The notes beneath the pieces are model-generated. The model saw only the letters and a list, made by a program, of their open reading frames with translations, did no database searches and was not told where the DNA came from. From contig NZ_JAVLAS010000001.1 of assembly GCF_032190635.1 (NCBI RefSeq), positions 124,001 through 188,000 on the forward strand: a stretch of 64,000 nucleotides of DNA, written 5' to 3'. The position numbers and the translations under genes were made by a program. This DNA comes from Levilactobacillus zymae (GTDB taxonomy: Bacteria > Bacillota > Bacilli > Lactobacillales > Lactobacillaceae). Shown here in pieces: positions 1-64,000 of this stretch; position 1 is the first letter of the stretch; each line of letters begins with the position of its first letter.

Positions 1-20
1 GGGTAACCTCAATCCCATTG

Positions 21-1292
21 CTAACCATTCTGCAGGGTCCTTTCAATCGTTTGAATTAATTGTTGCTGGACGTTTTTCGCCGGAATTGCCCGCAAGACCG
101 CACTTAAAAAGCCGCGAATCACCAGGCGCTCGGCCGTCTTACGGTCAATCCCCCGACTCATCAGGTAATAGAGTTGTTGCTGATCGACTTGCCCCACACT
201 GGCCGCATGACCGGCAACCACGTCGTTTTCATCAATCAGGAGAATGGGGTTGGCATCCCCGTGGGTTCCGGGCGTCATCATCAAGAGCCGATTTTCCTGT
301 TCGGCGTTAGCACCGGCAGCACCGTGGATGATGTCCCCAATCCCGTTGAAGACCAATTCGGAGGTCCCCAGCAGCACTCCCCGTTGCAAGATGTGTCCCA
401 CGGTGTGCTTGCCGCGATTGGTGATGCGGGTGTTAATGCCTTCCCGCTGGGCCTGACTGGTAATCGCCACGACCTTGGTCTCGGTCTGCGCCCCTTCGCC
501 GACCAGGTCGGTCGCGACTTGGCCCAGGGTATCGCCGCGATTCATCAGACCGACCGCCCAATCGACTTCGGCGTGCCGTTTGACCACCGCCCGCCGGTTA
601 AAGTAGGTCAACGTGTCGCGACCGAGTTCATCAACGGCCGCGAACTTGATCCGACTATTATCGTTCGCCACAATCTCCACCACGTGGTTCGCCCGGTTCA
701 TCCGGGTTCCCTGTGTCGTGAGGTGCTGGGTGAAGGCAAATTGGCTACCTTGATCCGCCACAATCAACACGTGGGAAACCTGCGGACCGTCCTGAGTGCT
801 GTCCTGGACGAGGTGCGCCTCGATGGGCTGCGTGATCACCACATTTTGCGGCACGTAAAGGAAGATACCGCTGTTCAGATAAGCCACGTGGTAAGCCGCC
901 AAGCGATCCTCGGTGGCGGGGATGATTTGGTTTAGGTAGGGTTGGGTGAGTTCCGGATACTGGGTCACGGCCGTAAACAGGTCGGTCAGAATGACCCCTT
1001 GGGCTTGTAAGGCCGGGGGCAAATTCACGGCAACCGTCGTTTGACCCACCTGGATAAGCTGGCCGTGGTCGGTCGCCGGGGCGATTCCGGCGGCTAAGGT
1101 CGGATCGGCGGCCCGCCAAATCAAGCGCTGATCTAGTAACTTCTCGCTAGAATAGGTAAACCGGTGAAATTGCGGGTTCCCTAAGCGATTAAGCTGGGAT
1201 AGGGCCGCCGTGCGCTGGGCCACCAGCCAGGTGGGCTCACGGTGAGCGGCTGCCAAGGCACGTAACGTTGCCGGTTGATCAATGGTCGTCAT
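21..1292 (-). CDS. sufD: Fe-S cluster assembly protein SufD
   Basis: SufD is the non-catalytic partner of SufB in the cytosolic SufBC2D scaffold that builds Fe-S clusters. The 423-residue product has the SufB/SufD beta-helix core in its second half (roughly residues 160-400), with the family pattern around 'RGILLGTSELVFNGIGDI' and the C-terminal 'LMSRGIDRKTAERLVIRGF'. The start has a clear GGAGG-type site just after sufC, 11 bases upstream. It is the second gene of a leftward operon led by sufC. A possible next start (ATG at 16-18, complement) follows the stop at once and would fit sufS, but only six codons are visible. Confidence 0.96.
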   Translation of the reverse strand: MTTIDQPATLRALAAAHREPTWLVAQRTAALSQLNRLGNPQFHRFTYSSEKLLDQRLIWRAADPTLAAGIAPATDHGQLIQVGQTTVAVNLPPALQAQGVILTDLFTAVTQYPELTQPYLNQIIPATEDRLAAYHVAYLNSGIFLYVPQNVVITQPIEAHLVQDSTQDGPQVSHVLIVADQGSQFAFTQHLTTQGTRMNRANHVVEIVANDNSRIKFAAVDELGRDTLTYFNRRAVVKRHAEVDWAVGLMNRGDTLGQVATDLVGEGAQTETKVVAITSQAQREGINTRITNRGKHTVGHILQRGVLLGTSELVFNGIGDIIHGAAGANAEQENRLLMMTPGTHGDANPILLIDENDVVAGHAASVGQVDQQQLYYLMSRGIDRKTAERLVIRGFLSAVLRAIPAKNVQQQLIQTIERTLQNG

Positions 1293-1303
1293 TTACACCC
1301 CTC

Positions 1304-2098
1304 CTAATCCTCGTCCACCAGGGGCACATCCAGCCCTAACTCGTCGCGTAAGCCAGCGTACCCTTCCCGTTCCAAGGTCTGGGCCAAATCGGCGTTACCG
1401 GTCTTGACGATCTTACCGCCCATCATGACGTGCACCACATCGGGAACGATGTAGTTCAACAAGCGCTGGTAGTGGGTAATGATTAAGGCCCCGAAGTTTG
1501 CGCCCCGCAGCGAGTTCACGCCCTTAGAGACCACCTTCAAGGCATCGATGTCGAGCCCGGAGTCGATCTCGTCAAGTAGAGCAAACCGGGGCTTGATCAT
1601 TAGGAGTTGAAGAATTTCGTTACGTTTCTTCTCCCCACCCGAAAAGCCCTCGTTCAAATACCGTTCCGTCATGGCTTCGTCCATGTCCAGGAGCGCCAAA
1701 TTACGGTCCAGTTCCTTAAGGAAGGCCATGACCGAAATCTGATCGTCCTCCGCGCGCCGGGCATTGATGGCCGCTCGTAAAAATTCGGCGTTGGTAACGC
1801 CCTGAATCTCGGCGGGATACTGCATGGCCAGAAATAAGCCGCGGCGTGCCCGTTCATCGACTGGCAGGTCTAAAATGCTCGTGCCATCTAAGCGAATGTC
1901 ACCACCGGTCACGTGATACGCGGGATGTCCCATGATGGTCTGCGACAAGGTTGATTTTCCCGTTCCGTTAGGCCCCATGATGGCGTGCACCTCACCGGTG
2001 GTCATGGTGAAGTTGACTCCCGTTAAAATCTCTCGGGATTGCTGACTTTCTTCATCGGCAACCGCGACGTGTAGATCTTTAATCTCAAGTGTTGACAT
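1304..2098 (-). CDS. sufC: Fe-S cluster assembly ATPase SufC
   Basis: SufC is the ABC-type ATPase of the SufBC2D complex and drives the conformational change that exposes the scaffold. The 264-residue product has Walker A GPNGTGKST near residues 42-50, the signature FSGGEKKR and a Walker B ending LLDEIDSGLD, the last being typical of SufC rather than of transport ATPases. A longer in-frame reading to 2191 exists, but ATG at 2098 has GGAGG eight bases upstream and begins the usual MSTLEIKDL, so I place the start there. It is the first gene of the suf operon, followed by sufD. Confidence 0.96.
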   Translation of the reverse strand: MSTLEIKDLHVAVADEESQQSREILTGVNFTMTTGEVHAIMGPNGTGKSTLSQTIMGHPAYHVTGGDIRLDGTSILDLPVDERARRGLFLAMQYPAEIQGVTNAEFLRAAINARRAEDDQISVMAFLKELDRNLALLDMDEAMTERYLNEGFSGGEKKRNEILQLLMIKPRFALLDEIDSGLDIDALKVVSKGVNSLRGANFGALIITHYQRLLNYIVPDVVHVMMGGKIVKTGNADLAQTLEREGYAGLRDELGLDVPLVDED

Positions 2099-2302
2099 GT
2101 CCTTAACCTCCAGTTGATTACGGGGAAAACTCTGACTGACTCCCCCATTAACGTAAAGCTTGCACCCATTCATCATACAAAATCTTACCACAAGAAAACT
2201 GACGATTTTCTCACTCTGAAAGTCTAATCGCTAGCGACAGCCGGGATTGGTGCGCCTTCATTAAATTTTTTTGTAACAGGCCCCGTCAGTTAATACCAAT
2301 CC

Positions 2303-2345
2303 AAAAGTGACCCTGATCTCCAATGCCGAGATCAGGGTCACTTTA
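2303..2345 (-). terminator. Rho-independent terminator of addBA
   Basis: An 18-base perfect arm pair (AAGTGACCCTGATCTC and its complement) around a 7-base loop is followed on the minus strand by a T-rich tract. It lies 34 bases past the addA stop. Confidence 0.85.
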
Positions 2346-2378
2346 ACGTTACGACTCACTAGTTCGCCCTTTAGCGCA

Positions 2379-5300
2379 CTAATCGGCTTGAATCGTTTGT
2401 TGCGGCACCTCTACCAGTTCACCGATGCCCAACAGGTAGAGGTATTGGTGCAGCACCGGCTGACCGGTCATCTGGTGCAGGGCCGTGGCGTACAGGTTAA
2501 CCTGCCCACCGTAACGGTCGACCAGCTTGGCCACACTAGCGGCCGGGTCCTGCCGGTTCACGTGGTCGGTCTTGTAATCAAACAAGATTAACCCCGTGGG
2601 TGTCGTCAAATACCCGTCAATGATCCCGTGAACTAGGACCTGCGATGCCCGTTCCTGAAAATCACGAAATAGACTTTTGGCCGGCATCAACAGGGAGAAC
2701 GGGACCTCCCGGTGAAGTTGCTCGGGGTGGGCCAAAATGGCTTGCCCCACCGGTGTGGCGTAGAACCGTAAGATGGCTTGCGGATCGACTCGTTGGGCAA
2801 CCTGCGGTGTCAAAACCTTCCCCGCCACTAAACGATCGATCAGGGCTTGAATTCGCTCTACCGTCGGCAGTACCGTCACGTCCAGTTGCTGTAAAACCAG
2901 GTGGGTCGCCGTCCCAATCTCGGTGGGCAGTGGGGCGCGAACGGTTTGCAAAAATTCGGGCCGGGCAAAGTTGTGGCCCACGTAACGGCGCCCCGCTTGG
3001 CCAGTCGTCGTATTCTGGCTTTCCGCCATCAACGCCGTATCGGGCTCTTCAAAGAGCCGTTTGGCTTCGGAGACCGACTGGTAGGCCGTGGTCACGGTCG
3101 CCGCCTGGTGGGGATACTTAAAGTCCATGAGCTGCTTTAGCGCCGCGCCATTCACCTGCGGCGCCGTCACCTGGTCAGCGGCCGCTTGAGCCTGATCCAA
3201 CCAGTCCATCTGTGTCGGGGCCACCGGCTTACTGGGCGCCAGATCGGCCGCCGTGGCAAAGGTCACCCCAAAATGGGTCGGATCTCCCGCTAGTGGGCTG
3301 ATGGCGGCGTGTTCGGTTTGCCACTCCTGAACTTGAGCTTGGGGCGTTCGAATCAGGCACATCCCCACCCAGTCGAGGTAGTTGGCCACCGTGGACTTTT
3401 CCCGCATCGTGGCGGGGAGCACCAGGTCCGTCGATTGAAAGGCCTGGCTCCAAGTCGTCAACGCCTGCTCACGACTCTTAGCCGACCCGACGATATAGAT
3501 CCGGGACTCCGCACGGGTCAACGCCACGTAAAGTTTCCGCATTTCTTCGGCCAGACTCGCGCGACTGATCGCCTGCGCCGTCAGCAGCTTCTGTAAACTC
3601 GGCGTTTTAACCCGCGTCCGGGTATTCAGGTAGTCGATGCCGATGCCGTCCTTGCCGCTTAACACGTAATTTCCCTGTTGGTCCTGGCGGTTAAACTGCC
3701 GTGAGGCGTCCATCAAGAAGACCACCGGAAACTCCAAGCCCTTGCTACCGTGGATGGTCATCACGGACACCGCGTTCGTGGCCGTTTGCACGTTGGCACT
3801 AGCCAAGTCGTCATCGCGTTCCTGCAAACGTTCCACGAACCGCACAAACTGGAAGAGTCCCTTAAAACTACTACGTTCGTAAGTCTGGGCGCGCTCGTAC
3901 AAGGCGTGCAGGTTGGCCTGCCGCTGTGCGCCGGCCGGCATCCCCCCGACGTAGTCCAGAAATCCCGTTTCTTGATAAATCCGCCAAATTAACGTGACCA
4001 ACTGGTTCTGCTGGGCGATGTCGCGAAATTGGCGCAGCTGGGTCAAGAAATGCGCGATCTTGCGGTACACCGTCGCCTGCATCTCACTACTCTGGTGATC
4101 ATTATAGGTTTGCTGGAAGTGCAACAGGGCCTGGTAGTAGTCCCCCGTTCGCTGATTGATTCGTAGCAAAGCTAACTCATTTTCGTTCAGCCCCACGATG
4201 GGTGAGCGTAAAACGGCCACCAACGGAATGTCCTGATACGGATTATCGATAATGCGCAGTAGGGCCATCATGATTTGGATTTCGGTGGTCTTGAAGTAGT
4301 TCTGGGCGTCGTTGACCACCACGGGGATGTTTAACCGTCGCAACTCGTCCGTAATGATCAGGTTATTCGACCGGGTTGGCGTTAACAGGGTGATGTCGCG
4401 GTATTCGATGGGACGCGTCTGCTTGGCATCGCGGTCATAGATGGGCGTCTTTGCCGCGATGAGTTCCTGGATCTGCTTCCCGGCCAAGAGCACCTCTCCC
4501 TGGTGCTTATCGTCGACCTGAAAAGTTTCGTCCATGGCCTCAGCGGTGGTCTCGGTAGTGGGTTCATCACTGAGATAGACTAACAGATTGGCCGTACTCT
4601 GCACATCGTCGGGATAGTAGGTGGCCCCGAACCGCAGTAAGGCGTCACCCGTGTAGGCCACCTCCCCCAGTTCACGGTTCATCAATTGTTTAAAAATCAG
4701 ATTAGTAAAGTCGTCAACGTTGGCCATGGACCGGAAATTTTCGGCTAACGTGATGGTTTGCCCCGCCGCTGCATCGGTTGCGTACCGGTCGGCTTTGGCC
4801 ATAAACAACGTCGGATCAGCCTGCCGGAAGCGGTAAATCGATTGCTTAACATCCCCCACCATAAACCGGTTCCCCGTTGGCGCGGGTTGCGCGATGGCGG
4901 AGAGAATCGCTTCCTGCAAGCTGTTAGTGTCCTGGTATTCGTCGACCATGATTTCGGCGTACTGGTCACGCATTTGCTCACGGACGTGCTGAGAATCCGG
5001 CGTTGCTTGACTCAAAATCTCTAAGGCCGCGTGTTCCACGTCCGCAAAGTCCAGCACGTGGCGCCGAAACTTCTCTTGCAGGTAGGCCTCGCGGTAAGCC
5101 GTGACGACTCGCGCCAATTCGGTCACCAGGTCGGCCGACGCCTGCATGGTGGCCCGCACATCGGTTTCGTTTTGGAGAAAATAAGTGTCCAGCAGGGTCT
5201 TCCATTGTTTGTGTGCCGGGTCGTAATAGGTTTTCTTCAACTCGTCGAGCACCGGCCGATTCTCGTCGGTCTTAGCAACCGCCGGCATCCGCCCCCATTT

Positions 5301-6152
5301 AAAGCCTTGCACGCGCTCACGCAACGTGTTCCAATCGCTAGTGGCAAGCTCGCTAATCAACTGGTCCCAGGCCGTACCCAGGTCAGCCAGATGATTGGCA
5401 GGCTTCACTAACCCCACGTTTTCGGCCATCTCCTGGGCACTCAGCAGATCAGCGCGAATCTGCTTGAATTGGTCGGCCAATAATGGTTGGAGCCGCGTAC
5501 GGTAGAAGCGACTCTGGGTAAGCTGATCGGTCTCCAACTGGTAGGCCTGCGGCAGTGCCGCCAACCAGGCTTGCGGGTCCGGTGCCGCGTCGGCAAAAGT
5601 GTAGACGCGTTGGACCAAATCCGTGAGGCCATCGTCGTTTCGATCGCTAGAGAAATTTTCGGTCAACCGGGCAAATTGACCGTCCGAATCATCAGCGTAA
5701 AGTTGTTCACGTAGATCCATCCAGACCTCGTCTCGGAGCAGACTACTTTCGGTATTATCGGCCAGTAGCCGAAAGACCGGGTCGTAATCGATGACGTAGT
5801 AGTAGCGTTGTAGCACTCGTAAACAAAAGGCATCCAACGTGCTGATATCGGCGACGGGTAAAAGGTTCAATTGCTTCAGGTAAAATTGCTGGCGTTGACT
5901 ATCCCCCTGGGTGGCCGCTAACTCTTGTCGGAGGGCCGTTTGGATCCGGTCGCGCATTTCGGCGGCCGCCGCTTTGGTGAAGGTCACGATCAGGATGTGA
6001 TCGATGCCAGTCCCGCCCTTAAGCCGCTCAATCACCCGTTGGACCAACACCCGGGTCTTCCCGGAACCAGCCGAAGCGGAGACCAAGAGATCGGTTCCCG
6101 TCTGATGGATGGCCTGATCCTGACTCGGTGTAAATTTAAATTGATTACTCAT
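2379..6152 (-). CDS. addA: ATP-dependent helicase/nuclease subunit A (AddA/RexA)
   Basis: AddA is the UvrD-like 3'-5' helicase and nuclease subunit of the AddAB (RexAB) complex that resects double-strand breaks for RecA. The 1257-residue protein shows Walker A ASAGSGKT near residues 26-33, FTKAAAAEMRDRI, the DEYQDT helicase motif, the GSKGLEFPVVF motif, and a C-terminal RecB-like nuclease with GIIDGYL and DYKTD. Its start overlaps the end of addB by 8 bases, so the two are probably translationally coupled. Confidence 0.96.
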   Translation of the reverse strand: MSNQFKFTPSQDQAIHQTGTDLLVSASAGSGKTRVLVQRVIERLKGGTGIDHILIVTFTKAAAAEMRDRIQTALRQELAATQGDSQRQQFYLKQLNLLPVADISTLDAFCLRVLQRYYYVIDYDPVFRLLADNTESSLLRDEVWMDLREQLYADDSDGQFARLTENFSSDRNDDGLTDLVQRVYTFADAAPDPQAWLAALPQAYQLETDQLTQSRFYRTRLQPLLADQFKQIRADLLSAQEMAENVGLVKPANHLADLGTAWDQLISELATSDWNTLRERVQGFKWGRMPAVAKTDENRPVLDELKKTYYDPAHKQWKTLLDTYFLQNETDVRATMQASADLVTELARVVTAYREAYLQEKFRRHVLDFADVEHAALEILSQATPDSQHVREQMRDQYAEIMVDEYQDTNSLQEAILSAIAQPAPTGNRFMVGDVKQSIYRFRQADPTLFMAKADRYATDAAAGQTITLAENFRSMANVDDFTNLIFKQLMNRELGEVAYTGDALLRFGATYYPDDVQSTANLLVYLSDEPTTETTAEAMDETFQVDDKHQGEVLLAGKQIQELIAAKTPIYDRDAKQTRPIEYRDITLLTPTRSNNLIITDELRRLNIPVVVNDAQNYFKTTEIQIMMALLRIIDNPYQDIPLVAVLRSPIVGLNENELALLRINQRTGDYYQALLHFQQTYNDHQSSEMQATVYRKIAHFLTQLRQFRDIAQQNQLVTLIWRIYQETGFLDYVGGMPAGAQRQANLHALYERAQTYERSSFKGLFQFVRFVERLQERDDDLASANVQTATNAVSVMTIHGSKGLEFPVVFLMDASRQFNRQDQQGNYVLSGKDGIGIDYLNTRTRVKTPSLQKLLTAQAISRASLAEEMRKLYVALTRAESRIYIVGSAKSREQALTTWSQAFQSTDLVLPATMREKSTVANYLDWVGMCLIRTPQAQVQEWQTEHAAISPLAGDPTHFGVTFATAADLAPSKPVAPTQMDWLDQAQAAADQVTAPQVNGAALKQLMDFKYPHQAATVTTAYQSVSEAKRLFEEPDTALMAESQNTTTGQAGRRYVGHNFARPEFLQTVRAPLPTEIGTATHLVLQQLDVTVLPTVERIQALIDRLVAGKVLTPQVAQRVDPQAILRFYATPVGQAILAHPEQLHREVPFSLLMPAKSLFRDFQERASQVLVHGIIDGYLTTPTGLILFDYKTDHVNRQDPAASVAKLVDRYGGQVNLYATALHQMTGQPVLHQYLYLLGIGELVEVPQQTIQAD

Positions 6153-9100
6153 GGTCTTCCCCCTTAGCAGCCTGCCGCTTGGCGATTTCGGCCTGAATCA
6201 ACTTCATGACCTCGTCACGGCTCAACGGCTGTAAATCGTGATAACTATTTTCTTCGAGTAACGGATCGAACTGCATGATGGCCTTGTACGGTGAGTACTG
6301 GAGGGCCGTGCGGTTTTGCTCCCGCACCGGGCTTAACGCGATTTTACCCGCAAAGATTTGCGTCGCGGCCTGCTGAATCAGATACTCCGTGTGTGCCAAC
6401 AGGTTATCCAGCTCACTCGGCGTGACTAGCAGCTTACTCCGCGACGTGAACCCCTTGGCGGTCTTGCGTAACCCCTGAAACAACTGCGAAAAATCGTTTT
6501 TCGTCTTGAAGAGTTCTTCGACGTTCTCCAGAAATTCCTGATCTTCTAACAGCAGGCCCTGGTAGCGTTCGGCCTTCAAGAGGTCGAGTAACGGGTTGTT
6601 GGGATCCTTAACTGCTGCCGCCTTTAAGACAGGATCTTGTAGGTGTAGGTATACGGCCCCGGCCAGGTTGGCCGTCGTGGCGGGCACACCCACTTCGGCC
6701 GCAAAGTTTTGCTTCACGGCATCCAGGTAGGTCAACATCTGCATGGCCTGTCCGTAGTAGGCCTCCTGGAAGCTAAATTGATGGGGGGAACTCTTATAGT
6801 CCACAATTCCCAGGTAGGTCTTGTCGTTAACGTCGAGTTGGTCCAACCGGTCAATCCGTCCCCGGACGCTAACCTGACGGTGATTTTCCAAATCAAAGGT
6901 TAGCGGAGCCCACCCGTGCTGGTCCCCCATCCCAAACTGAACTTCGGTTTTGCGGGGCCGTAATGGCGTGCGTTGACTTTGTTGTTGCAGCGTCCAAGCC
7001 ATCCGTTGCATGGTCTTGATGAGTTGGGTCCGAATATACCCCATTCGCTCCGAGCTCTCTAAAATCGCAAACTGTGGATTCTGGGTGACGTCCAGCACTT
7101 TCGCGACGGCTTCGTCGGTCATTTCCCGTAGTTGGTCGGCATCCAGTTCCTTCAAATTCAACTTCTGCGCCTTGACCATCTTAATCAGGTCATCCAAGGT
7201 GGCGTGGAAAAATTCCCCGGTGCTGGCCGGTGAAAGTTCGAACACGTCCCGTTCCTGCAGGCGCAAGCCGTATTTTAGGAAGTAGGCGTACGGGTTAGCG
7301 TAATATTCCTCTAACTTAGAAATTGAGGTGTTGATCTTGGTCCCATAGAGCTGGGTAACGATGTCGGGCGTCAATTGCGTCGGGACGTTGCGGTACTTCA
7401 GGCTCCCCAACAACTTGGTGGTCAAGTCGCCGTACTGGGGGTCTTGCCGTAAAACCGTCATGAGAAATAACCAGTTGGGTGCCAAGGGCTGGTTCGCCAG
7501 TTGACCGGCGTGACTGACCTGAACCAAGTGACGTAGCGTGGTCCGCCGCGTCCCCACGAAGCTTTGAATATCGTGACCATCCATCGCCGGCGTCGTGTTG
7601 ACCGGCGTGACGGGTAACTGAAAATGGTCACGAATCCGCGCTAGGTACGGTGAAATTTGCAGGTCATTTTCCCCATCATTAGTCACCGGATAGCTAAAAA
7701 TCAGCTGTTCGCTGCCACTTAGGAAGCCCAGGTAGTTCAGGTACGGTTCTCCCGCCAACTGGGTCGCGGCATCGTCTCGGAGGTAGGCCCCCTGGTCGGT
7801 GACTTGTAACTGGGCACTCAATTCTTGGCGGTCAGTGTCGGCTAAGAGGGTCGCGGGAACTTGGTTGTCCGGCATGGTATCCGCCGTGGCCCCCATTAAG
7901 AAGGTCACCTTGCGATTGTTGGCCTGAACAATCCCGCTTTCGGACACCATGACCTGATCCAAAGTAGACGGGATCTGACTGAACTTCGCCCCGCTAAAAC
8001 CGGCCTGGAGTAAGGCTTGAAAATCCGTCTGGTTGAACGCTAAATCACCTAAAATGGCGTGGCATTCGTCGAGCATCTGGCAGAAGGTCTGCCAGGTCTG
8101 CTCCGGTTGGCCTGCCAGGGTGAGGTCCTGATTGGTAATGGCCTGATCACGCCAAGCCATCAACTGGTCCGCCACCCCGTGGTTTACCAAAAACTGATAC
8201 AGAATCGTGGCCGCGTCCGTATAGGTCTTGGCCTTTTTGAGAGCTTGAAAGAACGACGGCAACGTCTGGCCAATGAAGTGCCGGATGACGTTAATCTGCC
8301 GGGTAATGGCCGCATCTTTCGAGGTTTGGACGGTATCGTCCCCCGGGGTAAACCGGGTGTATTGCCAGTCATCGGCTTGCGTCCAGCGCTTTTGGCCCTC
8401 AAACCCGGTCTTCAACACGAAGTTTTCGGTCAACGCCACGGCCTGCCGGTAATCTACTAAGGTCATTGGTTGTCCGTCGGCAGTTTGCGGTAGTAACAGT
8501 TCCGTTTTCAACACCCGAAAGACGTCGCTATAGCGATAATTCCGCCGTTGAATATCGAAGAGGGCGTTGATTAATTCCACGAAGGGGTGGTCGGCCATCT
8601 GCACATCGGCATCGTCAAAGTAAGGAATTTCTTGCATCCTAAAAATGGGATCGATCACCGTCTGGTAAGCGTCCAAATGGCGCGTCAAAATCAAGAAGTC
8701 GTGGTAACGGTACTGCCCACTGGCGACCATTCGCCGGATCTGGTTGGCGATGTGCGCCACTTCCCCGTAACGATTCGGCGCTTCGAAGATCCTTAGCTGC
8801 GTTGGCACCTTAGCTACCGGCTGAGGTTGGGCCCCAATCGTGTTGCTGGTCTGCCAATAATCGTCTAACGCCAAGAGATCGGCAGAAACCCGCGCATCAC
8901 GTGCGCGCTGATCGACCTGGATGGCCACGTGGTTCGCCCGGGCACTCACGTAGAGCTGGTGGTATAACTTCCCCGATTGGAAAAAGAGGTCGGTTACCGG
9001 TGGCAATTCTTGCGGGTAGGCCTGGTCTAAGTTCAACGCGATGGTCACGCTACCCGCTTGCTGAATGAGGACCGTCACCAGGTTACGCTCCTGGGCACTT

Positions 9101-9744
9101 AATTGGGAGAACCCTTCCAGATAAAAGTGCGCGTGACTGAGGTCAATCTGGGTCAGGTAGTCGGCCAGTTGATTCAAGAGATCCGTATTGGCCACGTACT
9201 TGCCTTGCATCTGGGTCTCGACGGCCGCGTAAATCACCGCCAAGTCGTGCAACTTGGCCTGTAAATCCGCACTACCCGGCGCTAACCGGTCGATGGCCGC
9301 GGTCAAATCACCGGCCGTGACCTGACCAACCCGCAGTTCTGACAGTTGAGCGGTCAGTTGGCTGATGAAACCCGGACGCGTGACCTCCCCGCGAAAGATG
9401 GTCAAGTCGTCAGCGTGACTTTGAATGATCTGATAGATCAGCATGTTTAGTCCCGCCGGTGAGATCCGGGGAAGCTGGTAAATCGGTTCGTTTTTCATGA
9501 AGAACCAGGCTAAGCGGGTAAACGAAAAGACCTGAACCTGTGTCTGGGCAAAGAGGGCCTGGTCCGGAGCCATTAAGTGCTGTAACGCACTGAGCACATC
9601 CACTTCAGTCTCAAACTTAATGTGGTTGGGAACTAGGTAATAGCACTGGTCCGTAGGCTGGTCGGTCAGGTGGTGGGCCATGGCCTGGATCATGGGGGTG
9701 CGGTGATCACGACCCGCGCTCCCTAAAACAAACTGTAAACTCAT
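6145..9744 (-). CDS. addB: ATP-dependent nuclease subunit B (AddB/RexB)
   Basis: AddB/RexB is the second nuclease subunit of the AddAB recombination exonuclease. The 1199-residue protein has a C-terminal nuclease domain with GRIDRLDQ and GIVDYKSS. Two things stand out. The N-terminal GSAGRDHRT sits where a Walker A is expected but lacks the lysine. The places where Bacillus AddB has its four Fe-S cysteines read EEYYANPYAYF and ALQYSPYKAIMQFD, without cysteine. It is therefore a RexB-type subunit without an apparent Fe-S staple or canonical P-loop. GGGGAGG precedes the ATG; addA follows with an 8-base overlap. Confidence 0.94.
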   Translation of the reverse strand: MSLQFVLGSAGRDHRTPMIQAMAHHLTDQPTDQCYYLVPNHIKFETEVDVLSALQHLMAPDQALFAQTQVQVFSFTRLAWFFMKNEPIYQLPRISPAGLNMLIYQIIQSHADDLTIFRGEVTRPGFISQLTAQLSELRVGQVTAGDLTAAIDRLAPGSADLQAKLHDLAVIYAAVETQMQGKYVANTDLLNQLADYLTQIDLSHAHFYLEGFSQLSAQERNLVTVLIQQAGSVTIALNLDQAYPQELPPVTDLFFQSGKLYHQLYVSARANHVAIQVDQRARDARVSADLLALDDYWQTSNTIGAQPQPVAKVPTQLRIFEAPNRYGEVAHIANQIRRMVASGQYRYHDFLILTRHLDAYQTVIDPIFRMQEIPYFDDADVQMADHPFVELINALFDIQRRNYRYSDVFRVLKTELLLPQTADGQPMTLVDYRQAVALTENFVLKTGFEGQKRWTQADDWQYTRFTPGDDTVQTSKDAAITRQINVIRHFIGQTLPSFFQALKKAKTYTDAATILYQFLVNHGVADQLMAWRDQAITNQDLTLAGQPEQTWQTFCQMLDECHAILGDLAFNQTDFQALLQAGFSGAKFSQIPSTLDQVMVSESGIVQANNRKVTFLMGATADTMPDNQVPATLLADTDRQELSAQLQVTDQGAYLRDDAATQLAGEPYLNYLGFLSGSEQLIFSYPVTNDGENDLQISPYLARIRDHFQLPVTPVNTTPAMDGHDIQSFVGTRRTTLRHLVQVSHAGQLANQPLAPNWLFLMTVLRQDPQYGDLTTKLLGSLKYRNVPTQLTPDIVTQLYGTKINTSISKLEEYYANPYAYFLKYGLRLQERDVFELSPASTGEFFHATLDDLIKMVKAQKLNLKELDADQLREMTDEAVAKVLDVTQNPQFAILESSERMGYIRTQLIKTMQRMAWTLQQQSQRTPLRPRKTEVQFGMGDQHGWAPLTFDLENHRQVSVRGRIDRLDQLDVNDKTYLGIVDYKSSPHQFSFQEAYYGQAMQMLTYLDAVKQNFAAEVGVPATTANLAGAVYLHLQDPVLKAAAVKDPNNPLLDLLKAERYQGLLLEDQEFLENVEELFKTKNDFSQLFQGLRKTAKGFTSRSKLLVTPSELDNLLAHTEYLIQQAATQIFAGKIALSPVREQNRTALQYSPYKAIMQFDPLLEENSYHDLQPLSRDEVMKLIQAEIAKRQAAKGEDHE

Positions 9745-9794
9745 GGAATGAAGCCTCCCCTATTCTGACTATAGTTGAGTCTATTTTAGCATAA

Positions 9795-9808
9795 CAAACG
9801 TATGTTCG
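9795..9808 (-). promoter_or_regulatory. LexA (SOS) box-like operator upstream of addBA
   Basis: On the minus strand this reads CGAACATACGTTTG, matching 13 of 14 positions of the Gram-positive LexA consensus CGAACRNRYGTTYC. It overlaps the likely addB promoter region (possible -10 TAAAAT just downstream) about 50 bases before the addB start. It could also affect the divergent peptidase gene. Confidence 0.55.
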
Positions 9809-9919
9809 CTAAAATGAAAGGCAAATGACAATCTTTTCCAACTTTTTACACACCGGCCGGCACAGGCGTGCTAAACTGGAGATAATATTAAAATATGATG
9901 AGAAAGCCGGCTTAGTTTT

Positions 9920-11056
9920 ATGCAAAAAAACGAACAAGTTCAGATTCTCCAACACCTCGTTAGACTTAATTCCGTGAACGGCAACGAAGCAGCCGTTGCC
10001 ACCTATATTCAACAATTGTTTGCCGACCACGGCATCACCAGCAAGCTCATTCCGTACGCTCCCGACCGGAGTAATCTGGTTGCCGAAATCGGAACCGGAG
10101 AGAAGGTTCTCGCCTTATCCGGCCACTTGGATACCGTCGCCACGGGTGATCCCGCTCAATGGCAATTTCCCCCATTCGATGCCCACATCGATCACAACCA
10201 ACTCTATGGTCGGGGGGCGGCGGACATGAAGAGTGGCTTGGCCGCCATGGTCATCACCTTCATCACCTTGGCCGACCAACAAACCACGCTCAACGGTCGC
10301 CTACGGTTCATCGGGACCGTGGGGGAAGAAAACGGTGCCATGGGGTCCCGGATGCTAACGGAGCAGGGACTCGCCGACGACCTAGACGGCATGGTGATTG
10401 GTGAACCTACCGGCGGGAACATCGTCTACGCCCACAACGGATCGTTGAACTACCACGTCTTCTGCCAAGGTAAGGGCGCCCACAGCTCCATGCCAGAAAA
10501 GGGCATCAACGCGATTACCAACCTGATCAAGTTTGTTACAGCCGAGGCCACGGCCTTTGACGATGCTCCGGTGAGTCCCGAACTTGGCCCACTGGTCCAC
10601 AACGTCACGGTCTTTAACGGGGGCGAACAGGTCAACAGCATCCCCGCTAATGCCGAGCTTCAGGGTAACATTCGGCCTATCCCGGAATTCGATAACGCCG
10701 CCGTCATCAAGCGGTTGAACGAAGTCGTCGACAAGTTAAACGCCGCCACCCAAGCCACCCTAAAGTTGCACGTCGACTACAGTTTCAAGCCAATCATTAG
10801 TGATCAAAGTGAACCGCTAATCCAGCTGACCAAGCAGATTGCCGACGCCGAATTTGGCCACCCCATCAAATTAGAGGTCATCCACGGGGCCACCGACGCT
10901 TCCGAATTCACTAAGTCGTCTCATCAGTTCCCGGTCATGGTTTACGGCGCCGGTGAATGGTCCGTGGCCCACGCGTTAAACGAGTCCGTGGATCTCGATC
11001 AATTCATCCACGTTCAACACGTTTACCAACAGTTAGCCGAACAGTTTTTGGCTTAA
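9920..11056 (+). CDS. M20 family metallopeptidase (ArgE/DapE-type deacylase)
   Basis: A cytosolic zinc-dependent amidohydrolase of the M20 family, close to succinyl-diaminopimelate desuccinylase or acetylornithine deacetylase. The 378-residue chain has the metal motif SGHLDTVATGD, then GRGAADMKSGLAAM, then the catalytic GTVGEENGAMG, and a C-terminal GATDASEF metal site. Zn-binding His, Asp and Glu are all present. The exact substrate cannot be told from sequence: lactobacillal members are often called DapE, and no lysine or arginine genes are adjacent. The RBS (GATGAGAAAG) is weak. It is monocistronic, diverging from addB. Confidence 0.88.
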   Translation: MQKNEQVQILQHLVRLNSVNGNEAAVATYIQQLFADHGITSKLIPYAPDRSNLVAEIGTGEKVLALSGHLDTVATGDPAQWQFPPFDAHIDHNQLYGRGAADMKSGLAAMVITFITLADQQTTLNGRLRFIGTVGEENGAMGSRMLTEQGLADDLDGMVIGEPTGGNIVYAHNGSLNYHVFCQGKGAHSSMPEKGINAITNLIKFVTAEATAFDDAPVSPELGPLVHNVTVFNGGEQVNSIPANAELQGNIRPIPEFDNAAVIKRLNEVVDKLNAATQATLKLHVDYSFKPIISDQSEPLIQLTKQIADAEFGHPIKLEVIHGATDASEFTKSSHQFPVMVYGAGEWSVAHALNESVDLDQFIHVQHVYQQLAEQFLA

Positions 11057-11063
11057 CAGAGTG

Positions 11064-11134
11064 GGACAGAAGGCGGTTAGCTGGCTTACGGGGTTAAGCG
11101 GAACTAGCTGCCTTGGGGCACACGTTTCGACATC
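11064..11134 (-). repeat. Copy 1 of a short intergenic repeat (CGAAACGTG...CCGCTTAACCCC)
   Basis: On the minus strand this holds CGAAACGTG, a variable 16-20 bases, then TTCCGCTTAACCCC. The same order recurs twice in direct orientation at 12430-12600, on the other side of the polysaccharide deacetylase gene, so that gene is flanked by inverted copies. Confidence 0.6.
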
Positions 11135-11170
11135 AAAAAGCAGCTCGCCGATTGAGCGAGCTGCTTTTTT
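11135..11170. terminator. Bidirectional terminator between the M20 peptidase and the deacetylase
   Basis: AAAAAGCAGCTCGC and its perfect complement flank a 7-base loop, with A and T tracts on both sides. It serves the convergent genes ending at 11056 and 11190. Confidence 0.9.
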
Positions 11171-11189
11171 AAGCTAATCTGTTGGTCAA

Positions 11190-12212
11190 TTACTTACCGG
11201 TCGTCCGGTAATCGTGTTGACCAAAGTACTGTAGTCCCGGTAAAGCTTGTTGATTGAGGAGTTGTCCCACCGTCACGAAGTGGTACCCCTTCGCTTTTAA
11301 TTTATGAATAATCGTCGGCACGGCCGCCACGGATTGTGAATGAATATCGTGCATTAGAATAATGGATCCGCTGCGCGTGGCGCTCACCACCGAATTAATA
11401 TCCTTTTGCGTGTTTAGGTAAGCCCAGTCCCGTGAATCGACGGACCACCGAATAACGGGTTGCTCGATTGCCCGTCCTTCCGCCGCGGTGATGTTCCCGT
11501 ACGGTGGCCGGACGAATTCGGGCAGCTGCCCCGTGGCCTGATAAATGGCCTGGTTGGTACGGTTGACCTGACTGACCGTCTTAGCCGTCCCAATGGTGTT
11601 AAAGTCCGGGTGGTTCCAAGAATGGTTACCCAATTCGTTGCCCCCGGCTAACACGGCCCGGGAAACCTTCGGGTAACGCCGAACGCTTTGGCCGACCTCA
11701 AAGAAGGTCGCGTGAACCTTGTTGGCCTTCAACGTCTTTAATAATCGCGGCGTCAGGGTCGGATCTGGTCCATCGTCAAAGGTTAACGCCACGACTTTTT
11801 TCGTCTTCAGTGGCGTGACCCGGTCGGCCTTTGGTAAGTACTTGTTCAACACCTTGCCTTGTAACTGCTTGTACGGAATCGTGATGTGCTTAACCTTAAA
11901 ACTGTTGGGCAAAAGGTTCATCTTGATCCCGTTCTTCGTCAAAGTTGCCTTCTTGGCCATGTTATGTGGCAACTTGACCTTGTAGACGGCGGGCACCTTA
12001 CTGCTCTTAGCGTGAGTGGTGGTTAAAATCTCTTGACGTGCCGCCTGCCGGATAGCCGCCAATCGGTGAGTGTTGCGGTTCGTTAACTGGCCAAACGTGA
12101 CCACCTTGTTCGTGGCCGTCTTCGCGTGACCCACCGTGGTCCCCATTCCCGTTAACCCGGCAATGGCCGCCACCGCAGCTAATCCTGTGACCCAACGTGT
12201 TGAATATCGCAT
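11190..12212 (-). CDS. Secreted polysaccharide deacetylase (NodB domain)
   Basis: A predicted extracellular carbohydrate esterase family 4 enzyme that removes acetyl groups from N-acetylated polymers, most likely peptidoglycan. The 340-residue chain has a signal peptide (positive MRYSTRW, hydrophobic core, Ala-Lys near residue 30), a linker region of about 100 residues, and a NodB domain with TFDDGPDPT, the zinc motif HSWNHPDF, RPPYGN and the late LMHDIH. All catalytic elements are intact. GGAGGGG precedes the ATG. The gene stands alone between repeat copies. Whether it acts on GlcNAc or MurNAc cannot be told. Confidence 0.9.
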   Translation of the reverse strand: MRYSTRWVTGLAAVAAIAGLTGMGTTVGHAKTATNKVVTFGQLTNRNTHRLAAIRQAARQEILTTTHAKSSKVPAVYKVKLPHNMAKKATLTKNGIKMNLLPNSFKVKHITIPYKQLQGKVLNKYLPKADRVTPLKTKKVVALTFDDGPDPTLTPRLLKTLKANKVHATFFEVGQSVRRYPKVSRAVLAGGNELGNHSWNHPDFNTIGTAKTVSQVNRTNQAIYQATGQLPEFVRPPYGNITAAEGRAIEQPVIRWSVDSRDWAYLNTQKDINSVVSATRSGSIILMHDIHSQSVAAVPTIIHKLKAKGYHFVTVGQLLNQQALPGLQYFGQHDYRTTGK

Positions 12213-12299
12213 CGCGATCCCCTCCTCAAAATCCTGAGTATCCCCGTTTCTTAATCTCAGTTTAGCAGGTTTTTCTCAAAACGGGGTGGTTAACGCTAT

Positions 12300-12640
12300 T
12301 TGAATTTTGGGGGCTTCCCTGACGTGCGTAATGCCCAGCACAATTCAGGGAACTTAACCTTGTTCCCCCTGACGATTCAGGGTAACTATTAGGCAGGGTA
12401 TGACAACTAGGGCCACGGTTATCGCCCATCTTCCCAGTGCCGAAACGTGTTCCTACCGGGCAACTGGCTCCGCTTAACCCCACTAGAGAGATTAGCCAAC
12501 CCCAGGCTAATCCCTCCAGTGCCGAAACGTGCCCCTATCGGGCAGTTCACTCCGCTTAACCCCGTGAGGGAAAAAATCCAAGCCCGGGATTTTATCCCTC
12601 ACGACGTTAATGCTCATGAACTAACCGCCCTGCGGGACCA
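12300..12640. repeat. Intergenic region with two direct copies of the CGAAACGTG repeat and associated hairpins
   Basis: A gene-free stretch. Two direct copies (from about 12434 and 12517) read GTGCCGAAACGTG, a variable part, then CTCCGCTTAACCCC. Each is followed by a hairpin: GATTAGCC/GGCTAATC after the first, and GTGAGGGA...TCCCTCAC with AAAATCC/GGATTTT after the second. Upstream lie further CCCTGA/TCAGGG inverted repeats (12335-12390). The ORF that runs through it on the plus strand has no RBS and is not called. Confidence 0.6.
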
Positions 12641-12647
12641 CTCTATC

Positions 12648-12674
12648 AAAAAAGCAACCGAACTTGTCGGTTGC
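12648..12674 (-). terminator. Terminator of the 124-residue protein gene
   Basis: On the minus strand GCAACCGA-CAAGT-TCGGTTGC is followed by six T. The first arm begins within the stop codon of the gene that ends at 12674. Confidence 0.88.
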
Positions 12675-13048
12675 TAGTTGTCTGCATCATCGGGTGCGTT
12701 TTCTGCCTGGTGATTTTCTCTTAAAACGTCGTTCGTGCAATCTTCCAAATCCGCTAGCACGTCCGCATTATCTTGTTGCTGTGCCGCTAAATTCTCCGCG
12801 ACCGCCCACCGTGCTAACGTGTCCGTAATTGGGACAATGTCTTGAATGATTGCCATTTGCGCATCGTTACGGTGTTGCTCTTGAATCGTTCGAAAGCTCT
12901 CAACGTCCGTAATCAGACGCAAAACCTTCCCCGTGTCTTTTTCCACGGATTGAAAAATCACAAAATGCGATTTTTGATTGGCTTCGTCGATTCGCTCCCG
13001 AACAATCTGTAACTGCTGATCATTGATGTTTAAGGCCACTATTTTCAC
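12674..13048 (-). CDS. Hypothetical protein, 124 residues
   Basis: I do not recognise this protein. It is soluble and acidic, with a GTG start (MKIVALNINDQQ) after AAGGGG. The first 70 residues look like a mixed alpha/beta domain (VRERIDEANQKSHFVIFQSV, DTGKVLRLITDVESF). The rest is helical and rich in Gln, Asn and Asp (AVAENLAAQQQDNADVLADL), with a charged tail ending in NAPDDADN. No membrane segment, signal or metal motif is visible. It is monocistronic with its own terminator. Confidence 0.75.
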   Translation of the reverse strand: MKIVALNINDQQLQIVRERIDEANQKSHFVIFQSVEKDTGKVLRLITDVESFRTIQEQHRNDAQMAIIQDIVPITDTLARWAVAENLAAQQQDNADVLADLEDCTNDVLRENHQAENAPDDADN

Positions 13049-13138
13049 CCCCGCACCCCTTATTCTAACAAAGAATGGTGCTAATTAACCGCAATTATAT
13101 CGCAAATTTCACAAAGTAGGGGCACCCTTTTCGTTTCC

Positions 13139-13741
13139 TTAACAAATTGCCAGCGATTGATAGTCGTGACCACCGTTTAATAACAGATCCGCGGCCACCC
13201 GTGCCACTGTTTCACGTGAAACATTTCCCGCGGGAACCGGTTGGCCCTCGGCCAGAATTTTCGGCGCGGTCGCCGGTGCATCGGTCAACGTAACGGGACG
13301 TAAAATCGTATAGGGAAATTCGGCCTCGTCAACTTGTTTCGCTGCATAGCGTTGTTGGTTTAAGTACTCTTTGACATCGGTGATGCCCGGATAGGTCAAC
13401 TCACCGGTCACCTCTTGATCGACACCCGCCGTACTGAGCATCACGAAGCGGGTCAACGGCAATTGTTGCCGGTACTGGGTATCAAACAACGCTTCAAAGG
13501 CCCAGTCAACATCCATTCCCGTTAGCGCCGAAAAAACGACTGGTTGATCCTGCAACGCAGGGCCATAGGTCACCGCCTTGTGCAGGTCACCCGTCAGCGC
13601 CGTCACCTTGCCGGTTAAGTCGGGGGGCAGCTGAGTAGTTACGCCGTGTAAGTAGCGCACCACAGTATTCGGTTGGGCTACCAACTGACGAGCTACCGCC
13701 AACCCAATCGAATTAACCCCGATAATTAAATAAGTTGTCAT
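13139..13741 (-). CDS. NAD(P)-binding sugar epimerase/NmrA-like protein
   Basis: A 200-residue Rossmann-fold protein of the NAD(P)H-binding (atypical SDR) group. It opens MTTYLIIGVNSIGLAVARQL, a slightly degenerate dinucleotide motif, and later has VVFSALTGMDVDW, a serine-rich FVMLSTAGVD strand and the PYTILRPVTLTD motif typical of the NmrA/SDR_a5 families. The frame stays open to 13942, but ATG at 13741 has AGGAG upstream and starts at the Rossmann strand. It diverges from the aldo/keto reductase at 13901. Substrate unknown; quinone or flavin reduction are common roles in this group. Confidence 0.82.
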   Translation of the reverse strand: MTTYLIIGVNSIGLAVARQLVAQPNTVVRYLHGVTTQLPPDLTGKVTALTGDLHKAVTYGPALQDQPVVFSALTGMDVDWAFEALFDTQYRQQLPLTRFVMLSTAGVDQEVTGELTYPGITDVKEYLNQQRYAAKQVDEAEFPYTILRPVTLTDAPATAPKILAEGQPVPAGNVSRETVARVAADLLLNGGHDYQSLAIC

Positions 13742-13900
13742 CCTGATCGCTCCTATCTTGGTTCCCAGTGTACCAGAAACCCCCAACCACGAAAACCGTC
13801 CGCCAGATTTCGCGATGTTAATCCCCTCGCCGCCCGAATTCGGGTATAATGGGGGCATGTTGAAGTATCCGCTTTCATTGATTAATTGGGAGGTCTTGTG

Positions 13901-14884
13901 ATGACACACGATAACGTAACAATCGGTAAGACGGACGTTCAAACCACCCCACTGGGACTAGGTACGAACGCAGTGGGCGGCTACAACCTCTTCCCCGATT
14001 TACGGGACGAAGATGGCTTAGCGCTGGTCCAAGCCGGATTAAATCACGGCATTCGGCTACTGGATACGGCCTTCGTTTACGGCATGGGCCACTCCGAAGA
14101 ATTAGTCGGGCAAGCCATTCACGATTTTGATCGCCACAGCTTTGCGCTAGCCACTAAGGGCGCACAGGACTTTTCGAGTGGGGAACAGGTCATCAATAAT
14201 GACCCGCAATTTCTCACTCAACAGGTCGAAACCAGTCTCAAACGACTCAACACCGACTATTTAGATATCTACTATATTCACTTCCCCGACAACCGGACCC
14301 CGAAGGCCGGAGCCGTGGGGGCCTTACAACGCCTCCGTGAACAGGGGAAGATTCGGGCTATCGGGGTTTCGAACTTTAGCCTCGAACAGGTCAAGGAAGC
14401 CAACGCTGACGGTTACGTCGACGTGGTTGAAGACGAATACAGTCTCCTGCACCGCGACCACGAAGCGGATCTGCTGCCCTATCTGAAGGACCACCAGATT
14501 AGCTTCGTCCCTTACTTCCCCCTAGCTTCCGGTCTGCTCACCGGTAAATACGATCGGACCGTCAGCTTCCCGGCAAACGACATTCGTAGCCAGATCAGCG
14601 ACTTCCAGGAACCTCGCTACTCGCAGGCCCTCGCAGCCGTCGATCAGCTCCGACCAATTGCCACCGCCCACCACGCCACGGTGGCCCAAATCGTCTTGGC
14701 CTGGTATCTGCAAAATCCGCTGGTTAGCGTCGTAATCCCCGGGGCCAAGCGCGCCTCACAAGTCGTGGCCAACGCACAAGCTTTAGACGTGACGTTGACC
14801 TCCGCTGAGTATCAGACCATCGATACCGCCTTTGCGGCCTTCCAGCACACCACCAGTGGTAAATCTTTAGCCGATCCCGATTAA
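13901..14884 (+). CDS. Aldo/keto reductase
   Basis: A cytosolic NADPH-dependent TIM-barrel oxidoreductase of 327 residues. It has GLGTNAVGGYN near the start, the catalytic Asp-Tyr pair in LLDTAFVYGMGHSEELVG, YLDIYYIHFPDN, and the cofactor-binding end VVIPGAKRASQVVANAQA. The ATG at 13901 follows GGGAGG; a TTG five codons upstream overlaps that site and is unlikely. Substrate cannot be predicted. It is followed by a strong terminator and diverges from the NAD(P)-binding gene. Confidence 0.9.
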   Translation: MTHDNVTIGKTDVQTTPLGLGTNAVGGYNLFPDLRDEDGLALVQAGLNHGIRLLDTAFVYGMGHSEELVGQAIHDFDRHSFALATKGAQDFSSGEQVINNDPQFLTQQVETSLKRLNTDYLDIYYIHFPDNRTPKAGAVGALQRLREQGKIRAIGVSNFSLEQVKEANADGYVDVVEDEYSLLHRDHEADLLPYLKDHQISFVPYFPLASGLLTGKYDRTVSFPANDIRSQISDFQEPRYSQALAAVDQLRPIATAHHATVAQIVLAWYLQNPLVSVVIPGAKRASQVVANAQALDVTLTSAEYQTIDTAFAAFQHTTSGKSLADPD

Positions 14885-14921
14885 CCCAGCTTCTTACTGC
14901 CGGTGGTGCCCGCTTAACTTT

Positions 14922-14965
14922 AAGCCGTCCCTAGTTTCCGTTTCGGAAATCAGGGACGGCTTTTT
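14922..14965 (+). terminator. Terminator of the aldo/keto reductase gene
   Basis: AAGCCGTCCCT and AGGGACGGCTT enclose a second small stem (TTTCCG/CGGAAA), followed by five T. Confidence 0.9.
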
Positions 14966-14970
14966 ATTAT

Positions 14971-15095
14971 TTTCCGAACAATCGTTTTCATATAAAAATC
15001 GTAATTCGTAATTGTAATCATTTAATGGGTGTGATACACTACTTAAGTAAAGAGAGAACGAATAAACCCGAACTATTCCATTTAATGTTCGGGTT
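14971..15095 (+). promoter_or_regulatory. PurBox-like sites, promoter and leader hairpin of the purine permease
   Basis: CCGAACAAT at 14974-14982 fits the PurR box core (CCGAACWWT). A second, ACCCGAACTAT, lies at 15066-15076. A plausible promoter is TTGTAA (15012-15017), 17 bases, TACACT (15035-15040). In the leader, AACCCGAAC (15065-15073) and GTTCGGGTT (15087-15095) form a perfect 9-bp inverted repeat, so the second box may act as a protein site, a hairpin or both. I see no purine riboswitch core. Confidence 0.5.
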
Positions 15096-15122
15096 CTACT
15101 ATTGATTTAAGGAGTGCACAGT

Positions 15123-16433
15123 ATGCAACGAATTGCCGAGTATTTTCACTTTAAGGAAAACGGAACGAATTTTAAGACCGAAATGCTGGCGGGGTTAACC
15201 ACCTTCGTCTCCATGGCCTACATTCTGTTCGTTAACCCCCAGGTCTTAGGGGCTTCCGGGATCAACCAGGGGGCCGTGTTTACCGCGACGGCCTTCGCCT
15301 CCGCCTTCGGGTGTTTCCTGATGGGCATTCTCGCCAACTACCCCATCGCCATCTCCGCGAGTCTGGGGATCAACGCCTTCTTCGCCTACTCCGTGGTCAT
15401 CGGGATGAAGGTCCCGTGGGAAACGGCGCTGGCGGGGGTGTTCGTGGCCTCCATCTTATTCATGATCTTAACGGCCTTCAAGCTACGGGAAATGGTGGTT
15501 GACGCCATCCCCCGTGACCTGAAGATGGCCATTAGTGCCGGGATTGGGCTGTTTATCGCCTTTATCGGTCTCAGCGAAGGTGGTATCGTCCAAGCCGACA
15601 AGTCGACCTTCCTCACGTTAGGCTCCCTGCACGTCGGCAGTACCTGGTTGACCATCTTCGGGTTGCTGGTGACATTGATTCTGATGAGTGCCCGGATTCC
15701 CGGCGCCATCTTTATCGGGATGATTGCCAACTCAATCTTAGGCCTGGTCACCGGTTTGATTCCAATGCCCAAGCAAATTATTTCCGGAGTACCCAGCATC
15801 AGCTCAACGTTCATGGTAGGGCTGACCCACGCCGGCAGCATTAACTCCCTCCAACTGATGGTGGTGGTCCTGACCTTCTTACTGGTCACCTTCTTTGACA
15901 CCACCGGGACGCTGGTCGGATTGGCCGAACAAGCCGGCCTGGTCAAGAACAACAAGCTTCCCCGTATCGGGAAAGCCCTGATGGCCGATTCCAGTACCAT
16001 GGTGGTGGGTTCTCTGTTAGGGACGTCACCAATGGGCGCCTTCGTGGAAGCCTCCGCGGGGATCGCCGTGGGTGGTCGGACCGGCTTTACCGCCATCACC
16101 ACCGGGATCCTGTTCATCTTCGGGGCCTTCTTCTCCCCGTTGCTGGCCGTCGTGACCAGTCAAGTCACCGCCCCCGCCTTGATCATCGTCGGGGTCCTGA
16201 TGGCGCAATCCTTAAAGAACATCCACTGGGAAAAGTTCGAAGTGGCCGCCCCCGCTTTTCTGATCGTGCTGGGCATGCCACTGACCTACAGCATCTCCGA
16301 TGGGATTGCATTAGGGTTCATCACCTACCCGCTGACCATGATCGCCGCTAAGCGTGGCAAGGAAGTCGGCGCAATGATGTACGGATTGGCCGTGGTCTTC
16401 GTTCTGTTCCTCTGGATTTTAAACGCAAAATAA
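15123..16433 (+). CDS. NCS2 family purine permease (hypoxanthine/guanine type)
   Basis: A membrane proton symporter of the AzgA/PbuG branch of the NCS2 family, importing hypoxanthine, guanine or adenine. The 436-residue chain has 12-14 hydrophobic segments, the early MLAGLTTFVSMAYILFVNP, ASLGINAFFAYSV, the substrate-site motif FFDTTGTLVGLAEQAGL and the later GTSPMGAFVEASAGIAVGGRTG. ATG at 15123 has GGAG eight bases upstream; a GTG three codons earlier overlaps that site. PurBox-like sequences upstream suggest control by PurR. It is monocistronic. Confidence 0.93.
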   Translation: MQRIAEYFHFKENGTNFKTEMLAGLTTFVSMAYILFVNPQVLGASGINQGAVFTATAFASAFGCFLMGILANYPIAISASLGINAFFAYSVVIGMKVPWETALAGVFVASILFMILTAFKLREMVVDAIPRDLKMAISAGIGLFIAFIGLSEGGIVQADKSTFLTLGSLHVGSTWLTIFGLLVTLILMSARIPGAIFIGMIANSILGLVTGLIPMPKQIISGVPSISSTFMVGLTHAGSINSLQLMVVVLTFLLVTFFDTTGTLVGLAEQAGLVKNNKLPRIGKALMADSSTMVVGSLLGTSPMGAFVEASAGIAVGGRTGFTAITTGILFIFGAFFSPLLAVVTSQVTAPALIIVGVLMAQSLKNIHWEKFEVAAPAFLIVLGMPLTYSISDGIALGFITYPLTMIAAKRGKEVGAMMYGLAVVFVLFLWILNAK

Positions 16434-16452
16434 CTGGGCTACACTGCCTAAA

Positions 16453-16489
16453 AAAACCGGACCATCCCTGCGCGGGGTGGTCCGGTTTT
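16453..16489. terminator. Terminator between the purine permease and the membrane-protein cluster
   Basis: AAAACCGGACCA and TGGTCCGGTTTT with A and T tracts; it can serve both converging units. Confidence 0.9.
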
Positions 16490-16492
16490 ACG

Positions 16493-16900
16493 TTAATTTC
16501 GGGGTGGTTGGTGGCGCACCAGCCGATAGTAAAGAAACGCGATATCCACTAACAAGGCCAAACCACAGAGCAACGTGGCGCCGTCCCACAGCACGCGCCA
16601 CAAGAAGTTAGTGAACCACGAGCTTGCCGCCCAGAAAAAGAAAACATCGGGAATGGCGAACAAGACGTACGTCAAAAAGAACTCATCTAACCGGTCCGCA
16701 TCGCTCTGGTGTTCCTGCCGGGTATCTCTCAGCCAGTCCCAGTGACGCGCAATGAGCCAGGCGGCACTGCCGTTGACCAGTAACGCAAAGCCAGTCCAGA
16801 GCAGGCGTGCGGTCCCGCCACCCTTGGCACCAAAGCTAAAGAACAGGGCCGCCCCGACGCCCACGACCAACCCCCACGTTAATTTTTCCGTCATTTTCAT
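16493..16900 (-). CDS. Small membrane protein, 135 residues (cluster gene 4)
   Basis: Not recognised. About four membrane segments are visible: one near residues 7-22, one at 30-45, and a pair after residue 70 (FLTYVLFAIPDVFFFWAASSW and LLCGLALLVDIAFLYYRL). A charged loop (HWDWLRDTRQEHQSDADRLDEF) lies in the middle. Its ATG overlaps the stop of the previous gene (ATGA), so translation is coupled. It is the last of four leftward genes for small hydrophobic proteins. Confidence 0.75.
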   Translation of the reverse strand: MKMTEKLTWGLVVGVGAALFFSFGAKGGGTARLLWTGFALLVNGSAAWLIARHWDWLRDTRQEHQSDADRLDEFFLTYVLFAIPDVFFFWAASSWFTNFLWRVLWDGATLLCGLALLVDIAFLYYRLVRHQPPRN

Positions 16901-17304
16901 CGCCGTCGGCCCCCATCCGGGTAGCGGGCGCGAATCACTTTAACGAATCCCGCCTCTAACAACACCAGCAACGAATACAAGGATTGAAACGCCGCTAAAG
17001 TGCCAATGATCCCGCTGGACTGAGTCAACGGGAACCAGAAGATCAGCCCCAAAAAGACGGCGATTTCCAGCCCTAAATATGTACAAAATTCTAAAGCATT
17101 ACTCCGGTTCTTCGCCCAGCCATAGTCGGCCAGGGGGTGCTCCGGATCACTAATCACCAAGGCCCCATAGATATTCACCACCAGCATCACTAGTGTGAGA
17201 ATGATCCGTAAGCCGAGCCCGTCGTTTTGTTGGAGAACGCTATTGACTACCGGCAACAGAATTCCCGTGGTCAACGGGCCCCAACGTTTTAATTTTCTCC
17301 CCAT
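16897..17304 (-). CDS. Small membrane protein, 135 residues (cluster gene 3)
   Basis: Not recognised. It has about four membrane segments, with a basic start (MGRKLKRWG) and a basic end (RARYPDGGRRR) suggesting both termini inside. The loop ISDPEHPLADYGWAKNRSNALEF lies between segments 2 and 3. GGGAGA precedes the ATG. It overlaps the next gene by four bases and follows the 79-residue gene by nine, so all four genes look like one transcript. Confidence 0.75.
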   Translation of the reverse strand: MGRKLKRWGPLTTGILLPVVNSVLQQNDGLGLRIILTLVMLVVNIYGALVISDPEHPLADYGWAKNRSNALEFCTYLGLEIAVFLGLIFWFPLTQSSGIIGTLAAFQSLYSLLVLLEAGFVKVIRARYPDGGRRR

Positions 17305-17313
17305 AAATTCTCC

Positions 17314-17553
17314 CTACTTCTGTTTCGGATGCGCGTGCCGGTACCAGTGGCTCAACGCCGTGGTGAGGGTAAAAAATACCGCGCTACCCAACGTGACGTC
17401 CGCGAACAGTTGAATATAGTGCCACCAAAAGTACTGCCCCTGCGTCGCCCAATCCATCACGCCCTTAAGCACAAACGTCACGGGAATCGTCACGACCCAC
17501 AGGAGTTCCACCTGGTCGAGCACCTCACGCCAGAATAAATGATACTTAAGCAT
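17314..17553 (-). CDS. Small membrane protein, 79 residues (cluster gene 2)
   Basis: Not recognised. It has two membrane segments (LLWVVTIPVTFVLKGVMDW and LFADVTLGSAVFFTLTTAL), aromatic-rich between (YFWWHYIQ), and a basic tail (HWYRHAHPKQK). GGAGG lies a good distance upstream of the ATG, which argues for real translation despite the short length. Confidence 0.72.
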   Translation of the reverse strand: MLKYHLFWREVLDQVELLWVVTIPVTFVLKGVMDWATQGQYFWWHYIQLFADVTLGSAVFFTLTTALSHWYRHAHPKQK

Positions 17554-17581
17554 CTGATTTACCTCCGTCCCCTAAGTTCGC

Positions 17582-17992
17582 TTACTGGTCCTCGCGCCGC
17601 CCTTTAAGTCGTCGCCGATAGTTAACCTGTGTCACGCCTAAACTACCGGTGACGACCACCAGTAGCCAACTGATAAAGTCGGCTACATGCCACAGGTTAA
17701 ACGACAGATCCGTGAGCGGCGTTTTCAGGCTGTCACTGACTAACCAGAGCCCCCCGATGATGGCCACCAGGACCAGTTCCTGTAACGGATGGAGGTTGCG
17801 TTGCCACCACTTTTGCGGGTAGGTCGGGGCGACCTTGAGACAGAACCACAGGCTATACCCCAAGCACAACAGTAATCCCACAAAGCTACCCACTTGAACG
17901 GACAATCCGTAGGCCAGATTAAAGCTAAAAAAACTGATGACGCCGAGCCCGATTAGGCCGGCCAAAACGGCTCCCCAAGTTCGTCGTTGCAT
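17582..17992 (-). CDS. Small membrane protein, 136 residues (cluster gene 1)
   Basis: Not recognised. It has about four membrane segments and a strongly basic tail (NYRRRLKGRREDQ). I place the start at 17992 (MQRRTWGAV), because AGGAGGG lies just upstream and within the five extra codons of the longer reading from 18007. Its hydrophobic layout resembles cluster gene 4, so some of the four may be diverged paralogues; this is inference. It leads the cluster. Confidence 0.75.
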   Translation of the reverse strand: MQRRTWGAVLAGLIGLGVISFFSFNLAYGLSVQVGSFVGLLLCLGYSLWFCLKVAPTYPQKWWQRNLHPLQELVLVAIIGGLWLVSDSLKTPLTDLSFNLWHVADFISWLLVVVTGSLGVTQVNYRRRLKGRREDQ

Positions 17993-18057
17993 GTTATCCC
18001 TCCTCATTAATTAGTTTAGCATACTAACTCGTTACGGAAAAAGGGCGCTTAAGGGGC

Positions 18058-18648
18058 TTACTGGTTCAGCCAATCCTGATAAACCCGGGGTTGCAGGACC
18101 GCCCCCAGAATCATTTGGGTCAAATTGGTTAATCCCGCTTCACTACTAGTCGCCAATTCGGCGTAATGGTATACCGGATCGGTCAGAAAGTATCGAATGA
18201 GATTAAGGCTATCCGGTCGCAAGAGTCCCCGTTGCACCCCTAACTTCAGTAAGGTTTGAATCTGTTGATTGGCCGCATCCGCCGCCTTAGTCGCCACCAC
18301 GGTCTTGAACTGCTGATCAGCCGTTAGTAAGCGAATAACCCTAGCTTCAGCCGGAAAAGCCGTCGCAAAGCGGTACAATGCGGTGATGCTGGTGGCCAGT
18401 TGCGTGACCAGTGGCATCTGCTGATTGAACGCCGCTGTTACGGCCACGCTTTGGTGATGAACCGTTGTCAGGTACACCGCCGTCAAGAGATCTTGTTTAT
18501 TCGCAAAGTAAATATAGAGATTAGATTGTGGCACGCCTGCCAATTTAGCCACCTTAGTGGTCGAAAAATTAGCTAGCCCGCCTTGCGCTAAAATCGTAAT
18601 TGCGGCGGTAAGAATTCGTTGGTGTTTCTGTTCGTCTTTAGGCTTCAT
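18058..18648 (-). CDS. TetR/AcrR family transcriptional regulator
   Basis: A 196-residue repressor. The N-terminal helix-turn-helix is clear: ILTAAITILAQGGLANFSTTKVAKLAGVPQSNLYIYFANKQDLLTAVY as a run of short motifs over residues 10-57. The C-terminal ligand domain is variable and gives no hint of ligand. GGAGGAATC precedes the ATG. It is divergent to the NmrA-like oxidoreductase at 19080, whose promoter carries two AGATA-type dyads, its likely operators. A 297-bp MITE-like element now separates the two. Confidence 0.88.
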   Translation of the reverse strand: MKPKDEQKHQRILTAAITILAQGGLANFSTTKVAKLAGVPQSNLYIYFANKQDLLTAVYLTTVHHQSVAVTAAFNQQMPLVTQLATSITALYRFATAFPAEARVIRLLTADQQFKTVVATKAADAANQQIQTLLKLGVQRGLLRPDSLNLIRYFLTDPVYHYAELATSSEAGLTNLTQMILGAVLQPRVYQDWLNQ

Positions 18649-18677
18649 CCGCTGATTCCTCCATAAAATCTTAGAGT

Positions 18678-18974
18678 CTGTCTTAAAAGACTAATTTAAA
18701 ATATTCAGTGCCTCCGGGCTAACCCGGTCAGCAACGGGCGGAAACGGGTTGTGAGTGGGCACGGCTTCAAGCCCACAGTTCGGGTCTTGAAGACCGACTT
18801 GTGTCTGAGGTTCGAGCTGGCAAGAAACACCAGCCAACACAAGCCCATTTCCCTCCTGAGCCCATTTCTGACTGTCCCTCCAGCTCACATGAGTTATAAC
18901 AATAACTAAACTGGGCTCTTTTCGGCAAAGGGTAATGAATGGTCGGTTAAATCGGTGATTGAGTTTTAAGACAG
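18678..18974 (-). mobile_element. MITE-like structured element, copy A (complete, with terminal inverted repeats)
   Basis: The ends are perfect 11-bp inverted repeats, CTGTCTTAAAA (18678-18688) and TTTTAAGACAG (18964-18974). Read on the minus strand, it shares TATAACTCATGTGAGCTGGAG, GGCTCAGG and CTTGAAGCCGTGCCCAC with copy D at 44.6 kb and the same three-stem fold as copies B, C and D. It has no transposase gene. An ORF through it (18691-18888) has no good RBS and shares VPTHNPFPP with an equally spurious ORF in copy C, so both reflect the repeat. Flanks TTAG and CTAG leave the target duplication unclear. Confidence 0.75.
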
Positions 18975-18999
18975 GTCCTAGTTAAATCGATTATAATCT

Positions 19000-19054
19000 T
19001 TGACAAAAGATAAGTCTATCTCTTATAATAAGTTCAATTAAAAGATAGACTTAT
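19000..19054 (+). promoter_or_regulatory. Promoter of the NmrA-like gene with two TetR-type operators
   Basis: TTGACA (19000-19005), 18 bases, TATAAT (19024-19029). The spacer holds AGATAAGTCTATCT (AGATA/TATCT arms), and AGATAGACTTATAT lies at 19043-19056. Together ATAAGTCTATCT and AGATAGACTTAT are a perfect 12-bp inverted pair. This is a textbook place for repression, most likely by the TetR protein encoded at 18058-18648. Confidence 0.7.
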
Positions 19055-19079
19055 ATTTTATAAAAAGGAAGCCTTACTC

Positions 19080-19967
19080 ATGAAAATCGTTTTAACCGGT
19101 TCTTTGGGTCACATCAACGCCCCCCTCGTTCAACAACTCATCGCCGCGCACCACACCGTCACCGTGATTAGTCACAACCCGCAACGCCAAGCGGCCATTA
19201 CCGCGTTAGGGGCCATCCCCGCTATCGGGAGCATCACCGACCAAGCCTTCCTGACCCGCACCTTCACCGGGGCCGACGCGGTTTATTTGATGATTACCAG
19301 TGCCACGGGCGGTGACGACCTCTTTGCCGCCGGTCGTCAGCAGGCCACCGTTTACGCGAATGCCGTCCGAGCTGCGGGGGTCACTCGCGTGGTTAACCTC
19401 AGTAGCGTCGGGGCTAACCTCGGGCCCGAGGTGGGGTCCCTCCACATTTACAACGTGATTGAAGGCGTCTTGACTCGCCAGTTACCCGGCGTGAACCTGA
19501 CCTTCATTCGTCCGACCGGCATGTTTTACAACCTCTTCAGTCATCTCACCAGCATCCGTCAACACCACGCCATCTACACCAATAGTCAGCTCGACCAGCG
19601 GAACTCTTGGGTGGCGCCTGCCGACATCGCTCCCGTAGTGGCCCAAGCCCTCACGGCGCCGCAACCCGGCGTCACCAGTCAGTACGTTGCCAGTGATGAA
19701 CGGAGCTTCACCGAAGTGGCCGCCACGCTAAGCACCGCGCTCAAGCTGCCGGACCTTCAAGCCGTCCAAATTAGTGACGCCACCATGCTGGCTAACCTCA
19801 TTCAAGCCGGAATGCCTACTGAATTTGCAACCCAGTACGTTAAGACCACCGCCTACGAGCGCGACCACGACTTCTACGCCGACTATCAAGCGCACCATCC
19901 TGTCCTGGGTCCGACCAAACTAAGCGATTTTGCTCAGGAATTTGCCCAGGTCTACGCCCAACAGTAA
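19080..19967 (+). CDS. NmrA/NAD(P)-binding oxidoreductase (QOR2-like)
   Basis: A 295-residue atypical short-chain dehydrogenase. It opens MKIVLTGSLGHINAPLVQQL, a diverged Rossmann motif, and has AVYLMITSATGGDDL, RVVNLSSVGANLG, TFIRPTGMFYNLF and the conserved WVAPADIAPV. The family includes NADPH:quinone reductases and redox-sensing NmrA proteins. AAGGA precedes the ATG. The promoter has two operator-like dyads. Expression is likely induced by the ligand of the neighbouring TetR protein, possibly a reactive electrophile or quinone; the ligand is inference. Confidence 0.85.
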   Translation: MKIVLTGSLGHINAPLVQQLIAAHHTVTVISHNPQRQAAITALGAIPAIGSITDQAFLTRTFTGADAVYLMITSATGGDDLFAAGRQQATVYANAVRAAGVTRVVNLSSVGANLGPEVGSLHIYNVIEGVLTRQLPGVNLTFIRPTGMFYNLFSHLTSIRQHHAIYTNSQLDQRNSWVAPADIAPVVAQALTAPQPGVTSQYVASDERSFTEVAATLSTALKLPDLQAVQISDATMLANLIQAGMPTEFATQYVKTTAYERDHDFYADYQAHHPVLGPTKLSDFAQEFAQVYAQQ

Positions 19968-19969
19968 TC

Positions 19970-20012
19970 AAAAAGCTCAGTTTCACCCTAATAGCGCGGT
20001 GGCTGAGCTTTT
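19970..20012 (+). terminator. Terminator of the NmrA-like gene
   Basis: AAAAAGCTCAG and CTGAGCTTTTC with a long loop that carries a smaller stem. Confidence 0.75.
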
Positions 20013-20121
20013 CTGATTCCTTGAGTGAATTACCCTGCCCAATTTCCAGCCACCAGTAGCGGCCGTTTCCTCTCAGGGCTTATACTTAAACCAGCATCTG
20101 GACAGAAGGAGTTTGATAACT

Positions 20122-20907
20122 ATGAAATTTATGACTAGCGACCACGTCCGCCTCGACTACAGCGATACCGCTACCGCCGGGCAACCCGTGGTCTTACTCA
20201 CCGGGATCGGCGGCGCCAAGGAAATCTGGGCCGACCAAATCACCTGGCTGAACGCCCACGGCTACCGGGTCTTGGCCCTTGACGCCCGCAACCAGGGTGC
20301 CTCGCAACACACCGTTAAGGGCCGGCGAATGACCCGCCACGCCTTAGACCTGCACGACTTCATCACCCAGTTAGGACTCGATCACCCGCTATTGATAGGT
20401 AACTCGATGGGCGCCGCCACGCTGTGGGCCTACGTGTCCCTGTTTGGTGACGCCGATTTAGCCGGTCTCGTGGACGTCGATCAGAGTCCCAAGATGATCA
20501 ACGACGACACCTGGGCCTTCGGCTTTACCGACCTGACCTGGGACACCTTCCCCACCCTGTTGAAGTTCCCGCTGGGCTCGGCGACCTTCACCCACATCGC
20601 CGACGCGACTTACGCGGACGTCAAAAAGGCTGAGGCCGGTCACCCTTACGATGCCGAACTCAACCTGCCGTTCCTATTAGATCACGCGTTTCAGGATTGG
20701 CGCGATATCGTCGCGCTTCTCCACGTACCCTTTTTAATTATTGCTGGCGAAAAATCTCCCTATTTTAATCCGCAATTTGCGGCGGTCACGGCCAACCTCG
20801 CCGCCAACGGCCACAGTGTGGTCATCCCCAATAGCGGCCACATCGTGATGGCCGAACAACCCGCAGCCTTTAATCAAGCGCTAGGGGATTTCCTGCAAAC
20901 GCTCTAA
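20122..20907 (+). CDS. Alpha/beta hydrolase
   Basis: A 261-residue serine hydrolase. The nucleophile elbow is GNSMG with Ser near residue 95, the oxyanion strand is VVLLTGIGG, the acid probably lies in the FLIIAGEKSPYF region and the catalytic His is in NSGHIVMAEQP. Substrate unknown. ATG at 20122 follows AAGGAG; a TTG three codons earlier is less likely. The 3' end overlaps the convergent citI-like gene by four bases, leaving no room for a terminator between them. Confidence 0.88.
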   Translation: MKFMTSDHVRLDYSDTATAGQPVVLLTGIGGAKEIWADQITWLNAHGYRVLALDARNQGASQHTVKGRRMTRHALDLHDFITQLGLDHPLLIGNSMGAATLWAYVSLFGDADLAGLVDVDQSPKMINDDTWAFGFTDLTWDTFPTLLKFPLGSATFTHIADATYADVKKAEAGHPYDAELNLPFLLDHAFQDWRDIVALLHVPFLIIAGEKSPYFNPQFAAVTANLAANGHSVVIPNSGHIVMAEQPAAFNQALGDFLQTL

Positions 20908-21848
20908 ACGTCGGCCGCCAAGATCCGTTGGGCAATCGCCTCGTTTAAGACGATGTCCGTGACTAATTTACCGCGTAAGGCACCCAGGGCCGCGTCCGTC
21001 TTAAACTTGTTACGGATCACCCCCAACCGGCGTGGCGTCCGCAAGACCTGGCTGACCGGCAGCCCGACCGTCTTATCGTCCCCCTGGTTTAAGAAGCGCC
21101 CGTTAAGATCATACGGCCGCCCATACAGGATACCGGCGATGCGGTCGGCGGGAACGTTGGGAAAGATGGTGCCGTAGTGTTCCTGCCAGATGGGAATCGA
21201 TTCGATGGACGCCAGCGTCCCAAACCCACAGAACAGGGCATCCATCTGAGCCGCTTGGGTAAAGGCCGGCTTGAGCGCCGGTTCTTGGGGCAAAGCCGCA
21301 CGAATCTGATCGTTAATCACGTACAGTGGGCTGGCCAGCGTCACGTAATGACTGCCACACCGTGCCGCGGCCTTTTCCACCATTTGGCGGGAACCGGCCA
21401 CCGAGCTGTACTTCATGTTGTCGCCGACGAACTGGGTAAACGTCAGGTCGTTTCTGACCTTGCTGTTCAGTTGGTCGATGATGCTAAAGACCGTGCTGCC
21501 CCACGCCACCCCAACCACGTGGGCGTGCTCGATCAGCGTCTGGACCTGCATCGCCGCATATTGCACAATGTTGTTGGCGTCTTCCGCCGGGTTTTCGGCG
21601 TTAAACAGGATGGCCACGTTGGGAATGCCAAAGCGCCGTTTGAATTCGGCTTCGAGGGCCACGTTCCGGGCGATCGGGTCGTTGACGGAAATGGTGACCA
21701 CCCCGCTCTTCAAGGCCTCATCCAGGTGTTTAGTGATTAAATAACGACTTAAATGGTACTTAGTGGATAAATCGGCAATCGAGAGCCGGGACAGATAGTA
21801 GTCCTGGGCAATCAAGGCCAACAACTTCTGGTGCGAAATATCGTCCAT
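20904..21848 (-). CDS. citI: SorC-family transcriptional regulator, CitI-like
   Basis: A 314-residue SorC/DeoR-type regulator with an N-terminal HTH (LSIADLSTKYHLSRYLITKHLDEA, about residues 19-42) and a C-terminal sugar-phosphate-isomerase-like effector domain (VVGVAWGSTVFSIIDQL, FVGDNMKYSSVAGSRQMVEKAA). In Weissella the CitI activator of this family responds to citrate and sits divergent to citM, exactly as here. It is therefore the likely activator of the citrate genes. The symbol rests on family and context, not on a tested function. Confidence 0.8.
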   Translation of the reverse strand: MDDISHQKLLALIAQDYYLSRLSIADLSTKYHLSRYLITKHLDEALKSGVVTISVNDPIARNVALEAEFKRRFGIPNVAILFNAENPAEDANNIVQYAAMQVQTLIEHAHVVGVAWGSTVFSIIDQLNSKVRNDLTFTQFVGDNMKYSSVAGSRQMVEKAAARCGSHYVTLASPLYVINDQIRAALPQEPALKPAFTQAAQMDALFCGFGTLASIESIPIWQEHYGTIFPNVPADRIAGILYGRPYDLNGRFLNQGDDKTVGLPVSQVLRTPRRLGVIRNKFKTDAALGALRGKLVTDIVLNEAIAQRILAADV

Positions 21849-21913
21849 GTGGCGTTTCCTCCTACGCGAATTTTAGCTTATAAGTTGATTTTACCACAGA
21901 ATGTGTTTTGACA

Positions 21914-21965
21914 AATGCAAAAATAATCAGTATTTTTTGAATTTTTTAAAAAATCGGCGTATGCT
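21914..21965 (+). promoter_or_regulatory. citM promoter with the shared AT-rich motif
   Basis: TTGAAT (21937-21942), 17 bases, TATGCT (21960-21965). The spacer TTTTTAAAAAATC and the upstream AAAAATAATCA recur at the citD and dehydrogenase promoters. The divergent citI start lies about 90 bases away, so this is the probable CitI operator region. Confidence 0.65.
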
Positions 21966-22002
21966 AGATAGGAGTTAAAATTCGGAAAGAAGGACGTCAG
22001 AT

Positions 22003-23157
22003 ATGGCTGATTTAAAGGAAATCATCAAATTACACGAACGCGCAACGGGGGTCTTGGATATCAGTTCCGAACTTCCCGTTAAGAACGCGACCGATCTCGG
22101 TAAAGCCTACACGCCTGGCGTCGCCGGTATCTCGAAATTAATCGCCGCCCAACCTGACATGAAACGCAAATTGACCCTTAGTGGTAAGTTGGTGGCCGTG
22201 GTCACCGACGGCTCCGCAGTCTTAGGTCTCGGTAACATCGGTCCAGCCGGGGGCCTTCCCGTGGTTGAAGGTAAGTCGTTACTCTATAAGGACTTAGCGG
22301 GCGTCAACGCCCTACCCATCGCTGTCGACCAGGTGCCCGTCGACGAATTCGTCGCGACCATTAAAAACACGGCGAAGAGTTTTGCCGGGATCCACTTGGA
22401 AGACATCGCGGCACCACGCTGTTTTGAAATCGAAGATAAATTGAAACAGGCCCTCGACATTCCCGTCTACCACGACGACCAGGAAGGTACCGCCATCGTG
22501 GTTCTGGCCGGCCTGATCAACGCCGCTAAGGTAGCGGGTAAGGCCTTAGCCGACCTCAAAGTTGTGGTCAACGGTGTCGGCGCTTCCGGCATCGCCACGG
22601 CCAAGCTCCTTTACGCCGCGGGGATTCATCACCTGACCTTGGTCGATAAGCTCGGCCTAGTGACGCCCGATGATACTGACTACAACGCCTACCAACGCGG
22701 CTTGGCCCAACAGGTCGGGGAAACTCGTGCGGCTAAGACGCCGTTGGCGGACGTGATGACCAACCAAGACGCCTTTATCGGCTTGTCCGACGCCCACGTC
22801 TTGACCGGCGCCGACGTCGACCACATGGCCGCCAACCCGATCATCTTTGCGCTGGCTAACCCGGTTCCCGAAATCGACCCGCAGGAGGCCCACGACCACC
22901 ACGTCGGGGTCATGGCCACCGGGTCGAGTCAGTATCCTAACCAGGTCAACAATATTCTGGTCTTCCCCGGTTTGTTCTCCGGCCTGTTAGCGTCCGGCTT
23001 GACCGCCGTGAACGCCGACCTGGAAGCCAGCGTGGCGCACGCCTTAGCGGGTATGATCGCTCAACCAACCGCCGATAAGATTATCCCTAGCGTCTTCGAT
23101 GACGGTGTCGTATCTACGGTCACCGCCGCGGTCGAAGCGTTTGCGCAAAAAGACTAA
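22003..23157 (+). CDS. citM: Malic enzyme-family oxaloacetate decarboxylase, CitM-like
   Basis: A 384-residue short malic-enzyme family protein. It has YTPGVAGISKLI, the Mg/substrate region NIGPAGGLPVVEGKSLLYKDLAGVNALPI as adjacent motifs, LEDIAAPRCFEIE, DDQEGTAIV and a Rossmann motif VNGVGASGIATAKLL. In lactic acid bacteria the member encoded in cit operons, CitM, decarboxylates oxaloacetate to pyruvate. True malic enzyme activity on malate is an alternative. A good AGAAGGA RBS precedes the ATG. It is the first gene of the rightward arm citM-citC-citX-citG. Confidence 0.9.
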   Translation: MADLKEIIKLHERATGVLDISSELPVKNATDLGKAYTPGVAGISKLIAAQPDMKRKLTLSGKLVAVVTDGSAVLGLGNIGPAGGLPVVEGKSLLYKDLAGVNALPIAVDQVPVDEFVATIKNTAKSFAGIHLEDIAAPRCFEIEDKLKQALDIPVYHDDQEGTAIVVLAGLINAAKVAGKALADLKVVVNGVGASGIATAKLLYAAGIHHLTLVDKLGLVTPDDTDYNAYQRGLAQQVGETRAAKTPLADVMTNQDAFIGLSDAHVLTGADVDHMAANPIIFALANPVPEIDPQEAHDHHVGVMATGSSQYPNQVNNILVFPGLFSGLLASGLTAVNADLEASVAHALAGMIAQPTADKIIPSVFDDGVVSTVTAAVEAFAQKD

Positions 23158-23226
23158 CCTCATCGTCTTGCAGCAGGCGACTAATTTTTAATAACTAACT
23201 ATTTCTTTTAGAAAGGGGCTTGCCCG

Positions 23227-24282
23227 ATGCAACCCGAGATCATTGACCTGTATTTAAGCGACGCCGCCACCCGTAAGCAGTGGCAAGGCCTGCTCACCGA
23301 CCTGGGCATCACCAACTTCGCCGCCAGCGAAACGGCCCACCTGGACCACACCGTCGGCATCTACGAAGGAGACAAGCTGGTCGCCACCGGTTCCACGGCC
23401 GGCAACGTCATCAAGTACGTGGGGGCCTGCCACAAGAACAGCGAGGCCGGGGCCTACTTCAACGCCATCATTTCTGCGCTACTAAACGACCTCGCCCAAC
23501 GCCAAATCTTCCACGTTTTCGTCTTCACCAAGCCGAAATACGTGGCCAGCTTCGAATACGTCGGCTTCCACGCTTTGGCTCAGACCGACAGCGGCGCCAT
23601 CCTGGAAACCGGCGATACCGGTGTGCAGGACTACGTGGCCGCCCTCCCCAAGATCGAGCACCAAGACCAGGCAACCGTCGCCGGTATCGTGATGAACGCC
23701 AACCCGTTCACCCTGGGCCACCGCTACCTGATTGAAACCGCCGCTCAGGAAAACGACCTGGTCTACGTCTTCGTGGTCAATACCGACGCGTCGCTCTTTA
23801 CTACGGCCGAACGCCAGCAACTGGTCACGGCCGGCACCGCCGATTTACCCAACGTGCGCGTGGTCAACGGCAGCGACTACATGGTCAGTTATGCGACTTT
23901 TCCGGCCTACTTTTTGCCCACGCCGGAAGCCGCGATTCGGTTCCAAACGCAACTGGACGCTCAACTGTTCAAGACGCAGATTGCCCAGCCGCTAAACCTG
24001 ACCACCCGCTACCTAGGCAGCGAACCGTTCTCCAAAACCACGGGCATCTACAACCACGTCTTACAGGAAATCTTGCCACCGGCAGTCGCCGTGAAGATCG
24101 TTGACCGCAAAACCGTTGACGACCAGCCCATTACGGCTACGGCGGTCCGGCAAGCCATCGCGGACGATGCCATCGATACCGTAGCGGCTAGCTTACCGGC
24201 CACCACGTTACAGTTCATTCAAGCTCACCTGCCGATGCTGCAGGCCCGGATCAAGGCCGGCCAACGCATCGCTGGGAACTAA
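23227..24282 (+). CDS. citC: [Citrate (pro-3S)-lyase] ligase
   Basis: CitC activates citrate lyase by acetylating the prosthetic group on CitD at the cost of ATP. The 351-residue protein has an N-terminal GNAT-like domain (residues 1-140), then the nucleotidyl-transferase motif NPFTLGHRYLIE around residues 159-170, and a C-terminal ITATAVRQAI matching the ISSTxxR-type motif. AGAAAGGGG precedes the ATG. It follows citM by 69 bases and precedes citX by 17. Confidence 0.95.
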   Translation: MQPEIIDLYLSDAATRKQWQGLLTDLGITNFAASETAHLDHTVGIYEGDKLVATGSTAGNVIKYVGACHKNSEAGAYFNAIISALLNDLAQRQIFHVFVFTKPKYVASFEYVGFHALAQTDSGAILETGDTGVQDYVAALPKIEHQDQATVAGIVMNANPFTLGHRYLIETAAQENDLVYVFVVNTDASLFTTAERQQLVTAGTADLPNVRVVNGSDYMVSYATFPAYFLPTPEAAIRFQTQLDAQLFKTQIAQPLNLTTRYLGSEPFSKTTGIYNHVLQEILPPAVAVKIVDRKTVDDQPITATAVRQAIADDAIDTVAASLPATTLQFIQAHLPMLQARIKAGQRIAGN

Positions 24283-24299
24283 GAAAGGAAGTTTTGGTG

Positions 24300-24857
24300 A
24301 TGCCTAACGCCACCTTTGCCACCGGGGACCCGCAAGACATCCCCGCCATTCTCGCCAACAAGGATCATCGTGCGGCCCTGCAACACCACCTGGTCACTAC
24401 CTATCCGGACCAGGCCGTTTTGGCATTAAAACTCAACATCCCCGGCCCCATCAAAAACAACGCTCGGTTAACGGCCACGTTTAACGCCGGACTGGCCGCC
24501 TTTGACCAGGTCTTACATGACCACCAGCTAGCCTACCAATTGGTCGAGCAATGGGATCACCCGACCGGCCCAGAAGCCTTTCTGCGCAGTCCCGCCGCGG
24601 CGACCACGTTGAAGGCCGTCGCCGTTAACTTCGAGGATCACCACCCGCTAGGTCGGCTCTTCGACATCGACGTGTTGACCAGCCAACAGCCCGGCCCCCT
24701 GAGTCGCCAAGACAGCGGCTTACCGGTGCGGCGCTGCTTTATCTGTGACCAACCGGCCAAGGTCTGCGCCCGGTCGCGGGCCCACAGCGTCGCCGAGTTA
24801 CAGGCGGCCATCGATCACACCATCACTGCCTACTTTGACGAACAGGAGACCGACTAA
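24300..24857 (+). CDS. citX: Apo-citrate lyase phosphoribosyl-dephospho-CoA transferase
   Basis: CitX transfers the phosphoribosyl-dephospho-CoA prosthetic group made by CitG onto the acyl carrier protein CitD. The 185-residue protein carries the family signature RRCFICDQPAKVCARSRAHS near residues 142-161. ATG at 24300 lies eight bases after AAAGGAAG; GTG and TTG codons just upstream are alternative starts. Its stop overlaps the citG start (TAATG), implying coupled translation. Here CitX and CitG are separate proteins rather than the fused form of some relatives. Confidence 0.95.
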   Translation: MPNATFATGDPQDIPAILANKDHRAALQHHLVTTYPDQAVLALKLNIPGPIKNNARLTATFNAGLAAFDQVLHDHQLAYQLVEQWDHPTGPEAFLRSPAAATTLKAVAVNFEDHHPLGRLFDIDVLTSQQPGPLSRQDSGLPVRRCFICDQPAKVCARSRAHSVAELQAAIDHTITAYFDEQETD

Positions 24858-25708
24858 TGCCCAACCGTGACCCCGCCATTTTAAACGCAACCCGGGCTCT
24901 ACTCTACGAGGTGTCCGTGACCCCCAAACCGGGGCTGGTGGACCCCGCCGACGTGGGCCCGCACCCCGACATGGACGTCTTCACCTTCATCGACAGTGCC
25001 ACGGCCCTCGAAGACTACTGGGCGACCTGCTTTGCGTTGGGCCAGGCCTTCACCGGCGCGGCGTTACCGGACCTCTTTCACCAGTTGCGGCCGGCCGGAG
25101 TCGCCGCCGAGACCGCCATGTTTCACGCGACCCACGGCGTCAACACCCACAAAGGCGCGGTCTTTTCCCTGGGCGTCATCGTGGCGGCCGCAGGGTATCA
25201 GACCCAAGCGGCACCCTACGCGACCGACCAAACTCTGGCGGTGGTCCGCGCCATGCTTGATGGTCTGACCGCTAACGACTTTGCCGGATTGGACCAGAAG
25301 CCGACCGACCAACTCACCGCCGGGGAGCGCCAGTACCTGAAGTACGGGACCACTGGCATCCGTGGCCAGGCCGAAGCGGGCTTCCCGGTGGTTGCCACCG
25401 TGAGCCTGCCCTACCTGCGTCGAAGTCACGGGACCCGAACGCAGCGCCTGTTAAACACGCTGATGACCATCGTGGCCCATACCGCCGACAGCAACCTGAT
25501 CAAGCGTGCGGGGACCGATGCCATCGTTCCTTGGGCCCAGGAAACGGCCCAGGCGATTCTGGATGCGGGCGGGTGCCAAACAACGGCCGGTCAAGCGCGT
25601 CTTACCCGGATGAATCAAACGTTTAAGGCTAAAAATCTCAGTCTGGGTGGGTCGGCCGACCTGCTGATTTTAACGATCTACTTCGGATTAATGGAACAAA
25701 TTTTTTAA
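24857..25708 (+). CDS. citG: Triphosphoribosyl-dephospho-CoA synthase
   Basis: CitG condenses ATP and dephospho-CoA to the precursor of the citrate lyase prosthetic group. The 283-residue protein shows VSVTPKPGLVDPADVGPHPDM near the start, HGVNTHKGAVFSLG in the middle and the late LSLGGSADLLILTIYF, all typical. It overlaps citX by one base and is the last gene of the rightward citrate arm, followed by a strong terminator. Confidence 0.95.
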   Translation: MPNRDPAILNATRALLYEVSVTPKPGLVDPADVGPHPDMDVFTFIDSATALEDYWATCFALGQAFTGAALPDLFHQLRPAGVAAETAMFHATHGVNTHKGAVFSLGVIVAAAGYQTQAAPYATDQTLAVVRAMLDGLTANDFAGLDQKPTDQLTAGERQYLKYGTTGIRGQAEAGFPVVATVSLPYLRRSHGTRTQRLLNTLMTIVAHTADSNLIKRAGTDAIVPWAQETAQAILDAGGCQTTAGQARLTRMNQTFKAKNLSLGGSADLLILTIYFGLMEQIF

Positions 25709-25710
25709 TC

Positions 25711-25759
25711 AAAAAATGGCCTCACCAACGGTTTTAAACCGGTTGGTGGGGTCATTTTT
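25711..25759. terminator. Terminator of the citMCXG arm
   Basis: TCACCAACGGTTT and AAACCGGTTGGTG with A and T tracts at the two ends; it could stop transcription from both sides. Confidence 0.9.
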
Positions 25760-25769
25760 AAATTGAATT

Positions 25770-26063
25770 CTAATAGCCGGCTTCATGGTACCGCCGCCCA
25801 ATTTGGCGTTCCAAGGCCAAGAGCTTTAACGGGTTCAACCGCCGCAACTGCGCGGAATCGTACCGTAAGACCAGTTGGTCGGTACCAACCACTTCGGCCA
25901 CTTGCACCCCGTTAAGGCCCAATAAGGCAGTCTGGACGGCTTGCCGCAGGGCCGGTTGGTGCGGCCACACTGCCGAGGTCAGCACCATCTGACCGTGGTC
26001 GGGGTGTTGCAACTCAATCTGATACTTTTGCAGATACCGGGCAAACAACTCTTCTGGAGCCAT
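25770..26063 (-). CDS. Hypothetical protein, 97 residues
   Basis: Not recognised. A small soluble basic protein starting MAPEELFARYLQKYQIELQ. AGGAGG lies nine bases upstream of the ATG at 26063, so the longer reading to 26123 is not preferred. The chain looks alpha/beta, with LRQAVQTALLGLNGVQVAEVVGTDQLVLRYD reading as helix, strand, strand, then a basic helix (LLALERQIGRRYHEAGY). It is a leftward gene between the two citrate arms, following a small membrane protein gene. Confidence 0.65.
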   Translation of the reverse strand: MAPEELFARYLQKYQIELQHPDHGQMVLTSAVWPHQPALRQAVQTALLGLNGVQVAEVVGTDQLVLRYDSAQLRRLNPLKLLALERQIGRRYHEAGY

Positions 26064-26131
26064 ACCGCCACCTCCTGGGATAAGTTTTGTCCTTAGTGTG
26101 CCAGAGGTGACCGTAAAACGCAATAACTAAC

Positions 26132-26599
26132 CTAGTACCGCCACCGTAACCAGGCCCGCTTCGCCCAATGTCCCGCTAGTAAGATCGGCCCCAACAGCAG
26201 CAAGATGAACGTGACCCACAGGTGCTCGCAGAACACGTAGAGGGGATTTAAGATATCGTCGGTGGTCTGCGTGTTACCGGACATATACAGCCACGGATTA
26301 GCCTGCAAGCCACTGGGCGTCCACTTGCGCGCCGTGTGGTGTTGCGAAAGGTCCCGCTCATGTAAAGCCAAGGCCCGGTTCTTATACGATTCCATTCGTT
26401 CGTCGTCCTTGCTGTACAGGTTCGCGTACCACTGCCGCAACCACGGGTAACCTGCCAACCAACTCACCACCACCCAGATGGTGAACGGCCCCACCGGCAG
26501 CTGCCAGCCCTGCGCCGTGTGCCGGAGATTCCAGGTCAACAATAGTGCCATGATGACCACGCTTTTCGCTAAATTCCAGATATATTGTCGCAACCGCAT
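26132..26599 (-). CDS. Hypothetical membrane protein, 155 residues
   Basis: Not recognised. It has about three to four hydrophobic stretches: two near the N-terminus (LAKSVVIMALLLTWNL and FTIWVVVSWLAGYPWL) and one long C-terminal stretch (FCEHLWVTFILLLLGPILLAG), with a charged central loop of about 60 residues. The start at 26599 is supported by AAAGGGCG upstream; the longer frame to 26692 starts without an RBS. It sits between LysR and the 97-residue gene, inside the citrate region but with no evident link to it. Confidence 0.65.
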   Translation of the reverse strand: MRLRQYIWNLAKSVVIMALLLTWNLRHTAQGWQLPVGPFTIWVVVSWLAGYPWLRQWYANLYSKDDERMESYKNRALALHERDLSQHHTARKWTPSGLQANPWLYMSGNTQTTDDILNPLYVFCEHLWVTFILLLLGPILLAGHWAKRAWLRWRY

Positions 26600-26690
26600 C
26601 CTATCACGCCCTTTGAAATTATCCTGATTATAGGCCACTTCCCCGAAAAAACAAGTGGCAGCCCGCGCGTCACTCCAACGTTTTCTCGTC

Positions 26691-26730
26691 AAAAAGACCG
26701 CTTACCAGCCAACGCCAGTAAACGGTCTTG
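26691..26730 (-). terminator. Terminator of the citDEF-lysR operon
   Basis: On the minus strand AAGACCG...CGGTCTT is followed by five T, 14 bases after the lysR stop. Confidence 0.8.
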
Positions 26731-26743
26731 AAACACTTTTTAA

Positions 26744-27637
26744 TTAAGCTTCATGATGGTGGCGCAAGCCGAACAACACGCTGATGAACTCCCGCTGAAT
26801 CTCGTTAGGTAGGAAGTTCTTGCGCACGACCAACGACATGTTGAAGCGATCGGCGACCGGGTCGCTCAGGCGCAAGGCCACGACCTTATCGCTGGCATTC
26901 ACGGTATCGCCCACAATCAGGCTGACACCGAACCCGGAGGCCACCAGCGCCTTAATCAGCGAGATGTTCGGGGTGTTATACACGATGCGCGGGTCAAACC
27001 CCGCAAACTGACTGTAGTCGCGTAACGCTTGGGGATGGACGAACTTTCCCGTCAACGAGATAAAGTTCTCGTTCGCTAGCTCGGCAAACGCAATCTGCTT
27101 GCGGGTCGCCAATCGGTGTTCCGGACTGACGATCGCCCGAAACTCGTGGGCCCCCAGCAACGTGGCGTCTAATCCCCGTTCGTTGAGCGGGCGGACCGAC
27201 CCCAGCAAGGCCACGTCGATTTTACCGGCGAGCAATTCCTGGAGCAGGTACCCGGACCCCATTTCCAAGGTCTCCACGTACTTCAACAGGCCGCGGGAAA
27301 ACAACTCCCCGGCTACCAACGGAAACCACAAGGTCCCAATGATGGGCGGCATGCCGAAACGAATCGTGGATTGGTCCGCGCGTTGGACTTCGCTGTGGGC
27401 GAGGTCCAGGTCCTTTAACACCATCTGCGCGCGCTGATAGAGCATCAACCCCGGTCGGGTGATGGTCAACGTGTTATGTGCGCGGTCGCGTTGGACCAAC
27501 GTGGCGTTAAATTCCGTCTCCAGTCGCTTGACCGCCACCGTAATGGTGGGTTGGCTGACCGAGAAACGCGCGGCAACGGCGGTGTAGTTCTTCAACTCCA
27601 CCAGCGCTGAGAAATAGGCTAAGTCCCGTGTATTCAC
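26744..27637 (-). CDS. LysR family transcriptional regulator
   Basis: A 297-residue LysR protein with the N-terminal winged HTH (NTRDLAYFSALVELKNYTAVAARFSVSQPTITVAVKRLE as consecutive motifs) and a periplasmic-binding-like effector domain (IRFGMPPIIGTLWFPLVAG onward). The best start is GTG at 27637, giving VNTRDLAYF; ATG at 27658 has no RBS. The gene begins about 30 bases after the citF stop and shares its terminator, so it is probably cotranscribed with citDEF. Its ligand may be citrate, malate or another organic acid; MleR-type regulators belong to this family. Confidence 0.85.
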   Translation of the reverse strand: MNTRDLAYFSALVELKNYTAVAARFSVSQPTITVAVKRLETEFNATLVQRDRAHNTLTITRPGLMLYQRAQMVLKDLDLAHSEVQRADQSTIRFGMPPIIGTLWFPLVAGELFSRGLLKYVETLEMGSGYLLQELLAGKIDVALLGSVRPLNERGLDATLLGAHEFRAIVSPEHRLATRKQIAFAELANENFISLTGKFVHPQALRDYSQFAGFDPRIVYNTPNISLIKALVASGFGVSLIVGDTVNASDKVVALRLSDPVADRFNMSLVVRKNFLPNEIQREFISVLFGLRHHHEA

Positions 27638-27667
27638 TATGCTGCCCCCATCTGCCAAACAAAGCGG

Positions 27668-29212
27668 TTAGTCCTTAACTTCCTTGATTTCGTCGATGAT
27701 ACTGCCGTCACGGTATTCCACCATGGCAACGGTCCGGTCGGTGAATTCAAGGGGCTTCGGCGTGCCCACTTTCTTTTCGGCGAGTTTTTGTAAGTCTTCA
27801 ATCGTGAAGACGGGGACACCCGGAATGTTGCTCAGGCTGGCGATTAAGTCCTTACGCTTAGGGTTGATGGCAATCCCCACCTCGGTCACGACCACGTCGA
27901 TCGAGTCACCAGGGGTCACGACGGTCGTCACGTCGGGTACGATGGTGGCAATCCGGCCCCGAACTAACGGTGCGGAGATGATGGTCAACTTGCTGGTAGC
28001 GGCGTCTTGGTGACCACCCACGGCTCCCCGAATCACGCCGTCCGAACCGGTCATGACGTTAACGTTGAACTTGGTGTCGATTTCCAAGGCACTCAGGATG
28101 GCCACGTCGAGTTGGTCGACCATGGCGCCCTTGTTGTCAGGATCGGCATACCAGGAAGCGTCGATTTCTTGTTGGTTCGGGTTCGATTGCATCGAATCAG
28201 CGGCGCCCTTGTCGAAGTCTTGCACGTCCATTACGCGACGCACTAAGCCTTCCTTTAAGAGGTCGGTGGTTGGCTTGGTAATCCCACCCAAAGCGAAGGA
28301 AGCGGTAATCTTGTTGGCAATCATGGCTTCACGCAGGTAACGCGTCACGGCCAAAGCAGCACCACCGGAACCGGTCTGGAATGAGAAGCCGTCCTTGAAG
28401 TATGGTGAATGCGTAATCACGTCGTTTACCATGCCGGCAATCTTCAATTCCTTCGGGTCCTTGGTGAACCGAGTTGCCCCTGATCCAATTTTATCAGGAT
28501 CACCGACTTCGTCAACTTGAACCACGTAGTCCACTTGGGTCTGCTTGATGGAAGCTGGCGTGTTCGGGTAGTCGACCAGGTTATCGGTCAACAGCACCAC
28601 GTTGTCGGCGTATTGGGCGTCCATTAAGGCGTAACCCAGTGAACCGAAGACGGCTTTACCGGCCATCCCGTTGGCGTTCCCCAACTTATCAGCGTTAGGA
28701 ACTCCTAAGAAGGCCACGTCGATCTTGATGTCGCCGTGTTCGATGGCCCGCGCCCGGTTTCCGTGAGACCGGAAGATGACGGGGTTCTTTAAGCCACCGT
28801 GAGACACGAAGTCCCCTAAGGACCCACGCATCCCGGAGCTGGTGATGTTGGTAATGGTCCCCGCCTTGATGGCTTCGATCACCATGTCGTTCATTACACC
28901 GGTCAGTGACGATGGTGCTAAGGTCAGGTTCTTGATGCCGGCGTCGATGATGACCCGCATCACTTTGTTAAAGACGTAGTCCCCGTTCCGGAAGTGGTGG
29001 TGAAACGAGATGGTCATGCCGTCTTTGACCGTGGCCTTGACCACGTCTTCGATGGAATCAACCACCTTGTCGTTCCCCGTAGAAACGTGAACCTTAGGCG
29101 CAACCCGTTGGATTTCGGGATTGCCAATTTCAGTTGAGGTGTATGGCTTGTAGTCGAGTTTGGCCATCAAGTCGTCGGACAGGGTCCGGTTTACATTATT
29201 CTTCAATATCAT
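27668..29212 (-). CDS. citF: Citrate lyase alpha subunit (citrate CoA-transferase)
   Basis: CitF swaps acetyl for citryl on the CitD prosthetic thioester in the citrate lyase complex. The 514-residue protein has the family features [17 protein letters not shown], the glycine-rich [30 protein letters not shown] and the C-terminal [16 protein letters not shown]. The start lies within the end of citE. AGGAGG in the overlap fits either ATG at 29212 (close spacing) or TTG at 29206 (better spacing), so the start is uncertain by a few codons. Confidence 0.94.
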
Positions 29213-30110
29213 TACCCTCCTCATCAACTAAGTGCGACGCTTTGGCTAAACGCATCACGCGTTGGGCCCGCAGAACCACTGGGCGGTCAACCATTTGACC
29301 GTTCATGGAGATAACCCCAGAGCCCTTTAATTTAGCTTCAGCGATGGCGTTGATCACGTTACGAGCGTTGGCAATTTCCTTAGCCGTTGGCTCGTAGACG
29401 CTGTTGACCATCTTGATCTGCCGGGGGTTGACCAGGGACTTCCCGTCGAACCCAAGTTGGTGAATGTGCCGGGTTTCGCGGTAGAAGCCTTCCGTATCGT
29501 CCATGTTGGTGAAGACCGTATCGAAGGCGGCAATCCCGGCAGCCCGAGCGGCGTGGAGCACCATGTTGCGGGCAAATTCGAGTTCGGCCCCGTCTGGGTA
29601 CCGGTGGGTCTTCATGTCGGTGGTGTAGTCTTCGGCGGATAAGGCGACCCCAATCATCCGGTCGGAAGCAGCAGCGATTGCTGGGGCGTTCAAAACACCC
29701 TTAGCGCTTTCGATGGCGGCCATCACGTGCGTTGAACCGGCTTCGCGGCCGAATTCCTTTTCAGCGGCGGCCACATCCTTGACCAGGTCCTTGATCATTT
29801 GAGCGGATTCAACCTTCGGCAGGCGAATCACGTCGATGCCAGCCTTAACCATGGCCCGTACGTCGTTGTGGTAGAACGGCGTGTCGATTCCGTTGACCCG
29901 CACGACCAATTCGGCCCCTTCGTAGTCTTGGGTTTGTAAGGCTTCGTAGACTAACACTCGAGCGGCGTCCTTTTCAGCCAAGGAAACGGCGTCTTCGAGG
30001 TCAAACATAATGGAGTCGGCACCGTAGATCCCGGCATCCTTAACCATTGCGGGGTTATTCCCCGGCACGAACATCATGGTCCGGCGTAAACGTTCTGAAT
30101 TTTCTGCCAT
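29196..30110 (-). CDS. citE: Citrate lyase beta subunit (citryl-ACP lyase)
   Basis: CitE cleaves citryl-ACP to acetyl-ACP and oxaloacetate. The 304-residue TIM-barrel protein has [29 protein letters not shown] with metal-binding acids, VIRLPKVES and [16 protein letters not shown], all conserved in HpcH/CitE enzymes. ATG at 30110 follows GGGAGG by ten bases; six further codons upstream in frame overlap citD. It begins two bases after the citD stop and overlaps citF at its end. Confidence 0.95.
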
Positions 30111-30112
30111 CG

Positions 30113-30406
30113 TTAGAATACCTCCCATGCAGGTTGATCGGTGGTTCCTAAAGCCCGTTGTGCGGCGGCAATCGTCCGCGCTTTAATCACACAGTCCAGG
30201 GCTCCTTTGTCCACGGCTTTGACGTTAGCGGCGGTGATGTCCAAGGCTTGTAAGGTCTTGGTAATCAAGTCCCGAATCTGATCACCAAATTGTTTTTCAA
30301 CGGCGGAGTCCAAGGTAATCTTGATGCCGTCCGTTCCTTTACTCAACATAATTTGGATATCGGAAGATTCCAAGGTACCCGCTAATGCTGTTTGCTTAAT
30401 TTCCAT
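30113..30406 (-). CDS. citD: Citrate lyase gamma subunit (acyl carrier protein)
   Basis: CitD is the acyl carrier subunit that bears the phosphoribosyl-dephospho-CoA arm. The product from ATG at 30406 is 97 residues, the usual family length, and begins [21 protein letters not shown]; the serine in LESSD near residue 14 is the expected attachment site. AAAGGGATGG precedes the ATG. It is the first gene of the leftward arm citD-citE-citF-lysR, with its own promoter at 30492-30519. Confidence 0.95.
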
Positions 30407-30491
30407 TAAGTCCATCCCTTTCACGAGTGTCAGCTAATCGTGTAAATAATCACGAATTTATCTACCCAAAACTCTTTTGTTTACGGCTTTA

Positions 30492-30519
30492 ATTATAGCT
30501 CATTTTTTAAATAATTCAA
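30492..30519 (-). promoter_or_regulatory. citD promoter with the shared AT-rich motif
   Basis: On the minus strand TTGAAT, 16 bases, TATAAT. The spacer TATTTAAAAAATGAGC nearly matches that of citM (TTTTTAAAAAATCGGCG). A further TTTAAAAAATG lies about 35 bases upstream (30536-30552). Confidence 0.65.
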
Positions 30520-30589
30520 ATATATCTCGTATTTTTACATTTTTTAAATTATTTTTGTGAAATTCGCAACAGATAGTGGCTGACCATCA

Positions 30590-30745
30590 CCCTCGCTTCA
30601 CTCTGCCGAGCAAGCGTCACTGTAGTGGGCACGATTCTCAAGCCTCGCCCACCCCGCGAGTCTCGAGAACTCGACCTTGATGTAAGCCGGCCCAAAACAC
30701 CGACTAACATCAATTTCACTACAGTGACGCCAGTCGGCGCCGTTT
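30590..30745 (-). repeat. Structured intergenic repeat, copy B
   Basis: Read on the minus strand it has a perfect 14-bp outer stem (GCGTCACTGTAGTG with CACTACAGTGACGC, at 30614-30627 and 30717-30730). Inside are stem 2 (TTGATGT-T-AGTCGG with CCGGCT-T-ACATCAA) and stem 3 (TTCTCGAG-A-CTCGC with GCGAG-G-CTTGAGAA), then ATCGTGCCCAC. The order and conserved links match copies A, C and D, although the stem sequences differ. Confidence 0.75.
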
Positions 30746-30844
30746 CGCTAACAGCTCAAGAACAGTTAACTCAGTCTACTTTTTAACTCGGAGACTCAAA
30801 ATTGTGTCCACTACGGTCCAACCACTTTTCGGTTAAGATTTATC

Positions 30845-30925
30845 TTAAAACCCAATCACTGATTGTCATCAGTGCGAGCTGGAGGACCAGTTAGGAAACG
30901 CTGGATTCACCCATTTCCCCTCAGT
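30845..30925 (+). repeat. Degenerate fragment of the same repeat family (copy E)
   Basis: TATCTTAAAACCCAATCACTGATT resembles, base for base, the end of copy A next to its terminal repeat, and GAGCTGGAGGACCAGTTAGGAAA resembles copy A's GAGCTGGAGGGACAGTCAGAAA. The part between is deleted and no full fold remains. Confidence 0.5.
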
Positions 30926-30940
30926 CGCTAAACATTCAAC

Positions 30941-30978
30941 AAAAAGGGCTGGGTAAGCACACCGCCTACCCAGCCCTT
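30941..30978 (-). terminator. Terminator of the fumC-frd-citT operon
   Basis: On the minus strand AAGGGCTGGGTAG...TTACCCAGCCC is followed by five T, 20 bases after the citT stop. Confidence 0.9.
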
Positions 30979-30997
30979 CGTTTAGAGTCAATTAAGT

Positions 30998-32416
30998 TTA
31001 CCAGAAGCCCAGAACCTTGGTCCATAAAGCGCCAATGCCGAACCAAACGACGATGTAGAAGACCCCTAAGATGGCGTTCATGCGCCACCAATCGGCTTGC
31101 TTCACGTAGCCGGTCCCGAACAGTAACGTGGCCGGACCACTCGCGTAGTGCGACGTGGAACTGTAAAGTGCCCCACACATCGCTAACAGCGTCGCCGCTA
31201 ACATTGGGGGAACCCCCGCAGCGATGGCCACCCCTAACAGGGCCGCATACATGGCACTCACGTGAGCCGTCCCACTGGCAAATAGGTAGTGGGAATAGAA
31301 GTAGAAGACCAACAGAATGGCTAAGACAATGCCCCAGTTCATCCCGTTCAAGCTACCACCCAAGGCCTTCGATAACCACGGAATAAACCCTAATTCAGTC
31401 AATTCGTTGGCCATGAAGATCAGGATGGAGAACCAGATTAAGGTACTCCAGGCACCCGTTTCGTGAAGAATATCACTCACAGACAAGACCCCACAAACAA
31501 CCAGTACGGCAACGGCTAAGAACGCCACCGTCGCGGCATCTAGCCCGATGAAGCTTGAAACGATCCAGAGTAGTAAGGCTCCCACGAAGACTCCCGTCAT
31601 GATCTTTTCGGCCACACTCATGGGACCCATGTCGGCCAGTTCACCTTCGGCCCAGCTCTTGGCGTTCGGTGAATCCTTGATCTCAGGTGGATACATCTTG
31701 TAAATCAAGAATGGCACCACTAACAGACTGATAACCCCCGGAACCAAGCCGGCTAAGAACCAACTCATCCAGGTAATGTTGACGTGAGCGGCCTTAGCCA
31801 AAGAAACGGCTAACAGGTTGGGCGCCATGGCCGTCATGAACATCCCCGACGTGATGATGTTGCCGTGGAATTCGACGAAGGTCAAAAACGACCCCATTTT
31901 CCGTTCCGTCCCGTCTTTCGGGTCGGATCCAAAGGTCTTGGCTAAGGATTCTAGGATGGGGTAAACGATCCCCCCAGCCCGGGCGGTGTTACTAGGCGTT
32001 GCCGGTGAAAGAATTAAATCCACCCCGACCAACGAGTAAGCCAATCCCAGCGTCCGTTTCCCGAACAACCGCACAAAGACTAACGCGATCCGGCGACCTA
32101 ACCCCGTCTTCACGAACCCGCGCGACAGGCAGTAGGCCATGACGATCAGCCAAACGGTCTTGTTCCCAAAACCGGTCACGGCCGTTTCCATCGGGACGAT
32201 GTTCAGCACAACGGTCGCCACGAAGCCGACTAAGGCGACCCCGGCAATTGGTAACGGCTGAGTGATACACCCAATGATGGTAGCCACGAAGATGGCAAAC
32301 ATGTGCCAAGCCGCCATAGAGACGCTGGCGGGTTTCACTGGCGATGCAAACCAGATAATTAACCCGATCAGCAGCGGTAAGATAAACTGCTTATACTTTA
32401 CTTTTTCCAATGTCAT
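30998..32416 (-). CDS. citT: DASS-family anion transporter, citrate:succinate antiporter CitT-like
   Basis: A 472-residue divalent anion:Na+ symporter family protein with about 12-14 membrane segments. Both family SNT-type motifs are visible, SPATPSNTARAG and YSSTSHYASGPATLLFGTGYV, which is the CitT/TtdT/dicarboxylate branch. CitT of enterobacteria exchanges citrate for succinate. The operon here, with fumarase and fumarate reductase, fits that exchange, though malate or fumarate could also be carried. The RBS is weak. It follows the frd gene by about 97 bases containing an imperfect hairpin. Confidence 0.87.
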   Translation of the reverse strand: MTLEKVKYKQFILPLLIGLIIWFASPVKPASVSMAAWHMFAIFVATIIGCITQPLPIAGVALVGFVATVVLNIVPMETAVTGFGNKTVWLIVMAYCLSRGFVKTGLGRRIALVFVRLFGKRTLGLAYSLVGVDLILSPATPSNTARAGGIVYPILESLAKTFGSDPKDGTERKMGSFLTFVEFHGNIITSGMFMTAMAPNLLAVSLAKAAHVNITWMSWFLAGLVPGVISLLVVPFLIYKMYPPEIKDSPNAKSWAEGELADMGPMSVAEKIMTGVFVGALLLWIVSSFIGLDAATVAFLAVAVLVVCGVLSVSDILHETGAWSTLIWFSILIFMANELTELGFIPWLSKALGGSLNGMNWGIVLAILLVFYFYSHYLFASGTAHVSAMYAALLGVAIAAGVPPMLAATLLAMCGALYSSTSHYASGPATLLFGTGYVKQADWWRMNAILGVFYIVVWFGIGALWTKVLGFW

Positions 32417-32446
32417 GATAGTGCCCCACTATTCTATGTGTCGAAA

Positions 32447-32499
32447 CGACTCTTCACTGCCAGGCGTTTCACTTATTTTGAAACGACCATGGCGAGTCG
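32447..32499 (-). other. Imperfect hairpin between the fumarate reductase and transporter genes
   Basis: CGACTC (32447) pairs with GAGTCG (32494) and, inside, CGTTTCA (32465) pairs with TGAAACG (32479). It has no T tract, so it looks more like an RNA processing or stability site than a terminator. Confidence 0.4.
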
Positions 32500-32513
32500 C
32501 GTGATTTTAGTCA

Positions 32514-33908
32514 CTAGTCTTTCAAATATGTGTAAACCTGTTCCCCGGCTTGACGGCCAAAGACCACCGTTTCAGCAATGGAATTACCACCGATCCGGTT
32601 GTTCCCGTGTAGCCCACCGGCAACTTCACCGGCAGCGAACAGACCGCTTAACGGCGCCCCATCTTCCTTCAGTACCTGAGTTTGGGCGTTAACCTTGATG
32701 CCCCCCATGGTGTAGTGGATGGCGGGCGCAATGTGAATGACGAAGAATGGCCCCGCGGTAATGTCGCGATCCATTCCCATGTTCCGACCGAAGTCCGTGT
32801 CGTTATGTCCCGCTACCGCTTGGTTCCAGGTCGTCACGGTACTAGCCAACGTGTCGGCATCCATGTTCAACGTTTGCGCCAAGTCAGCGATGCTGTCGCC
32901 GTGCTGGACCAAACCAATGTGGTCGTAAAATTCTACGGCCTTGACCCGGGACCGAATCCCGGTATCAAAAATCAAGTAAGCACTCTTTTCCGGAAGTTGG
33001 TTGATCGCGTTGGTGACGTTCTTACGAGTATCCAGTTCGTTAACGAACCGTTTCCCGTCGGCCCCCACTAAGATGGCACCTTCCCCCCGAACCGCTTCAC
33101 CAATCAGGAAAGCGTGGTCGGTGTCTTGTTGTACCGTGGGGTGAACTTGGATCTGGTCCATGTCGACCAATGCCGCCCCGGCGGCCTTAGCCAACGCAAT
33201 CCCGTCACCAGTGGCACCGGGTTGATTAGTGGTGTTGTAGCCCACCAGGTCTTCACGGTACTCGCCGATCAGCTGTTGGTTGGCGCCGAAACCACCGGTG
33301 GCCAAAACCACGGCGTCCGCGGCGACTGGCACGCCATCAGCTTGTTCGTCTTTGACCGTAACCCCTGTGACCCGGTCGTTGGTTAAGTTAAGCTTGGTCA
33401 CCGTGACGTTAGTAAAGACAGGCACCTTTGCGGCTTGAATCTGCTTTAACAATTCGGTGACCAAGAATCCGCCAATGGGGGCCATGGAGCTAGGCCGGTG
33501 GGTCCGCTTCTTCTGCATTCCCCCAGTGATGGTCAGGTCGTCTAAGACAATCCCGTGATCGGCTAACCAGTCGATGGCTAACGCACTGTGACTGGTGAAG
33601 TAGCGTAACATGTCGGGATTGTTGAGTTGGCCCCCGCCCTTAAAGGTGTCGGCGTAAAACGCGTCGAAGCTGTCCACCACGTGATTGTGTAACTGCACGT
33701 TGGTTTCAGCGGCGTTCATCCCGGATGAGGCTCGGGTGGTGTTGCCCCCCAGCTTCGGCATTTTTTCGAAAATAACCGGCTTCAGCCCTAATTCGTGGGC
33801 CTGCAAGGCGGCAACCAGTCCGGTACCCCCGGAACCGATGACCACTAAGTCATAGCGATCTTGTAATTCAGCTAAATCAGTTGGAATAAATTGAAATTTT
33901 TCTGCCAT
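32514..33908 (-). CDS. Fumarate reductase flavoprotein subunit (soluble, FAD-dependent)
   Basis: A 464-residue soluble FAD protein of the fumarate reductase/flavocytochrome c family. It has the dinucleotide motif VVIGSGGTGLVAAL, GGNTTRASSGMNAAET, the catalytic-region motifs IQVHPTV, GKRFVNELDTRKNV, HYTMGGIKVN and the terminal GNNRIGGNSIAETVVFGR. These contain the expected catalytic His and Arg residues. It should reduce fumarate to succinate in the cytosol. ATG at 33908 follows GAAAGGA; the longer frame to 33977 overlaps the previous gene. Its electron donor may be the FMN reductase encoded just before it. Confidence 0.92.
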   Translation of the reverse strand: MAEKFQFIPTDLAELQDRYDLVVIGSGGTGLVAALQAHELGLKPVIFEKMPKLGGNTTRASSGMNAAETNVQLHNHVVDSFDAFYADTFKGGGQLNNPDMLRYFTSHSALAIDWLADHGIVLDDLTITGGMQKKRTHRPSSMAPIGGFLVTELLKQIQAAKVPVFTNVTVTKLNLTNDRVTGVTVKDEQADGVPVAADAVVLATGGFGANQQLIGEYREDLVGYNTTNQPGATGDGIALAKAAGAALVDMDQIQVHPTVQQDTDHAFLIGEAVRGEGAILVGADGKRFVNELDTRKNVTNAINQLPEKSAYLIFDTGIRSRVKAVEFYDHIGLVQHGDSIADLAQTLNMDADTLASTVTTWNQAVAGHNDTDFGRNMGMDRDITAGPFFVIHIAPAIHYTMGGIKVNAQTQVLKEDGAPLSGLFAAGEVAGGLHGNNRIGGNSIAETVVFGRQAGEQVYTYLKD

Positions 33909-33933
33909 GAGCAAGGTTCCTTTCGTAATGTGG

Positions 33934-34500
33934 TTAGGCGCTAACGGAGACGGGTTTAATGGCGGCAAACTGGACAAAGTTGGCTAGGCATTGGCCTAAG
34001 AACGCCACGCTTCGTTCGTCAACCAGCTGGCCCTGTTGGTCAAACTTATCCTTGACCGTCGGCAACATGAATTCGTTACCTGGGAGCACGCAGGCTTGGA
34101 CCCCTGGGGCGTCGAGGACTTGGCGCAAGTTAGTCTGGGCCCGCACCGTTCCTTGGACCCCATAAGAAGTCCCGACCACCATCACTGGCTTGTTTTTAAA
34201 GGGGTGGGTGGCACTCGATAACCATTCCAAAACACTCTTTAACGCGGCCGGAATCGCGTGATCGTACTCGGGGGAGGCAATGATTACCCCGTCCGCCGCA
34301 TCGATAGCGGCACTCAGAGCGGTCACACAAGTCGGCGGTGTCTTCATATGGTTTTCGTTAAACAAGGGAATATCCGCGATTTCGCGAACTTCGATGTCTG
34401 CCTGATCCGTAAAGGTTCGGCGCATGAATTGCAACAAGATACGGTTGTAAGAAAAATCAGCGTTCGTGCCGACTAAGGCAATAAAGTGTGGCTTGGTCAT
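33934..34500 (-). CDS. NAD(P)H-dependent FMN reductase
   Basis: A 188-residue flavodoxin-fold protein of the NADPH-dependent FMN reductase family, with FIALVGTNADFSYNRILLQF near the start, GVIIASPEYDHAIPAALKSVLEWL and MVVGTSYGVQGT. ATG at 34500 follows AGAGGA; the frame also opens at a TTG two codons earlier. It lies 25 bases before the fumarate reductase gene. I infer that it supplies reduced flavin to that enzyme, as no quinol-linked subunits are encoded here. Confidence 0.88.
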   Translation of the reverse strand: MTKPHFIALVGTNADFSYNRILLQFMRRTFTDQADIEVREIADIPLFNENHMKTPPTCVTALSAAIDAADGVIIASPEYDHAIPAALKSVLEWLSSATHPFKNKPVMVVGTSYGVQGTVRAQTNLRQVLDAPGVQACVLPGNEFMLPTVKDKFDQQGQLVDERSVAFLGQCLANFVQFAAIKPVSVSA

Positions 34501-34531
34501 CCTCAAAATCCTCTCAATTCTCTCTAATCAA

Positions 34532-34609
34532 TTAGTCGTATAGGTTGGCCACCGCTGCCCCTAAACTAGCAGCAGCGGCGACCAGTAGCGTCAAAGCTAA
34601 AATCGCCAT
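34532..34609 (-). CDS. Possible 25-residue hydrophobic peptide in the fumC-frd operon
   Basis: ATG at 34609 opens 25 codons beginning MAILALTLLVAAAASLG and ending VANLYD, a single membrane-helix-like peptide with a short polar tail. GGGGTG lies five bases upstream. It fills the gap between fumC and the FMN reductase gene on the same strand. It could be a membrane anchor or regulator of the soluble fumarate reductase, or chance; conservation is needed to decide. Confidence 0.35.
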   Translation of the reverse strand: MAILALTLLVAAAASLGAAVANLYD

Positions 34610-34625
34610 GTGGTCACCCCGCTGG

Positions 34626-36008
34626 TTAACGATCGATGTTGGTCATCTTCAACGGATCAACCCACTTGTCGAAGTCTTCGGCGGAAACCTTACCGGACTT
34701 AACGGCGGCTTCCTTTAAGGTCGATCCGGCTTGGTCCGCGGCTTGGGCAATCTTGGCACTGTCGTGATACCCGATGTGGGGCGATAACGCCGTGACGGTC
34801 ATCAAGGAGTTGTCAACGAGTTCTTCCATCCGCTTAGCGTTAACCGTCATCCCGTGGATCAGCTTGTCGGCAAAGCCCATCATGGTACCGCGTAACAGCT
34901 CGGCGGATTCCAGGAAGGCGTCGATTAAGACGGGTTTGTACACGTTCATTTCAAAGTTCCCTTGGGAAGAAGCTACCGTAACGGTCACATCGTTTCCCAT
35001 CACCCGTGCGGCGGCCATGGTAATGGCTTCGGCTTGAGTCGGGTTAACCTTACCGGGCATGATGGAAGACCCGGGCTCGTTAGCCGGAATGTTCAATTCA
35101 TCATAAGCGGCCCGGGGACCGGAAGCCAAGAACCGCACATCGTTAGCGATCTTCATCAGATCGGCGGCTAAAGTCTTCATGGCCCCGTGAACCACGTCTA
35201 ACCCGGAGTGATGGGCTAAGCCGTAGAACTTGTTGGACTTAGCCGTGAACTTTGGCCCGTAAACCTTAGTCATCTTCTGCGCGATCTCTTCGGCAAACCC
35301 AGGAGCGGCGTTTAACCCCGTTCCGACGGCCGTCCCTCCCATGGCTAATTCCAGAAGAGTTGGGTCTAAGGACTTCAGGTAGTCCAGGTCGTGTTGGATG
35401 GCACTGGCCCAACCGCTGACTTCTTGGCCAAAGGTTAACGGCGTGGCGTCTTGTAAGTGGGTCCGGCCAATCTTAACCACGCGCCAGTATTCCTTTTGCT
35501 TAGCGGTTAATTCATCAATTAAGTGTTGTGCGGCCTTTTCCAGTTCCTGGACGGCCACACTGGCCGTGATGTTCATGGCCGTTGGGAAGATATCATTGGA
35601 ACTTTGCCCGTGGTTGACATCGTCGTTCGGGAGGACTTCAATGTCCGGATTCAGTTGCATTGCCTTATTAGCAACGACTTCGTTAGTGTTCATGTTGGTT
35701 TGGGTCCCAGAACCCGTTTGATAAACGCGTAGTGGGAAGTCCTGGCGTAGGTCGTCATCGCTCAGGGCCAACAGGTCGTCGATGGCTTGTTGGATCAGAG
35801 CACCCTTTTCTGGGGAAATCTCGCCCAGATCCTGGTTAGATGCCGCAGCGGCCTTCTTAATTTGAAGTAATGCGCGAATCATTGCAATGGGCATAAACTG
35901 ACCGGTGGGGAAGTTGTTACGACTCCGTTCAGTTTGCGGGCCCCAAAGAGCGGTGCTAGGGATCTTAACGTCACCTAAGGTATCTGCTTCAATGCGATAA
36001 TCTGCCAT
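34626..36008 (-). CDS. fumC: Class II fumarate hydratase
   Basis: Fumarase C interconverts malate and fumarate in the cytosol. The 460-residue protein has ALWGPQTERSRNNFP, the TGSGTQTNMNTNEV active-site motif, HGQSSNDIFPTAM, GRTHLQDATPLTFGQE and the superfamily signature GSSIMPGKVNP. ATG at 36008 has GGAGGA eight bases upstream; the five extra codons upstream hold the RBS. It heads the operon with the small ORF, FMN reductase, fumarate reductase and CitT. Confidence 0.96.
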   Translation of the reverse strand: MADYRIEADTLGDVKIPSTALWGPQTERSRNNFPTGQFMPIAMIRALLQIKKAAAASNQDLGEISPEKGALIQQAIDDLLALSDDDLRQDFPLRVYQTGSGTQTNMNTNEVVANKAMQLNPDIEVLPNDDVNHGQSSNDIFPTAMNITASVAVQELEKAAQHLIDELTAKQKEYWRVVKIGRTHLQDATPLTFGQEVSGWASAIQHDLDYLKSLDPTLLELAMGGTAVGTGLNAAPGFAEEIAQKMTKVYGPKFTAKSNKFYGLAHHSGLDVVHGAMKTLAADLMKIANDVRFLASGPRAAYDELNIPANEPGSSIMPGKVNPTQAEAITMAAARVMGNDVTVTVASSQGNFEMNVYKPVLIDAFLESAELLRGTMMGFADKLIHGMTVNAKRMEELVDNSLMTVTALSPHIGYHDSAKIAQAADQAGSTLKEAAVKSGKVSAEDFDKWVDPLKMTNIDR

Positions 36009-36159
36009 GGTAAGTTCCTCCAAATTTTTTTGTGATATTAGTAACTTTTATTTTCAAAACTGGAGGGGACTCTTCGCGGTAAATTGGAAAAATCCCCTGT
36101 GACTTTACGAACAAGCCTAGAATAACTGGGGATTATCGCTATAGTCAAACTCTCAAGGG

Positions 36160-36250
36160 GGTATAAAAAAACGTAATAAGGTGTTGCATAGCTCTTCACA
36201 ACCCTACTCGTGTATGGATTCACAATTTCACAAACATTTTTAAAAAATCT
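36160..36250 (-). promoter_or_regulatory. Likely fumC promoter/operator region
   Basis: On the minus strand ATTTTTTAAAAAT (36236-36248) resembles the citM, citD and dehydrogenase promoter motif. It is followed by two TTGTGAA repeats in direct order (36218-36233). I cannot place -35 and -10 elements with confidence. The rest of the 36024-36340 stretch holds no gene. Confidence 0.4.
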
Positions 36251-36345
36251 GGCGCATCTTTTCAAAATAAAAAGAATTATTTGAAAGCCTAGCGCTGCAC
36301 CGCCCACTCCCTTAGGTGCCCGGTTCAATCCCTTAAACGACCGAC

Positions 36346-36376
36346 AAAAAAAGTCTGGGATGGTTTATCCCAGACT
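36346..36376 (-). terminator. Terminator of the lactate/malate dehydrogenase gene
   Basis: AGTCTGGGA with TCCCAGACT and a T tract on the minus strand, 20 bases after the stop. Confidence 0.9.
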
Positions 36377-36396
36377 CAATCATTGACTTCAATTCA

Positions 36397-37383
<987 letters not shown>

Positions 37384-37444
37384 TTAATAAGGGGTAGCCT
37401 GCGCCACCCAGTGAAGTTTATGTTCGTGTCGTAAAGTCACCCTT

Positions 37445-37510
37445 ATCATAACATGCTTTTTAAAAAATGCAATTTTTTGTGATTATTTTTAAAAATAAAA
37501 ATAATCATTT
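37445..37510 (-). promoter_or_regulatory. Dehydrogenase promoter with the shared AT-rich motif
   Basis: On the minus strand TTGCAT, 16 bases, TATGAT (37445-37472). The spacer TTTTTAAAAAGCATGT and the upstream AAAAATAATCA match the citM arrangement, pointing to joint control with the citrate genes. Confidence 0.6.
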
Positions 37511-37554
37511 TCAAAATTTCACAAGTAGTTTTGGGTCGAAACAAACAGGACCTC

Positions 37555-37655
37555 ACTCCAAACGGATAAAGTCGTAGTGGTGGTTTGCACGACTTAAGAC
37601 CGTCAAGTGTCTTTTAACCATGATATAAGCCACCCAATTGGATGAGACTATGAAC
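37555..37655 (-). repeat. Degenerate relative of the structured repeat (copy F)
   Basis: On the minus strand GGGTGGCTTATATCATGG resembles copy B's GGCCGGCTTACATCAAGG, followed by a short hairpin (AAGAC/GTCTT) and TTAAGTCGTGC as in the other copies. No long outer stem is visible. Confidence 0.4.
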
Positions 37656-37759
37656 TCGAAGATCCACTCAGGTTTACACCTTATGCCCTATTGCTAGCAG
37701 TCTCACAGTTAATATTTTCAACTTCAATCAATGGAAGATTCTGTTTAATTTCCGCTCAA

Positions 37760-37935
37760 TTTAGCCGTGAGGGCGGTCCTGAAGGGGCTCAGTGGTGTCG
37801 TTTGGGTTATTCGGGGTTCTTTCCCGGATTACCCAAAGGTCGAGCTTGAAGACCTGGTACTTTCAGGGCTTCAAGTCGTGCCCACCCACAACCCGTTTCC
37901 GCCTCTTCAGGACCAACCGGTAAGGCGGATAATTT
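37760..37935 (+). repeat. Structured intergenic repeat, copy C
   Basis: Outer stem GGTCCTGAAG (37775-37784) with CTTCAGGACC (37905-37914); stem 2 TTTGGGT-T-ATTCGGG with CCCGGAT-T-ACCCAAA; stem 3 CTTGAAG-A-CCTG with CAGG-G-CTTCAAG; then TCGTGCCCACCC. Stem 3 has its arms swapped relative to copies A and D (CTTCAAG...CTTGAAG), keeping the pairing. The ORF across it (37767-37952) is a by-product. Confidence 0.75.
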
Positions 37936-37955
37936 CCACAATCTGTGCTTAACTC

Positions 37956-37998
37956 AAAAGTGACCATGATTCCAGGTTCGGGAATCATGGTCACTTTT
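37956..37998. terminator. Terminator of pcp
   Basis: AAAAGTGACCATGATTCC and its complement form an 18-bp perfect stem with A/T tracts on both sides. It closely resembles the addBA terminator in its AAGTGACC arms. Confidence 0.88.
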
Positions 37999-38032
37999 CA
38001 TCAACTAAACGCTTTGGGGCCCGCGCTGGCAC

Positions 38033-38647
38033 TTAGATTTCATTTGCGGTCACAATGGCCCTAATTCCGGCCGTGATTCCCCGTACGGCGTCACTTAACG
38101 CCATGCTGGGAGTATTCGGCCGCTGGCTGACTTGGGCCGGTAGAAAGGGGATGTGCATGAAGCCCGCACGTAATGTCGGAAACTCGGTGGCTCGTTGATA
38201 CTGTACTTGATACATCAAATGGTTACAAACGAAGGTTCCCGCCGTGGTCGAGACCTGTGCGGGCAATCCCGCCCGTTGAATGGCGGTCACCATCGCTTTG
38301 ACCGGTAGTTGAGTAAAGTACGCCGCCGCGCCCGTGGGTTGAATGGGTTGGTCTTGGGGGCGTCGTCCGGCATTATCGGCTATCCGGGCATCATCCAAAT
38401 TAATGGCTACCCGCTCGGGCGTCAACGCCGCGCGCCCGCCGGCTTGTCCGATGTCGAGGACCACGTCGGGGTGTTCGGCCACGATGGCGGCGTGAACGAC
38501 CGCCGCACTCTGTGTAAATACCGTGGGCACCTCTAACTTGACGATGGTAGCCGTCCCAATCGTCGCGGGTAACCGCCGCACGGCTTCCCAGGCGGGATTA
38601 ACGGTCTCCTTACCAAACGGGTCAAACCCCGTCACTAATACTTTCAT
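38033..38647 (-). CDS. pcp: Pyrrolidone-carboxylate peptidase
   Basis: A cytosolic cysteine peptidase (family C15) that removes N-terminal pyroglutamate. The 204-residue protein begins [23 protein letters not shown] and has [16 protein letters not shown] (catalytic Glu), [10 protein letters not shown] (catalytic Cys) and GFMHIPFLP (catalytic His), so the full triad is present. ATG at 38647 follows AAAGGAG; seven more codons upstream lack an RBS. It is monocistronic. Confidence 0.95.
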
Positions 38648-38707
38648 CAAACCAACTCCTTTGCCCAAGTTAGCCCTAATTATAGTCGTCTAGTCATAAA
38701 TGAACAG

Positions 38708-38738
38708 ACAAAAGCAGCGTTACCATCCGGCAACGCTG
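38708..38738 (-). terminator. Terminator of the yfhO-like gene
   Basis: CAGCGTT...AACGCTG followed on the minus strand by CTTTTG; moderate T tract. Confidence 0.65.
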
Positions 38739-38786
38739 ATCCGTTCTCGCTTATTTTGCATCACGCTGGCAGCACCAGCCCCCTAG

Positions 38787-41700
38787 TTAGTCTGCTGGTC
38801 GGCGCCAATCCCACCACCAGGTCGCGCCCAGGAGGATGATTGCCCCCAGCAACGTCGCGCCCAGCCCGCCGCCAAGCCCCGGCGTGCGGTAGGTTAAGCG
38901 AATCCGATGAGTCCCGGCGGGTAACTGCGCCCCCACAAACCCGTCGTTAACCACCTGTGTTGCCGTTGGTTGCCCATCGACGGTCAACCGCCAACCGGTT
39001 GAATACGGAATCGACGTGGTCAGTACCCCGGGCCGCGTTAGGGTCAAGGTCCCGGTTACCCGATTATCGCTCACGCGCCCGTTCCGCAGTCCTCGCCGCT
39101 GGGCCGCATGGACTTGACGGTCGTACTGCGAGTTAAACGGCATCGCGATTAGTTTTACCGACTTAAAGGACAAGCGGTGGGTGGTGTTAAACGTGATGTC
39201 AACGGTCTGCCGCCGCTGCCGACTATAACCCAGGTTAAGTAGCACCCGGTGCTTGGGTTCATAATCCGACAGGTTATCAATGCCGAATTGGGAGAAGGCC
39301 TTACTCTGATTACGCGTCTTGGCCGTTACCCAATAATCCCCGAGATCGGGATTGCTGACGGCATCGCGCCAGGCATTTAACTTGGTCAGATCTGAGCGTG
39401 GGGTTAGCCCCAAGACGCTGGTATTGTCCTGTGCCTGCAATTGTTCGCGCGTCGTGAGCTTTTCGGCCTGAATGCCGTCGAGCTCTAAGTAAAGTTCGGT
39501 CCCCTGCGCGGCTTGCGGGTTAGTTAGCGTCAACGTATAGCTCAGCGGATGTCCCTGCGCATCGCTCGTCATCTGCCGCAACCCGTGACTATTGGCCTGT
39601 TGCGTCTGGTCAATGATGTGTTGATTTTGGAGGAGAACCCGCTCTAAGGCGGCCCGCCGCTTGTTCAGTTGGACCAGGGGGGCGTTGGCTTGCAGATCAC
39701 GGTCGCTTAATAAGCCGTTACTGTCGGTCTTGAGTTCCGGTTCCTGTAAGGTCGCACCAAAATTCGCCGTTTGCTTCTGATTCAAGTTACCCTTCTGTCC
39801 GGCCGTGGCCTGTTGTAACCGGTACTGCACCACCTTATTAACGCTATCGATCACCGGAACCGTGTTGGGCGTCACCGTATAATCCAGGGTCCGCTGTTCG
39901 GAGTGGTAGGTGGCTGCCGGTACCCCCGCCTGTCGCCGGGACACCACGGCAGCCTGGGTCAGGCTCCGCTCTCTGTCCGGTGCCGATAATCGTCGCCACT
40001 GGGCCTGGGTCAGCGCCCGGGGTTGGCTGTATACCAGGGGAAACGCTAAGTCCGTCGTCATCACCTGGGTGCCGGTCCCGTTGGATAACCCGTAGACGGC
40101 CCGTTCGTTAAATACCTTTTTGGCCGCGTGGTAACCATACGACGTTGCCACTTGGTTGGCTAATTGATCCTGCCGGGCAAAGAGGTACTTCACCCCTAAC
40201 AAATTCGCCATCGCCGTTCGGTTGTCGGCCTGGGTAATGGGTGAGTTCATGGCGTATTGTGAATTTTGTAAGTCCTGGCTAAATTGCCCAACATACCCGT
40301 TTTCCACCGAAAAATATGACATGATCCCGTGTAACTGATGAGCCATGGTGAAATTATTCCCCACCGTTCTAAAGAGGTTATAGTTCGGTAGGCTGCTGAC
40401 CCGGTTAAACACCCGATCGGCTTGTGGCACGGTCTGGGCACCGTCGTAGTAATCTTTTAAGTACTGGGTGGCGTCGTGGCGACGGAGCTGTTGCGTGGCC
40501 TGGGTCCCCGCGTTGGGATCGTAATACCCCCAAGCGTTCGCCACGAGATTGAGGCCCAATAATGTCCCGATTAAAACCCGGGTTATGTTCACGGGTTGTT
40601 GCCCGCTGCCCACCAAAACCGCGGCGGTTGCCAATAATAACCCATAAGTAATCAAATTACGTCCCGGGTTATCAAAGACTAACCCGTTGCTGAAATAAAC
40701 CACCACCAATAGTCCGGCGGTCGCCCCGCCTAACCAGCGGCGGTCCTTGGCCGTCAAGGTTGGCAGGTGATCCACCAGGGTCATCAACGCCAGGGTCACC
40801 GGCACGGCGGCCAACAGGAGCCAACGGTTGGACGGCGTCGAGAAGACGTTAAAGAACGCCGCTACGGCGGGAATGCCAAGCCCCAAGAGCACGAGGACCA
40901 GGGTCAGAGCCAGCCAGCGGTGCCGTTTCCAATGGACCAATACGTCAACACAACCCAGAAATCCCAGACTGCTCATGCCCAGGATGGCCCAGTAGCTCAG
41001 GACATTTCCCGTGGTCAACACAGCGTTGCCAAGCTTAAGGTAGTAACTGAACGGATAGAGCCACAGGCCATTGGCAAAGGTTGCCGCCGCCCGAGTCGAA
41101 TGTAGCATCATCAACAGCGATGGCAGCATTAAAACGCCCGCCAAGAGGGCACCACTCACCGCGGCGGCCAAACACCGCCGGACGGCACTTCCTAGGCTAA
41201 TCGCTAGCTCGCCGCTGGTCTTCAACGACCAATAACGAATCACGGCATAAATCAGGCTTCCCAAACCTAAAATGTACGCAAAGTAAAAGTTACTTAGGAT
41301 GGTTAACCCGGTCACTAAGCCTAAGAAGGTCCAGTTGCACCCGTGATAGAGCCGATCGATCCCCACTAACAGGAGCGGGAACCAAATCATTGGCAGCAAA
41401 AAGAACGGGTGGTGAACGCCGACCATTAACGAATACCCGGTAAACGCGTAGGCCACCGTGCCCAGTAACTGAGCTAACGGCGTAAAGTGGTAGCGCTTAG
41501 CCAGGGGCAGAAACGCCAAACCCGTGGCGTATAGCCGCAACACGATAAAAACACCGTAACCGGTCTCTAGAAAGCGTACCGGCAGCAGGGCCAGCACGTA
41601 GGCGAAGGGATCCCCCAGAACATAATAGGCTAATGTGGTTAACTTATCCGCCCCTAAGCCAAAGGTCCACGACCACCCGGTAACCCCTAACAACCCCTGT

Positions 41701-41876
41701 TGAGCCAACAGACGGTGCAGCTCAAGCATGACCGGATAATGCTGGGTAATCCCGTCCATATTCCAAATCAACGTCCGGTTCGCTAACGCCAAGACCCCAA
41801 AACTTAACGCCGCGATGACGCCGAATGCAAGCGTGTACACCAGTGCTAACGGCCACCGGTGATGTGCTATCTTCAT
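38787..41876 (-). CDS. YfhO family membrane protein
   Basis: A 1029-residue integral membrane protein of the YfhO family. About a dozen membrane segments fill the first 450 residues (opening with WPLALVYTLAFGVIAALSFGVLAL), a large extracellular domain of roughly 500 residues follows, and a last membrane helix near the C-terminus ends in WWDWRRPAD. Members in Listeria and Bacillus take part in glycosylation of teichoic acids outside the membrane. A role in decorating cell-wall polymer is likely but not proven. ATG at 41876 has GGGAG very close upstream; a TTG 12 codons earlier is the alternative start. Confidence 0.85.
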   Translation of the reverse strand: MKIAHHRWPLALVYTLAFGVIAALSFGVLALANRTLIWNMDGITQHYPVMLELHRLLAQQGLLGVTGWSWTFGLGADKLTTLAYYVLGDPFAYVLALLPVRFLETGYGVFIVLRLYATGLAFLPLAKRYHFTPLAQLLGTVAYAFTGYSLMVGVHHPFFLLPMIWFPLLLVGIDRLYHGCNWTFLGLVTGLTILSNFYFAYILGLGSLIYAVIRYWSLKTSGELAISLGSAVRRCLAAAVSGALLAGVLMLPSLLMMLHSTRAAATFANGLWLYPFSYYLKLGNAVLTTGNVLSYWAILGMSSLGFLGCVDVLVHWKRHRWLALTLVLVLLGLGIPAVAAFFNVFSTPSNRWLLLAAVPVTLALMTLVDHLPTLTAKDRRWLGGATAGLLVVVYFSNGLVFDNPGRNLITYGLLLATAAVLVGSGQQPVNITRVLIGTLLGLNLVANAWGYYDPNAGTQATQQLRRHDATQYLKDYYDGAQTVPQADRVFNRVSSLPNYNLFRTVGNNFTMAHQLHGIMSYFSVENGYVGQFSQDLQNSQYAMNSPITQADNRTAMANLLGVKYLFARQDQLANQVATSYGYHAAKKVFNERAVYGLSNGTGTQVMTTDLAFPLVYSQPRALTQAQWRRLSAPDRERSLTQAAVVSRRQAGVPAATYHSEQRTLDYTVTPNTVPVIDSVNKVVQYRLQQATAGQKGNLNQKQTANFGATLQEPELKTDSNGLLSDRDLQANAPLVQLNKRRAALERVLLQNQHIIDQTQQANSHGLRQMTSDAQGHPLSYTLTLTNPQAAQGTELYLELDGIQAEKLTTREQLQAQDNTSVLGLTPRSDLTKLNAWRDAVSNPDLGDYWVTAKTRNQSKAFSQFGIDNLSDYEPKHRVLLNLGYSRQRRQTVDITFNTTHRLSFKSVKLIAMPFNSQYDRQVHAAQRRGLRNGRVSDNRVTGTLTLTRPGVLTTSIPYSTGWRLTVDGQPTATQVVNDGFVGAQLPAGTHRIRLTYRTPGLGGGLGATLLGAIILLGATWWWDWRRPAD

Positions 41877-42063
41877 TTTCTCCCGAACCCCCAATATTTT
41901 AACCGGTTTCAAAATCTTCTAATCTCAATGTACAAAGCTAACCAGTCGGTGTCAAACCCTTTTCGACGAACTTCTCCTGACGACTTTGCCAAAGCGTACG
42001 TTTTGCGCTACTCTTATAAAGGTTTTCTAAAAACTGAAGTCATAGCAAAGGAAGGAATTTCTC
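41877..42063 (+). promoter_or_regulatory. Leader region of the queT-like gene
   Basis: A 187-base gap between divergent genes. AAGGAAGG eight bases before GTG at 42064 is the RBS. I looked for preQ1 riboswitch cores (types I and II), common before queT genes, and found no convincing match. Confidence 0.35.
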
Positions 42064-42585
42064 GTGAATTCTAAGAAAAGTTTTTTAGGGATCGATAGCC
42101 CCCGCGACATGGTGCTAGCGGCCCTAGTTGCTGCCCTCTACGTCGTGGTTACGATGGCCTTGCCAGCCCTAAGCTATGGTGTTGTTCAGGTTCGTTTCTC
42201 CGAAATGTTCAACCACCTAGTCAGTTTTAACCGGCGTTACATCGTCGCGGTCACGCTGGGCGTCTTTGTCGCTAACATCTTTGGATCCTCGCTGGGTCTC
42301 CTCGACGTGGTGACCGGGACCACCCAAACCTTACTGGCCTTACTGGTCATGTACTGGTTGGGACGTTACGTCCCTAATAAGATCGGCAAGCTGATTCTCA
42401 ACACGGTCGTGGCCGTCTTCTTCATGTGCATGATTGCCTGGGAATTCGCCTTTATCGCCAAAACAGCCTTCTGGCCAACCTTTTGGGCCAACTGGTTATC
42501 CATCGGTGCCGGCGAACTCGCCAGCATGGTGGTCGGCGGGATCATTATTTACCTGCTCAGTCTTAAAATCGATTTTACCAAGTAA
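42064..42585 (+). CDS. queT: QueT family ECF transporter substrate-binding component
   Basis: A 173-residue membrane protein with about six hydrophobic segments, of the QueT family (substrate component of energy-coupling factor transporters, predicted for queuosine precursors). Family features include SPRDMVLAALVAALYVV, VQVRFSEMFNHL and FGSSLGLLDVVTGTTQTLLA. It starts with GTG after AAGGAAGG. The shared energising EcfAAT module is not encoded in this window. Confidence 0.9.
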   Translation: MNSKKSFLGIDSPRDMVLAALVAALYVVVTMALPALSYGVVQVRFSEMFNHLVSFNRRYIVAVTLGVFVANIFGSSLGLLDVVTGTTQTLLALLVMYWLGRYVPNKIGKLILNTVVAVFFMCMIAWEFAFIAKTAFWPTFWANWLSIGAGELASMVVGGIIIYLLSLKIDFTK

Positions 42586-42588
42586 CCG

Positions 42589-42619
42589 AAAACGGCGGCC
42601 AGTTGGTCGCCGTTTTTTT
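42589..42619. terminator. Terminator between queT and the DUF2207 gene
   Basis: AAAACGGCGGCC-AGTT-GGTCGCCGTTTTTTT; arms allow termination on both strands. Confidence 0.9.
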
Positions 42620-42631
42620 GATATTTGGTGA

Positions 42632-44443
42632 TTAAAACGCCCCGCCACCGGAGCCGCCACCGAAACCACCCGAACTACCGCCGGAAAAACCGCCGGAGCC
42701 GCCCGTGGTGGAACTAGCGCTCCCCGAAACTTGAAGTGAGCCGGAAATTCCAGAATTAATCGCGTCCCCAAAATCGGCCAAGCCGTAGTTACCGGTACCG
42801 ATATAGAAACCGACAAATCCGGCCGCTAGGGCATCGGCGCCGAAGTCGACCTTTAGTTTAGCGATGACCTGCTTGGACAGCCCGAACGCCGCGGCGTAGG
42901 GTAGGATATCTTCCCACAGGATCAGGTCGCCAATTTGAGCGGTGTCGAAGTGACCAATGTCCTTTAACATCCGGCGAAAACCGCCGATGTCGTTGACCAG
43001 GATCAACCCAGCCGCGTTATTGCGGTCGATATGCTGGCGCAGTCGCCACACGCTGACCCACAAAACGATGAGGCCCAGGCCACTCAGGCCGGTCACCCAA
43101 GCGCCCACGGTGGCGTTAACCACCCAGCTCACCCCGGCCGTTAAGACCAGGAGAAGGGTCAACCGCAAGCCGCGCGTCAGATATCGTTGGCGCAGTGCCA
43201 CGTTATCGGCGTCTTGATAGGGCTCAACGTCGCGGTTGACCTCTTCTTGCCACTGGTGGAACCACTGGCCGAGGCGGCCCTGTTGGTCCTTTTTTCCGTA
43301 CTGTTTCAAATCAGCCAACGTAAACGAACCGTCCTGGCCGATGGTTTGAAAGCAGTGGGTCAAAAACGAATTATCCAGGTCGGCCTTGCGCGTCAACCGC
43401 ATGGTCTGGTGCCGCCCCTGCTTTTCGGCGGTCAGGCTCAGCTGCCGCCGACTCGCCGCCCGCAAGATTTCTCCGGTCAGCGCGTTGGTGTTCGGCGCCG
43501 CTTCGTCCACTAACGACTCCGCTACGGCCGGGGCCACGGTGGGCACGTCAAATGAGTGTGGAATCGGAATGGGGTGCGGGTAGCGGTTGCCCGGATGGCG
43601 GCGGAACCACCGGACGTCCAGCCCCGCAACGATCAGGGTCGCCGCTACCAGTACAGCCAAGCTCCCGCCCACTAACCAGCGTTGCCGCTGGCGTTTGGCG
43701 TTAGCCTGTTGGGCCAGCTGCGCCTCTTGCCGTTGGACGGCGGCCTTTTTCTTCTGCGCCACGCGTGGTGCTAGTGGTGTCACGCTGGTGGGAAACAGCA
43801 GCTGACTTTCGACGGCCGTTTGCGCGGCGACCTGTGGCACGGTCAGGATGACCCGGCCGCGTTGCCGGTCGACCTGGGTGTGCCCCGTCAGTGGACCGTG
43901 CGTCCAAGCCTGCAGCTGGGTAATCCGTGTGGCCGGCAGTTGCAGGGTCACTTTAACCTGACGCAACGGGACTTCCCAGCCGGTCCCAATCACCTTCCAA
44001 TTCAGTTCGGCGGTGTCGGTGTAGTTCGTGACCACGCCGGTTAGTGCCAGGTGATACGTGACCCGCAAGGTATCCCCGTCCGTGACCGGCCGGTAGACCT
44101 TAGCCTTCAGGCGCGCCGCTGATTGGGTCAACTGATAAGTATTGGTCGCCCCCGTCGTTGCGGCGGAAACGGTCCGCGGCGTCTGGCCATTCAGTTGGGC
44201 GATCACCCCCGTCAAACGGCCACCCTTGATTCCCCGTAAGTCTTGGACCACGAAGACGCCGTGGTAGTCATCGTCGAACCGATAAGTCACGTGTTGCGTG
44301 AGAGTCGCGTTCCCGTTTTTATGTATGTCAATCTGGGTTCGATACGCCGCAATCTGATAGTCGGCGTGGGCGGTCACGGGAGATAGATTCCCCACCACGA
44401 CCAGTCCCAACAGAACCCAGCCCCAGTACCAACGCTGTCGCAT
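42632..44443 (-). CDS. DUF2207 domain-containing membrane protein
   Basis: A 603-residue surface-exposed membrane protein. It has a signal peptide (WGWVLLGLVVVGNLSPVTAHA), an extracellular DUF2207 domain (QIAAYRTQIDIHKNGNATLTQHVTY onward, residues 30-220), a transmembrane helix near residue 260, an intracellular part, two more helices around 440-480, and a glycine/serine-rich tail ending SSGGFGGGSGGGAF. The function of this family is not known. AGGAGGGG precedes the ATG. It is monocistronic, converging on queT. Confidence 0.88.
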   Translation of the reverse strand: MRQRWYWGWVLLGLVVVGNLSPVTAHADYQIAAYRTQIDIHKNGNATLTQHVTYRFDDDYHGVFVVQDLRGIKGGRLTGVIAQLNGQTPRTVSAATTGATNTYQLTQSAARLKAKVYRPVTDGDTLRVTYHLALTGVVTNYTDTAELNWKVIGTGWEVPLRQVKVTLQLPATRITQLQAWTHGPLTGHTQVDRQRGRVILTVPQVAAQTAVESQLLFPTSVTPLAPRVAQKKKAAVQRQEAQLAQQANAKRQRQRWLVGGSLAVLVAATLIVAGLDVRWFRRHPGNRYPHPIPIPHSFDVPTVAPAVAESLVDEAAPNTNALTGEILRAASRRQLSLTAEKQGRHQTMRLTRKADLDNSFLTHCFQTIGQDGSFTLADLKQYGKKDQQGRLGQWFHQWQEEVNRDVEPYQDADNVALRQRYLTRGLRLTLLLVLTAGVSWVVNATVGAWVTGLSGLGLIVLWVSVWRLRQHIDRNNAAGLILVNDIGGFRRMLKDIGHFDTAQIGDLILWEDILPYAAAFGLSKQVIAKLKVDFGADALAAGFVGFYIGTGNYGLADFGDAINSGISGSLQVSGSASSTTGGSGGFSGGSSGGFGGGSGGGAF

Positions 44444-44550
44444 GTTAGCCCCTCCTCCATTCGCGTTTAGGCATCAACAATCCCTATCAGTGTAGCATAG
44501 GTCACCCGCCGCCGCTCAGAAACTATACACTAGTGACTTATGATTGACTA

Positions 44551-44800
44551 GGGCCTGTCTTAAAAAACCAAACCCTAATTTAAATAACCATCTGTTACCT
44601 AGCTAGTTGAAAAAATATAGTTCATTTTTTATAACTCATGTAAGCCGGAGAGCCAGTCAGAAATAGGCTCAGGGGTGTCGTTTGTGTTGGTCGGCGTTTT
44701 TTGTCGACCTAGACAAAGGTCGATCTTCAAGACCTGGTCTGCGGGCTTGAAGTCGTGCCCACCCCGTTCCAGCCCGTTTCTGACTGGTTCGGAGGCGATG
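44551..44800 (+). mobile_element. MITE-like structured element, copy D
   Basis: It starts GGGCCTGTCTTAAAA, the same terminal sequence as copy A, and shares TATAACTCATGTAAGCCGGAG with it. Outer stem CCAGTCAGAAA (44653-44663) pairs with TTTCTGACTGG (44777-44787); stem 2 pairs TTTGTGTTGGTCG with CGACCTAGACAAA; stem 3 pairs CTTCAAGACC with GGGCTTGAAG. I find no right-hand terminal repeat, so the right end is probably lost. Confidence 0.7.
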
Positions 44801-44841
44801 TTAGGAGAAAATTTTACTTTTACCCTCTTTGAACTAAGCGC

Positions 44842-44876
44842 AAAAAAGGCCACCGTTTGGGTTAAACGGTGGCCCC
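44842..44876 (-). terminator. Probable terminator of cls
   Basis: GGCCACCGTTT with AAACGGTGGCC, followed on the minus strand by six T, about 140 bases past the cls stop. Confidence 0.75.
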
Positions 44877-45018
44877 CTTCACACACATTTTGTTAGATTC
44901 TGCCAAAAAGCCTAACGCCCACCGGAAAACCCGTTTCCAGCCTCAATCCGGTCGTTAGTCCAGTTCGTCAGCACCCATAGAATACACCCGCCCCGAAACA
45001 ACACCAACTAATTTGCTT

Positions 45019-46470
45019 TTATAGAATTGGTGAAAGCAGCCGTGAAGCCGTCTGCTTGAACTTCAAGTACCACGACTGTTGGTCGAACTTCTCCGGCGTA
45101 ATCAGTTCACTATGGGTCATGTCAATTTTGAAAATATTCTCTAATTGCGTGGCGATTTGCTCGTCGTAGATAAACGCGTTAATTTCGAAGTTTAACTTAA
45201 AGCTCCGATAGTCCATGTTGGCCGAGCCCACGGAGGCTAACTTACCATCGACCACCATGGTCTTGGCGTGAATGAAGCCATTATGGTAGTAATAAATTTT
45301 AACGCCATCGTTAGCCAACTGCCGCGCATAATATTGCGTCGCCCGGTACACGAAGGCGTGGTCCGGCTTGTCCGGAATCATGATGCGCACATCAATGCCG
45401 GCCATGGCCGCAATCCGCAGCGAATCCAAGACACTGTCGTCGGGAATCAGGTACGGCGTCTGAATCCACAGACTCTTTTCGGCCGTCTGGATCATCCGCA
45501 TATAGCCCATCTTGATCTGCTGGAGATCGGAGTCCGGTCCGCTAGATACAATCTGCAAACTAGTTTCCCCCTTCACCGTCGTTAACGGGAAGTAGCGGGG
45601 ATTGATCTTCTGGTCGTCAAAGGGATGGTCGCGGTCCGTGGCGTTCCAGTCGAGCATGAAGCGCGCCTGCAGTGAGAAAACCCCGGACCCGATGATCCGT
45701 AAGTGAGTATCGCGCCAGTAACCAAACTTTTCCTTACGCCCTAGGTACTGGTCGCCAATGTTAAAGCCCCCGACGTAGCCGACCCGGCCATCGACGGTCA
45801 CAATCTTCCGGTGATCTCTAAAATTCAGCCGGAAGTCGATGACGGCCGACCGGGTCCCCAGGAAGGGTTCTACGTGGCCCCCAGCGTCCATTAGGGGTTT
45901 AAAGAATCGTTTCCAAGTCCCCATCGAGCCCCACGGGTCATAGATTACGCGGACTTCGACCCCGGCGCGCGCTTTTTGCACCAGCAGGTCGAGAATCTCG
46001 TTACCGATCCGGTCATTGTAAAACGTATAAAATTCGATGTGGACGCTAGACGTGGCCTGTTCGATATCTTCCATCATCATGCGAAAGAGATCGTGGCCAT
46101 CCGTGATCACCTGGACCTTGTTTTGGCGGGCCAGGAAGGCTTGATCAGTCGACATGAACATGTTGACCATGTTGATGACCGAATGGCTGATCCGGTCGGC
46201 TGGCATGATTTGTTTGCCCAGCTTCTGCCGTTGCTGTTGCAGGCGTTCGTCCAGCTGCATCGCGACCTGATGTTGCAGCCGAAACATCCGGCCCTTCGGC
46301 AGCTTTCGCCCGATAAAGGCGTAGGCAATAAAACCGACGATGGGAACTAGCACTAGCACTAGCATCCAGGCCCAAGTTGCGGCGATGTCGCGTTTCTCTC
46401 TAAACACCGTTAGAAAGGCCAACACCGCGTTCAGGATAATAATCGCTTCAATAATTGCAGAAATACTCAC
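45019..46470 (-). CDS. cls: Cardiolipin synthase
   Basis: A membrane-bound phospholipase D-superfamily enzyme joining two phosphatidylglycerols into cardiolipin. The 483-residue protein has two N-terminal membrane helices (IIEAIIILNAVLAFLTVF and WAWMLVLVLVPIVGFIAYAFIG) and two HKD motifs, HRKIVTVDGRVGYVGGFN and HAKTMVVDGKLASVGSANMD. GTG at 46470 lies six bases after AAGGAGGAG; the longer frame to 46488 contains that site. It is monocistronic. Confidence 0.95.
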   Translation of the reverse strand: MSISAIIEAIIILNAVLAFLTVFREKRDIAATWAWMLVLVLVPIVGFIAYAFIGRKLPKGRMFRLQHQVAMQLDERLQQQRQKLGKQIMPADRISHSVINMVNMFMSTDQAFLARQNKVQVITDGHDLFRMMMEDIEQATSSVHIEFYTFYNDRIGNEILDLLVQKARAGVEVRVIYDPWGSMGTWKRFFKPLMDAGGHVEPFLGTRSAVIDFRLNFRDHRKIVTVDGRVGYVGGFNIGDQYLGRKEKFGYWRDTHLRIIGSGVFSLQARFMLDWNATDRDHPFDDQKINPRYFPLTTVKGETSLQIVSSGPDSDLQQIKMGYMRMIQTAEKSLWIQTPYLIPDDSVLDSLRIAAMAGIDVRIMIPDKPDHAFVYRATQYYARQLANDGVKIYYYHNGFIHAKTMVVDGKLASVGSANMDYRSFKLNFEINAFIYDEQIATQLENIFKIDMTHSELITPEKFDQQSWYLKFKQTASRLLSPIL

Positions 46471-46591
46471 AGTTCGCTCCTCCTTCACACCTTGTCCTTT
46501 TCATAATACGCCAAAACCAGTAAATGTCTTTACTTTTTTTTAAGTTTTGAATCGTCTACAATAAGAATAATTCTTAAGGGGGGGTCACTCA

Positions 46592-46747
46592 ATGCTCACT
46601 CACGGTATCATCCTCTTGGGCGGTCTCCACGGGACCAGTCCATTTCGGGTCTTCCACTGGATTTTTCGAGAAAATCCGATGGTGGGGATTATTCTCCTCG
46701 TCGGTATCGTTTTGTATTCAATTTACCGGTACGCTAACCGCCGGTAG
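46592..46747 (+). CDS. Small membrane protein, 51 residues
   Basis: ATG at 46592 opens 51 codons: MLTHGIILLGGLHGTSPF, then VFHWIFRENP, a membrane helix (MVGIILLVGIVLYSIY) and a basic end (RYANRR). AAGGGGGGG lies nine bases upstream and a plausible -10 (TACAAT) about 35 bases upstream. A strong terminator follows 16 bases after the stop. Promoter, RBS, ORF and terminator together argue that it is real. I do not recognise its family. Confidence 0.65.
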   Translation: MLTHGIILLGGLHGTSPFRVFHWIFRENPMVGIILLVGIVLYSIYRYANRR

Positions 46748-46762
46748 TCCTGCTAACTATTT

Positions 46763-46811
46763 AAAGAAGGATTCCGCAGAATCAACGCGATTCTGAAGAA
46801 TCCTTCTTTTT
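46763..46811. terminator. Bidirectional terminator
   Basis: AAAGAAGGATTC and GAATCCTTCTTT enclose an inner CAGAATC/GATTCTG stem, serving the 51-residue ORF and the converging nuclease gene. Confidence 0.9.
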
Positions 46812-46826
46812 AATGTTCATGCTTGT

Positions 46827-47639
46827 TTAGAACGCCGCGGCTGGGTCACCCATCTGGCTGTACCCCGTATCGTAGGCAATCTTAACGCCCGCCTGAATGT
46901 TGAAAATGTAGACGTTGTAGCTGATATCTTTGGTTTCAATCGACTGGGCCTGCATGTGCACGCCCCGGGCGACCAGTTCGTTACCCCGAAAGACCGGTTG
47001 GACCTGGTAGCGCACGTGGTCACTGGGGTGCGTCCGCAGGTAACTGGCCACCGGATTCTCGTAAGCCGTCATGCCCGGATCGTTAAGCGAGCGGGTCCCG
47101 GTCATCAAGTTCTTCCAATTATTATTCTGCCCCGTCAGCTGATAGCCGATCAGGTGACAGCGATTATACAGGTAGCCGCGCTTACCGTTGACCGTGTAGG
47201 ATTTGTTGTGCCACCCCGTGGGCGTCACGTTGAGCGGTTGCCGCTTGGCGGTGGGCATGATGCTCTTGCTCAACATCGCGTTAGCCGTGGTGACCCGGTT
47301 CAACCCGTCCAGGTTACCATAGCTTTGCCAGGCCCCCCGCTTTAACGACAACTCACTACTGGTGAAGGTCGGCTGATTATGATTGACCGCCACGATTTGC
47401 GTCCCCTGATACTTGGCCCGTGCTAGCGCCTTGGTCGCCACCGATTGCTTGGGGGTGGTGGTTGATCCACTCGACTTCCCCGCAACCTGATTAATGACTT
47501 GACTGGCTTGGTCCGTAATTTTGCGAGCCGTGGGGTTCCCTTGACTGCTCAGGCTCCCCACTAACCCAATCACCACTAATAGAAGCGCCCCATAGATGGA
47601 GAGCGACGACCCGCGACGACGGCGACGACGTTTACCCAT
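46827..47639 (-). CDS. Secreted/membrane-anchored DNA/RNA non-specific endonuclease
   Basis: A 270-residue betabetaalpha-metal nuclease of the EndA/DNA-entry nuclease type. It has a very basic start (GKRRRRRRGSS), one membrane helix (YGALLLVVIGLVGSL) acting as anchor or signal, a linker, and the nuclease domain with NRCHLIGYQLTGQNNNWKNL, which holds the catalytic His and the metal-binding Asn. Pneumococcal EndA has DRGH at that place; NRCH is a variant. It may degrade or process extracellular DNA. ATG at 47639 follows GGGAGGA. Confidence 0.88.
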   Translation of the reverse strand: MGKRRRRRRGSSLSIYGALLLVVIGLVGSLSSQGNPTARKITDQASQVINQVAGKSSGSTTTPKQSVATKALARAKYQGTQIVAVNHNQPTFTSSELSLKRGAWQSYGNLDGLNRVTTANAMLSKSIMPTAKRQPLNVTPTGWHNKSYTVNGKRGYLYNRCHLIGYQLTGQNNNWKNLMTGTRSLNDPGMTAYENPVASYLRTHPSDHVRYQVQPVFRGNELVARGVHMQAQSIETKDISYNVYIFNIQAGVKIAYDTGYSQMGDPAAAF

Positions 47640-47860
47640 TGCTGATTCCTCCCTCAATTCTCTGCACTGTGTTCCTATTCTACCAGAAAAAGGCGAACAG
47701 TTGTGCGCCTTTGTGGGGCGAAATTGTCAACGGAACTTAATCTTTTTTTAACGCCCTGGGCGCAAAACGGTTGCGCGTCCATGCTATACTGGTCAGGGAT
47801 AGGGAAAGGTTTAGATAACGCGGTCCGCCGCGCGATTATTTTTAATGAGGTGAATTTCAA

Positions 47861-48403
47861 ATGAAGAAAACCCGGATTTACGCGACCATCTTAAGTCTGG
47901 TGGCCTTAGTCACGATCGGGTTAGCCGGCTGCAGCAAGAGCAGCCAATCCGGCAGCAACCAACAAGCCAGCTTCAAGAATCAAACCACGAAGAAAAGCGA
48001 CGTGAAATCGACGATCACCAACACTCAGCAACTCTGGTACGTCGCTGGTAGTGTTAACGCCAAGAGCAACTCCGGACTGGAAGCCTACCGCTTCAATAAG
48101 AACGGCAAGGCCACGGTCTACAACGTTGATAAGTTCTACAAGACTTACAATGCCGCCAAGAAAGCCAAGGCGTTAAATAAAGCGGGATCGTTGAAGGCCA
48201 CGTTTACCACCAAGGGGCAACGAACCGTCATTCGCTTTAAGGGCAAGCTTTCGGGAATTCCGATGACCCAGAAGTTTACGGTGAAGAAGACGCTGACAGG
48301 GACCAACAAGTCCACGGGCTTGAAGGTTGCCGGCTACCACATTGATCGCGACGTCGACGAAGACGTCACGAACGCCGTGCTGGTCAAAATCACCAATAAT
48401 TAA
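47861..48403 (+). CDS. Hypothetical lipoprotein, 180 residues
   Basis: A lipoprotein signal is clear: MKKTRIYATILSLVALVTIGLAGC with lipobox LAGC, Cys at residue 24. The mature part has a Ser/Gln-rich linker and then a lysine-rich beta-like domain (QQLWYVAGSVNAKSNSGLEAYRFNKNGKA onward). I do not recognise the family; small lysine-rich lipoproteins of this kind are common in lactobacilli. GAGGTG precedes the ATG and TATACT is a good -10. Confidence 0.82.
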   Translation: MKKTRIYATILSLVALVTIGLAGCSKSSQSGSNQQASFKNQTTKKSDVKSTITNTQQLWYVAGSVNAKSNSGLEAYRFNKNGKATVYNVDKFYKTYNAAKKAKALNKAGSLKATFTTKGQRTVIRFKGKLSGIPMTQKFTVKKTLTGTNKSTGLKVAGYHIDRDVDEDVTNAVLVKITNN

Positions 48404-48518
48404 TTGAACAATCCCGGGCCTGTGACCAGTCGTCCAGGCCCTTTTTGCTGTACTCAGCCGCCTTTCACTGACAGCGCTACCATTTTGCGGTATCATGGGG
48501 CAAAGGAGCGTGATCTTG

Positions 48519-48779
48519 ATGTTATCACACCACTGTTTGACTTCCCTGACCCCCGCCGAACTCGCTACGGAACGGAAAGCCTACCAAGACTTGATTCGTG
48601 AGTATCCCTGGTTAATTCCCGCTACGGTAGCCGTCGGCGCTCTGCCCGCGATGATTGCCGCCCACGGTTTCTGGAAAACTCGGCAACTTAAAAAACAGCT
48701 CCAAATCGAACGTGAAAAAACGAAACAACTGACCTTGCAAATGGGAAACGCCCCGAAGCGTCCCCGCTTGCGGCATTAA
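48519..48779 (+). CDS. Hypothetical protein with one membrane segment, 86 residues
   Basis: Not recognised. The chain begins MLSHHCLTSLTPAEL, has a hydrophobic segment (PWLIPATVAVGALPAMIAAHGFW) and ends in a basic coiled-coil-like helix (KTRQLKKQLQIEREKTKQLTLQM). I use ATG at 48519, ten bases after AAAGGAG; the frame is open for eight codons upstream. A terminator follows directly. Confidence 0.6.
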   Translation: MLSHHCLTSLTPAELATERKAYQDLIREYPWLIPATVAVGALPAMIAAHGFWKTRQLKKQLQIEREKTKQLTLQMGNAPKRPRLRH

Positions 48780-48786
48780 ACGAATT

Positions 48787-48812
48787 AACGACGGCCAGAC
48801 CGTCGTTTTTTT
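48787..48812 (+). terminator. Terminator of the 86-residue protein gene
   Basis: AACGACGG and CCGTCGTT followed by seven T. A second weaker hairpin with T tract (GACCAA/TTGGTC, 48825-48870) lies just downstream. Confidence 0.88.
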
Positions 48813-49021
48813 GCGCCATTTTTAGACCAACCAGCTCATGATTAATCGGATGATTGGTCAAGCTTTTTTTATACTTCCTTTCACAAGAAGCGGCTCCTCT
48901 GAAAGCAGTATTGGCGCTGCATAAGCAACCTCAATGCAATGGCAAGGGTTTCAAAAAAATCGTACAATTTTCACATTGGGTCTTGTAAGCCTTTTCGGTT
49001 TGTGATAACCTGATTCATGTT

Positions 49022-49102
49022 GTTAAAACGTTTTACATATTAGATGGGCCATCACGCAAACGATTGCATCTGCGGTCTACGGTTCTTGTAAAACGTTTTA
49101 CA
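49022..49102 (+). promoter_or_regulatory. Two LacI-type operators upstream of rbsD
   Basis: TAAAACGTTTTA (49024-49035) and a perfect 16-bp palindrome TGTAAAACGTTTTACA (49087-49102), centres about 65 bases apart. A third, GTATAACGTTTTAC (49567-49580), lies between rbsD and the transporter gene. Their shape fits a LacI/GalR-family repressor or CcpA; the regulator gene is not in the window. The 48871-49021 stretch holds nothing else I can identify. Confidence 0.7.
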
Positions 49103-49151
49103 TCCGACAAGTTACGTTACTTAAAATCTCGTTTACGGAGGAATTGCGATT

Positions 49152-49547
49152 ATGAAGAAAACTACTGTGATCAACTCAGAACTCTCAACCGTTATCGCTG
49201 GCATGGGCCACATGGATTGGCTAAGCATCGGCGACGCCGGGATGCCCGTCCCAATGGGTACCAAGAAGATCGACTTAGCCTTGACTAAGCAACTGCCCAG
49301 CTTCTTAGACGTCTTGAAGAATGTACTGAGTGAACTTGAAGTGCAAAAGATTTACTTGGCTGAAGAAATGAAGACCCAAAACCCTGAACAACTACAAGCG
49401 GTTAAGGACCTAATGCCGAACGTCGAAATCGAATTCATGCCCCACAGTCAGTTGAAGAAGGACTTAGCCCAAACGCACGCCTTCGTCCGGACTGGTGAAA
49501 TGACACCTTTCTCCAACATCATTTTGGAATCCGGCGTCACCTTCTAA
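49152..49547 (+). CDS. rbsD: D-ribose pyranase/RbsD family mutarotase
   Basis: RbsD/FucU proteins interconvert the ring forms of ribose or fucose before phosphorylation. The 131-residue protein has the conserved [18 protein letters not shown] near residues 17-34 (His 20 and Asp 28), IYLAEEM and the C-terminal [27 protein letters not shown] precedes the ATG. It pairs with the FucP-like transporter 68 bases downstream. No sugar kinase is nearby, so the sugar (ribose is the default) must be phosphorylated by a kinase encoded elsewhere. Confidence 0.92.
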
Positions 49548-49615
49548 TTTTATTTTTTGCCATTATGTATAACGTTTTACCTAAAATCAGGCTTTAAAAG
49601 GAGTGGAAATTTACT

Positions 49616-50974
49616 ATGCAAGCAGCTGAAACAAACAAGCACGGTTGGACGCAGCTGGCTGACGGTTACTTAAGCAAGACCCCGATTTTCCAATTTATCC
49701 TGGTCTCCTTGATCTTCCCACTATGGGGAACCGCCGCTAGTTTAAACGATATCTTAATCACCCAGTTCAAGACGGTTTTCCAATTAAACGATGCCGCCAC
49801 GGCCTTTGTCCAAAGTGCCTTTTACGGGGGTTACTTCTTAATTGCGATTCCGGCCTCATTAATTATTAAGAAAAATAGTTATAAATTTGCCATTATGACC
49901 GGTTTAATCTTCTACATCGTTGGTTGTGGCCTGTTCTTCCCCGCTTCACGGGTAGCCACTTACAGCATGTTCTTGGTTGCCATCTTCGCGATTGCGATTG
50001 GGTTGAGCTTCCTGGAAACCTCCTGTGATACATACAGTTCCATGTTAGGACCGAAACAGTACTCCACGATGCGGCTCAACATCTCCCAGACCTTAGTACC
50101 GTTAGGGGATATCATGGGGATCGTCTTAGGGAAGTACCTGATCTTCGGTTCCGTGGGTAACTTATCCGAAAAGATGAGTTCCATGCACGGTGCTGCACGG
50201 ATTGCCTACGGGGAAAAGATGTTACAACTGACCCTGCGGCCTTACAAGTACATCCTGATCGTGTTGATCGTGATGTTGGTCATCTTCGCGTTGACCCCAA
50301 TGCCACGGGCCAAGGCCACGGCACAATCCTCCGAAGCCAAAGAAGCTGAAGAAGAAAAGCCAAGCCTGGGCGAAACCATCAAGTACCTCTCCCACAACAA
50401 GCGTTACATGAAGGGTGTTTTAACCCAATTCTTCTACGCTGGTGTGCAAACGACGGTTTGGTCCTTCACGATTCGTTTGGCCCTGAACCTGGACAACAAG
50501 ATCACGGATAGTGCCGCTTCGACCTTCATGATCTACAGTTACATTGCCTGGTTCGTTGGTAAGTTAGTGGCTAACGTCTTCATCAGCCGTTACTCCATCA
50601 CCCGTGTCTTAACCTGGTTCTCCCTGTTAGGGACCTTGTCTCTGGTCGTGACCTTCACGATCCCAAGTATGATTGCCGTTTACACGGCCATCTTAACTAG
50701 TTTCTTCTTCGGTCCAGAATGGCCAACGATTTACACCCACACGTTGGATGCCATCACCGAAAAGAAGTACACCGAAACTGGTGGTGCCATCATCGTTATG
50801 GCCCTGATCGGTGGCGCGATTATCCCCGCCATCCAAGGGTTGGTCTCCGACATGACCGGTTCGATGCAGTTCTCCTTCATCGTCCCAGCCATCGGTTACC
50901 TGATCATCACGCTGTACTTCTTCTTCGAACACCGCTTCGAAGTTAAGCACCCTGAACTGATGCAAGAACACTAA
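49616..50974 (+). CDS. Sugar MFS transporter, FucP (fucose:H+ symporter)-like
   Basis: A 452-residue, 12-segment major facilitator protein of the FucP branch, with FPLWGTAASLNDILITQFK, SAFYGGYFLIAIPASLIIKK and IAIGLSFLETSCDTYSSMLGP, all typical of that branch. Its pairing with rbsD suggests import of ribose or a related sugar rather than fucose. The codon pattern is rich in preferred codons, as for a well-expressed gene. AAGGAGTGG precedes the ATG, and an operator-like palindrome lies in the gap before it. Confidence 0.9.
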   Translation: MQAAETNKHGWTQLADGYLSKTPIFQFILVSLIFPLWGTAASLNDILITQFKTVFQLNDAATAFVQSAFYGGYFLIAIPASLIIKKNSYKFAIMTGLIFYIVGCGLFFPASRVATYSMFLVAIFAIAIGLSFLETSCDTYSSMLGPKQYSTMRLNISQTLVPLGDIMGIVLGKYLIFGSVGNLSEKMSSMHGAARIAYGEKMLQLTLRPYKYILIVLIVMLVIFALTPMPRAKATAQSSEAKEAEEEKPSLGETIKYLSHNKRYMKGVLTQFFYAGVQTTVWSFTIRLALNLDNKITDSAASTFMIYSYIAWFVGKLVANVFISRYSITRVLTWFSLLGTLSLVVTFTIPSMIAVYTAILTSFFFGPEWPTIYTHTLDAITEKKYTETGGAIIVMALIGGAIIPAIQGLVSDMTGSMQFSFIVPAIGYLIITLYFFFEHRFEVKHPELMQEH

Positions 50975-50985
50975 CCTTAATGTTC

Positions 50986-51019
50986 AAGTCCGTTACCTAT
51001 CCGGTAGCGGACTTTTTTT
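50986..51019 (+). terminator. Terminator of the rbsD-transporter unit
   Basis: AAGTCCGTTACC-TATCC-GGTAGCGGACTT followed by T7. Confidence 0.92.
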
Positions 51020-51283
51020 GTGTCATCCTTCCCGCTTTACGGGCCATCACCGTGTTTTCACGATTCCCCGACCACAAATTTTAAGAAAATAATTTTATTC
51101 GAAATTAATTATGATAATAATTACTTTATTAACCAATCTGACATTTTAGTTCACAACTAGCGCCTTATTTTCAACTAAACTAGGCTAAACAATTAGAAAA
51201 AAGTAATCAGAATGGCTTTTCACCCTTTTTTCATAACTGATAACATAATACTAATTGTTTACATTAATTAGTCATTAATTTTC

Positions 51284-51428
51284 TTCACAATTTCTTCACA
51301 ATTTGCGGTTATGCTACGGGTATACCAAAAACCTAATTAACCAACCTTTATTCATTTTATCCACCAATAAAATGAATCCCGTTCTAACCAATCGGGTTGA
51401 CCGCCTCCTAACCAGGGGCGGTTTTTTT
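51284..51428 (+). ncRNA. Candidate small RNA with direct-repeat promoter boxes
   Basis: TTCACA-ATTTC-TTCACA (51284-51300) is a direct repeat with 5-base gap, the form of PhoP-type boxes, ahead of possible -10 elements TATGCT (51310) or TATACC (51321). The next 100 bases have no ORF but fold into ATTCATTTTAT/ATAAAATGAAT, then AATCCCG/CGGGTT, then a Rho-independent terminator ACCGCCTC/GGGGCGGT with T7 (51409-51427). TAACCA occurs three times, each in or next to a loop. The 51020-51283 stretch before it is AT-rich and holds no gene I can see. Confidence 0.5.
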
Positions 51429-51474
51429 CGTGACTAATAGCGTCGGCAGGACTCCCCTACCGGCGCTATGTTGG

Positions 51475-52314
51475 TTATGACGAATGGTGTTTTAGGCGGG
51501 ACAGTTGCCGCCGGTCCTTCTGCCGGTAATACTCCCGGGCAAAGTTAACCAATGGTCGAATGGCCACCACGGTAATGGTCCCGGGCACCACCGTTAGCCG
51601 CTGAACGGCCCGCGGATGGGCTTGTTCAAACCGCGCCCCCAGGGTATTAAAATCATGGTACGGCGCCAGCGCCACGTTTTTAAAGGTGGTCCACACCGGC
51701 CGATCGTCTTGCCAGACCGGGGCCGTTTCGGTAAACTGCGGCCGATCGATCGTGGATTCCGCCAGATGTAGGACCGTACAGCTCGCATAATCAGTACCGA
51801 GCATGACTACCTTCCCATCTAAGGCGTAGAGCTTCTGCAGCGGACTAGCGGGGCCAAACGGCAGATCGTAAGTGGTGGTCTCACAGATTTCCACACTATT
51901 CTGCCCCCCAGCACACAACGAATAGAGCGGATGGCCACTCCGGACTGTTCCCGGCAGGGTCCGAAAATACTCCGGCGTCTTCCCGATAAAGTGAGTCGGA
52001 CTCAGATGACGGTCAAAGGGTGGCATACTGGCGTGAATCCGTTCAGCCGCTGCGGGGGTGGCCGGTGGCAGTTCCCAGCCACCAGGATCGGAATAGTCAG
52101 CGGTCTGCGCGGGCATGACGATGTTGCCCTGCCGCAACACCCGTTTAAGAACCGACACCACGGTCTGCTCACCACCAGGAATGTAGCCAAACTGGCTCAA
52201 CGCTGTATGTACTAAACAACTATCGGTCTCTTGCAGGCCTAGCGCCAGGAGTTGATCTGCTAACTCCTGCGCGGTTACCACGGCCGTAATTGGTTTTTGC
52301 TGCCATGCCGACAT
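51475..52314 (-). CDS. AAC(3) family N-acetyltransferase
   Basis: A 279-residue member of the aminoglycoside 3-N-acetyltransferase/YokD family. It shows DSCLVHTALSQFGYIPGGEQTVV, VMPAQTADYSDPGGW, PTHFIGKTPEYFRTLPGTVRSGHPLYSLCAGG and the active-site VVMLGTDYASCTVLHLAE. Its acceptor is unknown; chromosomal members often have no role in resistance. ATG at 52314 follows AAAGGAG by nine bases. It lies 60 bases downstream of pepC on the same strand and may be cotranscribed. Confidence 0.88.
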   Translation of the reverse strand: MSAWQQKPITAVVTAQELADQLLALGLQETDSCLVHTALSQFGYIPGGEQTVVSVLKRVLRQGNIVMPAQTADYSDPGGWELPPATPAAAERIHASMPPFDRHLSPTHFIGKTPEYFRTLPGTVRSGHPLYSLCAGGQNSVEICETTTYDLPFGPASPLQKLYALDGKVVMLGTDYASCTVLHLAESTIDRPQFTETAPVWQDDRPVWTTFKNVALAPYHDFNTLGARFEQAHPRAVQRLTVVPGTITVVAIRPLVNFAREYYRQKDRRQLSRLKHHSS

Positions 52315-52376
52315 GTCATCACTCTCCTTTGAAAAAAAGCGCCGGCGCCTAGGCGTCAACGCTTCGATTAGCTAAG

Positions 52377-53708
52377 TTAATTCAACGAATCCCAGGCCGG
52401 TAAGGTTTCCGGCGTGGTGGTCAGAATGGCGCGCTGTTCCGGCATTAAGAACCGCTTGTGGACCACGACTTCGTAGACGAAATCGTCCATCCAGTCGTCG
52501 GTCATGACGAAGTAGCCCTTGTCGCCGTTCTTCTCACCCCAACTATTTTCAACCTTCCACCGCGTGGGTTGGTCTTCCACCAGGTCCACCCCGGTAAAGG
52601 TCATGGCGTGAGAAACCTCGGCTTCGTGATATTCCAGGCGTTGGGCCTTGGTCAGACTCAAATCGACGCCGAACAGGTCGGCGGTCTGGTAGAGGTGACT
52701 ATCGAGGAAGCCCCGTTCCCGGCTCATCTGTTGGAGCACATCGTTACCGAACCAGACCGTCTCACCGGACTGCAACTGCGCGATGGTGGCTTGTTTGAGG
52801 TCCGCCATCGGCAAGTTCAGGAAGGTGATGTGCTTACCGCCCACCACGTTGTCCTGGCTCGGCAACGCGTAGAGCTTGTCATAGGCCTTATCCGGCGAGT
52901 TCGATAGGACCACGTAATCGTCCAAATCGACGTCAAAGTACTTGGTAAAGAAGTCCTGGGGCGTCAGGTTGGCGTCACGGTGATATTGGTGCTTGTCGTC
53001 CTTATATTCGAGGTCAAACGTGGTCGGCGGTTCGCCGATCGAGTAGGCCGCCATCCGGTAAACTTCGCTTAATGCGCTCTTGCGGGCCGCTGCAATCTGC
53101 GCGTCGGTGGCATGGTCGGCCACCAATTGCCGCAGGGTCACGGCGTCCTTTCGGAGTTTCAGGTCCAACGCCGCCGCGAACCCGGTAGTGTCATTGGTGT
53201 TAAAGGATTCCGGCATGGCACTGGTCGGGACCACACCATACTTTTGGACTAATGCGGCGCCCATGGCCCACTGACCACCGTCTTCTCCCGGCCGGGCTAG
53301 GTAGAAGCTCACTTCTCGGTCATCGGCCGGTCGGTCGGCCGTGCGGAGAATGTTGTCGTAGAAGATGTTGGCCCGTTCAATCTTGTCCCAGAAGAACAGG
53401 TAGCTTTGGGAAAGCTCGAAATCCTTAACGTTGTACTTCGCGGCGAATTGGTGCCGTAGCGTGTTTAACGTGGAGAACAGCCAGCAACGGCCGGAATGCT
53501 TCTGGTTGGACACCTTACCCGTATCCAGTTCCACGGAGAAGGTCCGGTTCAAGCGTACGTTGGCGTCTGGATCCTCGGCAGCGGCTAAGACCCCACTCTT
53601 ACGAACCGCCCGGCTAATCACCTCATGCGCCGGTTGTTGGACTAAGTCGGCGTGCAGCGCCGCTAGATCGGCCGGTGTTAACGCCGAATTCGTTTGTGTG
53701 TTATCCAT
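52377..53708 (-). CDS. pepC: Aminopeptidase C
   Basis: A cytosolic hexameric cysteine aminopeptidase (bleomycin hydrolase family C1B) used in peptide breakdown. The 443-residue protein, of normal family length, has the nucleophile in SGRCWLFSTLNTLRHQF (Cys 75), the His in SHAMTFTGVDL and the Asn in VENSWGEKNGDKGYF. AGAGGGA lies upstream of the ATG. Followed by the AAC(3)-like gene. Confidence 0.95.
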   Translation of the reverse strand: MDNTQTNSALTPADLAALHADLVQQPAHEVISRAVRKSGVLAAAEDPDANVRLNRTFSVELDTGKVSNQKHSGRCWLFSTLNTLRHQFAAKYNVKDFELSQSYLFFWDKIERANIFYDNILRTADRPADDREVSFYLARPGEDGGQWAMGAALVQKYGVVPTSAMPESFNTNDTTGFAAALDLKLRKDAVTLRQLVADHATDAQIAAARKSALSEVYRMAAYSIGEPPTTFDLEYKDDKHQYHRDANLTPQDFFTKYFDVDLDDYVVLSNSPDKAYDKLYALPSQDNVVGGKHITFLNLPMADLKQATIAQLQSGETVWFGNDVLQQMSRERGFLDSHLYQTADLFGVDLSLTKAQRLEYHEAEVSHAMTFTGVDLVEDQPTRWKVENSWGEKNGDKGYFVMTDDWMDDFVYEVVVHKRFLMPEQRAILTTTPETLPAWDSLN

Positions 53709-53812
53709 AAACTCAATTCCCTCTTTCAGCTAAAATGAGAGTTCTCATAATAATCTCATAATGAATATTTTTATTTTAAGCCTTTCCCCTGACGAACGCA
53801 ATCACTCCGACC

Positions 53813-53844
53813 AAAAAAGTGGCTAGTTACGACTAGCCACTTTC
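53813..53844 (-). terminator. Terminator of the ABC-tetR operon
   Basis: AAAGTGGCTAGT and ACTAGCCACTTT with a T tract on the minus strand. Confidence 0.9.
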
Positions 53845-53857
53845 TTTATTAGAATAT

Positions 53858-54508
53858 TTATTTAGGCGCCAATCCCTGATCCAAGAATTCGATCAGATAC
53901 GGGACCCGTTGGTTAAACAGCGCAAAGTCGCCCTGTAAGTTGGCGCGCATCACGTTAGTCAGCATCGTGCCGATGATGAATTGACACACCATGTCATTCG
54001 GCAAGGCGGTCAAGTCGTGTTGCGCTCGTAACTGGTCGAGGATGGGGTACAACGTTTTTTGAATGATGGGGCCCGCATTTTGCATCACCGCTTGCCGTAA
54101 ATCTGCTTGGATTAGCATTTCATTGATCAGCACTTTGCCCACTTGCCAGTTTTCCGCCAGAAAGGCCGCTCGGTTTTCAACCAGTGACGTGAGCAACTGA
54201 TGGCGCGTCAAGTCCTGCATGGTCGTCACCTGCTGGGCAAACTCGCTCATCAAGCGCGGCAACACGGAGGTCACCATCGGCTTTAGTAGCGCCGCCAACA
54301 GTTCGTCTTTGGTCTTGTAGCGCCGATAAACCGTGCCCTCGGCCACCCCCGCGCGATCCGCAATCTGCTTGGTGGTGGTGTTGGCAAACCCCTGCTCGGC
54401 AAAGAGCGCGAGGCTGGCCGCCAACACCTGTTTTTGTTTGGCCGGAATCTCGTGATCCTCGGCCATGACCTGCTCAAAGGCCGTGCGAATATCCGTATTT
54501 TTTCCCAT
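53858..54508 (-). CDS. TetR/AcrR family regulator of the adjacent ABC exporter
   Basis: A 216-residue repressor with the N-terminal HTH LFAEQGFANTTTKQIADRAGVAEGTVYRRY (about residues 34-63). It is the third gene of the operon, starting one base after the permease stop, with the RBS within the end of the permease gene. The palindrome TGAGTGCTCACTCA upstream of the ATPase gene is its likely operator, giving negative autoregulation relieved by an exported compound. Confidence 0.9.
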   Translation of the reverse strand: MGKNTDIRTAFEQVMAEDHEIPAKQKQVLAASLALFAEQGFANTTTKQIADRAGVAEGTVYRRYKTKDELLAALLKPMVTSVLPRLMSEFAQQVTTMQDLTRHQLLTSLVENRAAFLAENWQVGKVLINEMLIQADLRQAVMQNAGPIIQKTLYPILDQLRAQHDLTALPNDMVCQFIIGTMLTNVMRANLQGDFALFNQRVPYLIEFLDQGLAPK

Positions 54509-54509
54509 T

Positions 54510-55706
54510 TTAAACCCTCCGATACCGTTTTAACCCGACCACGTTGAGGGCGGTAAAGACCACCGCAAAGAGGAGCAGGATCCAGAGGTCCCCGCTCACG
54601 TCGCCCAGGCTAAAGCCCCGGGTCGCAACGTTCATCAACGCGTCTCCACCATAATACAACGGGAAGATGTGGGCGAGCCACTGTAACCAATCGGGCATGG
54701 TTGAAATCGTAATGATACCCGAGAAGAAGACCTGCGGCACAATCAGTAGCGGAATGAACTGGACCATTTGGAATTCCGAGTTGGCAAACGTCGAGATGAA
54801 GATCCCCATCGATAACGCCACCATCGCCAAAAGGAAGTTGATTAGCAAGATGAGCCAGACACTGCCCAGCATGTGGACGTTAAAGACCGTCAACGCGAAG
54901 GTCACCGTGATGATGGTCTGAATCACCGCAAAGATCCCGTAGCCCACCAGGTAGCCGGTAATGATTTCACCCCGGCGCACCGGCGTGGCCAGTAACCGGG
55001 TCAGCGTTCCCGTGGTCCGTTCGTTTAACAGGGAAATCCCCGAGATCAGGAAGACGAAGAAGAACACGAAGAACCCTAATAGGACCGGCAAGAAGGTGTC
55101 AAAGAACGTCGAGTCGGCGTTCCCGTACAGATAATGGCTGGTCACCGTATGGTTGGGGGTCGCTTTAGGCTTGGTCGTGGACCCCGTGGCCCCGACCGTT
55201 GCCGTCTGCCCGCGCGTCGTCCCCTGGGCCGTTTGCAGCTTTTGTTGTTGAGCCATCACGGTCTTTAAGACCTTAGCCTGTTGCTGAAGGACCCGCTTTT
55301 GGGTCTTAGTGGCCGCGACGAGCGCTTGGACCTTCAGCTTGGTGACGCCGCCCTGCAAGGCCTGCTTGACCAGCGCCGTATCGCTGGGCTGACTGTTGGC
55401 ATAGGTCACCGTCAACTTGCCGTCTTGTTCGTGGATAAACGCCGCCAAATTGTGCTGGCGAATCGTCGTCTTGGCGTCGGCGTGATCACCATAGGCCGCC
55501 AGGTCCGTGTGTTTGTTCTTGAGGGCCTTGACCAGGCTGGTGTTGACGTTGCTGACCCCGATCTTCGCCACGCTGGTCGAATTGTTCTGGAACAGAAAAT
55601 ACATCAACGACAGGATAAACAGCGGTGCGATGAACATCAACGCCAAGGTCCGTTTATCCCGTAACATTTCACGTAAAACGCGTTTAACGATTGCTATGGT
55701 TCTCAT
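54510..55706 (-). CDS. ABC transporter permease (ABC-2 type)
   Basis: A 398-residue ABC-2 permease with one N-terminal membrane helix (LALMFIAPLFILSLMYFLF), an extracellular domain of about 160 residues rich in Gln, Lys and Thr (LVAATKTQKRVLQQQAKVLK suggests a coiled coil), and five or six C-terminal helices with the family LNERTTGTLTRLLATPVRRGEIITGYLVGY. It pairs with the ATPase to export drugs, lipids or peptides; the substrate is unknown. It overlaps the ATPase gene by 23 bases. Confidence 0.9.
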   Translation of the reverse strand: MRTIAIVKRVLREMLRDKRTLALMFIAPLFILSLMYFLFQNNSTSVAKIGVSNVNTSLVKALKNKHTDLAAYGDHADAKTTIRQHNLAAFIHEQDGKLTVTYANSQPSDTALVKQALQGGVTKLKVQALVAATKTQKRVLQQQAKVLKTVMAQQQKLQTAQGTTRGQTATVGATGSTTKPKATPNHTVTSHYLYGNADSTFFDTFLPVLLGFFVFFFVFLISGISLLNERTTGTLTRLLATPVRRGEIITGYLVGYGIFAVIQTIITVTFALTVFNVHMLGSVWLILLINFLLAMVALSMGIFISTFANSEFQMVQFIPLLIVPQVFFSGIITISTMPDWLQWLAHIFPLYYGGDALMNVATRGFSLGDVSGDLWILLLFAVVFTALNVVGLKRYRRV

Positions 55707-56427
55707 CTTGGAGCCGCCCCGCTTTCAAAAAGACTTGTTCAATCGTATCCACCGCATACTCCCGTTTCAAATCGGCCGGGGTCCCCTGCGCTAGCGCGAT
55801 CCCCTCGCGAATCAACATCAGCTCGTCACACCGCTCGGCCTCGTCCATCACGTGGGTGGTCACCAGGATGGCCTTACCGTGTTGCTTGAGGGTCCGTAGT
55901 TCCGCCCAGATCTGCTGCCGCAGCTCGGGGTCGATGCCGACCGTGGGTTCATCCAAGATCAACAGGTCGGGGTCGGCAATCAGCGCGATGGCTAAGGACA
56001 ACCGCCGCTTCATCCCCCCGGAGTAGGCGCTAACCCGGCGATCCAGCATCTCGGTCAAGTTAACCACCTGGGCCACGTGCGCAATGCTACTGGTTAGTGC
56101 GGTCCCCGCGACGCCCATCAGCTCGCCGAAAAAGCGTAAGTTTTCCCGCGCCGTCAGCGTCTCGTACAACGCATCGCTTTGGGCCATGTAGCCAATCTTC
56201 TGCATGATCTGCCGGTTAGGCATCTCGGTCCCCAAGACCGTGGTGGTGCCGGAATCGACCTTTTCCATCCCCAGAATCGCCTTGACCAGGGTGGTCTTCC
56301 CCGCCCCGGACGGGCCAATCAGTCCCATCACACGGCCGGCTGGTAAAGCCAAACTAATTTGTTTTAAGACCACGTTGTCGCCAAACCGCTTGGCCACGTC
56401 GCGGACATCAATCATGGGTTGCGTCAT
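55684..56427 (-). CDS. ABC transporter ATP-binding protein
   Basis: A 247-residue ATPase of the multidrug/ABC-2 export group, with Walker A GPSGAGKTT, the signature YSGGMKRRLSLA and Walker B LLILDEPTVGIDP. The start is not certain: ATG at 56427 lies about ten bases after AAAGGAC, with GTG at 56436 and ATG at 56415 as alternatives. It heads the operon with the permease and TetR regulator. Confidence 0.92.
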   Translation of the reverse strand: MTQPMIDVRDVAKRFGDNVVLKQISLALPAGRVMGLIGPSGAGKTTLVKAILGMEKVDSGTTTVLGTEMPNRQIMQKIGYMAQSDALYETLTARENLRFFGELMGVAGTALTSSIAHVAQVVNLTEMLDRRVSAYSGGMKRRLSLAIALIADPDLLILDEPTVGIDPELRQQIWAELRTLKQHGKAILVTTHVMDEAERCDELMLIREGIALAQGTPADLKREYAVDTIEQVFLKAGRLQDENHSNR

Positions 56428-56457
56428 CCTTCTCACGTCCTTTACAATTTATGTAAG

Positions 56458-56516
56458 TGAGTGCTCACTCATTTATGATTTCATCTTAAGGCGGGTGACG
56501 TTAAAAGTCAACCCGC
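56458..56516 (-). promoter_or_regulatory. Promoter and TetR operator of the ABC exporter operon
   Basis: On the minus strand TTGACT, 17 bases, TAAGAT, then the perfect dyad TGAGTG-AG-CACTCA (56458-56471) about 20 bases past the -10. This is the expected site for the TetR protein of the same operon. Confidence 0.7.
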
Positions 56517-56532
56517 CGAGACTGCTTTTCTT

Positions 56533-56987
56533 CTATTCTGTTGATTCCGGGTGCTCGTTGGCCACGGCTCGCAAGGCCAACTGGCGAATCTGAGCCACTA
56601 GGTCGTCATGTTGTTCGACCGGAAGATCGCTCAACAACTCGTCGGCCACGGCCTGCCGTAATTTCACAATTTTAGGATAGAGCTGTTCCCCCGCCGGGTA
56701 AGGGATAATTCGTAGACCCGCTTGTCGTTTTTCGATTGATTCTTCCGAACGTACCCTAAATTCACCAATTGATTCACGGCCCGGGTGACGTTACTGGGGT
56801 TCAAGTAGGTCAGGCTAATCAGTCGATCCTGGGTCATCCGAGGCTGTTCATGTAGGCGTAAGATATAGTAGTACATACTGGCATTCAACCGATAGGGTTG
56901 CAACCGCCGATCTAAAGCAATCCGCGTGTAGCGATTGGCAATCGATAACCACTTCAATATATCCGAATCATTGGCTGGGGTAACCAT
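56533..56987 (-). pseudogene. MarR family regulator, frameshifted
   Basis: The 5' part (107 codons) encodes a MarR winged helix: DILKWLSIANRYTRIALDRRL, PRMTQDRLISLTYLNPSNVTRAVNQLVNLGYVRK as successive motifs, and RVYELSLTRRG. It then ends abnormally in NSSILKL. Moving one base at the C5 run at 56688-56692 restores GEQLYPKIVKLRQAVADELL through ALRAVANEHPESTE and a stop at 56533, giving the normal length of about 150 residues. One base is missing from the run, either a real mutation or a sequencing error. GAGAGGAG precedes the ATG. Confidence 0.8.
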
Positions 56988-57097
56988 AAACTCAGACTCC
57001 TCTCGTTAAAATTACGTGCGCAAGCATATACTAATTGGCGGTAAAAGTCAAGCTAGCCCCTTCGCCTGGCGGTTAGTACGCCCGCCTTGAGCAACGC

Positions 57098-57144
57098 AAA
57101 AACGTGGTAAACCAGGGGGAAGCGCCCTAATTCACCACGTTTGA
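57098..57144 (-). terminator. Terminator of lepB
   Basis: AAACGTGGT with ACCACGTTT enclosing an inner GGGCG/CCCCC-type stem, T tract on the minus strand. Confidence 0.75.
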
Positions 57145-57147
57145 GTT

Positions 57148-57738
57148 TTAGTAAGCCAGCGAATTAACGTTCGTCCGCTTAGTCTTAGTTGACGTCCAGA
57201 ATGGCACCTTAACGACGCCAACGACCTTATCTTGATCGACAAAGCCCCAGTAACGGCTATCGTTCGATACGCTCCGGTGATCCCCCAGAACAAAGTACTT
57301 GCCCTTAGGCACTACGGTCACTTTTTTACCCTTGGCCCAGCCATTTTGCTTCGAAATGCTGGCCAGTGTCCAGTTCCCCGTTCCGGAAGTCCGTTCGGCT
57401 TCACTAATGAAGCTTTGCTTAATCTTCTTATTATTCACGTAAAGGTAGCCGTTCTCACTCTTGACCGTGTCACCGGATAAACCGATGACCCGCTTGACGT
57501 AGTTGGTGTGCGTCTTCGCCGACGGGTCTTCACCGTAAGCGTCAAAGACGATAACGCTCAGGTGCTTCACCTTGGCCGGCTTATAAGCGATAACCTTTTC
57601 CGCATTGTCCAGGTTCGGTTCCATGGACGGTCCATCGACCTTGACCCGGGTAAAGACAAACTGTTTAATCACCAACGCGATGGCTAACCCAATCAGAATT
57701 GGGATAATCCAACTCATAACTTCCTTTGTTTTTTGCAT
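57148..57738 (-). CDS. lepB: Type I signal peptidase
   Basis: Membrane-anchored serine/lysine protease that removes signal peptides outside the membrane. The 196-residue protein has one N-terminal helix (IIPILIGLAIALVIKQFVF), catalytic Ser 38 in DGPSMEPNL, catalytic Lys 81 in YVKRVIGLSGD and the late box GDHRSVSNDSRYWGFV. ATG at 57738 follows AAGGAG; 21 extra codons upstream are not needed. It is monocistronic. Confidence 0.95.
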   Translation of the reverse strand: MQKTKEVMSWIIPILIGLAIALVIKQFVFTRVKVDGPSMEPNLDNAEKVIAYKPAKVKHLSVIVFDAYGEDPSAKTHTNYVKRVIGLSGDTVKSENGYLYVNNKKIKQSFISEAERTSGTGNWTLASISKQNGWAKGKKVTVVPKGKYFVLGDHRSVSNDSRYWGFVDQDKVVGVVKVPFWTSTKTKRTNVNSLAY

Positions 57739-57801
57739 AGTGTGGCTCCTTATAATCATAGAAATTAATTTCAAACAATAGCGGTCATCATCAACGGCCA
57801 C

Positions 57802-58062
57802 TACCGCATTAGAGTAAGCTTAACTGTCTTTAATCTTACCATTTACAACGTAAAATACCCACTTTTTAGCCGAAATTAATCTTTTTGTGAAGAATCTGAC
57901 CGGACTAGACCGTCCAACGCTTGCAAAATCCCCATTTTCCCGCAATAATAGCCTGTAGCTGGCCAATTTACCAACCGATCCCTGACCGGACGATCCTGGT
58001 AAGACCAGGTTACGACTTAACAAGTTCTTTAACGCGACATACTAACCGAAAGGGTGACCTCT
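57802..58062. other. Gene-free stretch between lepB and the Bcr/CflA gene
   Basis: It contains the lepB promoter area and the leader of the exporter gene. A leftward ORF (57820-58023) has no RBS or recognisable protein and is not called. I see no riboswitch; CTGGTAAGACCAG forms a small hairpin near 57988. Confidence 0.4.
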
Positions 58063-59250
58063 TTGAACGCTTCACTAACTCGTGGCCGGCAAATCTGGCT
58101 CACACTCCTCCTGGGGACCGTGAGTGCCACCGGCCCGTTAGCTATCGACCTCTACTTACCGGCCCTGCCACAGATGCGGACCCAATTCATGACCAGCGCC
58201 TCGTTGATGCAGCTGAGTATTACCAGCTGCCTGATTGGCCTCGCCTTAGGGCAACTCATCGCCGGTCCCCTCTCCGACCAGCACGGGCGGCGACACCCAC
58301 TCGTCATTGGCTTTATCGTGTTTGGCCTGGTGTCTCTAGCCATTGCCTTTATCCATTCCGTCACCTTGTTAATTACCCTGCGCTTTATTCAGGGGATTGC
58401 CGGGGCGACCGGCCAGGTCATTGCCCGCGCCGTCGCCCGTGACCTCTTTAGCGGCAAGAAACTTACGCGTTTTTACGCCATGCTCAACACCGTCAACGGG
58501 GTCTTCCCGATTATTGCCCCGATCATCGGGGGCTTCATGATTCGCTACGTCGATTGGGAGGCCGTCTTTATTCTCTTGGCCGTCATCGGTCTAGTCATCG
58601 CCGCGGCCGTCTTCTTCGGGCTACACGAAACGCTGCCGGCTGACCAACGGCAAGCGGGGGGCTACCGCGCCTCGTTTGTGGCCATGGGACACTTCTTCAC
58701 TAACCCCGCCTTTTGGCCCATGATCATCGCTACCGGGTTAGTCTACGGCGGCCTGTTCAGCTACATTTCGGCTTCAACCTTCGTCTTTCAGACCGGCTTC
58801 GGTTTACCACCTCAGACCTTCAGCTTGCTCTACGCCCTCAACGGTCTGGGTATCGTGGTGGGAAGTAACCTCCCGGCTCGGTTGGCCAAACGGTATTCGA
58901 ATCGCCAACAACTCACCGGGCTCCTCCTGGCGGCCCTGGGTGTCAGCGGCCTGTTGCTGGTCTCCTTACTCTTCCCGGCCAACGTCTGGTTGGTCATCGT
59001 GTTGGTCTTACTCATGGTCGTGTTAATTGGTGGGTTGCTCACGCTGACCGTGACCCTCATCATGGACCAGGCCTCGCAAAATGCCGGCAGTGCTTCGGCC
59101 GTGATTGGCTTAGCCCAAAACACCTTCGGGGGACTTGCTTCACCGTTAGTCGGCATGTCCGGTAGTTCTTACGCCGCCATGGCCGTCATGTTATTCGTTT
59201 GCAACGCTGGAGCTTTGGGACTCACGCGTTTCCAACAACATCACGTTTAA
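58063..59250 (+). CDS. Bcr/CflA family multidrug efflux MFS transporter
   Basis: A 12-segment major facilitator exporter of the Bcr/CflA (DHA1) branch. It has ATGPLAIDLYLPALPQM, GLALGQLIAGPLSDQHGRRHPLVIGF, RFIQGIAGATGQVIARAVARDL and PIIGGFMIRYVDWEAVFILL, the signature motifs A, B and C of this branch. I prefer TTG at 58063, nine bases after AAAGGG, over GTG at 58054, which overlaps that site. Substrates are unknown. It is monocistronic, converging on yaaA. Confidence 0.9.
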   Translation: MNASLTRGRQIWLTLLLGTVSATGPLAIDLYLPALPQMRTQFMTSASLMQLSITSCLIGLALGQLIAGPLSDQHGRRHPLVIGFIVFGLVSLAIAFIHSVTLLITLRFIQGIAGATGQVIARAVARDLFSGKKLTRFYAMLNTVNGVFPIIAPIIGGFMIRYVDWEAVFILLAVIGLVIAAAVFFGLHETLPADQRQAGGYRASFVAMGHFFTNPAFWPMIIATGLVYGGLFSYISASTFVFQTGFGLPPQTFSLLYALNGLGIVVGSNLPARLAKRYSNRQQLTGLLLAALGVSGLLLVSLLFPANVWLVIVLVLLMVVLIGGLLTLTVTLIMDQASQNAGSASAVIGLAQNTFGGLASPLVGMSGSSYAAMAVMLFVCNAGALGLTRFQQHHV

Positions 59251-59254
59251 AGTT

Positions 59255-59297
59255 AAAACGACCCGCCTTGCCGTTATCGGCAGTGCGGGTCGTTTTC
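59255..59297. terminator. Bidirectional terminator between the Bcr/CflA gene and yaaA
   Basis: AAAACGACCCGC and GCGGGTCGTTTT around an inner TGCCG/CGGCA stem. Confidence 0.9.
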
Positions 59298-59298
59298 C

Positions 59299-60046
59299 TT
59301 ATTTCTGATAAATAAACACCAGGTGCCGCGCCGTCGACCGTTCCTGACTGAACCGGTAATCCGGATGGTCGAATTGCCGAATCCCCGCCACGTCCGTGAC
59401 CTGGTGTTCCGCTAAGTACCGGACCATCGCTCCGCGAGCCATCTTAGCGAGCGTCGCCTTGACCTTCACCTGACCGTCAACCAGGCTCCCAAAGGTGACC
59501 TCGATGAGTTGGTCTTGCGCCGTCAAATACGGTGTCACGGCCTTGGTGTATTCCTGCGAAGCCAGGTTCACCACGGGACCCTGGTCAAACTGTAGCGCGC
59601 GGTACAGCCGCTCCCCCCAAAAGGCGTACAGATCCTGAGCGCCCCCCTACCGCCAACTTGGCCTGCATTTCCAAGCGGTACGGCACCACCCCGTCAAACG
59701 GGCGTAGGATGCCGTAGAACCCCGAGAGAATGCGGAGATTTGCTTGGACATAAGCCAGGGCCGGGGCCGTAAATAGGTCGGGCGCCATGTACTGGTACTG
59801 AATGCCGCTATAGGCAATTAGTGCGGGCGTGAGTTCGCGGGTCAGCTCAAGCTTATGCAACCAGTCGTAGTTGGGGCGGGCTAGCCGATCGCTACAACGC
59901 CACAGCGCCTTCGCCTGCGGGTACGTTAACCGCCGCAATGCGGTTAAAATCTGTTGGGTCTGGGCCAGATACTCGGGCTGGTCCCGCACGGCAAAGTCGT
60001 CGGGAGCCACCACCATCTTCTTCGCCGGTGCAATCATGATCTTCAC
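59299..60046 (-). pseudogene. yaaA: YaaA family peroxide-stress protein, frameshifted
   Basis: YaaA proteins limit free iron and DNA damage under peroxide stress. The first 130 codons (MKIMIAPAKKMVVAPDD, RILSGFYGILRPFDGVVPYRLEMQAKLAVGG) are normal, then the frame breaks and ends near 59585. The rest continues in another frame: AQDLYAFWGERLYRALQFDQ leading into VVNLASQEYTKAV and ending FIYQK at 59299. Removing one C from the C6 run at 59642-59647 joins the two into a protein of about 248 residues, the family length. It is a real disruption or a homopolymer sequencing error. Confidence 0.85.
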
Positions 60047-60123
60047 GTCAGTCGCCTCCTTAGAAGTTCAGAATACCACAAAACTAGTCCCCTTAACCGC
60101 CTAGCGCGTTGGTGCGCTCCACC

Positions 60124-60166
60124 AAAAAGCGCCCAGGGTGAAGTGAACCCCTAGGCGCTAATTTTT
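60124..60166 (-). terminator. Terminator of hrtRBA
   Basis: On the minus strand AGCGCC-T-AGGG and CCCT-G-GGCGCT, then five T, 50 bases past the hrtA stop. Confidence 0.85.
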
Positions 60167-60215
60167 AAGTTGCAAGTTGTTTGCACCAGAGTCAGCCGGC
60201 CGTTCAAGCCCGGCC

Positions 60216-60890
60216 TTACACTTCTAAAGTTAAGTGCCCGTCCATCAACTGGTAGACGTGGTCAGCGAAGTCACGGAGCCGTAAGTCGTGGGTGACCACC
60301 ACGATGGCCTTGTTCTGTTCGCGGGCCAGTCGTTGGAGTAAGGCTCCCACGACCTTGACCCGGTCACTATCCAACGCCGCCGTGGGTTCGTCGGCCAAGA
60401 TGATGGCCGGATTCTGGTACAACGCGCGGGCAATCGCTACCCGTTGGCTTTGCCCCCCGGAAAGCTCAGCGGGGTACTGGTTGACCACCTTGTCGATGCC
60501 CAGATCCGCCAGTAACTTGGTCAGGTCCGCCGCCGACAGGTTACCCTTAGGCTTGACCTTGTCGACCAGCCGAAACTGGTCTTTGACGGTCAGGTACGGT
60601 ACCAGGTTATGCGCTTGCAAAATGAAGCCGATCCGGTTCAACCGCATCTGATCACGGTCTCTGGCCGATAGTTGGCCCAGGGCCTGACCATCGATCTGGA
60701 CGTTCCCCTGACTAGGCGTTTGTAAGCCACCGGCGATGGTCAGAAAAGTACTCTTCCCCGCCCCGGACGGTCCCAAGACCAGACTCAATTCACCGGCCGT
60801 GGTTTCGAAGTTAATGTCCGTTAGAACTTGGACCCGACTGGTCTTTTGCCCAAAAACTTTATTGACGTGTTCCAATGTTAAAGTTGCCAT
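60216..60890 (-). CDS. hrtA: Heme efflux ABC transporter ATPase, HrtA-like
   Basis: A 224-residue ATPase of the MacB/LolD-like group with Walker A GPSGAGKST (residues 40-48), signature LSGGQSQRVAIARAL and Walker B AIILADEPTAALDSD. Its length matches lactococcal HrtA, and it is third in a hrtR-hrtB-hrtA order under heme-type operators. ATG at 60890 follows GGAGGA. Naming relies on order, lengths and operator sequence. Confidence 0.85.
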   Translation of the reverse strand: MATLTLEHVNKVFGQKTSRVQVLTDINFETTAGELSLVLGPSGAGKSTFLTIAGGLQTPSQGNVQIDGQALGQLSARDRDQMRLNRIGFILQAHNLVPYLTVKDQFRLVDKVKPKGNLSAADLTKLLADLGIDKVVNQYPAELSGGQSQRVAIARALYQNPAIILADEPTAALDSDRVKVVGALLQRLAREQNKAIVVVTHDLRLRDFADHVYQLMDGHLTLEV

Positions 60891-60894
60891 GCCT

Positions 60895-61953
60895 TTATCC
60901 TCCAATCACGGTAACGGGATCGACCTTGAGAATCATCCGCACGGGAATCAGTGCGCCTAGTACCCCGGTCAACAGGATGCCTAGGGTCACCCCACCCAGC
61001 AACGGTAAGTTAAAGCTGATGGGGACGCCCAGCGGTAAGGCCCGCATGGTCGCAAAGGTCAACAATGCACCTAAGACTAGGCCGCTGACCACTAAGACTA
61101 GGGCCTGACTGATGGTGTTGCCCACCAGAAAGCGCGCCGGGATTCCCTGGGCCCGTAAGACCGCGTAGTTCGGTAGCTTCTGCATGGTCAGGATGTACAA
61201 GAAGACCGCGATGACCACCACGGCGATGATCATCAAGAACCCAATCATGAAGCCGAAGGTCGTGTTCTGGGCCGAATACCCCGGTAATTCGTTCACGAAG
61301 GTCTGAACGCTATAGGTCTTCAACGGACTCGTGGTAATCTTCCCCGACTTTTGTGACACAATGGCGCTGGCCTGCATGGTTGGGGCCACCCCCCGTAACG
61401 TCCGCCAAGCGCCCAACGTCCCGTAAACCACCGGGGCCACGTTGAGTTTAGCGTTCTTGGTAAAGCCGACGATCGTAAACTTGGTGTTGACCGAATTTAA
61501 CGTGATGTGGTCGCCCACCCGGTACCCCTGGTTCTGTAACGAGCTATCGGCGACCACTTGGCGGTTGGTCGTGGGCTTATGCCCCGTGGTTAGCTTCAGG
61601 TTCTTGGCGATAAATTGCGTTTGGTCTAACCCTAAGAACTGGGCCGACACGTTGGTCTTACCCTTGGCCTTGGCGACGACGCCCGCTTGACCCACGTAGG
61701 CCTGGTGCTTGGTCAACGTTAATTTATTGGCCGTGGCGGTGGTGATCAGCGACTGTGACAGACTCACGTTGGCGTCGCGGTCGAGAGTCACCGTCTGGGC
61801 GTCCCAACTATCGATGGCCTGGGTGTTCTGTTGCGCCAACCCGTAGGCCAGCCCACTCAACACGTAGACCAAGTAACTAATTAATAAAATCATGCCAATG
61901 ATCAAGCCGTAACGCAGCTTTTCGTGGCGAATTTCCTTTAGTGCTAAAAACAT
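60895..61953 (-). CDS. hrtB: Heme efflux ABC transporter permease, HrtB-like
   Basis: A 352-residue FtsX/MacB-type permease with four membrane helices: one at the N-terminus (YGLIIGMILLISYLVYVLSGLAYGLA), an extracellular domain of about 190 residues, and three at the C-terminus. The opening MFLALKEIRHEKLRYGLII and the length match HrtB/DevC-like proteins, which expel toxic heme from the membrane. It lies four bases before hrtA and after the TetR regulator by nine bases. Confidence 0.85.
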   Translation of the reverse strand: MFLALKEIRHEKLRYGLIIGMILLISYLVYVLSGLAYGLAQQNTQAIDSWDAQTVTLDRDANVSLSQSLITTATANKLTLTKHQAYVGQAGVVAKAKGKTNVSAQFLGLDQTQFIAKNLKLTTGHKPTTNRQVVADSSLQNQGYRVGDHITLNSVNTKFTIVGFTKNAKLNVAPVVYGTLGAWRTLRGVAPTMQASAIVSQKSGKITTSPLKTYSVQTFVNELPGYSAQNTTFGFMIGFLMIIAVVVIAVFLYILTMQKLPNYAVLRAQGIPARFLVGNTISQALVLVVSGLVLGALLTFATMRALPLGVPISFNLPLLGGVTLGILLTGVLGALIPVRMILKVDPVTVIGG

Positions 61954-61962
61954 GGGGCCCTC

Positions 61963-62475
61963 CTAACTGGCTAATGCGGCCAACGCCGTTCGTAACCGCT
62001 GCAGCGCCGCGGCCTGCTGGTCGGGCGCGAGTAAAATCTCCTTGATGGTCGCGTGACTCAACACCATCGCCGCCCAAGCCGTCGCCGGTAGCGTGGTGGG
62101 AACCTGCGGCGGGGTCGGCAACAGGCCTTCGTTTTGGGTAAAGTGTCGTTGAATCAACTGGTAATAGCGACTGTTGCTGCCCTGATCGACAAACCGCACC
62201 ACCGCTTGGTAATCCGTCATCAGGTCTTCGGTCCGCGCGTCGTTGGGGATCGCCTGGTGAATCTCAGCTAAGGCCACCCCGTACAGGTATTGATAGGCGT
62301 CGGTCAAATCGGCAAAGTACTTATAAAAAGCGCCCCGGGCAATGTCCGCTGCCGTCACAATCCGCGCCACCTGGGCGTCGGCCAGACCGTGATGGGAAAA
62401 TTCCGTCAGTAGGGCCGCCGTGATGCGGGCCTTTTTTTCTGGAGCTAAATGGTCAAACGTTGGGGTTGGCATCAC
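61963..62475 (-). CDS. hrtR: TetR family regulator, HrtR-like heme sensor
   Basis: A 170-residue TetR protein with HTH LTEFSHHGLADAQVARIVTAADIARGAFYKYF as successive motifs. It heads the operon before hrtB and hrtA. The upstream palindromes TGACACCGTGTCA differ by one base from the HrtR operator of Lactococcus (TGACACAGTGTCA). I therefore infer a heme-sensing repressor. It is shorter than lactococcal HrtR (about 189 residues), so heme-ligand conservation should be checked. GAGGAGGTGGG precedes the ATG. Confidence 0.82.
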   Translation of the reverse strand: MMPTPTFDHLAPEKKARITAALLTEFSHHGLADAQVARIVTAADIARGAFYKYFADLTDAYQYLYGVALAEIHQAIPNDARTEDLMTDYQAVVRFVDQGSNSRYYQLIQRHFTQNEGLLPTPPQVPTTLPATAWAAMVLSHATIKEILLAPDQQAAALQRLRTALAALAS

Positions 62476-62491
62476 CCCACCTCCTCGAATA

Positions 62492-62548
62492 GTGACACCG
62501 TGTCACTTAATTACTCATCAGTATAGCTATAATGTGACACCGTGTCAA
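62492..62548 (-). promoter_or_regulatory. hrtRBA promoter with two HrtR-type operators
   Basis: On the minus strand TTGACA (62543-62548), 17 bases, TATACT (62520-62525). Operator GTGACACCGTGTCAC lies at 62492-62506, just after the start point, and a second TGACACCGTGTCA at 62535-62547 overlaps the -35. The second also falls near the -35 of the divergent CadD-like gene (possible -10 TATAAT at 62567). Confidence 0.8.
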
Positions 62549-62633
62549 CTTTAAATTAAAAGTTTTTATAATCGAGACCAACATCCTATGGTAATCTAGG
62601 ATTCAAAGACCTTTTGCAGAGAGGACGGTTACT

Positions 62634-63203
62634 TTGCTAACCACGATTTTAACGGGCATCGTTGCCTACGCATCCACCAGTATCGATTGCTTAATTCTCT
62701 TAACGCTCCTCTTCGGGCTCCACGGCAGACACGCGGGCCGTGCCATCTATTGGGGGGATTTTCTGGGCACCACCCTGCTGCTCCTAATCAGCGGGGCCTG
62801 CGCCTACCCGCTGCGGCACCTGCCCCAATCCGTGATTCTAGGGATCCTCGGTATCTTTCCCATTCTAATTGGTCTCAAGACGTTGCTTAGCCACCCCGCC
62901 GCATCGGCAGCCCCGGACCTCGGCACGGTGCACCGCCGCTTACCCGGGACCATCGCCCTCCTGATCGTTTCGACCGGCGCCGATAACATCAGCGTCTACA
63001 TCCCCCTGTTCACCCAGGCCACCACGCCGCAGGTCGGCATCCTGTTGGTCACCCTGTACGCCATGCTCACGCTTTTTTACCTGATTGCCCGGGGCCTGGC
63101 GCGTTTTCCCAACCACCGGTGGCTACAAAAAAACGAGCGCCTCATCACCGGCACGCTGTACCTGTTGATCGGCTGCTCGTTACTTTTCAAGGCTTACATC
63201 TGA
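62634..63203 (+). CDS. CadD family cadmium/cation resistance transporter
   Basis: A 189-residue membrane protein with about six segments of the cadmium resistance transporter (CadD) family: TGIVAYASTSIDCLILLTLLFG, the GDFLGTTLLLLISG segment and VSTGADNISVYIPLF with conserved Asp residues. Members export Cd2+ or are linked to quaternary ammonium resistance. The start is TTG after GAGAGGA. It diverges from hrtR; a CadC-type regulator is not adjacent, so the divergent HrtR sites may also affect it. Confidence 0.87.
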   Translation: MLTTILTGIVAYASTSIDCLILLTLLFGLHGRHAGRAIYWGDFLGTTLLLLISGACAYPLRHLPQSVILGILGIFPILIGLKTLLSHPAASAAPDLGTVHRRLPGTIALLIVSTGADNISVYIPLFTQATTPQVGILLVTLYAMLTLFYLIARGLARFPNHRWLQKNERLITGTLYLLIGCSLLFKAYI

Positions 63204-63311
63204 CGCCGCGCGAAAAACGGCCTGACCGCGTCTCCCCATTCCGGGAAACGGGCCACGCCGCTTTAATCACTATTAGATAAATTGGGGAAACCCTGTCAAC
63301 GAGCGGCCCCC

Positions 63312-63947
63312 TTACTCTTGGTCGTTGACCGAAGCACTACTGGTGGCGTCCGGCGTTTCCGTCTCGTTCGCTGTCGGCACCGTATCGTCGCTAATGATTT
63401 CTCCCTGGTCGCCATAGTGCAGCCCGCGCGAAACCGGTTCGTGCAACCCCAATGCCGTCTGCCAAGCCGCCGTAGGGTGATGCACACGAGCCGAGATGTC
63501 GGTCACGTCAATCTGCCAGACGGCGACCTTGGCTAGCTTCTCCGGATGAATCGCCACGGGAATATCGCGCACGTAGCGGTGTAACAGGACGCGTAACGCG
63601 TGGGCCTTGGCGTTCACGTCGGTCAACGTGGTCACCTGACCGTGACCCATGACGCTACGAAAGGCCGGCCCGAACGCGCCTTCCTTGGGTGGCGTGTAGG
63701 TCAGGTGTTCATGACCCACGTCCGTCTCAAACCCAATCTTGGGATTAGTAGCCAGGTACCGCCCCTTTTGGCCATCACTGGTGCCGTGAACGTACAACCG
63801 GTAGTGCCCGTCGGCGGTCTCCTCGTAGCCGTAGTGCACCGGCACCACGTACGTTCCCACATCATCCTGTAACCCCAGTCGCAAAATCTTACAATGGTCG
63901 AGCACCCAATTAATGGTCGGGTGATCCAAGTAAAGTTCCTTACGCAT
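63312..63947 (-). CDS. Pyridoxamine 5'-phosphate oxidase family protein (NimA-like)
   Basis: A 211-residue split-barrel flavin-binding protein of the PPOX/nitroimidazole-resistance group: CKILRLGLQDDVGTYVVPVHYGYEE, YRLYVHGTSDGQKGRYLATNPKIGFETD and FRSVMGHGQVTTL fit that fold. Physiological substrate unknown; many bind FMN or F420, and FMN is expected here. The last 30 residues are acidic and poorly ordered (TETPDATSSASVNDQE). AGGAGG precedes the ATG. Confidence 0.87.
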   Translation of the reverse strand: MRKELYLDHPTINWVLDHCKILRLGLQDDVGTYVVPVHYGYEETADGHYRLYVHGTSDGQKGRYLATNPKIGFETDVGHEHLTYTPPKEGAFGPAFRSVMGHGQVTTLTDVNAKAHALRVLLHRYVRDIPVAIHPEKLAKVAVWQIDVTDISARVHHPTAAWQTALGLHEPVSRGLHYGDQGEIISDDTVPTANETETPDATSSASVNDQE

Positions 63948-64000
63948 GATAACCTCCTGTACTACTATGTATAATGCTAGTTAAGTCCTTGTTCATTATA

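Follow-up and report, generated by a model that had tools for sequence, protein, structure and literature searches.

A dispersed, covarying three-way-junction repeat in Levilactobacillus and its probable kinship with the L. plantarum supermotifs

BOX, RUP, ERIC and REP/REPIN elements are short, non-coding, dispersed repeats that lie between genes and, in some copies, have inverted ends. Long cruciform repeats, the L. plantarum supermotifs (LPSM), were reportedly described by Wels et al. in 2009 (J Bacteriol 191:3420). As quoted in PMC5643018, LPSM are multi-copy, stable, transcribed and intergenic, form cruciforms of 800-1000 nt and are apparently specific to L. plantarum. Here we analyse four copies (A to D) of a folded repeat in a window of 64,000 nucleotides of Levilactobacillus DNA, the whole stretch under study, and propose, by analogy with that quoted account, that they are probably the solo-arm form of this known, little-studied supermotif, whose spread is extended here to many genera. 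A preliminary description of the window could match the repeat with certainty to no named element, a view that is probably wrong, LPSM as quoted resembling pairs of the element. Its overall interpretation is partly supported - selection on structure stands, the want of a known relative probably does not - and the observation itself is real and firmer than was claimed at the time.

Each of the four copies is a single arm of ~140-165 nt that folds into a long outer stem enclosing hairpins (Table 1), the minimum-energy fold of A departing in detail from the drawn three-way-junction consensus. Their places and strands, as first described, were all recovered by a covariance model (R1, built as set out below), with A and B as held-out detections, and the next two rows of the window search reached only E = 1 and 3.7. 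By eye, the stem sequences first given for B, C and D hold exactly; an A-G mismatch in stem 3 is indeed common to all four copies, as is a T-T mismatch in stem 2 to B, C and D. Two of the initial statements needed trimming. Stem 3 had been called swapped in C (CTTGAAG/CTTCAAG against CTTCAAG/CTTGAAG) and the difference is real, but it amounts to a single flipped base pair (C-G to G-C), which passes for a swap because CTTNAAG is near-identical in both reading directions. Likewise, the range once assigned to A (18678-18974) extends beyond the fold itself and describes a MITE-like unit between inverted repeats. With an inverted-end score of 11 against a best shuffle of 10, this unit (L059) is marginal when taken alone. 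Inverted ends like those of A were seen at neither B nor C, and an inverted-end search around D found no right end.

Table 1. Positions of the four copies, and of their parts and enclosing units, in the window
Feature	Position	Strand	Basis
Copy A, three-way-junction arm with enlarged stem 2	18716..18879	-	R1 match, E 5.1e-15 (A outside model); fold
MITE-like unit enclosing A, ends CTGTCTTAAAA / TTTTAAGACAG	18678..18974	-	Inverted-repeat test; ends common to other copies
Copy B, diverged arm type	30602..30737	-	R1 match, E 5.4e-13 (B outside model); fold
Apparent 5' stump of lost arm partnering B, facing away	30867..30900	+	By eye, against intact L. acidifarinae partner
Copy C, three-way-junction arm	37769..37924	+	R1 match, E 4.7e-23 (C inside model); fold
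Repeated unit holding C, similar ends in other genomes	37543..37957	+	Cross-genome comparison
Copy D, arm	44649..44795	+	R1 match, E 6.7e-32 (D inside model); sequence; fold
Copy D, stem 1	44650-44677 with 44760-44790	+	Sequence, fold
Copy D, stem 2	44681-44717	+	Sequence, fold
Copy D, stem 3	44718-44759	+	Sequence, fold
Left inverted-repeat end GGGCCTGTCTTAAAA upstream of D	44551..44565	+	Inverted-end search

The stem 3 pattern occurs at 27 places in the genome, 24 of which were kept as the element; the other three (L019, L028, L030) were dropped by eye as chance and are likewise absent from the rows of the later model search. Eighteen of the 24 copies, C and D included, were aligned and used to build R1; the six set aside were A, B and three further B-type copies, together with L013, a near-duplicate of L018. 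The hand-drawn structure has 54 pairs, of which 48-53 form per row, and 94.4% of the cells pair, a figure that leans towards the one row from which the structure was drawn; the rows are also related. Two-sided changes are found at 27 of the 54 pairs, against 8.7 +/- 2.2 in shuffles (0/500 reach 27) and 5-7 pairs in a control with partners slid by 1-3 columns. After removal of four opposite-strand echoes, 138 of 142 matches, drawn from many genera, were aligned to R1; 135/135 scorable ones retain the A-G mismatch in stem 3, and 123/137 the T-T mismatch in stem 2. Where matching loci of different species were set side by side (13 comparisons, some sharing members), pairing survives in 34 of 36 two-sided changes and fails in 2, while one-sided changes keep it in 27 cases, gain or lose it in 30 and leave it unpaired in 3. 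To our minds the 34/36 would speak for constraint and the 30 gains and losses for drift or decay, and the most diverged matching loci (L024/L107, L056/L132) may have had their copy replaced in place by a different one. Taken together, covariation, retained mismatches and matching-locus changes support the view that the fold is under structural selection, as the preliminary description had proposed from four copies. Nor did the pattern vanish on a wider look: covariation persists in the larger alignment, and R1, searched across the own genome and Lactobacillaceae, returned many matches, with 38 copies in the own genome (41 model rows minus three opposite-strand echoes).

Two-sided changes would also arise in a selfish MITE family whose stems are kept alike by templated quasi-palindrome repair, copying one side to the other, and by gene conversion, with the fold itself unselected; such a family would further account for the high copy number, for gain and loss between species and for the mosaic copies seen among family members. 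Repair of this kind should, however, remove mismatches, and their retention at the above rates rules it out as the sole cause. It also leaves the inequality between G-U and A-C cells, which requires a strand-specific force, so that we consider this account quite unlikely.

The inequality is as follows. Among the 138 matches aligned to R1, non-standard cells are G-U in 279 and A-C in 75 cases (~3.7-fold), and 37 pair columns are richer in G-U against 5 richer in A-C. An alignment fitted to R1 is biased toward G-U; a MAFFT alignment, free of that bias, still gives 57 G-U versus 11 A-C cells and 14 versus 5 columns, and in 4/4 window copies the sense strand gives the more stable fold. Given the excess of G-U over A-C, the drawn strand is therefore the acting strand. 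Such inequality fits RNA and single-stranded DNA alike and sequence alone cannot separate them, which leaves room for a fold that acts purely as DNA, in that a transposase, relaxase or recombinase would recognise a cruciform or single-stranded hairpin. Mobile behaviour and the long inverted terminal repeats of the paired units in another genome (G304, below) would agree with this. The ~3.7-fold ratio, however, is what RNA predicts, albeit G-T is the milder mismatch in DNA too. In addition, LPSM are reported as transcribed in PMC5643018. On balance, we judge an exclusive DNA role to be rather unlikely and prefer selection on a folded arm that is most likely transcribed.

Measured against ORFs of at least 100 aa, 27 of 30 copies overlap none and three overlap only an ORF start. 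Neighbour orientation, scored for 30 of the 38 copies, is unbiased (++ 10, -- 7, +- 6, -+ 6, one undetermined), and on this ground a cis-regulatory leader was rejected. A riboswitch, attenuator or terminator acting on adjacent genes could be read from A and B, both of which sit upstream of a same-strand gene, but C and D lie antisense to the genes on either side and Rfam offers no match: at gathering score there are 0 matches in the window, the best permissive match for A (tRNA-Sec) scores 20.6 bits versus a gathering score of 47, and six related loci gave one T-box only, outside the element. We regard any such cis-acting function as very improbable. As for the known family whose discovery would have told against a novel element, LPSM in print, as far as quoted, probably provide one, and Rfam does not.

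How single copies come and go is seen at the B, C and D loci, which were compared with G005 (L. zymae) and G013 (L. acidifarinae), two of six genomes searched. The window's 351, 533 and 339 bp at these loci correspond to 90, 64 and 17 bp in L. zymae; B and D are present in L. acidifarinae and C is absent, the repeated unit that holds C being missing from this site in both species. The lack of all three copies in L. zymae shows single copies to be dispensable. Clean junctions with L. zymae are wanting, and the difference at B is a loss rather than a gain. At the D locus, L. acidifarinae has the arm with different upstream sequence. At the B locus, L. acidifarinae has a full opposite-direction arm beside B, the window seems by eye to keep only the first ~34 bases of this partner (a stump too short for R1, which did not recover it), and L. 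zymae retains an outer fragment of B. The locus was therefore formerly a back-to-back pair. By eye, the sequence between the two arms in L. acidifarinae resembles the MITE-like left end (TGTCTTAAAAC), and this suggests that MITE-like copies may descend from half a back-to-back pair.

Pairs prevail in G304, also of the Lactobacillaceae, where 52 R1 matches resolve into 24 pairs and 4 solos. All 24 pairs are arranged back to back with their elements 236-478 nt apart, and near-perfect inverted repeats, 16-32 nt in length, enclose 18 of the 20 that were fetched as units of 747-989 nt; the remaining two (L200, L201) have short repeats only. These closing repeats are copy-specific, each variant (AAAACGTGCC, AAAAGGTGCC, AAAACATGCC, AAAAGGTTCC) having its own fitting partner. 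Three units folded at -285 to -317 kcal/mol on both strands, the closing stem and both arms forming a cruciform; with energies so alike, the pair is therefore without an obvious sense strand.

Among solo copies, inverted ends are strong in 6 of 30 tested, marginal in A and not found in the other 23. A parent transposase gene would be expected between CTAGGGTCTGTCTTAAAA ends. Of 18 end matches in the own genome, 17 have an element no more than 300 bp away; these matches revealed neither a parent transposase nor a longer unit with the same ends. The own genome and L. zymae carry near-identical, sharp-ended units of ~290 bp at sites that differ. At L032, an empty-site comparison found flanks that are not conserved. 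A plasmid or phage source was considered and rejected, a 307-bp query taken around L020, a copy in the own genome, matching neither collection; copy B and the C unit found no match in the plasmid collection, the G304 pair none among phages, and a pattern taken from that pair hit no viral contig.

The family is widespread. R1 matches occur in 33 of 35 Levilactobacillus genomes including the own one (exceptions: G021, G031). With seven candidates scored per genome, and hence at limited sensitivity, 113 of 397 Lactobacillaceae genomes and 14 of 40 sampled genera gave matches, as did 24 of 395 in an order-wide sample, 24/24 of them in the own family. None of 23 genomes from other families of the order matched and, at this limited sensitivity, neither did any sampled genome outside Lactobacillaceae. 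An exact 21-base core recurs in 50 stretches from L. zymae, L. spicheri (G004), L. acidifarinae, L. paucivorans and others as well as Lacticaseibacillus.

Our best explanation, in which we place somewhat better than even confidence, is a mobile structured element of the LPSM family whose folded arm is selected on one strand, most likely as transcribed RNA. Its ancestral form would have been a 0.7-1.0 kb unit with two three-way-junction arms back to back around a centre and a terminal stem closing it into a cruciform; of the copies that survive in this Levilactobacillus, most are single arms, some of which, equipped with inverted ends of their own, may have spread as MITE-like units with a transposase presumably supplied in trans. 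Transcription within the genus is a prediction of the model, as is a binding surface that the internal loop, the mismatches and the junction may form for a putative partner, through which the element would function. Dispensable single copies, the like folding energies on the two strands of the G304 units, unrecognisable ends in most tested solos and the lack of a visible transposase count against it. A further-reaching version, which we think unlikely, sees a family-wide mobile three-way-junction non-coding RNA that needs its fold, through a dedicated protein, for spread and for activity in trans, and that populates genomes with some ten to sixty copies as solo arms or back-to-back pairs, the closing ends co-evolving copy by copy rather than matching one transposase. 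Either way, with an arm model, a paired unit and matching loci in named species at hand, transcription, partner protein and movement can be tested directly.

Compared with LPSM as quoted, the element is likewise multi-copy, intergenic and strongly folded, and the G304 pairs, which we liken to LPSM by description only, agree in size (747-989 nt in 18/20) and in cruciform form. That form is taken by the three folded G304 units, whereas the window copies fold as one arm and, being solo, fall short of the large 800-1000-nt unit, although the B locus was once two-armed. Also, some window copies carry other inverted ends, and L. plantarum recA primers matched 0/19 and 0/21 of the genomes tried, 21 of them from G304's genus, which counts against the link. 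A stretch related to a G304 pair is shared by 27 plasmid records (19 Lactiplantibacillus, 7 Ligilactobacillus, 1 Pediococcus), and each of three plasmids examined (from L. pentosus, L. plantarum and Ligilactobacillus salivarius) has an R1 match. LPSM are quoted as confined to L. plantarum, whereas our element spans 14 of the 40 genera sampled, and among the papers listed on LPSM, repeat families, MITEs and intergenic repeats or small RNAs none gave a further report of it. What emerges is a strongly covarying element that many lactobacilli carry dozens of times in their genomes, with no Rfam match and, as the only likely relative found in print, a repeat quoted as belonging to one species. Like bacterial MITEs and BOX, RUP, ERIC and REP/REPIN repeats it is short, non-coding and dispersed, and some of its copies have inverted ends; unlike them, it covaries in all its main stems, keeps its mismatches, shows a strand preference and forms back-to-back units in which the closing ends differ between copies and yet match.

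Two insertions flanking stem 2 are common to copy A of the element (window 18716-18879) and to other copies in the same genome (L010, L011, L012, L027, L014, L029), the GGGC-type lying on the 5' side and the CTCGAA-type on the 3' side, and their combinations differ among these copies. Such mixed combinations look as if element copies had recombined with each other.

In the same genome, the MITE-like end GGGCCTGTCTTAAAA at G000:C1:2154490-2154504 stands alone, with no element close by when matches to the end are compared with those to covariance model R1. To the right of MITE-like copy L032 lies a stretch of tandem repeats (G000:C1:703992-705087), which has scattered matches across many relatives.

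Among 35 genomes of the genus Levilactobacillus that were searched, two (G021, G031) gave zero element matches. Three plasmid loci (L209, L210, L211), from Lactiplantibacillus pentosus, Ligilactobacillus salivarius and L. plantarum respectively, carry element-like arms; the annotation beneath the blast match was checked and holds no feature.

Feature on a plasmid carrying an element-like arm
Feature	Coordinates	Strand	Remark
T-box leader	L211:6868-7082	-	plasmid of L. plantarum; no relation to the element

Within the window, a strong, two-way terminator-like hairpin (37957-38000) stands immediately 3' of copy C. At the copy D locus, comparison of window 44501-44643 with the L. acidifarinae locus L258 shows unrelated upstream sequence, whereas the arm itself is the same in both species.
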